A stretch of 26,507 nt of DNA from a virus: positions 1 to 26,507 of IMG/VR virus record IMGVR_UViG_3300036828_000509; one strand, given 5' to 3'. Below, one piece after another: positions 1-26,507 of this stretch. The notes under the pieces are model-generated. The model was not told where the DNA came from, made no database searches, and was given only the letters and a program-made list of their open reading frames with translations. Position numbers and translations under genes: made by a program. Every line of letters starts with the position of its first letter. The stretch's first letter is position 1.

Positions 1-2
1 TC

Positions 3-1028
3 ATGGCTAACATCTCCCCGGCATTTGTACAGGTTCATCCCTCGTACATGATGCCAGATACGTTGATGCCTTACTCACAAGCGAGTGGAGCGTTCGAGCT
101 TCTGGCATCAGGTGCGCCACTCATCCGATTAGCGGATGGGGACCTCTATGCTTATATCAAGAGGGTTGACGTTCGGACCAGAATGGCGGCAGGTCAATCG
201 GCCTACAACCAACTCCCCGGCGTCAATTTTGCATTGTCTCAGATCAGTGCACCGACATACCTTATTCGTGTCCGTGCAGAATATGATCACCATGACACAG
301 CGGCAATGTCTCGATGGGGTCTTTCTATTGTAGATGCCCATAGACTTGGAATGCGTCAAGCAGCATTTCAGCTTATTCGAAATGCTCTGCTTTATGGCTT
401 TAATCCCTCTAACGGCGAGGGATTGGTCAATGCCAGTGGCGCAACTGCTATCACCCTTCCGGCTGATAGTGCTGGCAACACGACTGTTGTCACGTATGAT
501 AACGGCCAAATGGCATTTTTCATTATCTCTCAGATCAGTGCTATTAAGACCAGAACCAATCAACTTGGAATTGGTCGGAAGTTTGTGGTGGTCGGCCCGC
601 AGCGAACCCTCGGTGCGATGGAATACCAGAACATTGTTCAGCTCACCAGCTATCAGCGCCCCGGTGCTGGTTCCCAATCTACGGCTGGTGTGGTCAAGGA
701 TGTTTTGGAAATGAATGACGACGATATTGTCTGGGCGTATGATGATACGCTTATCGGCAAAGGCGCGGGCGGTAATGATGCAGTTTTGATCGTTATGCCT
801 GAGGTTGAACAGCCGAAGGGAGCAGGTCGTATTAATACCAACGAGTTCGCAAAACTCACTCCTTCGCTTGAGGCTTGCACTCTCCAGTTGGCAGATATGG
901 CAGCACCAAGGGAAATTCCCACTCCCTTGGCCGGAGGTGCAATTGACGTATTGGCCGAGCAGCGCGTTACTTCTGGATGGGCGGTCCGGCCGGAGGCAGT
1001 GACCATAATCACAATGCAATATCAATGA
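3..1028 (+). CDS. Major capsid protein, DUF2184-like
   Basis: This 341-residue protein probably forms the icosahedral shell. Its length and sequence character fit the DUF2184 family of phage major capsid proteins: an N-terminal arm, a long helical stretch around residues 95-130 (HDTAAMSRWGLSIVDAHR and following), then the GFNPSNGEGLVN turn. The late segment with PREIPTPLAGGAIDVLAEQR and the C-terminal beta strand RPEAVTIITMQYQ are also typical. The first ATG lies two bases inside the window. It gives a natural-looking N-terminus, MANISPAF, but its ribosome site is outside, so an earlier start cannot be excluded. The gene is first in a head-to-tail ordered set, where a capsid gene is expected. 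The family call is by recall of the family, not by search. Confidence 0.8.
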   Translation: MANISPAFVQVHPSYMMPDTLMPYSQASGAFELLASGAPLIRLADGDLYAYIKRVDVRTRMAAGQSAYNQLPGVNFALSQISAPTYLIRVRAEYDHHDTAAMSRWGLSIVDAHRLGMRQAAFQLIRNALLYGFNPSNGEGLVNASGATAITLPADSAGNTTVVTYDNGQMAFFIISQISAIKTRTNQLGIGRKFVVVGPQRTLGAMEYQNIVQLTSYQRPGAGSQSTAGVVKDVLEMNDDDIVWAYDDTLIGKGAGGNDAVLIVMPEVEQPKGAGRINTNEFAKLTPSLEACTLQLADMAAPREIPTPLAGGAIDVLAEQRVTSGWAVRPEAVTIITMQYQ

Positions 1029-1044
1029 CAGTATTGCTTACCTA

Positions 1045-1440
1045 TTATCCAGGACGCAGCCAGAATCTATAAAGTTGGTTTTCTGATCTTGTTGCGTCCT
1101 GGAGATTACAAAGTCTGTTATCGTCATGTATCTCATTTTTATGGTCAGTATCTTCTTTGGGCCATGATCCAGTAGCTATGGCCCAACAGATACGATGAAC
1201 GTTTACTGTCGTATAACGTTTTCCATTATAATGGAGTCTAGTTTGAATGTATCCTCTATTAGGAGTTCCGACGGGTTTACCGGCATATCGGGAATTAAAT
1301 CTAGCAACTTCGCGTTTAGGATACTTGCTATCTAAAAAATGATGAATTGGTCTAACTTTCCAGATCAAGATACCTGTTTCTGGATCGTATTCAAAACATT
1401 CTTTTAGAAATTCTACAGGGATTTCATTTGTGTAATTCAT
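1045..1440 (-). CDS. HNH homing-type endonuclease
   Basis: A 131-residue HNH nuclease that would cut DNA, most likely a selfish homing endonuclease. The motif is complete: H82 in VNVHRICWA, D99-H100 with N102 in TDHKNEIHDDNRLCNL, and the closing ATRSENQ. The arrangement resembles the HNH_3 type found free-standing in many phages. The N-terminal half (YDPETGILIW, GYIQTRLHYNGKRYTTVNVHR) is the usual lead-in for this family. It is the only gene here on the minus strand and sits in the gap between the capsid gene and the rest of the head operon, 16 bases after the capsid stop. Nothing suggests a group I intron around it, since the capsid reading frame is complete. No clear ribosome site precedes its ATG. 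Confidence 0.9.
   Translation of the reverse strand: MNYTNEIPVEFLKECFEYDPETGILIWKVRPIHHFLDSKYPKREVARFNSRYAGKPVGTPNRGYIQTRLHYNGKRYTTVNVHRICWAIATGSWPKEDTDHKNEIHDDNRLCNLQDATRSENQLYRFWLRPG
1048..1103. repeat. 11-bp perfect inverted repeat at the end of the HNH gene
   Basis: TCCAGGACGCA (1048-1058) is exactly the reverse complement of 1093-1103, with 34 bases between. Both arms lie inside the last codons of the HNH gene. No run of T follows on either strand, so it does not look like a standard terminator. It may be chance, a folded RNA end, or a trace of the insertion. Confidence 0.4.
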
Positions 1441-1451
1441 GTGCTAATGGT

Positions 1452-1481
1452 AACATAGGTTAGGACATTTGGCAATATCAA
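1452..1481 (-). promoter_or_regulatory. Weak candidate promoter for the HNH gene
   Basis: On the minus strand TTGATA (1476-1481) and TATGTT (1452-1457) are 18 bases apart, about 12 bases before the HNH ATG. Both boxes are partial matches to the sigma-70 consensus. The gene must have its own promoter to be expressed, because all neighbours run the other way. The match alone is weak. Nothing else is visible in the 1441-1499 gap apart from the AGGGA ribosome site for the next gene. Confidence 0.2.
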
Positions 1482-1499
1482 TAAGTTCTAGGGAAGCAC

Positions 1500-1757
1500 A
1501 TGAACAGGGATCATCTGCTTGGACCACAGGCAATTAGTAGATTTCAGGAAGAAGCAAACTATCTAAGAAATATAGCTTCACATTATTCGCGTCAAGGTAT
1601 AAGGGACATGGCTGCTCTTAACCTTGAAAGAGTTCGTGAGTACTATGAAGATCATCCTGGTTGCACGCAGAAACACGCATGTCGTGCTTTAAATCTTACT
1701 AGTACACAAGTTCAAGTTGCAGTCTGCAAACTCCGTGCATCATGGAAGGATAAATAA
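1500..1757 (+). CDS. Small protein with a possible helix-turn-helix
   Basis: An 85-residue protein of unknown function. The start is supported by TAGGGA about 6 bases upstream of the ATG. The C-terminal half (residues 50-82: EDHPGCTQKHACRALNLT, then TSTQVQVAVCKLRASWK) reads like a helix-turn-helix in which the second helix would contact DNA. The N-terminal half is helical and charged. It is the first gene after the HNH insertion and its stop codon touches the start of the next gene at 1758, so the two are likely translated together. A role in head assembly or as a small regulator is possible. The helix-turn-helix is an inference from pattern only. Confidence 0.6.
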   Translation: MNRDHLLGPQAISRFQEEANYLRNIASHYSRQGIRDMAALNLERVREYYEDHPGCTQKHACRALNLTSTQVQVAVCKLRASWKDK

Positions 1758-2303
1758 ATGCCAGAACTTTATATAGGGAATATATCCAAGCAAGTGCAAG
1801 TATTCACTTACCGTTCACCAGAACGACCGGGTGTCATTGCACAGAACATCCCGATCGGTGGGCAGATTCGTGTGTCACCGAATGGTGTTCATACTGATTT
1901 AAGCACTCCGGAAATCGAATCCATCATTGGTCAACATCGTACTTATGGAATTGTTGACATTGATGAAATCGACAAAAAGCAGAGCCCATTTAATGGACTT
2001 TGTTATTCTATCGGCAAGCAAATTTCTGTAGAGAAATTGCGGCGAGCTATGCTCAAAAAAGAAGAATCCATGAAATTGTTTGGGCAGAGACTCCGACAAG
2101 AAGCGGCATTGGCCGTTAACTCGCAGATTGAGGAAACGGGCCAAGTACCGCTGCGAGAACTTGAAATGAGCTTTGAGGAAGAAGAACCTCGTGGAGGTTA
2201 TACAGATGATACTGACCATACTTCGGAAGGTATTCTAGTGACCAGAGCGGCTGCTCCGGGTGCGCCTACTCCAATTGAAATGGGTAGACGTGGACGACGC
2301 TAA
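1758..2303 (+). CDS. Conserved-looking head-region protein, unknown function
   Basis: 181 residues, not recognised as a named family. Residues 1-95 look folded and beta-rich, with IPIGGQIRV, HTDLSTPEIESIIGQH, YGIVDIDEI and a PFNGLCYSIGKQIS segment. Residues 95-140 are strongly helical and charged. The last 45 residues (acidic, then PGAPTPIEMGRRGRR) look disordered and end in a basic cluster. The gene begins directly after the preceding stop and its own TAA overlaps the next ATG by one base (TAATG), which suggests coupled translation. Its place between capsid and connector genes suggests a head-completion or structural role. That is context only. Confidence 0.65.
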   Translation: MPELYIGNISKQVQVFTYRSPERPGVIAQNIPIGGQIRVSPNGVHTDLSTPEIESIIGQHRTYGIVDIDEIDKKQSPFNGLCYSIGKQISVEKLRRAMLKKEESMKLFGQRLRQEAALAVNSQIEETGQVPLRELEMSFEEEEPRGGYTDDTDHTSEGILVTRAAAPGAPTPIEMGRRGRR

Positions 2304-2830
2304 TGCCAGATGTGGTTGTTAGACCTGACCCTACAGCACTCCCACCCGTTGGATTGCCCGCTGGAGAACCAACTTTTGCGGGCTTTCAGTGGTTTGTTAC
2401 TAATATCATGGCTGTACCTTCTGGGTCTATGCCTCCTGCTAGTTGGCTTCAAGTTGCTTATGATGAAGCTATCAATCTTACATATTGGGCACTTGACACT
2501 GTTCCAAGTCAACCAACCACTCCCTCTATATACGCTTTTGCTGTCTATAATCTGGGTTGTGCTTTCTTATTGGAATTTGCGCAGGATGATTCTACAACAC
2601 AACCACCGGGTACATTTTGGAATAATCTGCGAAATTCTATGAATATTAACTCATTTCTTTCTGGTCTGATTACCAGTGCTGCTGACCAAGGAACTGCTGA
2701 AAGCACATATATTCCAGAACAAATCAAGGGTATGACATTAATGGATCTCCAATTGGCTAAGTCACCATGGGGTCGTAAATACCTTATGATTGCTGGTCAG
2801 TGGGGTACAATCTGGGGTCTTACGATATGA
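2303..2830 (+). CDS. Head/connector-region protein, unknown function
   Basis: 175 residues without a recognised domain. It has a proline-rich N-terminal lead (PDPTALPPVGLPAGEP) and then alternating hydrophobic helices: FAGFQWFVTNIMAV, SWLQVAYDEAINLTYWAL, SIYAFAVYNLGCAFLLEF. The C-terminal half contains MTLMDLQLAKSPWGRKYL. It is not a membrane protein by eye, since its helices are interrupted by polar residues. A compact helical fold of this size between the capsid and neck genes is where head-tail connector (gp6-type) proteins usually sit, but no specific residues prove this. It starts in a TAATG overlap with the previous gene and ends in an ATGA overlap with the next. Confidence 0.6.
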   Translation: MPDVVVRPDPTALPPVGLPAGEPTFAGFQWFVTNIMAVPSGSMPPASWLQVAYDEAINLTYWALDTVPSQPTTPSIYAFAVYNLGCAFLLEFAQDDSTTQPPGTFWNNLRNSMNINSFLSGLITSAADQGTAESTYIPEQIKGMTLMDLQLAKSPWGRKYLMIAGQWGTIWGLTI

Positions 2831-3291
2831 AGTTGCATTTAGGTTTCGAAGACCGTCCGTATGTTTCACGACCATCAAAAGGTGGTAAAACACCATATGG
2901 TCAAGGTAAAACAACACAAGAAGTAGCCAAAGAATTAGAGGATAGATATAAGATTGTAGAAGCATTCTGGGAAATGGAACAAGACATATTTACAGAAAGT
3001 TTAGAAGATGCATTTGCAGAAGATCTAGAAGAAATTATGACAATGAAAACGCCTTCAAGAAAAGGTTTTTCGTTTAAAGGAACAGACGTAATTGAAGCTA
3101 GGTTCAGACGAAATTTGACGTCACGCCGGTATGATGGAGTAATTCCAGGTGTTCCTACTCTGGCGGCACAAAGAGGAGTATCACATTTAGAACAGAAACC
3201 ATACGCGAAAAGAGGTTCACGACCAAGTTTCATAGATACAGGAAGGTATCGGCAAAGCTTCAGGGCGTGGGTAGAAGATTGGGAGGACTAA
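2827..3291 (+). CDS. Probable neck or tail-completion protein
   Basis: 154 residues from the ATG at 2827, which overlaps the previous stop as ATGA and has GGGGT about 7-12 bases upstream. A GTG at 2800 in the same frame is less likely because it would need a 31-base overlap. The N-terminal part carries PSKGGKTPYGQGKTTQEVA and a long acidic helix (residues 30-70). The C-terminus ends with PSFIDTGRYRQSFRAWVEDW. A DTG-x-Y-x-x-S-F-x-A segment near the end is common in phage tail-completion and neck proteins of the HK97 gp10 or Mu gpG kind. The position, after connector-like genes and before the sheath, agrees. The function is inferred. Confidence 0.6.
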   Translation: MKLHLGFEDRPYVSRPSKGGKTPYGQGKTTQEVAKELEDRYKIVEAFWEMEQDIFTESLEDAFAEDLEEIMTMKTPSRKGFSFKGTDVIEARFRRNLTSRRYDGVIPGVPTLAAQRGVSHLEQKPYAKRGSRPSFIDTGRYRQSFRAWVEDWED

Positions 3292-3513
3292 ATGGGTATC
3301 ATTGGCACATTAATCGGTATCATTGTACTTTTAATTATCCTTGGTGTTGTCTGGTGGGCAATCCAACAGCTTCTACCACTGATCCCTTTGCCGGAACCGT
3401 TTCGTCGAATCATTTACGTGCTAATGGTTGTGATCTTGGTCTTAATTGTGTTGTACGTGATTCTGGCTTTGCTTGGAGTGGCAGGCCTCCACGTTCCAAT
3501 GTTTCACGTCTGA
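3292..3513 (+). CDS. Small two-segment membrane protein (Thivi_2564-like)
   Basis: 73 residues. Two hydrophobic helices fill nearly the whole protein: residues 3-25 (IIGTLIGIIVLLIILGVVWW) and residues 40-62 (IIYVLMVVILVLIVLYVIL). A short loop with LPEPFRR joins them. The size, the spacing and a Q-Q-L-L-P-x-I-P loop fit the small membrane proteins annotated as Thivi_2564 family, which often sit among the structural genes of contractile-tailed phages. The role of that family is not established; a holin-like or membrane-docking role is speculation. The start codon directly follows the previous stop, with GGGAGG upstream as a good ribosome site. The reading frame stops at 3513, while a proline-rich frame continues to 3580 (separate entry). 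Confidence 0.75.
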   Translation: MGIIGTLIGIIVLLIILGVVWWAIQQLLPLIPLPEPFRRIIYVLMVVILVLIVLYVILALLGVAGLHVPMFHV

Positions 3514-3580
3514 GCAGACACAGGTTGAGGACCTACCACCCTATCCACCACCTCCCCCATCTATCTGTAAGGGGTGTTAA
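3473..3580 (+). other. Candidate proline-rich micro-ORF or frame-shifted tail of the membrane protein
   Basis: In the +1 frame relative to the membrane protein there is an open stretch from 3461 to a TAA at 3578-3580. Its last part reads EQTQVEDLPPYPPPPP and SICKGC. The TAA shares its final base with the ATG of the next gene (TAATG), the same joint seen at three other real gene junctions here. The earliest plausible start is TTG at 3473, without a visible ribosome site; that would give 35 residues. It could instead be added to the membrane protein by a frameshift near its stop, or be chance. It fills the otherwise gene-free 3514-3579 gap. Confidence 0.25.
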
Positions 3581-4920
3581 TGCCGACAGCAGCAGAAGCA
3601 TCAAACTCTAAACCACCTCTTGGTTCGGCACTTGCTGAAGGTGTTCGTTACCTTTCTGCCGATCAAAAAATCGCATTTTCTTTATATCATCGGTATATAT
3701 TCCCACTAGATGGTATGAATTATTGGGTTAGAGTCTTACCGAGCGATACCACGGTTACAACTCCTGGAATTCAAACTACCCCCGGTCTAGCTGCAATGAC
3801 AGATGATGGTGGTGCAGCTATTCAAGTTTCGCCGGGTGGTTTGGGCGCGGCTGATGTTGTAGGTGGTACGATTGCTAATCCTCTTAGTGCTGCTGATCAG
3901 GGATTACCTACGGCAGAATCTTTATTTGTTGATTTCACTGGACCTGCTTACTCTCATGTGACTGCTACAACGCATGAGTTGAAACCTGGAGATAGTATGA
4001 ATATCCCGGCTAATTGCACATCTGGTGCATGGGTCTGTTCTCCTTCTGATAATCATCAATTTACCTGTATCTTACAACAGTCAATATCTTCTGTTACGCT
4101 ACCAACTGATGTTTCGGTTATGGGTTCTTTTCATTATGATTCTAAGATAGAACAAGAAGAAGATGCTACCTATGATTCTAACACTGTAATTTTTTCCTCA
4201 TTGTCAGAAATACAGGCTTTCAATAATGTTGGGCCAGATTACTTATACATTGCTCATTATAAGAATATTACGTTTGCGTTCAGTAGTCGTGGCCGATTAT
4301 ACGAGCAGGCTGATCTTTACCATTATAGTGGACAGGCACTTCGTAGCAGACACGCATCTATGATTATCGATGATCCGACACAATTCAATCCAACGTTGGT
4401 GGTTTCGAATTCGTTACCAATTTGGCTAAATATGCCTAATTATGTCCCTCCATATCCTGGATTTGTATGTCCTATTCCTTTGTATCCTTCTTATTTGGTG
4501 GATGACAATTTACCTCCTCCATTTGGTTCGGTTCACATAGAAAATACAGAATGCCTAGAAATGGGAACTGCTTTTGGCCCTCGTTTACAGCAATCACAGT
4601 TAACAAGAGAAAGAGTTAAAGTTCATCTTTATGGTTGTGATAATTTGATGGCAAGTAATTTCGTTGCTTTTGTTGAACAATATTCTCTTGATTGGATGAA
4701 ACTCGGGTTGTCTGATTCACCGGCAGTTAAAGATATCAAGTTACCACAACCAGAGTTTAAAGTTTTGGCTCAACGCAAATTGGTTGAATTTGAAATTAAC
4801 TATCGGCAGAATGTTATTCGTGATGAATTTCGACAATTCATCGAACATGCCAAGGTTCAATTTTATAATCCTCACTGGTTAACTGATCCACAAGGGACAG
4901 CTCATGCTACAGATCTCTGA
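3580..4920 (+). CDS. Large head/neck structural protein with an inserted NPL-DQG module
   Basis: 446 residues from the ATG at 3580, which has AAGGGG 5 bases upstream; the in-frame GTG at 3574 lies inside that site and is not chosen. The outer parts (residues 20-53, LSADQKIAFSLYHRYIFPLD and MNYWVRVL; residues 178-440, VSVMGSFHYDSKIEQEED, SNSLPIWLNMPNY, DDNLPPPFGSVHIE) resemble an unnamed structural protein family I recall from contractile-tailed phages, in which NYWVRV would run straight into the VMGSFHY strand. Between them, residues about 55-178, sits extra sequence that contains the module also found in the genes at 18265 and 20969. The protein probably forms part of the neck or connector. 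Its 3-prime end overlaps the next gene by 17 bases. Confidence 0.65.
   Translation: MPTAAEASNSKPPLGSALAEGVRYLSADQKIAFSLYHRYIFPLDGMNYWVRVLPSDTTVTTPGIQTTPGLAAMTDDGGAAIQVSPGGLGAADVVGGTIANPLSAADQGLPTAESLFVDFTGPAYSHVTATTHELKPGDSMNIPANCTSGAWVCSPSDNHQFTCILQQSISSVTLPTDVSVMGSFHYDSKIEQEEDATYDSNTVIFSSLSEIQAFNNVGPDYLYIAHYKNITFAFSSRGRLYEQADLYHYSGQALRSRHASMIIDDPTQFNPTLVVSNSLPIWLNMPNYVPPYPGFVCPIPLYPSYLVDDNLPPPFGSVHIENTECLEMGTAFGPRLQQSQLTRERVKVHLYGCDNLMASNFVAFVEQYSLDWMKLGLSDSPAVKDIKLPQPEFKVLAQRKLVEFEINYRQNVIRDEFRQFIEHAKVQFYNPHWLTDPQGTAHATDL
3862..4074 (+). repeat. NPL-DQG module, copy 1 (inserted)
   Basis: Residues about 95-165 of the 446-residue protein. The hallmark is NPLSAADQGLPTAESLF, then an L-x-PG turn (ELKPGDSMNIP) and a closing H-x-FT (NHQFT). 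Copies 2 and 3 are at 18361-18573 and 21056-21277. Similarity is at the protein level; the DNA has diverged. Function unknown; an exposed beta-type decoration or sugar-binding role is a guess. Confidence 0.75.
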
Positions 4921-5230
4921 GACTAACCTCGGGCAAAGAATTGCGGAAAAACCTGGATTACTGAATGGGATTACTGTAGACGAGGCTCCTAAATTTGGTG
5001 GAAAACTTCTTTTGGTGGATAATCAGAATGGTGAGCATGTTATTTTTGCAATGGAACTATTAAGTACGATTTCTGTTGGTGAAGTTCTATTAGCTAATGG
5101 AAATATGTATTTTGATACGCTTGCAGTTAAAGAAATTCCAATAGGAAGTAAGTTCACGATTGATATTGCATCCTATGTGGTAAATCTTACTAAGGAACCA
5201 GAACAGGAGGCAACCCATGCCACAGAATAA
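4904..5230 (+). CDS. Small structural-region protein, unknown function
   Basis: 108 residues, family not recognised. The ATG at 4904 lies inside the end of the previous gene and has AAGGGA about 7 bases upstream, a good ribosome site that decides the start. The sequence alternates short strands and turns (GGKLLLVDNQNGEHVIFAME, ISVGEVLLANGNMYFDTL, IPIGSKFTIDIASYVV), which suggests a small beta-barrel. It ends with an acidic, probably loose tail (TKEPEQEATHATE). The last 14 bases overlap the next gene. By position it belongs to the neck or tail-connector set just before the sheath. It could be a tail terminator or a decoration protein; the sequence does not decide. Confidence 0.6.
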   Translation: MLQISETNLGQRIAEKPGLLNGITVDEAPKFGGKLLLVDNQNGEHVIFAMELLSTISVGEVLLANGNMYFDTLAVKEIPIGSKFTIDIASYVVNLTKEPEQEATHATE

Positions 5231-5591
5231 TGTTTTGCCCGTATGGCGAGCAGATTATCCACTACTTGCGCCGGTTCAGAAGCCGGGAGGAGTGACAGTG
5301 GCGACAACGGCCACTGCTCCTCGTGTTCCCAACAAATTCACCTATTCAGCCGGTACAATCCAAATGGTTGATTTTGAGACAGGGGCAATGAAATTTGAAG
5401 CTCCAGTCGAACCAGTTGCCATCCCGCCAGCAGAAGCTGAAGAAGGGCCAGCTGAAGAGGCGAAAGTTACTACGCAAGAAGAAGCAGAAGAAGAGAATAT
5501 GGAAGAGGTCGAAGAGGAAGATGATGATGGTGATGGAAAGCCTCGTCGTACTACTACTAGGACGACCAGGACCACAACTCGTCGTCGCTAA
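5217..5591 (+). CDS. Protein with an acidic-then-basic disordered tail
   Basis: 124 residues of unknown function. AGGAGG about 6 bases before the ATG is one of the strongest ribosome sites in the window, so it is probably made in quantity. Residues 1-65 include a short possibly folded part (NKFTYSAGTIQMVDFETGAM). Residues 66-107 are almost all Glu, Asp, Ala and Pro, with runs such as EEAEEENMEEVEEEDDDGDG. The last 17 residues switch to KPRRTTTRTTRTTTRRR. Such a charge-block tail is likely disordered and could bind nucleic acid or another charged virion part. A hairpin (CAGTGGC, 5296-5302, pairing with 5310-5316) lies soon after the start. The gene sits directly before the sheath gene. Confidence 0.6.
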   Translation: MPQNNVLPVWRADYPLLAPVQKPGGVTVATTATAPRVPNKFTYSAGTIQMVDFETGAMKFEAPVEPVAIPPAEAEEGPAEEAKVTTQEEAEEENMEEVEEEDDDGDGKPRRTTTRTTRTTTRRR

Positions 5592-5615
5592 CCTATAGTT
5601 AGAGGAACGTGAACC

Positions 5616-7112
5616 ATGGCAGTCCAGACCCAATTTAGCACGGATCCTAATGCGATTGTAACGGTTCATGTTTCAATCGTTGAGGCTCCTACCCCAATCA
5701 ATTATCAACGAACTGGCGCATTTGTGTCGTTCGGTGCAACAACTATGGTCGCTGGAGATACTGAGCTATTGACCCAGCTAGAAGATCTAGGTCAATGGAT
5801 AAGAGGCCAAGCGGCAATTACGTCAGCGAATTGGGCAGGCGGAACAGTCACTGTTTCAACGACCAGCCCAATTCCGAATGTCACCATTGGTGATAATGTG
5901 CCAATGGTGATATCAGGGTTCACCCCTGCTGCATACAATGGTCTCTTTAACGTAATGATCACTGCGAGCAATGCATTCACCTATCCGATTGTAACGAACC
6001 CCGGTGTGGCGACAGTGATCGGAAAGTTCCAATGGGCAAGTTCAATCGAGTTGTCACAAATGGCAACGACCTATTTTGGTCAAGGAAATGAAATTGCTGT
6101 TTGGATTTTGGAACTTGGTTATCAGAATTCTATGAACAATAAGGTGACCGCATTCCAAACATGGTTGACTGCAAATCCAAGGACCATTTATGGGTTCCTG
6201 ATGCCGCGTGCCTTTGGTCAGGATCCAGCGGCGATTCCGGCATGGCCGGGTCTGCCAACACCTGCTCCAGCACCTACGACATGGATGAATCTTCTAAAGC
6301 AATTTCAGGCTCCAGAAACAATGGAATATTTCTGGCTGACTGTAACTCCTAATACGATGCAGACGTTGGGTCCGACGTATAAAGATGTGCTTCAAATGGT
6401 TGAAGCTCCTGTGCTAACAGACCCGACACAAGCCAATATCACTGATCCTAATGGTGAATTTACAATGGCTGCAATGTTCTATAATGCATTGCAGTTCCGC
6501 CCGTCGAATACAAATCGTGTTGCACCTATGGCATTCAGGTTCCTTTATGGTGTAACTCAATATCCGCAAAGGAACAATGGACCACTATTGGTTAGTTTCA
6601 AGACCAATAACACGAACTATGTTTCTACCGGAGCAGAGGGTGGTATCGCATTTACCATGGTCTATGAAGGTGTAACTCTTGATGGTCATGACTATTTTAA
6701 CTGGTGGTATACGATCGATTGGGTTCAGATTGAGATTAATCTAAACCTAAGTAACGCCATCATCAATGGATCTAACAACCCATTGGCTCCACTCTATTAC
6801 AACCAGGATGGAATTAACTATCTGGAAGTTGTACTCTTTGATACGATGCAAAGCGCACAGACTTTTGGTATGGTTTTAGGTAAGATTGAAATGACCCAAC
6901 TCGATGGCCCTGATCTTACAGCGGCAATCTATGGTGGTTCATTTGCCGCAAAGTGCGATGTGAACGCTGTTCCATTCCTTAACTATACGCTGGCAAATCC
7001 CGGTGATTATAAGATTGGTGAGTACGATGGGCTTTCCACTCTGTTTATCCCGGCACGCGGTTTCATTCATATTCTTGTGAATGTTGTCGCATCGGATCTA
7101 GTTTCAATCTAA
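5616..7112 (+). CDS. Contractile tail sheath protein (DUF3383-like)
   Basis: 498 residues. The order sheath, then a small tube gene, then chaperones and tape measure is standard for contractile tails. The C-terminal two thirds match what I know of DUF3383-type sheaths: RFLYGVTQYPQRNNGPLLVS, a DYFNWWYTIDWVQIEINLNL stretch, and a Y-x-x-DGINYLEVVLFDTMQSAQ segment. The N-terminal part begins with VTVHVSIVEAPTPINYQRTG, the usual beta-strand entry of sheath proteins. Residues about 68-140 form an extra beta-rich segment that resembles FCCH-like domains (separate entry). AGAGGA precedes the ATG by about 8 bases. In an assembled particle it would surround the tube and contract on infection. The fold assignment is by pattern and order. 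Confidence 0.75.
   Translation: MAVQTQFSTDPNAIVTVHVSIVEAPTPINYQRTGAFVSFGATTMVAGDTELLTQLEDLGQWIRGQAAITSANWAGGTVTVSTTSPIPNVTIGDNVPMVISGFTPAAYNGLFNVMITASNAFTYPIVTNPGVATVIGKFQWASSIELSQMATTYFGQGNEIAVWILELGYQNSMNNKVTAFQTWLTANPRTIYGFLMPRAFGQDPAAIPAWPGLPTPAPAPTTWMNLLKQFQAPETMEYFWLTVTPNTMQTLGPTYKDVLQMVEAPVLTDPTQANITDPNGEFTMAAMFYNALQFRPSNTNRVAPMAFRFLYGVTQYPQRNNGPLLVSFKTNNTNYVSTGAEGGIAFTMVYEGVTLDGHDYFNWWYTIDWVQIEINLNLSNAIINGSNNPLAPLYYNQDGINYLEVVLFDTMQSAQTFGMVLGKIEMTQLDGPDLTAAIYGGSFAAKCDVNAVPFLNYTLANPGDYKIGEYDGLSTLFIPARGFIHILVNVVASDLVSI
5817..6035 (+). other. FCCH-like module inserted in the sheath
   Basis: Residues about 68-140 of the sheath: a strand with TVTVSTTSP, IGDNVPMVISGFTPAAYNG, then a strand and AFTYPIVTNPGVATVIGKF. 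The scheme (strand, G-D-x-V, ISG, YNG, F-V, FTYP, G) matches segments in the plug (15160-15417) and the J-like wedge (17637-17861). A perfect 10-bp inverted repeat (5881-5890 with 5901-5910) lies inside it. The fold name is inference. Confidence 0.55.
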
Positions 7113-7123
7113 GGAGATAGCCC

Positions 7124-7564
7124 ATGGCCTTTCAGTTCACACCTCCTGGAGTTCTGAATAGGCTCCGGGCCTCTGTCACCTATAGTGACTTTCCACAACT
7201 TAACGTAACATCGGCCTTTCTGACAACAGAAGGAATCAGGTTGGCTTTAGAAGGGAATGCCACAGACTTACTCCCGGCTATGGTCAGTTTGGTGAGTAGC
7301 CCGGCACCATATTTGTCAGCATCATTAACTATGTCTCTTGTGCGGAGTTCAACATTAGCGTCACTCTATAAACTTCAAATCGAAGATACAACGCTCATGG
7401 GACTTGTCACCATTTGGCCTGATACCGATGTGCTAACACCTTTTGTGCTGAATAATGTGGCATTAGAAAGTGTCCGAGAAATGGCTATGGCTGGAATGGA
7501 AGCAGCGATGGTTGTAACTGCACGCGGATACTATAATGTCAATACAGGGTTCTTTGGAACCTAA
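7124..7564 (+). CDS. Probable tail tube protein
   Basis: 146 residues, placed 11 bases after the sheath stop with GGAG upstream of its ATG. Tube proteins of contractile tails are about this long and usually follow the sheath. The sequence has a beta-rich pattern with a helix near the C-terminus: PQLNVTSAFLTTEGIRLALE, LSASLTMSLVRSSTLASLYK, TLMGLVTIWPDTDVLTPFVL, then VRGMAM-like helix residues ESVREMAMAGMEAAMVVTAR. The ending GYYNVNTGFFGT looks like an inter-ring contact tail. It would stack in hexameric rings and form the DNA channel. No catalytic motif is expected. The assignment rests mainly on order and size. Confidence 0.7.
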   Translation: MAFQFTPPGVLNRLRASVTYSDFPQLNVTSAFLTTEGIRLALEGNATDLLPAMVSLVSSPAPYLSASLTMSLVRSSTLASLYKLQIEDTTLMGLVTIWPDTDVLTPFVLNNVALESVREMAMAGMEAAMVVTARGYYNVNTGFFGT

Positions 7565-7575
7565 GGGAGTAAAGT

Positions 7576-8163
7576 ATGGCAGAAGTCAAGCTTAATCGGA
7601 AGTTAGATCTGGTAATGAATGTAGAGTCAGAAGATGGTAAAACTATCTACGTTCATTCTACTCCTATTAGCCGGGAGGTCTTTGAGGATAACTTTCTTTC
7701 CATATCTCGGGCATTCACGGCCGTTTACACAAACGGCCTCGGTCCGGTAACGGGGCCGCGAGTAGCGGCCCTTTTGCTAAAGCAAGAAGCTCAAACCCTC
7801 GGTATATGGGAACGCACTCAACAGTCCCTGATGGCAGAAATCTACCGATTAACAAATGTTATCGTGCCAAGTGACAATGGTTGGGAATCTATCCCATTTG
7901 ATGTAGCAAAGAAGCGTGGAATATTGTCGGACGATAAAGCGTCGGAGGTGGAAAACTGCATCGTATATTTTACATGCGCCTCGTCAATTCATCTGAAAGC
8001 GGAGTTGACGGTGGCGATGGAAGGCTTGAGCACACTCTGGGGCGCGCAAACTACATCATTGAATGCTACGGAATATACCCGTTCTTTGCAGACATTGACT
8101 CGGGCAGAGAGTACTGGCGAGAAGACGAAAATGGCAGTGAATCAATCATCCAATCCTGTTTAA
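7576..8163 (+). CDS. Probable tail assembly chaperone, first frame
   Basis: 195 residues, with GGGAGTAAAGT before the ATG as a good ribosome site. The gene directly before a tape-measure gene usually makes a chaperone that coats the tape measure during tail assembly and is absent from the finished particle. The N-terminal part is a beta domain (KLDLVMNVESEDGKTIYVHS, then TPISREVFEDNFLSISRAFT). It is followed by helices through residue 160 and a probably loose end (STGEKTKMAVNQSSNPV). A second frame overlaps its last 190 bases or so and runs up to the tape-measure start, as in G/GT-type pairs. Two GC-rich hairpins lie within codons 48-67. The call is by context; no specific motif is diagnostic. 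Confidence 0.65.
   Translation: MAEVKLNRKLDLVMNVESEDGKTIYVHSTPISREVFEDNFLSISRAFTAVYTNGLGPVTGPRVAALLLKQEAQTLGIWERTQQSLMAEIYRLTNVIVPSDNGWESIPFDVAKKRGILSDDKASEVENCIVYFTCASSIHLKAELTVAMEGLSTLWGAQTTSLNATEYTRSLQTLTRAESTGEKTKMAVNQSSNPV
7719..7775 (+). terminator. Two hairpins inside the chaperone gene, the second terminator-like
   Basis: Hairpin 1: GGCCGTTT (7719-7726), loop ACAC, AAACGGCC (7731-7738). Hairpin 2: GGGCCGC (7753-7759), loop GAGTA, GCGGCCC (7765-7771), followed by TTTT (7772-7775). The all-GC stem plus T run is the classic intrinsic-terminator shape, though the T run is short and it lies inside a coding frame. It may lower transcription of the distal genes or only fold the RNA. Confidence 0.35.
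7968..8011 (+). promoter_or_regulatory. Candidate -1 frameshift signal
   Basis: In the first frame the codons read TAT TTT ACA, and the run TTTT (7968-7971) lets the Phe codon re-pair one base back. Six bases beyond ACA begins a possible 10-bp stem, 7981-7990 with 8002-8011, including two G-U pairs and an 11-base loop. The heptamer is not of the standard X-XXY-YYZ kind, because ACA cannot re-pair well on TAC. A shift here would enter the frame that is open from 7938 to 8279. Confidence 0.3.
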
Positions 8164-8279
8164 CATGGTTGATGGATGAGGGGTTCAAAGCCTTCTTTGA
8201 CCAGTTCGAAATGTCGTGGCCGCATAACTCCCGGTTAGAGTGGCAACAGCGATACATGATCGCTCTTTGGAAAGCCTAG
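7974..8279 (+). CDS. Probable tail assembly chaperone, second frame
   Basis: The frame is -1 relative to the gene at 7576, open from 7938, and contains 101 residues from the ATG at 7974. Its C-terminal part looks like real protein: IIECYGIYPFFADIDSGREY, then helices ending SRLEWQQRYMIALWKA. The ATG has no ribosome site before it and no better start is visible, so expression as a frameshift fusion with the first frame is likely. Slipping at 7968-7971 would give about 234 residues. Its stop TAG (8277-8279) directly precedes the tape-measure ATG. In G/GT-type systems the fusion form links the chaperone to the tape measure and tube. Independent start by coupling is the alternative. Confidence 0.55.
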   Translation: MRLVNSSESGVDGGDGRLEHTLGRANYIIECYGIYPFFADIDSGREYWREDENGSESIIQSCLTWLMDEGFKAFFDQFEMSWPHNSRLEWQQRYMIALWKA

Positions 8280-11102
8280 ATGGCTAACGTCCAAATCACT
8301 GTCCCAACAAGTTTCTTCCGTAACATGAACCAGTTCATGGTGAATGTGCAGAAGATGCAACAGTTGACGACTCAACTCCAACAATCTACGCAAAGATTAC
8401 CGGCGGCACAGAGTCTTTACCGTGCTCATCATTCTACCGTAAGTCAAATGGGGCGGTTGCTCCAAGTCTTGCGTAAAACATCCGCAAGTTTTCAAAGTGC
8501 CATGAGCTCTATTGTAACTGCTATGGGACCTCTTGGTAGGATGTTTTTGCGAGGTATGACTATAGCTTCTTCAGTACTTGGTGGCATCATTGGTGTGACC
8601 GTAACAGTGGGGACTTTTGCAGTCTCTGCTGCTTTTGCTGCGGCTGGATGGTCTAAGTGGTTATGGAATAAGATGGTTGATCTTGGTGATTCCATGCTGC
8701 AAGATTTTTTGTTTGCATCAGGAACATTATCAACTATTGGTGGAGTAAGAGCATTTGGAGCGGCTTTCGGTAGGCTACCAGAAGATCCTGGAATTCTGCC
8801 TAATATTGCACAGGCTCGTGGTTCAGTTGCATCTAGACAATCAATGGCTCTACAATTGTTAGGAGTTAAACGAGCCAAGGATACTGCTGATATTGCTGTA
8901 TATGCAAGTCTTGCGGCTGCTCGATTCATGAAATCCCAAGCCAGAGGTAATGAACTGGCTATGGCCGAAGCCTTTGGTTTGACTGCTCTTTTCAGTCCAC
9001 AATATCTAATTGCATTGCGGAATATTGATGAAAAAGAACTTGCAGAAATGGCAAGATTATATGAATCATATAAAGGGCAAATGAAAATTTCAGATAAGGC
9101 TAAACAGGGTTGGATAGAATTCTCTCTTATAGTAAAGGGAATGTGGGCGAAGATTGAAACGGTTATTGCTAATGAGCTTGCCAATCCTAATTCAGACTTC
9201 ACGAAAGCAGTTTCTGATTTGAGTAAGAGTCTTGTGCATTTTTTCCAGGTACTTGTGAAAGCACCTATTACAGATGCCATTATAAAGAAGCTAGGACAGT
9301 ATATTGATGAATTTTCACAATGGCTAAAGAGACCAGAAACCGCAAAAGCAATCGATGAGTTTATTGCGGATTTAAAGGATACGGTTAAGCATATAATAGA
9401 CGCAATTCGTTATTTGAAACAGATTATCGATATGTTTCGAGGGACACAGCATCAGTACACTGGTAGAAGAAGGCTCGCCGAACGATTAGGAATAGATAAA
9501 GGAGTGCGTGCTATTTCGGGACCAACATTCCGTCCTGGAGTTGGTCCAGGCCCACGGGGACGGGAGCAAGAAAGACAAACTCGACCATTTGTTTCTAATG
9601 TGCCAAGGGGTCCCAGTGGCGAAATGCCTAAAGGTGGGATTCGTCGATACACAGGTCCAGCTTACCCACGTATTCATGCACCTCCAGTAAGAGAAAGTTC
9701 GACCGGATTACGTGCGCCAACCAAACCGAGTGAAGCACCTGAAACTACTGAAGCAGCAACTAAAGGAGGCTTTGTTCGTGGTAGTGGTATCGTGGATAGA
9801 TCATCAATTGCTAAAGAATTACAGGATAAACCATGGCTTCGCCAAAGAGCTATGGAAATTGCAGCAAATGAGGAAGGGACTAACCAACATGGGACTCAAA
9901 TGATAATCGAGTCCGCAATGAACCGTGCGCAGGTTCGTGGTACATCTTTGGAAAAGGAACTTAGATGGACTTCTGAAGGTGGCTATTATGATGATGCTAG
10001 AGGCCATGGCCGAGCAGTAGCGACAGCGGCAAGTCCTCAAGGTAAAGCTATCCTTGGTCGTTCATTTGATAATGCTTTGGGTGGAAGCAATTTATCTGAA
10101 TATGCAACAGACAACTCATCAGGAGATATGGCTGCAAGAGAAGCAGCATCTGGTAAATTTAAGTTTATCAAGAAAACACCGCAAGGTGATTATATGTTTT
10201 CACCCGGTAGTGCGGAATCAAATCTCGTTCCGAAATATGATAGATGGTTGGCTAAACAGAAAGCTAGAACACCGGGGAGTGTAGGTGGATTTACGGTTCA
10301 AGACATTAAGGAAATGGATGGTCCTCCAACTGCTCAGCAACCATCAACTACTACTCCTGCTTTCGCTGGAGATGCTCGATTAAAGACTGTAGGTAACTAT
10401 CAACTAGGTGGCGATCAACGACGTGCTGCACTTATTCAAGCAGCAGGTGAAGCATCTAAAAATCTTCCACCGGGTTGGCGTATTGAAGCTTATTCTGGTC
10501 AACGAAATCAAGGCCCTCACTCATCTGGTGGTGCAGTTGATTTTCGATTGATTGATCCACAGGGTCATAGTCTTCCTAATTATCAAGATCCAAAATACTA
10601 TGGCATTTATGAAAAATTTGCGCAAGATACACATCTAGTTTTGCAGAAGACTAATCCGGAACTTGCTGCTCAGCATCGTTGGGGTGGTTATTTTTCTGGT
10701 GGTCTTGGTCCCGGTGGTACATATGGTGCTATGGATTTAATGCATCAGGACTTTGCCGGTGGTGATTCTCGTATGGCTGCTGGACAATGGAAAACTGGAT
10801 TGCACTCAGAATGGGCTAGAAGGTGGGGTGTTACTGAATCAAGTTCTGGTATTGCTGATAGGGCTAGATCTAACGCAGCTACTTCACAACTATCTCCATC
10901 ATCGGGAAAACCTTCGCAAGAACTGGCAGATGATTGGAAAGATGTTCCGTTACCTTATCAAACTAAAACAGAAATTGAAATTCGTCATCCTATTGACCAT
11001 GTGAAGGTACATAATCATTCTGATGACGATGTGAGTGCCGCTAAGACTTCATCCGATCAAGATAATGGTGAACTTGAGCCTGCCGAAGATCTAACCAAAT
11101 GA
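8280..11102 (+). CDS. Tape measure protein with two probable wall-cutting domains
   Basis: 940 residues, the longest gene here, directly after the chaperone pair. Residues 14-75 are a helical Gln-rich stretch, residues 94-124 are hydrophobic (SVLGGIIGVTVTVGTFAVSA) and could enter the host membrane, and residues 180-390 are helical and paralogous to the gene at 12483. Residues about 519-660 resemble a SleB-type wall hydrolase: AMEIAANEEGTNQHGTQMII with E531/E532 as candidate acid, then ESAMNRA and NLSEYATDNSSGD. Residues about 700-850 resemble a zinc peptidase of the M15 type: H747-x-x-G-x-A-x-D754 in HSSGGAVDF, and D819-x-x-H822 in MDLMHQDF. It would set tail length and open the cell wall on injection. 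Enzyme classes are pattern calls. Confidence 0.75.
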   Translation: MANVQITVPTSFFRNMNQFMVNVQKMQQLTTQLQQSTQRLPAAQSLYRAHHSTVSQMGRLLQVLRKTSASFQSAMSSIVTAMGPLGRMFLRGMTIASSVLGGIIGVTVTVGTFAVSAAFAAAGWSKWLWNKMVDLGDSMLQDFLFASGTLSTIGGVRAFGAAFGRLPEDPGILPNIAQARGSVASRQSMALQLLGVKRAKDTADIAVYASLAAARFMKSQARGNELAMAEAFGLTALFSPQYLIALRNIDEKELAEMARLYESYKGQMKISDKAKQGWIEFSLIVKGMWAKIETVIANELANPNSDFTKAVSDLSKSLVHFFQVLVKAPITDAIIKKLGQYIDEFSQWLKRPETAKAIDEFIADLKDTVKHIIDAIRYLKQIIDMFRGTQHQYTGRRRLAERLGIDKGVRAISGPTFRPGVGPGPRGREQERQTRPFVSNVPRGPSGEMPKGGIRRYTGPAYPRIHAPPVRESSTGLRAPTKPSEAPETTEAATKGGFVRGSGIVDRSSIAKELQDKPWLRQRAMEIAANEEGTNQHGTQMIIESAMNRAQVRGTSLEKELRWTSEGGYYDDARGHGRAVATAASPQGKAILGRSFDNALGGSNLSEYATDNSSGDMAAREAASGKFKFIKKTPQGDYMFSPGSAESNLVPKYDRWLAKQKARTPGSVGGFTVQDIKEMDGPPTAQQPSTTTPAFAGDARLKTVGNYQLGGDQRRAALIQAAGEASKNLPPGWRIEAYSGQRNQGPHSSGGAVDFRLIDPQGHSLPNYQDPKYYGIYEKFAQDTHLVLQKTNPELAAQHRWGGYFSGGLGPGGTYGAMDLMHQDFAGGDSRMAAGQWKTGLHSEWARRWGVTESSSGIADRARSNAATSQLSPSSGKPSQELADDWKDVPLPYQTKTEIEIRHPIDHVKVHNHSDDDVSAAKTSSDQDNGELEPAEDLTK

Positions 11103-12490
11103 GGTATTATAAGATTATCATAGAAGGGGCTCCGCCAGCTTTCAAACCGGCACCGGATGGTTCTACGTGGACATCACAGGCATATGGTAAAAATGATCCT
11201 GGAGCACAACAAATCGAATTTCAGATTGAGGAATGGAATCCACAAGTTGTTAGTCCTGATGCTGTTTTGACTGTACATGGAGTTAGTTGGGAACAGATCA
11301 AGCAATCAGCTAATTTAATCGGTAAGACTATTTTGATTTATGCTGGAATGGCTCCAGGATTGCCTTTAGCCACGTATCAGTCTCGTGTAGCAGGTTTAAT
11401 AGTAGAAGGAAAAATTGCTCGGTGTTGGGGAAACTGGATTGGTACAGAGACATCCATTGGGATGTCTTTTCTACCATCTGGTGTGTACCAAGAAGGAACA
11501 TCAGATTCATCACGACCGGGAACAGGGTCGCCTGCGGGTGGAGGTGGTGATGGAGCGGCTACTCAGCAGTCTGTTCGTGTAAACAGAATAGGATTTCGTT
11601 CAATAGACCAGAGGCCATCTCCACGTGTTCCAACAGTAAGGGCAACGGATGTAGGAGGTGTATTAAGTGAATCTGTTATAGGCCAAGCTTCTTCTACGGT
11701 CGGTGGAATTACGACCATGCTGTTTGGTGGAGGCGGGAGTAACCCGTTAGTTTCACCTTTAAATATTATTCATAATATGATGCCGAATATACCTTTGTCA
11801 TCAGCAATGCAAGAAACTTTATCAAAAGCATTTCCTCAAGCTAATATTAATATGCTCATTTCTTCTGGATTAAAGTTGGCATATCAAGATGCTGGTGTCT
11901 ATCAATCTGTAGAACAGTATATTGGTTATATCAATAAGTTAAGTCATTCTATTCTTGGCGCTAAGAACTATCTTGGTGTGATTATTAGTTCATTTGGTAA
12001 GACGATTAATGTTGGTGATGGAACACAGCCTATTTCTCAAGGACAAGTTACTTATTTAGATTTAATAGGACAGCCGACATGGATTGGTGTCAATATGGTA
12101 AGTCTCAAAACTGTATTGCGTGCTGATTTGCATGTTCAGAGCGAAGTTACAATACCTGAAACATTGATGGGTGTGCAAGCAGACGCTATACTTCCTCTAG
12201 TTCCTGCTTCTGCACAAAGAACAAATTTATCTTTTACAGGGACTTTTATTGTTAGAAGAGTACTGTTCATCGGTGATTTTCGAAATCCTGATGGAGCAAG
12301 TTGGAGCGCAAACTATGAATTAATCCTTAAAGGTGCAACGACTGGACAGAGTGCTACTCCAGAAACTACTCCAACAACTACTGACCAACCACAGACAAAG
12401 ACAGAAATACTTATAAGACCTCCTCCGGGTGGATTTCCCCAGCCACAATCTCGATTTCTAACTCGTAAGGTTCGTAAATATTATGGCTAA
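11099..12490 (+). CDS. Baseplate-type protein between the two tape-measure genes
   Basis: 463 residues, starting in an ATGA overlap with the tape-measure stop. Residues 1-120 look like a beta domain (YYKIIIEGAPPAF, QQIEFQIEEWN, PDAVLTVHGVSWEQIKQSAN, LIGKTILIYAGMAPGLPLAT) followed by GNWIGTE, the kind of entry domain seen in baseplate hub or Dit-like proteins. Residues 130-185 form a Gly/Ser/Pro-rich linker. Residues 235-395 are mixed, with GAKNYLGVIISSFGKTINVG and YLDLIGQPTWIGVNMVSLKT. The C-terminus is Thr/Pro-rich and ends basic (RFLTRKVRKYYG). It probably belongs to the central hub or the tail tip. No enzyme motif seen. The last 8 bases overlap the next gene. Confidence 0.55.
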   Translation: MRYYKIIIEGAPPAFKPAPDGSTWTSQAYGKNDPGAQQIEFQIEEWNPQVVSPDAVLTVHGVSWEQIKQSANLIGKTILIYAGMAPGLPLATYQSRVAGLIVEGKIARCWGNWIGTETSIGMSFLPSGVYQEGTSDSSRPGTGSPAGGGGDGAATQQSVRVNRIGFRSIDQRPSPRVPTVRATDVGGVLSESVIGQASSTVGGITTMLFGGGGSNPLVSPLNIIHNMMPNIPLSSAMQETLSKAFPQANINMLISSGLKLAYQDAGVYQSVEQYIGYINKLSHSILGAKNYLGVIISSFGKTINVGDGTQPISQGQVTYLDLIGQPTWIGVNMVSLKTVLRADLHVQSEVTIPETLMGVQADAILPLVPASAQRTNLSFTGTFIVRRVLFIGDFRNPDGASWSANYELILKGATTGQSATPETTPTTTDQPQTKTEILIRPPPGGFPQPQSRFLTRKVRKYYG

Positions 12491-14135
12491 ACAACCGACC
12501 CTAACAGTCAATGTTAATCAGCAACAATTCCAGCAATTTACGCGGAATTTCAATGCTTTTTCAAATCAGATTAAAGGTCTGAACACCCAATTCGCACAGA
12601 TCAATACACAGTTACAGAAAACCAATATCGCGGCTCGTGCTGCAACTGCTACGATGAATACGTTGCTGAATGCCACGAAAGCAGTAGGAACGCAAGTCGC
12701 CAGTATTACCGGTCATTTCTTAAAGTGGTCTACGATTATTGGAGGTATTACTGCTCTATTAGGAATGGGTGGTGGTCTGTTTGGCATTGAACGATTGGCG
12801 GCTTCTATATTAGCTAAGCGCAGATTAGTTCTAGGACTAGGAGGTGACTACGGACGAACACAAGCCAGTTTGATCTATAGTCAATCCCTGCTGCAAAATC
12901 CACAAAGCGTTCTTCAGAATGTACGAATGGGGATGGGTGGTAGTAAGGATCAGATGACTGCACTGATGTCACTTGGCATTCCATTTGGCACAAAGCAATC
13001 ACCTGAAGAAGTTATGGATCAGGTCCTTGAAAGAGCTTCCAAGATTATGCGGAATGCTCCTAAGGGAACTGAACTCATGGTTGCTCAAGCCTATGGGCTT
13101 GATAAATTAATGGATCCTATGGATCTTTTGCGTTTGTCAACCGAGGAAGGTCGTAAAGAACTTGAGCTAAGAAGACAGCTTATTGAGAAATATAAGGACC
13201 AATTGAAAGTAACTCCTAGAGCCGCAGCGGCATGGTCAGAACTATCTATGCAACTCCATGCCGCAGGGGCTCAAGTAGAATCCTTATTTGGAGAAAAACT
13301 AGCGGATTTAGCGAAACCATTAAAAGATCTGAGTGATGGGTTTGTGCATTTAATTCAGGTTCTAATGCAGAATGAAACAGTTCGGAATCTTATTAAGAAA
13401 TTGGGTGAAGGGATTGAGTGGTTAGCTGAAAAACTTAAAAATTTGACTCAAAAAGAATTAGAAGAGTTTATTGAAGAGATAAGAAAGACGCTACCTTCTA
13501 TGAAAGATTTTAAATCATATATGAAAGAATTCGCTGAAATTATGGAAAAGGTTGTTACTGTATTAAGATTTATTAAAGATTATGTTCCAGGTTCTCAAGC
13601 GGCTGCTGCTCAAGCTACTGGAGCCGGTGGGGTTCATGGTTGGTTACAAAAAAATGTTCCTTGGGCTTCTGATCAAGCTATAAAAGATCTTATTTTTGGA
13701 AAACCATCAACTGCGGCTCCTGCTAATGCTCCTGCTAATGCTCCTACTGCTGCTCCTGCTAATGCTGCGGCTCCTGCTGCTATGTCTCCAGGTGGAGGTG
13801 GTGGATTTCAATTTCCTGGTATAGGCGGCCTTCCTGGGAAAGGTGCCTCATTTCCAGGGGGAATGCCTTCATGGTTATTTGGTGGTATGAACCAAGCTGG
13901 AATAGGAGGAGGAGCTTCAGCTTGGTCTGGTGCCGCTAATAAAATGGCACCTGATTCTTCTTTCGGTGGTCGTTTCGGGAACTGGTCTGGTTCTTCGGAT
14001 ACACCACAGAAGGGTGGTTCTCGTCCTGGACCATTGTCAATGAACAATTGGCAAATGAACAGGACTGCAAATCTCGTAGTACGTAATGTTCCAGGTGCGA
14101 ATGTGTTTATGAGTGCTGCGGGGATGTCTGGGTAA
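12483..14135 (+). CDS. Second tape-measure-like protein, paralogue of the 940-residue one
   Basis: 550 residues. The N-terminal 65 residues are a Gln/Asn-rich helix (QQFQQFTRNFNAFSNQIKGL) like the start of the 8280 gene. Residues 83-110 are hydrophobic (IIGGITALLGMGGGLFGIER). Residues 194-320 align with residues 222-350 of the first protein: KGTELMVAQAYGL against RGNELAMAEAFGL, then DLSDGFVHLIQVL against DLSKSLVHFFQVL, each followed by a shared IKKLG. The C-terminal third is different: Ala/Pro/Asn repeats, then Gly/Ser-rich sequence, with no wall-cutting domain. It may be a second length or channel protein, or a tail-tip plug. The ATG lies 8 bases inside the previous gene, with only AAGG as a weak ribosome site. 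Confidence 0.65.
   Translation: MAKQPTLTVNVNQQQFQQFTRNFNAFSNQIKGLNTQFAQINTQLQKTNIAARAATATMNTLLNATKAVGTQVASITGHFLKWSTIIGGITALLGMGGGLFGIERLAASILAKRRLVLGLGGDYGRTQASLIYSQSLLQNPQSVLQNVRMGMGGSKDQMTALMSLGIPFGTKQSPEEVMDQVLERASKIMRNAPKGTELMVAQAYGLDKLMDPMDLLRLSTEEGRKELELRRQLIEKYKDQLKVTPRAAAAWSELSMQLHAAGAQVESLFGEKLADLAKPLKDLSDGFVHLIQVLMQNETVRNLIKKLGEGIEWLAEKLKNLTQKELEEFIEEIRKTLPSMKDFKSYMKEFAEIMEKVVTVLRFIKDYVPGSQAAAAQATGAGGVHGWLQKNVPWASDQAIKDLIFGKPSTAAPANAPANAPTAAPANAAAPAAMSPGGGGGFQFPGIGGLPGKGASFPGGMPSWLFGGMNQAGIGGGASAWSGAANKMAPDSSFGGRFGNWSGSSDTPQKGGSRPGPLSMNNWQMNRTANLVVRNVPGANVFMSAAGMSG
13716..13781 (+). repeat. Short tandem repeat coding Ala-Pro-Ala-Asn
   Basis: The 12-base unit GCTCCTGCTAAT occurs at 13716, 13728 and 13752, with a changed unit at 13740 and related codons to 13781. 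It encodes a flexible APAN-type linker between the helical and glycine-rich parts of the second tape-measure-like protein. Such repeats easily change copy number. Confidence 0.8.
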
Positions 14136-14962
14136 TGCCTAATTCACAAATACAGCTATCATATCAAGTCTGCCCGATTATCTTGACTGGTGGTATTGCT
14201 GCCCAGATTCCAGGTGGCATGTTACCGATGCTTCATTTATTCAGTTCAGTTGGCGGTAATTCTTTAGCTCTACCTTTTGAAATGAATGATTTAGATGATG
14301 CCTTCGGTGCATTCAATGTCTTACCGGGTGGCACACTCGTAAGTCAGCAGATTGCCAAGTATCCATTTGCGAATCAAGATGTTGCTGCGAATGCTGTAAT
14401 TCGTGAGCCATTAACTCTATCGGTGATAATGGATGCACCGATGCGTGGGCCGAATGCATGGCAAGTCAAGCAAATTGTCATGAGTATGTTGAAAGCAACT
14501 TTGGAGTCTCACAATAATAGTGGAGGAACCTATACGGTCGCAACTCCAGCATGGTTGTATACCAATTTAGTGATGCTTTCTTTAACAGATAATTCTCGTG
14601 GTAATAACTCATTACCTCAGAATGCATGGAGGTTTGATTTTGAAAGACCACTCGTAGCATTAGCTGAACTTCAGGGTTCTCAAAGTAGTCTTATGGGAAA
14701 GTTATCAAATCAAACGCCTACTTCTGGAACACAGACTGGTATCCAACCCGGTCAAACTTCTGGTCAATCACCATTAAGCGAAATGAATATTCCTCTACCT
14801 CTTCCTAATATAGCTGCTCCACAATTATCTTCATTAGCACAAGCAGCCGGAACTCTATTCGGTGGTACTCCTCCAGTTATCAATAGTGCATTGGGATCAT
14901 TCACTGCTAATTTTCCAGCGATAGCGAGCATGGCTCAGTTTCCATTTAATGGTTTTGGCTAG
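14135..14962 (+). CDS. Baseplate hub or Dit-like protein
   Basis: 275 residues beginning in a TAATG overlap. Residues 1-175 look folded: YQVCPIILTGGIAAQIPGGM, then LPFEMNDLDDAFGAFNVLPG, then REPLTLSVIMDAPMRGPNAW and a segment with YTNLVMLSLTDNS and NAWRFDFERPLVAL. The pattern of a strand ending in W-x-F-D-F-x-x-P-L resembles unnamed proteins that precede the baseplate plug in other contractile phages; I recall the pattern but cannot name the family. The C-terminal 90 residues are Thr/Gly/Pro-rich and probably loose (SNQTPTSGTQTGIQPGQTSG). It lies directly before the plug gene and most likely joins tube and baseplate. Confidence 0.55.
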   Translation: MPNSQIQLSYQVCPIILTGGIAAQIPGGMLPMLHLFSSVGGNSLALPFEMNDLDDAFGAFNVLPGGTLVSQQIAKYPFANQDVAANAVIREPLTLSVIMDAPMRGPNAWQVKQIVMSMLKATLESHNNSGGTYTVATPAWLYTNLVMLSLTDNSRGNNSLPQNAWRFDFERPLVALAELQGSQSSLMGKLSNQTPTSGTQTGIQPGQTSGQSPLSEMNIPLPLPNIAAPQLSSLAQAAGTLFGGTPPVINSALGSFTANFPAIASMAQFPFNGFG

Positions 14963-14970
14963 TTTTTCAT

Positions 14971-15495
14971 ATGACAACAATCATCCCATTTCTTCCTTCT
15001 AATCTAAAGGTGCCAACATTTCTTGCCACATTTGATGGAGATACTTATACGGTTAGAGTAACTTGGAATATATCAGCATATAGATATTACATCAATATTT
15101 ATGGAGCAGATGGAAGCTGGATTATTACTGTTCCATTGATTACTACTGCACCGGGGCGACAAATAAATTCAGTAGTCTATGACCCGTTACAACTTCTATT
15201 AACGTTTCAATTGCCTGATCCAGCAGATTGGCCGTTACCTTTATCTCCTGCAGGAACAAATACTAAACCGGGTACGATAGTAGATTACACCATATCTGGA
15301 TTTCAACCGAATACATATAATGGATCATTTAGATGTTTGCAAATTAATCCTACTACATTTTCAACACCAATGGCAAATGATCCAGGTCCGGTAGTCGTGT
15401 ATGGGGTTGTTGATCGACTTTTAAATATGATAAGTAGTGTGTTCCAAACATCTACGTTAGTCTATCGTAATGGGGCATTCGAGATTAATCCATAA
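14971..15495 (+). CDS. Baseplate plug protein (Pam3 gp18-like) with an inserted module
   Basis: 174 residues. Residues 18-56 (ATFDGDTYTVRVTWNISAYR, then YYINIYGADGSWIITVPLI) match the opening of the phage baseplate plug family known from cyanophage Pam3: a F-D-G-x-x-Y-T-x-R-x-x-W lead and a strand ending in D-G-x-x-I. This small protein closes the tube at the baseplate centre. Residues about 64-149 hold extra sequence with DYTISGFQPNTYNGSF and a late G, resembling the segments in the sheath and J-like wedge. The end (STLVYRNGAFEINP) looks complete. No ribosome site is clear before the ATG at 14971, so the exact start is less certain. The next gene is the spike, as expected. Confidence 0.65.
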   Translation: MTTIIPFLPSNLKVPTFLATFDGDTYTVRVTWNISAYRYYINIYGADGSWIITVPLITTAPGRQINSVVYDPLQLLLTFQLPDPADWPLPLSPAGTNTKPGTIVDYTISGFQPNTYNGSFRCLQINPTTFSTPMANDPGPVVVYGVVDRLLNMISSVFQTSTLVYRNGAFEINP

Positions 15496-15503
15496 GGTGC
15501 AGC

Positions 15504-16442
15504 ATGGGCCGGTATGATTCACATAAGCATCCGTTTCACTATCGAATGAACCAATGGGCGGAAAAGAGGATAAATGATTCTCAGGAGAATCAAGCCAAGT
15601 CTATGCCTTGCCATGTAACAAAGGTTGATAAAGATTTTATCTATGTTGCTTTCGAAAATAAGAATAGTATTTTTACGATGCCTACGGTTAAGATTCCGAA
15701 ATCTAATTCCCAGTATGCCCGTGAACCTACTCAACAAGGGGATAAGGGCTATGCGGTTCCTGGAAATTATTATCTTGGCGGTGTTACTGGTGATGCTGGC
15801 GGTAATACGGATTTTTACCCCCGTGGAAACCTCACGACATTATCCTTCAACGGGGTCAGTCATAAACAAAACCCAGATCGGGATTATGATCAACTGACCC
15901 ATATGGCCGGTCCAAATGGTTGGGTCGCAAGTGCTTTTCAACAACAGCAACAAGATCAAAGTTCAGGTCAGCAAAACGGTGGGACAGGGAATGGTGGAAC
16001 GACAACGACAACTAGTCGAGTTGCTCCTGTAACTCGCACCCGGCAATTTTCACAGCCAATCCATATGCCAGGACAACCTATTAGATTAAGAGGTGTGCAA
16101 CCTCCGGCTGTGAAACCTGCGGCTGGGATACCTCCGGTTCTTACGGGGATTATTGGTGGACTTCTTGGTGGTGGTGGACTAGGAGGTTTATTAGGAGGAC
16201 AACAAGGAGGGCAACAGCAACAGGATAAGACTCTATTTAGCTTCGACAAGAATGGGAAGAGCTTGGTTCAGAGTAAAGATGAAAAACATCAGGTTGTTGT
16301 AGACCAACAGGGTAAGAAAATTGCTCTGAATGTCCCAACTAGTGAAAAAGTGTATACGGGAGGGGATGGTTCACAAGGAAAATATGCTCAGGTTATAACG
16401 AAAGATGGACCAAGTCTCAATACCTATGCACGGATTGGATAA
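15504..16442 (+). CDS. Central baseplate spike protein (Gp138/gpV-like)
   Basis: 312 residues. Residues 30-120 resemble the OB-fold domain of phage spikes: MPCHVTKVDKDFIYVAFENK, then FTMPTVKIPKSNSQYAREPT and QQGDKGYAVPGNYYLGGVTG. Residues 145-235 are a loose linker rich in Gln, Thr, Pro and Gly, with a GIIGGLLGGGGLGGLLGG stretch. The last 75 residues repeat short strands (LFSFDKNGKSLVQSKDEKHQ, VVVDQQGKKIALNV), the usual pattern of a trimeric beta-helix needle. No terminal His-x-His metal site is visible. The needle would pierce the outer membrane after sheath contraction. AAGGTG precedes the ATG, and the next gene starts directly after its stop. Confidence 0.7.
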   Translation: MGRYDSHKHPFHYRMNQWAEKRINDSQENQAKSMPCHVTKVDKDFIYVAFENKNSIFTMPTVKIPKSNSQYAREPTQQGDKGYAVPGNYYLGGVTGDAGGNTDFYPRGNLTTLSFNGVSHKQNPDRDYDQLTHMAGPNGWVASAFQQQQQDQSSGQQNGGTGNGGTTTTTSRVAPVTRTRQFSQPIHMPGQPIRLRGVQPPAVKPAAGIPPVLTGIIGGLLGGGGLGGLLGGQQGGQQQQDKTLFSFDKNGKSLVQSKDEKHQVVVDQQGKKIALNVPTSEKVYTGGDGSQGKYAQVITKDGPSLNTYARIG

Positions 16443-16835
16443 ATGAGAACATATGGTCGAACACGAGATGTCTTAACTGGCGCAAAGACATGGCGGATTG
16501 TGACAACTGATATTAATGGATATAATGATAGTGTTTACCTGACAGCATTGGCTCAGGTTCTAAAACTAAATCTTGGTGAGAGCCCATTCTTTGCTAACTT
16601 TGGAATACCGGCGCATGCTTCTGTTGTTACTCAAATATACCCTGATTTCTTTATGGCATTTACTCAACAGCAATTTGCTCCTTATTTTGCAGCATTAATT
16701 TTGACTGCCCAACCTGATGCAGTAGATGATGATAATAGACCTGCACCATCTTATCAGATAAATGTGCTTACGAATTTTGGTTCTCGAATTGGGGTTCAAG
16801 TAAAGCTTGACTATCCACTACAACAACCGATCTGA
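16443..16835 (+). CDS. Baseplate wedge protein, gp25/W-like
   Basis: 130 residues. Small proteins of this size between the spike and J-like genes are usually gp25-like (gpW of P2). The sequence fits: a short N-terminal lead, RIVTTDINGYNDSVYLTALA, then QVLKLNLGESPFFANFGIPA, which is the L-x-x-x-x-GE-x-x-F-x-x-x-FG-x-P pattern of that family, and a C-terminal half with a strand ending YQINVLTNFGSRIGVQVKLD. It would bind the sheath to the wedge and start contraction. The start codon follows the spike stop directly and the stop is 6 bases before the J-like gene, whose ribosome site (GAGGA) overlaps this end. Confidence 0.65.
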   Translation: MRTYGRTRDVLTGAKTWRIVTTDINGYNDSVYLTALAQVLKLNLGESPFFANFGIPAHASVVTQIYPDFFMAFTQQQFAPYFAALILTAQPDAVDDDNRPAPSYQINVLTNFGSRIGVQVKLDYPLQQPI

Positions 16836-16841
16836 GGAACA

Positions 16842-18263
16842 ATGGCTGTTCTACCTTTAATCATGACGTCGCAAGGCTTGCAACCGGCAGCTCCAGCAGA
16901 TTTGCGAGCACAACTCATTTCGCTTGTATCTGCAACTAATCCTGATTATACCGCAAACCTTCCAGGTTCGTTGATCGAGGATATTTCGAGCACTGATGTC
17001 TATGCTCTTGTGGTTAGTGATAGTTTCCTTGTAGATCTAGTGAACTCACTTACGCCATTTGGAGCTAATGCATTCTTATTAAATCAGCTTGGTACTCTCT
17101 ATGGTATAGATCCACAACCAATTACGAATACAGCGGTCTATGTGGTTTTTACAGGGAACCCCGGTTATGTAGTCGCTCAAGGATTTGTTGTAGGTGACGG
17201 AACTTATCAGTATGTTTGTCAGGATGGTGGGATTTGTGGAAATGATGGTCAGACCCTACAGATCTATGCTCTGGCTACACAACCGGGAACATGGGATGTT
17301 CCACCGAATACTGTAGTTCAGGCGATTACCTCTGTTCCGGCTAATGTTGCGTTGTCAATCACTAATCCTGTTGCTGGTATACCAAGTTCATCTGGCGAAC
17401 CAATGTCGGTATTTCGAGAGCGTTGCTGGACAGCCGGTCTTGCAGCCTCCACTGGTATGGCACGTTATCTAAAAACACAACTCAGTAATATTCCCGGTGT
17501 CCAATATCGTCTTATCGCGGTTGTTCAAAATACTGATGGAACATATACGATTCTGTGCGGTGGTGGAGATCCTTATCAGATTGCTTATGGAATTTGGAAC
17601 TCTGATTTCTATATCCCAGGTTTATCTGGTGCCACTATTGAAATTTCCGGTATCTCGAATACTAACCCGATTGTAATTTCGACAGCTAATAATCATAATC
17701 TAGCAACTGGTGATATTGAAATGATAAATGGGAATGTTGGTATTCCCTTTCTAAATGGTTACACATATCCGGTAACTGTTACAGGTCCGCAAACATTTAC
17801 GATTCCTGTAGACGGAACACATTGGGGTCAATGGCAATACGGTGGAACAGTTACACCGAACCCAATAAATGAAATTATTACGATCACAGATTATCCAGAT
17901 GGATATGCAATTCCATTTGTAATCCCGGCACAGGAGCTTGTGAATATTGTAGTGACTTGGCAAACAGACTCACCAAACTATGTTAGTGAATCTGGTATGG
18001 CTCAGGCAGCCGTTCCTGCTATAGTTGATTACATCAACAGCTTACCGGCTGGAACGACGCCTATTAATTTGAATATGTTGACAAAAGTTTTTATAGATGC
18101 TGTGTCTACCATTCTACCGGGTGAAGCTATTATTGATATATTGTTTACGATTTCTGTTAATGGTCTTGGAGTTTTGCCGCAGGCAGGAACTCAAGTTATC
18201 TTTGGCGATCCTTATAGTTATTTCTACACACAACCGACGAATATATCTGTAGTGAAGGGATAG
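16842..18263 (+). CDS. Baseplate wedge J-like protein with an FCCH-like insertion
   Basis: 473 residues. The pattern of a J-like protein is clear: ADLRAQLISLVSATNPDYTA, then LPGSLIEDISSTDVYAL and the L-x-x-L-G-x-x-YG-I segment (NQLGTLYGIDPQ), then SSGEPMSVFRERCWTAGLAA and a C-terminal IVDYINSLPAGTTPINLNML. In other members, GGDPYQIAYGIW would pass soon into the ITITDYPDGYAIPFVIP strand. Here about 75 extra residues (266-340) lie between, and these look like an FCCH-type domain. The protein forms part of the wedge ring that holds fibres. GAGGAACA before the ATG is a good ribosome site. Confidence 0.8.
   Translation: MAVLPLIMTSQGLQPAAPADLRAQLISLVSATNPDYTANLPGSLIEDISSTDVYALVVSDSFLVDLVNSLTPFGANAFLLNQLGTLYGIDPQPITNTAVYVVFTGNPGYVVAQGFVVGDGTYQYVCQDGGICGNDGQTLQIYALATQPGTWDVPPNTVVQAITSVPANVALSITNPVAGIPSSSGEPMSVFRERCWTAGLAASTGMARYLKTQLSNIPGVQYRLIAVVQNTDGTYTILCGGGDPYQIAYGIWNSDFYIPGLSGATIEISGISNTNPIVISTANNHNLATGDIEMINGNVGIPFLNGYTYPVTVTGPQTFTIPVDGTHWGQWQYGGTVTPNPINEIITITDYPDGYAIPFVIPAQELVNIVVTWQTDSPNYVSESGMAQAAVPAIVDYINSLPAGTTPINLNMLTKVFIDAVSTILPGEAIIDILFTISVNGLGVLPQAGTQVIFGDPYSYFYTQPTNISVVKG
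17637..17861 (+). other. FCCH-like module inserted in the J-like wedge
   Basis: Residues 266-340: IEISGISNTNPIVIST, then NNHNLATGDIEMINGNVG, FLNGYTYPVTVTGPQTFTIP and a W-Q-YGGTV end. The order NP-x-V-x-x-T, H-x-L-x-x-GD, LNG-x-x-Y, TFT, GG-x-V is what I know from the E1 FCCH-like domains often seen in phage proteins. It is the clearest of the three such segments here. Confidence 0.65.
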
Positions 18264-18264
18264 T

Positions 18265-19506
18265 ATGGCTCAGTTATTTATTCTATCTCCAGGGTTAACT
18301 TCCCAGGTATCGGTTGCACAGACATCTGAACAATTAGCTAATCCTAAGATTAATCAGAAGGGTGGATTAATCTTCAATCCACTTTTAGCTCAAGATCAAG
18401 GCGTAGCTGTTGCTGAATCTTTATTTATTAACCTTTTAGGTCCTGCTGGAATAGCCGAAAACACCCCAACAGGTACGACACGACTTTCACCGGGTCAAAA
18501 CTTCTTAGTCCCTCCTGGAGTTAATGTCTGGGTAAATGCTGAAACAAGTGGCCATCAATTCACAGCATATTTTACTTCTACGTATACTCCGACATTTCCA
18601 CCGGGGCCAGTTCCAGGTGCACCGGGATTCAGTTTCTTAGGTGTTACTCCATTTCCTCCTGGACAGGTTACTGGATTAACGAAAGAAATTCCGTCGTATC
18701 TATATCAAGAATATTCTGATGATGATGATTTACAAGGGTTTGTAGATGCTCAGAATAATCTTCAGCAGAATTATGTGGACACGTTCAATGCATTGAACCT
18801 GCCCATATATCCAGGCCCAATTGTTTCTGATAAGTTGCTTGATTGGGTAGCCCATGGACTTTATGGATTTCCACGTCCTGCTCTATCAAGTGGAATAATT
18901 ATTAGAGAGGGGCCGCTGAATACATGGGGACCGAATTATTTAATTCCTACTGAAAACGCTAATATCAATGGTCTTGGACAAGTTGCTGATGAAACTGTTG
19001 TTGTTACAGATGATGACACATATCGTCGATGCCTAACATGGCACTTCTATAAGGGTGACGGTAAATACTTCAATACTCGTTGGCTCAAGCGTCGGATTTG
19101 GCGATTCTTGTATGGTACAAATGGATGGTCACCAGATTATGCTCAGGACCCGACAACAGGAACAACGCCTCTATCAGGACAAGCTGATTTAGATGATGCT
19201 TATATTGCTGATACTGAACAAATCAGCATTACGTTTGGGACAAATAGAGAAGTTACGATTCGGTTTATATTGGGGCAACGAACCGTAACTGGCGGAGCAA
19301 TGCTCAATGCTTTTGGATGTAATGGGTTTGGACCACCATCTTTTCCAACAGTGAATAAAAACTTTGCTCCAATTCCATTGAATGATATAGAATCAACTTA
19401 CGTGCATTATCTTCCGCTACCTTATATGTCAATCTTCCAGGAGGCTCTGCAATCTGGTGTGCTAGAAATGCCGTACCAATTCAACTTTAACGTCGTTATA
19501 GGTTAG
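18265..19506 (+). CDS. Baseplate wedge protein in the gpI position, with N-terminal NPL-DQG module
   Basis: 413 residues with AAGGGA before the ATG. Residues 33-103 are copy 2 of the NPL-DQG module (NPLLAQDQGVAVAESLF, then RLSPGQNFLVP, closing GHQFT). A Pro/Gly-rich linker follows to residue 140. The main part (143-413) has SYLYQEYSDDDDLQGFVDAQ, a helix ending LLDWVAHGLYGFPRP, and LTWHFYKGDGKYFNTRWLKR followed by RIWRFLYGTNGW. Proteins with this plan follow the J-like wedge in many contractile phages, where gpI would be. It probably links the wedge to fibres; the N-terminal module could face outward. The Asp run at 151-154 is odd but may only be a loop. Confidence 0.65.
   Translation: MAQLFILSPGLTSQVSVAQTSEQLANPKINQKGGLIFNPLLAQDQGVAVAESLFINLLGPAGIAENTPTGTTRLSPGQNFLVPPGVNVWVNAETSGHQFTAYFTSTYTPTFPPGPVPGAPGFSFLGVTPFPPGQVTGLTKEIPSYLYQEYSDDDDLQGFVDAQNNLQQNYVDTFNALNLPIYPGPIVSDKLLDWVAHGLYGFPRPALSSGIIIREGPLNTWGPNYLIPTENANINGLGQVADETVVVTDDDTYRRCLTWHFYKGDGKYFNTRWLKRRIWRFLYGTNGWSPDYAQDPTTGTTPLSGQADLDDAYIADTEQISITFGTNREVTIRFILGQRTVTGGAMLNAFGCNGFGPPSFPTVNKNFAPIPLNDIESTYVHYLPLPYMSIFQEALQSGVLEMPYQFNFNVVIG
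18361..18573 (+). repeat. NPL-DQG module, copy 2 (N-terminal)
   Basis: Residues 33-103 of the 413-residue protein. GG-x-I-x-NPL opens it, DQGVAVAESLF follows, LSPG marks the turn, and HQFTAYF closes it. Between NPL and H-x-FT the spacing agrees with copies 1 and 3 within a few residues. Confidence 0.75.
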
Positions 19507-19516
19507 GATCGCGATC
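19507..19516. repeat. 10-bp perfect palindrome filling an intergenic gap
   Basis: GATCGCGATC reads the same on both strands and is exactly the gap between the TAG of the wedge gene and the ATG of the fibre gene. It holds two GATC sites. TAGGAT just before may be the ribosome site. A stem of this size has no loop in RNA, so a DNA-level or chance origin is more likely. Confidence 0.4.
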
Positions 19517-20956
19517 ATGACTATCTTGTGGAGCAATAACGCCTCTACAACTGTTTCGGGGAGCATCACCCCGACAGCAACATCCGTAGCTCTTGCGGCT
19601 GGAACAGGTGTCGAATTTCCTAGCCCAACTGGAGGTGACTATTTCTGCGCTACATTCTACGATCAAGCTACAAAGACTATTAATGAAATTGTGCATGTGA
19701 CTGCTCGTTCTGGAGACGTTTGCACTATTGTTCGTGCGCAAGAGGGTACGGTTGCTGGAACATGGAACGCTGGTGATATATTCGCAAATCTTGTGACTGC
19801 TGGAACTCTAAGAGCTTTTGTTCAAGCTGGAGTAGGACCAGCAAATACATCTCTTGTCTATGTTGGTACGGACGTATCAACTACTCCTGGTCTGATTGTT
19901 TGCAACACCAATCCAGTTCCATCATCACTTGCGGTTGGTATGCTGTTCAATATTTGGGTAAAGAATACAAATCCTGGTCCTGTTAATCTTCAACTCAATG
20001 GTGGTGCATCAATTGCGGCTACTCGGGCTAATGGTGCCGCGATGGTTGGCGGTGATTGTACTGCCAGTGAAGAAATGATGTTTGTCTATAATGGTGTTAA
20101 CTTTAATACAATGATTCCTAATATTTTGAATCATCCACCACAAACCACATTCTATGTCCGAACTGATGGAAACGACAATAATACAGGTTATGCGAATACA
20201 CCAACTGATGCATTTGCTACTACTTATGGAGCAATTAATGCAATTAGATCTAGGTATACGTCTCAAGATCAAATAACTATTCGTGTTGCTGATGGAAGTT
20301 ATATTGGTGGCTTTGGAACCTCTGGTGGATATATTGGTTCATGGAATATAATTGGTAATGTATCTAATCCTGGCAATGTCACCATTGATGCAACTTCACT
20401 TTCTCCTCCTGCTGGCTCTATAGGAGGAAGTGCAGTTGCTTCTTCAAGTGGCGCGGTTATAACTGTTTCAGGAATGACGTTCAAGGGTTATTATGATAAT
20501 GTAGTATCGGGCGAGGGTGCTACTCTTCTTGTACATGATTGTCATTTCACTGGTTCAAGATCTGGTAGTGGCAGCGCAGTTGTTTCTCTTGAAAATGCGA
20601 TCACAGAAATTTGGGGAACTTGCCAGTATGATCCGAATGGATATAACTCGGCAGCTTGCTTCGCAGCATCTTCTGGAGGGTTTGTGGTTGTTGCATATCA
20701 TGACGCCTATCAAAATTATCCATTGAACTGGAGCTTTGTGGGAGCCGTCCCAGCCTTTGCTTCTGGAACTGCTTCTGCGAATTCAGGTGGATTGGTACAA
20801 ATTGATGCGACAAATACGGCATGGAGTGGAAACGTTCCTTCAGGATACAAGTATGTTGCTCAAACAGGAGGAGGCGTGTTTGCTATGTCAGGCAGTATTA
20901 ACACATTCCCAGGAACTGTAGCAGGGATAGTCACGTCTCCTGGATGGTTGGCATAA
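19517..20956 (+). CDS. Tail fibre or tailspike with a beta-helix domain
   Basis: 479 residues. Residues 1-100 are a virion-binding type domain common at the start of phage fibres: DYFCATFYDQATKTINEIVH, VTARSGDVCTIVRAQEGTVA, then NAGDIFANLVTAGTL. Residues 108-200 form a second beta domain. From residue 211, TFYVRTDGNDNNTGYANTPT followed by TYGAINAIRSRY is the standard entry to a right-handed beta-helix like those of tailspikes. The helix continues with short strand repeats to about 400 (ADGSYIGG, NPGNVTIDATSL, AVITVSGMTFKG, GATLLVHDCHFTGS). The end is Gly/Ser/Ala-rich. It would bind, and may cut, a surface sugar. No catalytic residues can be named with confidence. Confidence 0.75.
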   Translation: MTILWSNNASTTVSGSITPTATSVALAAGTGVEFPSPTGGDYFCATFYDQATKTINEIVHVTARSGDVCTIVRAQEGTVAGTWNAGDIFANLVTAGTLRAFVQAGVGPANTSLVYVGTDVSTTPGLIVCNTNPVPSSLAVGMLFNIWVKNTNPGPVNLQLNGGASIAATRANGAAMVGGDCTASEEMMFVYNGVNFNTMIPNILNHPPQTTFYVRTDGNDNNTGYANTPTDAFATTYGAINAIRSRYTSQDQITIRVADGSYIGGFGTSGGYIGSWNIIGNVSNPGNVTIDATSLSPPAGSIGGSAVASSSGAVITVSGMTFKGYYDNVVSGEGATLLVHDCHFTGSRSGSGSAVVSLENAITEIWGTCQYDPNGYNSAACFAASSGGFVVVAYHDAYQNYPLNWSFVGAVPAFASGTASANSGGLVQIDATNTAWSGNVPSGYKYVAQTGGGVFAMSGSINTFPGTVAGIVTSPGWLA

Positions 20957-20968
20957 GAGGAGAAAACT

Positions 20969-21277
20969 ATGGCAACGACTCCTGTCGCAGGTCCTAATAC
21001 CCAAACATCACCCACTCCTGGAACGGCACTTATCGCCATAGACCAGAATATGTCTGGTGGCTATATTGTAAATCCACTTCTGGCATCAGATCAAGGTATT
21101 GCTGTAGCAGAGGTATTGTTTGTTAATCAAGTCACATTGGCTAGTGTAGTCGCCAATCAGACGACTATTGCACTTCAGCCGGGTCAATCATATACTGTAA
21201 TTCCAAACACGACAACTCCTGTTACTGTTGCTGCTCAAAGTGCGAGCCATAAGTTTACATCGGTAGAATGGCCATGA
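20969..21277 (+). CDS. Free-standing NPL-DQG module protein
   Basis: 102 residues with a strong ribosome site (AGAGGAGAAAACT before the ATG). Almost the whole protein is copy 3 of the module: residues 30-100 hold GGYIVNPLLASDQGIAVAEV, then LFVNQ, ALQPGQSYTVIP, and the closing SHKFTSVEWP. The first 29 residues are Thr/Pro-rich and may be a flexible lead. The two larger proteins with the same module are at 3580 and 18265. The protein lies between two fibre genes, so it may sit on the virion surface, aid fibre assembly or bind a sugar. Function unknown. Its TGA overlaps the next gene. Confidence 0.7.
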   Translation: MATTPVAGPNTQTSPTPGTALIAIDQNMSGGYIVNPLLASDQGIAVAEVLFVNQVTLASVVANQTTIALQPGQSYTVIPNTTTPVTVAAQSASHKFTSVEWP

Positions 21278-22200
21278 CAGACGTCGAAGTCACCCCACAA
21301 GAAATATTGGGAGCCGGTGCTGGTGGTCCACTCCCGCCAAGTTCTCCTTGGTTGATATATTCTGGGTATATAGGCTACACAGGCGGAATTGTTATTGGTC
21401 TTCCAACTGGAGGGAATAAAGGTACAGGAACGATTAACTGTCAAGATTATTATATCAATGGTCAGAAATTTGATTTTTCTACGGTTCTTCCTATAACCGG
21501 AGGAACGCTTACAGGTCCTCTTATTCAAGCAGCAGATCCGGTAAATGTTCTTGGAACAGCGACCAAGCAATATGTTGATGCAGCCAAGGCTTCGGCAGGA
21601 GTAGGAATATTTCTACCTTTAGCTGGAGGCGCACTGACCGGAGCCCTAACTCTAAGTGCTGATCCAACAACTAGTCTACAACCCGCGACGATGCAATATG
21701 TCATTAGTCGCACGCCTATTATAGTAGATGCGCCATCAGACAGTAACTACTATACACGACGGAATGGAGGATGGGCCATTACTCCATCTGGTGTTGGCAC
21801 CTTCTTACAGTTGTCTGGCGGTACGCTCACAGGACCATTGACCCTTGCTGCTGATCCCACTATTGCTTTAGGGACAGCGACCAAGCAATATGTAGATGGC
21901 AAGTTCAATGTTGCTGGAGTTGGCACATTCTTACCTCTAGCTGGTGGCACAATGACGGGAGCTATTACCCTCCCGGCAGATCCGACCGTTTCTACACAAG
22001 CTTCAACCAAGAACTATGTTGATGGTCGTACGCCGATTACGACAGATGCTCCTAACGATGGCAATTACTATGTGCGACGGAATCTAGCTTGGATACTTAA
22101 TCCTGCTGGAATAACCATACCAGATGCTCCACAAGATGGAAGCACCTATGGCCGGAATAATGGTGCGTGGACCAATGTTCATGACGCAGGAACATTCTGA
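21274..22200 (+). CDS. Tail fibre with four T-G-x-L-T-type repeats
   Basis: 308 residues from the ATG at 21274, which makes an ATGA joint with the previous stop; an ATG 6 bases earlier is also possible and no ribosome site decides. Residues 72-250 carry four units of about 30 residues with the plan GGTLTGPLTL-x-x-DP, then ATKQYVD, the repeat known from many phage fibres and collar proteins. Between and after them a second motif occurs three times, DAP-x-D-x-x-Y-x-R-x-N-x-x-W (as in DAPSDSNYYTRRNGGW); the partial fibre at 24997 has a fourth copy. The protein probably forms an extended trimeric shaft. It ends at a TGATG overlap with the next gene. Confidence 0.75.
   Translation: MTDVEVTPQEILGAGAGGPLPPSSPWLIYSGYIGYTGGIVIGLPTGGNKGTGTINCQDYYINGQKFDFSTVLPITGGTLTGPLIQAADPVNVLGTATKQYVDAAKASAGVGIFLPLAGGALTGALTLSADPTTSLQPATMQYVISRTPIIVDAPSDSNYYTRRNGGWAITPSGVGTFLQLSGGTLTGPLTLAADPTIALGTATKQYVDGKFNVAGVGTFLPLAGGTMTGAITLPADPTVSTQASTKNYVDGRTPITTDAPNDGNYYVRRNLAWILNPAGITIPDAPQDGSTYGRNNGAWTNVHDAGTF
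21487..22023 (+). repeat. Four fibre repeats
   Basis: Units begin LPITGGTLTG, LPLAGGALTG, LQLSGGTLTG and LPLAGGTMTG, each ending near YVD or YVI. Two units share almost the same DNA over 27 bases around the codons for ATKQYVD (near 21552 and 21871). The second and third are separated by a DAP motif. Confidence 0.8.
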
Positions 22201-22799
22201 TGGCGTTCAGTGTCCTTAGAATTTTACGTTCAGCCACTCTTGGCAATCGCCCTACCGGCAAGAGCTATGGTGAACCATATGTTAATCTTGCTGAGAATCA
22301 GTTTGGTGTTATCGGTTCTGGTGGTGGTGCTACTGATCTATTAGCTGTTCCAATCTACTCTACAGCCCCGACTTATACAGCAGGAACCCCGGTCAATTAT
22401 GGTGGGAAGCTGTATGTCGCTCTTGTTACTACGACACCGGGCGCATTCAATGCGGCACAATGGGGACTAGTTGTCGCTCTTGGGCAGACAATCGGTGGTG
22501 GTGGTTTTGGGATAGCGCCATACAATCTAGGCAACATTCCTAGTTTTACCGTTAATCCATTTCTAGGTAACTATCAATATGGAAATAATAATGCTGCTAT
22601 CACTATGACTGCGCCAGCAGTGGATTGTGCTGTAGATATTCTAGTTACTAATGTGACTGGAGCAGGTGCTATCAGCGTATCTGGTTTCACAGTTGGTACG
22701 ACTGGTGATCCACTGACTACGACTGTTGGCAGCAAGTTTATTCTGTCTGTTCGTCGTATTAATGCTATCGCAACCTTTGTTGTCAAGGCTCTCCAATGA
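22200..22799 (+). CDS. Fibre-associated protein with a carbohydrate-binding-like segment
   Basis: 199 residues, starting in a TGATG overlap. Residues 1-36 (LRSATLGNRPTGKSYGEPYV followed by NLAENQFGVI) are a lead seen in many phage fibre proteins. Residues 50-92 have the pattern Y-x-AG-x-x-V-x-Y-x-G-x-x-Y-x-A ending with W (YTAGTPVNYGGKLYVALVTT, then QWGL), close to CBM5/12-type chitin- or sugar-binding modules. The rest is beta-rich (ITMTAPAVDCAVDILVTNVT, then AISVSGFTVGTTGDP). It could bind a surface sugar or cap a fibre. The sugar-binding call is by pattern; aromatic residues Y59, Y67, Y72 and W88 would be candidates for contact. Confidence 0.6.
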   Translation: MAFSVLRILRSATLGNRPTGKSYGEPYVNLAENQFGVIGSGGGATDLLAVPIYSTAPTYTAGTPVNYGGKLYVALVTTTPGAFNAAQWGLVVALGQTIGGGGFGIAPYNLGNIPSFTVNPFLGNYQYGNNNAAITMTAPAVDCAVDILVTNVTGAGAISVSGFTVGTTGDPLTTTVGSKFILSVRRINAIATFVVKALQ

Positions 22800-22963
22800 C
22801 CGTTTGCGCTCTAATAAAAGATGGTGTGGTAGTCAATGTGATTATAGCAGAGGCGCATGATCCGGTGCCGGAGGGTTACATTATGGTCTGTAAACCTCCT
22901 CCACGTGTCATAATCGGCACCAAATGGAACGGCAAACAATTCGAACTTCCACCTGATGATTGA
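22796..22963 (+). CDS. Small 55-residue protein in the fibre cluster
   Basis: A short gene with an ATGA joint at 22796-22799 to the previous stop and an 8-base overlap with the next start. The product begins MTVCALIKDGVVVNVIIAEA and has DPVPEGYIMV, then GTKWNGKQFELPPDD. The DG-x-V-x-NVI lead and a late W-x-G-x-x-F are shared, as I recall, by small proteins or tail domains near phage fibres. A role as a fibre assembly aid is likely but not shown. AAGG lies about 9 bases before the ATG. Codon positions and overlap style fit its neighbours, which supports it as real. Confidence 0.65.
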   Translation: MTVCALIKDGVVVNVIIAEAHDPVPEGYIMVCKPPPRVIIGTKWNGKQFELPPDD

Positions 22964-24995
22964 ACAATATGTAGAATCACATTTACACCATCAGCTCATA
23001 GATGACTATTGGGCTGAGGGTTGGGTTGTGCGGCATAAGATATGCGAAGTTGATTTCGGTCAACTTCGCATTGTTACTTATGCGCATGATGAAGAAGGTT
23101 TGGAATCAGATGTTCTTCTTTTAGCCACAGTATTTCTTACTTCTGGCACATCTCTAACCCGAGATTCTACACTCCCTGGATGGAATCCAAGTAGTAATAC
23201 TGTTGATTGTATTGGAGGAGGAGGGGGAGGTGGCACTGGTTCCGGTGGAGCAGGTTCGAGTGGGTCTGGTGGTGGTGGATGGGGTAGATACTCTAACATG
23301 GGGGCACTCGGTACTACCGTCACTTACGTAATCGGTGCTGGTGGTAGTCCAACTGGAGGGGGAGGACAGACTTCTTTCAATGGTGGTACGACCGGGGCTA
23401 ACGGGGGAGGAGCAGGAACTACAGGTTCAATCGGTTTTGGCGGGGGAATAATAGGACCAGGATCCGGCACTGTTGGAGGAAATGGTGGTTCTGGGGCTAC
23501 ATATTGTGGAGGTGGAGGTGGCGGAGCCGCTGGTCTTCATGGTAATGGCAATTCTGGAGGCAACGGGGCTACTAACGGAACTAGTAGTCTTGGAGGTATT
23601 GGTGGGACAGGAGATGCTGGATACGGTGGCGCAGGAGCTGGCAATGGTCAGAGTGGAAGTGGCGGCAATGAATATGGTGGAGGTGTTGGGTCAGGAGGTG
23701 GTGGTTCAGGTGGTTCATATCAACAATACGGTCTAAATGGTGGTAGCTATGGAGGTGGAGCCGGAGGCGGCAGTTCAGATATTGCCAGTGGATCTTGGGC
23801 TGGCGGTTCTGGTTATCAAGGTGTCATTGTTATTACTTACACCCCACTTCCTGCTCCAACGATCAGCAGTTGTTCACCTAATACCGGCGCGACGGCTGGT
23901 GGTACATCAGTCACAATCACTGGAGCCAATTTTCAAAATGTGACTGGAGTAACTATTGGCGGTCTTGCAGCGACCAGCGTCGTTACTGTCAACTCAACTA
24001 CAATCACTTGTGTAACACCCGCTCATCTCCCCGGCACTGTCAATGTTGTAGTGAGTGTAAGTGGTGGAATTGGTCCAGCCACTGGCTCCGGTCTCTACAC
24101 ATATATTGGTCTTGGAACCAAGGTCGTCTTTGTAACTTCTGGTACAACGTGGACTGTTCCACCAGATTGGACCAACACTAATACGGTTGAATGCGTAGGA
24201 GGTGGGGGTGGTGGAGGTGGGAGTGATTTCAATCCTCGTAATGGTGGTGGCAGTGCTGGAGGTGGAGGAGCTTATAGTCTCAAGAATAATGTTGTATTGA
24301 CTATCGGGGCTGTTATTCCAATTTCAATTGGAGCAGCAGGTAGTGGTGGATTTGGAGGTGGTGGCGGAGCTGCTAACTCTACAACGGCTGGTGGTGATAC
24401 TTGGTTCAATGGTGCGACTCTCGCAGCATCTTCATGTGGTGCCAAAGGCGGATTGGCTGGGACATATGCCAGTGCGTCTGGATCAGGTGGAGCTGCCGCA
24501 AGCGGTATTGGTGATACGAAATACAGTGGTGGAAATGGAGGACAGGGTGGCCCACAGACTTCGTCTTCTGGCTCCAATGCAGGAGGTGGAGGTGGTGGAG
24601 GTGGAGGTGCTGCTGGACCACATGGAAATGGCAATGGAGGTGGAGGTGCTACTTCAGTTAGTGTTCATGGGCATGGTGGCACTGGTGATGCAGGCAACGA
24701 CGGAATCGGTGGAAGTACCGCGAGTCAAGCCGGAGGGAATGGTACAGGGTGGGATAGCACACACGGATCGGGTGGAGGCGGCGCGGGTGCAGATGGTAAT
24801 GGCACAGGTTCTGGAGGCGGAATCCTTGGCGGTTTAGCAGGGATATACGGTGCTGGAGGTGGAGGAGGAGGTGGACAATGGCAAGGTGGTCCTTCAACTG
24901 GATCTGGCAACAATGGCGGTCAGGGAATTATCACAATAACATATGTTGCTAACCCTACTGTCACTGGATTCAATATGCCAATGATGGGAATGTAA
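22956..24995 (+). CDS. Glycine-rich adhesin with two Gly domains around an IPT/TIG domain
   Basis: 679 residues. Residues 1-55 form an unusual lead (MIEQYVESHLHHQLIDDYWA, EVDFGQLRIVTYAHDEEGLE) with no glycine bias. Residues 59-295 and 389-665 are two versions of the same glycine-rich domain: each opens with VF-x-TSGT, a P-x-W segment and NTV-x-C-x-GGGGGGG, and closes with GYQGVIVITY or GGQGIITITY. Such sequence suits polyglycine-II sandwich folds known in phage adhesins such as S16 gp38. Residues 301-384 are an IPT/TIG domain (ISSCSPNTGATAGGTSVTIT, then GANF, TVNVVVSVSGG). It probably binds the host surface. The ATG lies inside the preceding gene without a ribosome site, so reinitiation is likely; the true start is less certain than the rest. 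Confidence 0.75.
   Translation: MIEQYVESHLHHQLIDDYWAEGWVVRHKICEVDFGQLRIVTYAHDEEGLESDVLLLATVFLTSGTSLTRDSTLPGWNPSSNTVDCIGGGGGGGTGSGGAGSSGSGGGGWGRYSNMGALGTTVTYVIGAGGSPTGGGGQTSFNGGTTGANGGGAGTTGSIGFGGGIIGPGSGTVGGNGGSGATYCGGGGGGAAGLHGNGNSGGNGATNGTSSLGGIGGTGDAGYGGAGAGNGQSGSGGNEYGGGVGSGGGGSGGSYQQYGLNGGSYGGGAGGGSSDIASGSWAGGSGYQGVIVITYTPLPAPTISSCSPNTGATAGGTSVTITGANFQNVTGVTIGGLAATSVVTVNSTTITCVTPAHLPGTVNVVVSVSGGIGPATGSGLYTYIGLGTKVVFVTSGTTWTVPPDWTNTNTVECVGGGGGGGGSDFNPRNGGGSAGGGGAYSLKNNVVLTIGAVIPISIGAAGSGGFGGGGGAANSTTAGGDTWFNGATLAASSCGAKGGLAGTYASASGSGGAAASGIGDTKYSGGNGGQGGPQTSSSGSNAGGGGGGGGGAAGPHGNGNGGGGATSVSVHGHGGTGDAGNDGIGGSTASQAGGNGTGWDSTHGSGGGGAGADGNGTGSGGGILGGLAGIYGAGGGGGGGQWQGGPSTGSGNNGGQGIITITYVANPTVTGFNMPMMGM
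23042..23071 (+). promoter_or_regulatory. Strong 12-bp hairpin with UUCG-type loop in the adhesin gene
   Basis: ATGCGAAGTTGA (23042-23053) pairs perfectly with TCAACTTCGCAT (23060-23071). The six bases between, TTTCGG, can close as a UUCG tetraloop on a U-G pair. A T-poor sequence (TGTTACTTATG) follows, so it is not a clear terminator. It lies about 85 bases after the adhesin start codon. Confidence 0.5.
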
Positions 24996-24996
24996 T

Positions 24997-26507
24997 GTGT
25001 CTCTTATCCCATATAACAGTGCCCTTGGAGAAGCACCACTTCAGTCCACAGATTGTACTCCAACAGGGACTGGATCACCAACCGATATTGGTCAGGTCAA
25101 CATTGCCCCGCCAGATGATTCAGTCGATACTAACCACGTTGTCATCACCGGCAATGGAACAGTTAGTTCTTTTGGATTAGGTCCTCCTACTCCTGTCACC
25201 AAGGTCGTTGAATTTGCACCTTCTATACCGGGAGGTGGGTCACCGCAGATTAGCTTAACGACTGGCCCCAATCTAGTTCTGCTTGGCAATGCTTCAAGGA
25301 ATATTGTTAATCATTCTTATGGTCGTTATTCGTGGGATGGCGTAGGAGTTTGGACTGAAACTTACTTTGTTGACCTAACTCAAGTTCCTGGCAGTGGTGG
25401 AGGTGGCGGCGGAATAACGGATGCTCCAAGCGATAGTACGACCTATGGTCGGTTTAATGCGGCTTGGGTGAACGTTCTTAGATCTACTGGTGGCACGTTG
25501 ACGGGCACCCTCACCATGAGCGGTGCCCCGATTGCTATGGGATCCCAGAAAATTACTGGTCTTGCTGCTCCAACTGTGGCTACAGATGCCGCAACCAAGG
25601 GATATATCGACACTACGTTCGCTCCTTTAGCTTCACCTGCTTTTACAGGCACTCCAACAGCTCCAACAGTTACACCTGGAACTGATAACACTACGAAGAT
25701 TGCGACTACCGCATTTGTTCAATCTGCTATATCGGCTGTTTCGTCTGGTGTCACTAATATTACAGCCGGAGCCGGTCTAACTGGAGGTGGATCCGGCGCG
25801 GTTACTCTTTCTGTCACTACGGCTGGCATCACAAATGCGATGCTGGCAACTATGCCAACTCTAACATTGAAAGGAAACTCAACCGCTAGTGCAGCTTCGC
25901 CTACTGATTTGACAGTAGCTGCGACAATGGCAATGCTCGGTGCCGCGCCTCTTGCTTCACCGTCATTTACAGGGGTTCCACTATCTATAACCCCGGCAAC
26001 GGCTGATAACACCACGAAGATCGCTACGACTGCCTATGTCCAGAATCAGGGCTATGCGCTCTCTAGTTCACTTCCTCCTGCATCCACAACCACCCCGGCT
26101 ATGGATGGAACTGGAGCGGCTGGCACGGCGACCACATACTCTAGAGGAGACCACGTCCATCCATCTGATACAACAAAAGCAAACCTAGCCTCACCAACAT
26201 TTACAGGAACACCCGCCGCACCGACTGCCACCGTCAGCACTAACACGACGCAACTTGCGACTACCGCATTCGTCGTAGGTCAGGCGGCAACCGTAGCGCC
26301 ACTGATGAACAGTTCGGCAGCAGTGGGCACCTCACTTCTTTATGCTCGTCAAGACCATGTTCATGCGTCTGATACAACGAAAGCTAATTTAGCCTCTCCT
26401 ACATTTACAGGAACTCCGGCAGCGCCGACTCCTGCTACAGCGGATAATAGCACGACTTTAGCGACAACCGCTTATGTGCGGGCACAAGGCTATCTTGTCG
26501 GGAATCA
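24997..26507 (+). CDS. Tail fibre, partial (cut off by the window end)
   Basis: 503 codons are visible from a GTG at 24997, two bases after the previous stop; an in-frame TGA at 24982 rules out a much earlier start. The overlapping ATG at 24995 opens only a 61-codon frame and is rejected. Residues 1-135 are a beta-type lead with a GR-x-x-W-x-G-x-x-V-W segment and a Gly run. Residue 139 on shows the DAP motif (TDAPSDSTTYGRFNAAW), then STGGTLTGTLTM and GLAAPTVATDAATKGYID. Residues 211-494 carry four units of about 30-35 residues with the plan LASP-x-FTG-x-P, then TTKIATTAFVQ. Two DHVH motifs at 385-388 and 453-456 (DHVHPSD, DHVHASD) hold His-x-His, which in T4-type fibres can bind metal. No stop is reached. 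Confidence 0.8.
   Translation, partial: MSLIPYNSALGEAPLQSTDCTPTGTGSPTDIGQVNIAPPDDSVDTNHVVITGNGTVSSFGLGPPTPVTKVVEFAPSIPGGGSPQISLTTGPNLVLLGNASRNIVNHSYGRYSWDGVGVWTETYFVDLTQVPGSGGGGGGITDAPSDSTTYGRFNAAWVNVLRSTGGTLTGTLTMSGAPIAMGSQKITGLAAPTVATDAATKGYIDTTFAPLASPAFTGTPTAPTVTPGTDNTTKIATTAFVQSAISAVSSGVTNITAGAGLTGGGSGAVTLSVTTAGITNAMLATMPTLTLKGNSTASAASPTDLTVAATMAMLGAAPLASPSFTGVPLSITPATADNTTKIATTAYVQNQGYALSSSLPPASTTTPAMDGTGAAGTATTYSRGDHVHPSDTTKANLASPTFTGTPAAPTATVSTNTTQLATTAFVVGQAATVAPLMNSSAAVGTSLLYARQDHVHASDTTKANLASPTFTGTPAAPTPATADNSTTLATTAYVRAQGYLVGN
26164..26430 (+). repeat. Two protein-identical fibre repeats with different codons
   Basis: Codons from 26164 to 26226 and from 26368 to 26430 encode the same 21 residues (starting SDTTKANLASP, ending GTPAAPT), yet ten codons differ, all silently. 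Each unit is preceded by DHVH. Confidence 0.85.

Follow-up and report, generated by a model that had tools for sequence, protein, structure and literature searches.

Comparable Domains in Described Phages

Unrelated virion proteins are known to share optional domains, which are usually read as adhesins and whose function is rarely testable from sequence. A surface-adhesion role of this kind has been proposed for Ig-like domains such as Hoc. Domain sharing and mosaicism among phage tail proteins have also been well described (Smug et al. 2023, PMC10684548). In Agrobacterium phage Milano (PMC10491603), the neck is disulfide-linked and the collar protein gp13 carries an inserted beta-rich jelly-roll decorating (D) domain, which decorates the outside of this neck-region protein and is reported to resemble glycan-interacting proteins. 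Another relevant protein is phiM5_13 of Sinorhizobium phage phiM5. Its annotation notes detection in the proteome of the phage particle, its gene lies just after the major capsid gene, and its closest relatives are in Rhizobium and Ochrobactrum phages.

Here, we describe a domain, referred to as the module, that is present three times in a single contractile-tail locus. The window, i.e., the whole stretch of DNA analysed, is a 26.5-kb IMG/VR tailed-phage record from a virus of bacteria, and encodes a sheath (5616-7112), a baseplate hub (11099), a baseplate J-like protein (16842-18263), and fibre genes from 19517 onward. Like the Ig-like accessory domains of T4 Hoc and other proteins, the module is an optional domain common to unrelated virion proteins, but its fold differs as far as tested and it is tied to one fibre type. 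Unlike the domains of mosaic tail proteins, its copies stay at fixed positions and are not shuffled. The likeness to Milano lies in a jelly-roll inserted into a neck-region protein, whereas the host is a collar protein there and a neck/tail-terminator protein here; the available excerpts of the Milano report also mention no D domain on the baseplate or as a protein of its own (PMC10491603). The PDB search yielded no sequence match to Milano gp13, and gp13 is absent among the fold matches listed, which excludes nothing.

Some further features of the gene layout were observed in passing. A minus-strand ORF between the head genes (1045-1440) has, by eye only, the look of an HNH/AP2-type homing endonuclease. 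Residues 88-136 of the sheath align with residues 97-145 of the protein encoded at 14971-15495, a 49-residue stretch with 37% identity (E ~1e-6), and residues 279-338 of the J-like protein form an insert matching Pfam E1_FCCH (5.4e-08).

One Domain in Three Virion Proteins

Copy A (3739..4095, plus strand) interrupts the 3580 protein, copy B (18265..18576, plus strand) forms the N-terminal part of the 18265 protein, and copy C (20969..21277, plus strand) is a free-standing protein of 102 residues. Their conserved cores, likewise on the plus strand, lie at 3862-4071 (residues 95-164), 18361-18570 (residues 33-102), and 21056-21265 (residues 30-99), respectively, where an earlier sequence-only reading had correctly placed them. 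The module length of 70 residues given in that reading was too short: the domain measures ~100 residues, and extra N-terminal strands seen in the structural models (residues 21-24 of the 20969 protein; 64-68 and 81-84 of the 3580 protein) belong to it, which places the stretch inserted in the 3580 protein at about residues 54-172.

Pairwise BLASTP comparison of the three copies revealed 41-46% identity over 70-74 residues, with E values of 4e-15, 2e-15, and 6e-18. When a profile of two copies was matched against the third, scores of 54-68 bits were obtained, compared with 6-13 bits for the best of 2000 shuffles, which rules out chance similarity. Together with the common fold of the 20969 and 3580 protein models, these matches bear out the earlier proposal of one homologous domain in three virion proteins. 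The most conserved residues are the same in A, B, and C (GG, I, NP, D41, Q42, G43, E48, PG, H94, and F96), and the conserved loop columns N35, P36, D41, Q42, G43, and E48 are present in all three copy classes. The copies are clearly diverged at the DNA level and each has a GC content of 0.42-0.43, the same as the rest of the window; they are therefore not recent duplicates. A search of all six frames of the window yielded no fourth copy.

Predicted Fold and Distant Relatives

An AlphaFold2 model of copy C, built with 42 aligned sequences, reached a pLDDT of 94. Its nearest solved folds according to VIA-align are a designed double-stranded beta-helix (Z 7.7), spore-appendage pilins (Z 6.9), and many cupins (Z 5.7-6.7), among others, where all the beta-helix and cupin matches stay below Z 8 and thus do not prove a shared fold family. 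The module segments of the copy C model and of the 3580 protein model match the same PDB entries, so that structure prediction and fold comparison, the check suggested with the original observation, gave one fold for both. On these models, the module is predicted to be a cupin-like jelly-roll domain of ~100 residues lacking the cupin metal site. Ig-type entries are absent among the fold matches listed, which does not exclude an Ig fold. In a viral structure library, many uncharacterised phage proteins match the copy C fold, three of them at E < 0.001; a protein of Pseudomonas phage tf_61 is probably among these fold-level matches, without sequence support.

The likeness to the cupin superfamily consists of the predicted fold and weak, sub-threshold Pfam cupin matches, and the difference is that the module lacks HxH. 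This cupin metal-binding motif 1 was found in 0 of 132 module copies, which rules out a cupin enzyme. None of the Pfam cupin matches exceeds its curated cut-off (Cupin_1 scored 13.1 bits against a cut-off of 22 for copy B of the window); copy C of the window had no Pfam cupin match, and the best among the 42 members was at E 0.0032. No real relative was retrieved when the PDB sequences were searched with profiles of A, B, and the module.

As the initial reading had recognised no named family, it is consistent that no Pfam match passes the cut-off and that the only family-level relation found is to phrog_22789 (PHROGs v4), a family of unknown function. Its profile matches 27 of the 42 module sequences (best E 9.3e-07), including the free copy of locus L037 (1.9e-05), while copy C of the window alone reaches only E 0.12. 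Conversely, phiM5_13 is matched by the module profile with 22 bits (E 6e-9), a result that later backed a tblastn search with the L037 free copy in which phiM5 was the only hit, at E 0.8; a tblastn search of 50,697 phage records with copy C had no hits at E 1. The module thus appears, from these profile matches, to belong with phrog_22789 as a distant branch. The likeness lies in phiM5_13 being a small free-standing protein whose gene is found immediately before that of a virion hydrolase. The differences are that phiM5_13 and its relatives LG08_122 and ZX86_88 lack the conserved NP..A.DQG...E loop, and that no internal or N-terminal copies of phrog_22789 are known from neck or baseplate proteins. 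No module was found in the plasmids searched, and the genome contigs contained a single module locus, in a Rhizobiales MAG.

Host Proteins at the Neck and Baseplate

The protein interrupted by copy A (phrog_6359; 3580..4920, plus strand) has an N-terminal neck/stopper-like part that is split by the module, and a C-terminal domain with a tail-terminator fold (~4399-4812, plus strand; residues 274-411). In the model of the full protein, the module occupies residues ~64-171 with a pLDDT of 89-96 and breaks up the N-terminal neck-like domain, the two parts of which together match the Pam3 neck protein (Z 8.5). For residues 274-411, matches to tail terminators reach Z 10.2 (118-129 aligned residues, rmsd 3.4), and terminator or neck proteins make up nearly all of the top 31 chains. 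These fold matches place copy A on a neck/tail-terminator protein, in agreement with the neck location originally suggested for it. The gene order also corresponds to a neck-tail junction position upstream of the sheath, with two small ORFs separating the A gene from the sheath gene at 5616; in phage PdC23, the gene in the sheath position directly follows the A gene. At least one cysteine is present in 16 of 20 A copies (three in that of the window), in contrast to most B and C copies, which are cysteine-free; the cysteines of A could form disulfide cross-links at the neck.

Copy B has been added to the N-terminus of a phrog_8212 protein, the gene of which comes immediately after that of the baseplate J-like protein. 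The module is followed by a Pro-rich linker (18577..18675, plus strand) and the body, or host core, of the protein (18676..19503, plus strand); a relative in PdC23 is annotated as DUF2612. The slot in front of this core holds other additions elsewhere, namely a 268-residue domain in L249 (2694-4196) and internal repeats in L270 (3078-4184), from which the N-terminal end of protein B seems to accept different domains. Pfam searches with the L249 domain returned nothing usable, and its lectin-like character is only an impression.

An Optional Addition Gained and Lost

Among the best 80 homologues of protein A from environmental viral contigs, the module is present in 28, always in the same place, and absent in 52; among 77 homologues of protein B from the same kind of source, 41 carry it and 36 do not. 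Both host proteins are also free of it in Pantoea phage PdC23, Klebsiella phage RothD, and the Yersinia and Shewanella phages, and none of the five records of cultured relatives searched contained a module copy; for one phage record, L003, only two virion proteins were used, as its flank included unrelated toxin genes. Since module-free, uninterrupted homologues of A and B are common, the module is, as far as homologue comparison can tell, an optional add-on that is dispensable to its host proteins. An integral part of these proteins, the outcome against which the sequence-only reading had weighed its proposal, is ruled out by the same uninterrupted homologues.

Two loci bear on the direction of change. 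In L241 and L267, the B module is absent, the Pro-rich linker is kept, and the B proteins are nested among module-bearing relatives (99% SH-aLRT). The retained linker together with this nesting reads as a loss of the B module. L267 also lacks C and fibre 2, and its fibre-1 type gene is still there.

In a tree of 132 module copies, which has few columns and leaves the deep branching unresolved, the labels A, B, C, and other require 4 changes where the minimum possible is 3, with all A copies grouped in a single clade (SH-aLRT 98). Such clustering by protein position rules out frequent hopping or gene conversion among sites, and the description of the module as mobile does not hold in the sense of ongoing hopping. 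The tree indicates instead that the module entered each site on one or a few occasions and has been inherited since, with losses. Among 30 larger records, one group combines B and C copies with an uninterrupted A, and another has all three copies. Most records fit a simple 0-2-3 order of acquisition, but contig G031 (locus L232), the only record found with the module in A, none in B, and no free copy, does not, and no such order is claimed.

Coupling of the Module to a Second Fibre

Copy C is encoded between two fibre genes. Fibre 1 (19517..20956, plus strand) has an N-terminus of the ANNAQSTLAG... type that is also found in module-free phages. Directly downstream of C lies fibre 2 (21268..22200, plus strand), whose start codon overlaps the end of C and whose C-terminus is fibritin/foldon-like. 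Near its N-terminus, fibre 2 carries a Gly/Pro-rich peptide, GAGAGGPLPPSSPW (21310..21351, plus strand), of a type common to fibres encoded just after C. Across loci, C mostly touches or overlaps the next gene.

A free copy C is present in 28/28 B-module loci with enough downstream sequence and in 0/25 module-free B loci; scans of entire contigs (up to 74 kb) from module-free relatives found no module copy, and the module-free phages looked at keep a fibre-1 type gene. An N-terminal GP..P.PW peptide on a downstream gene occurs in 37/43 B-module phages versus 0/23 module-free phages, a truncated B locus being left out of these counts; as the pattern was framed after the module-bearing loci had been viewed, 37/43 is not blind and 0/23 is the informative figure. 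The co-occurrence counts (Fisher tests) do not represent independent events, and the tree of B cores is the fairer measure: the B module was gained or lost at least 5 times (best estimate 8), and C follows suit in 5/5 independent pairs with support (p 0.0625, the number of pairs being too small for significance). Judged from the gene content of these loci, the PW-tagged fibre is gained and lost together with copies B and C. As B, fibre 1, C, and fibre 2 are all encoded within 4 kb, linkage could account for part of this joint gain and loss.

Signal-peptide-like N-termini, which are odd for virion proteins, were noticed on many fibre genes after C (L032, L035, L063, L084, L130, and others) and on free modules of unrelated phages (L038:9704-10222, L071:1086-1442, L089:7830-8231). 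L038 is a 14-kb podovirus-type record (phrog_332 connector, phrog_212 major head protein) in which the gene of the module protein sits immediately upstream of a pectin-lyase-type spike gene.

Possible Roles of the Module

We tentatively favour, over a host-glycan binder, a role of the module as a structural clip by which the second fibre is mounted on the virion, a reading that is plausible yet falls somewhat short of probable. Free C subunits would bind the Pro-rich PW N-terminus of the second fibre, module B would give this fibre (or C) its baseplate seat, and module A, inserted in the neck protein in one sub-lineage, would repeat the same surface at the neck, for example by holding fibres along the tail before infection. 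The gene pair of C and fibre 2 would then look like the module-linker-body order of protein B split over two chains. The conserved N-P-x-x-A-x-D-Q-G...E loop is the likely contact site: as it is missing in the phrog_22789 relatives, the fold can probably form without it, and it represents the best candidate for a working surface. Counting against the clip, G031 indicates that copy A can exist without the B module and C.

Rates of divergence bear on the same question. Over up to 12 relatives, the median identity to the window is 67% for C and 68% for the A module, compared with 66% for the sheath, 69% for the J-like protein, and 66% for the A core, and with only 46% and 47% for the distal parts of fibre 1 and fibre 2, respectively; B modules evolve slightly faster than their own host core (52 vs. 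58%), which counts against the clip. The sheath-like rates of C and the A module, unlike those of the distal fibres, suggest a structural contact rather than a variable receptor binder, and the glycan-binding function first proposed is disfavoured in so far as it implies a variable role in host recognition.

The chief rival, which we consider somewhat unlikely, is a surface-adhesion decoration in which the module binds to a polysaccharide that is common on the host or in its surroundings and display at several sites raises avidity. Jelly-roll folds are common in carbohydrate-binding proteins, and free, internal, and terminal copies in virion proteins would suit such a role, as would the different large domain in the N-terminal slot of B in L249; the inserted jelly-roll of the Milano collar is likewise reported to resemble glycan-interacting proteins (PMC10491603). 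However, C and A modules are conserved like sheath and baseplate proteins and far more than the distal fibre parts, a free adhesin would not be expected to be tied strictly to one type of fibre, and no carbohydrate-binding family match rises above its cut-off.

That same conservation, typical of structural proteins, would equally suit a cement or stabiliser that only stiffens the neck and baseplate, in A perhaps through cysteines, with no role for the fibre. The cysteines in 16/20 A copies, the disulfide-linked neck of Milano (PMC10491603), and the relative phiM5_13, annotated as particle-detected and encoded just after the major capsid gene, all point in this direction, but the reading leaves the coming and going of C and copy B with the PW-tagged fibre unexplained and is regarded as improbable. 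Exchange of B, C, and fibre 2 as one linked block, with the resemblance of modules B and C as only a relic of duplication, fits their location within ~4 kb but is highly improbable, as the B core and fibre 1 are retained despite their location between the changed parts, and L241 and L267 without the B module keep the linker, with B cores nesting in module-bearing B proteins and a fibre-1 type gene retained in L267.

Implications

The mounting clip can be taken one step further, to a single adaptor jelly-roll that occurs free, as a baseplate seat, and as a neck seat in one lineage and fixes a fibre at both tail ends. This extension is unlikely; if true, fibres would be mounted in a way that differs from the known T4-type and P2-type attachments. 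What is new about the family is that a single particle uses it in three places, that its gain and loss are documented, and that it is tied to one type of fibre. The hundreds of homologues with and without the module form a natural presence/absence series, and the link of the module to one fibre and one short peptide would reduce the question of its function to a simple binding test. Taken together, these properties make the module a candidate modular part for the mounting of phage fibres.
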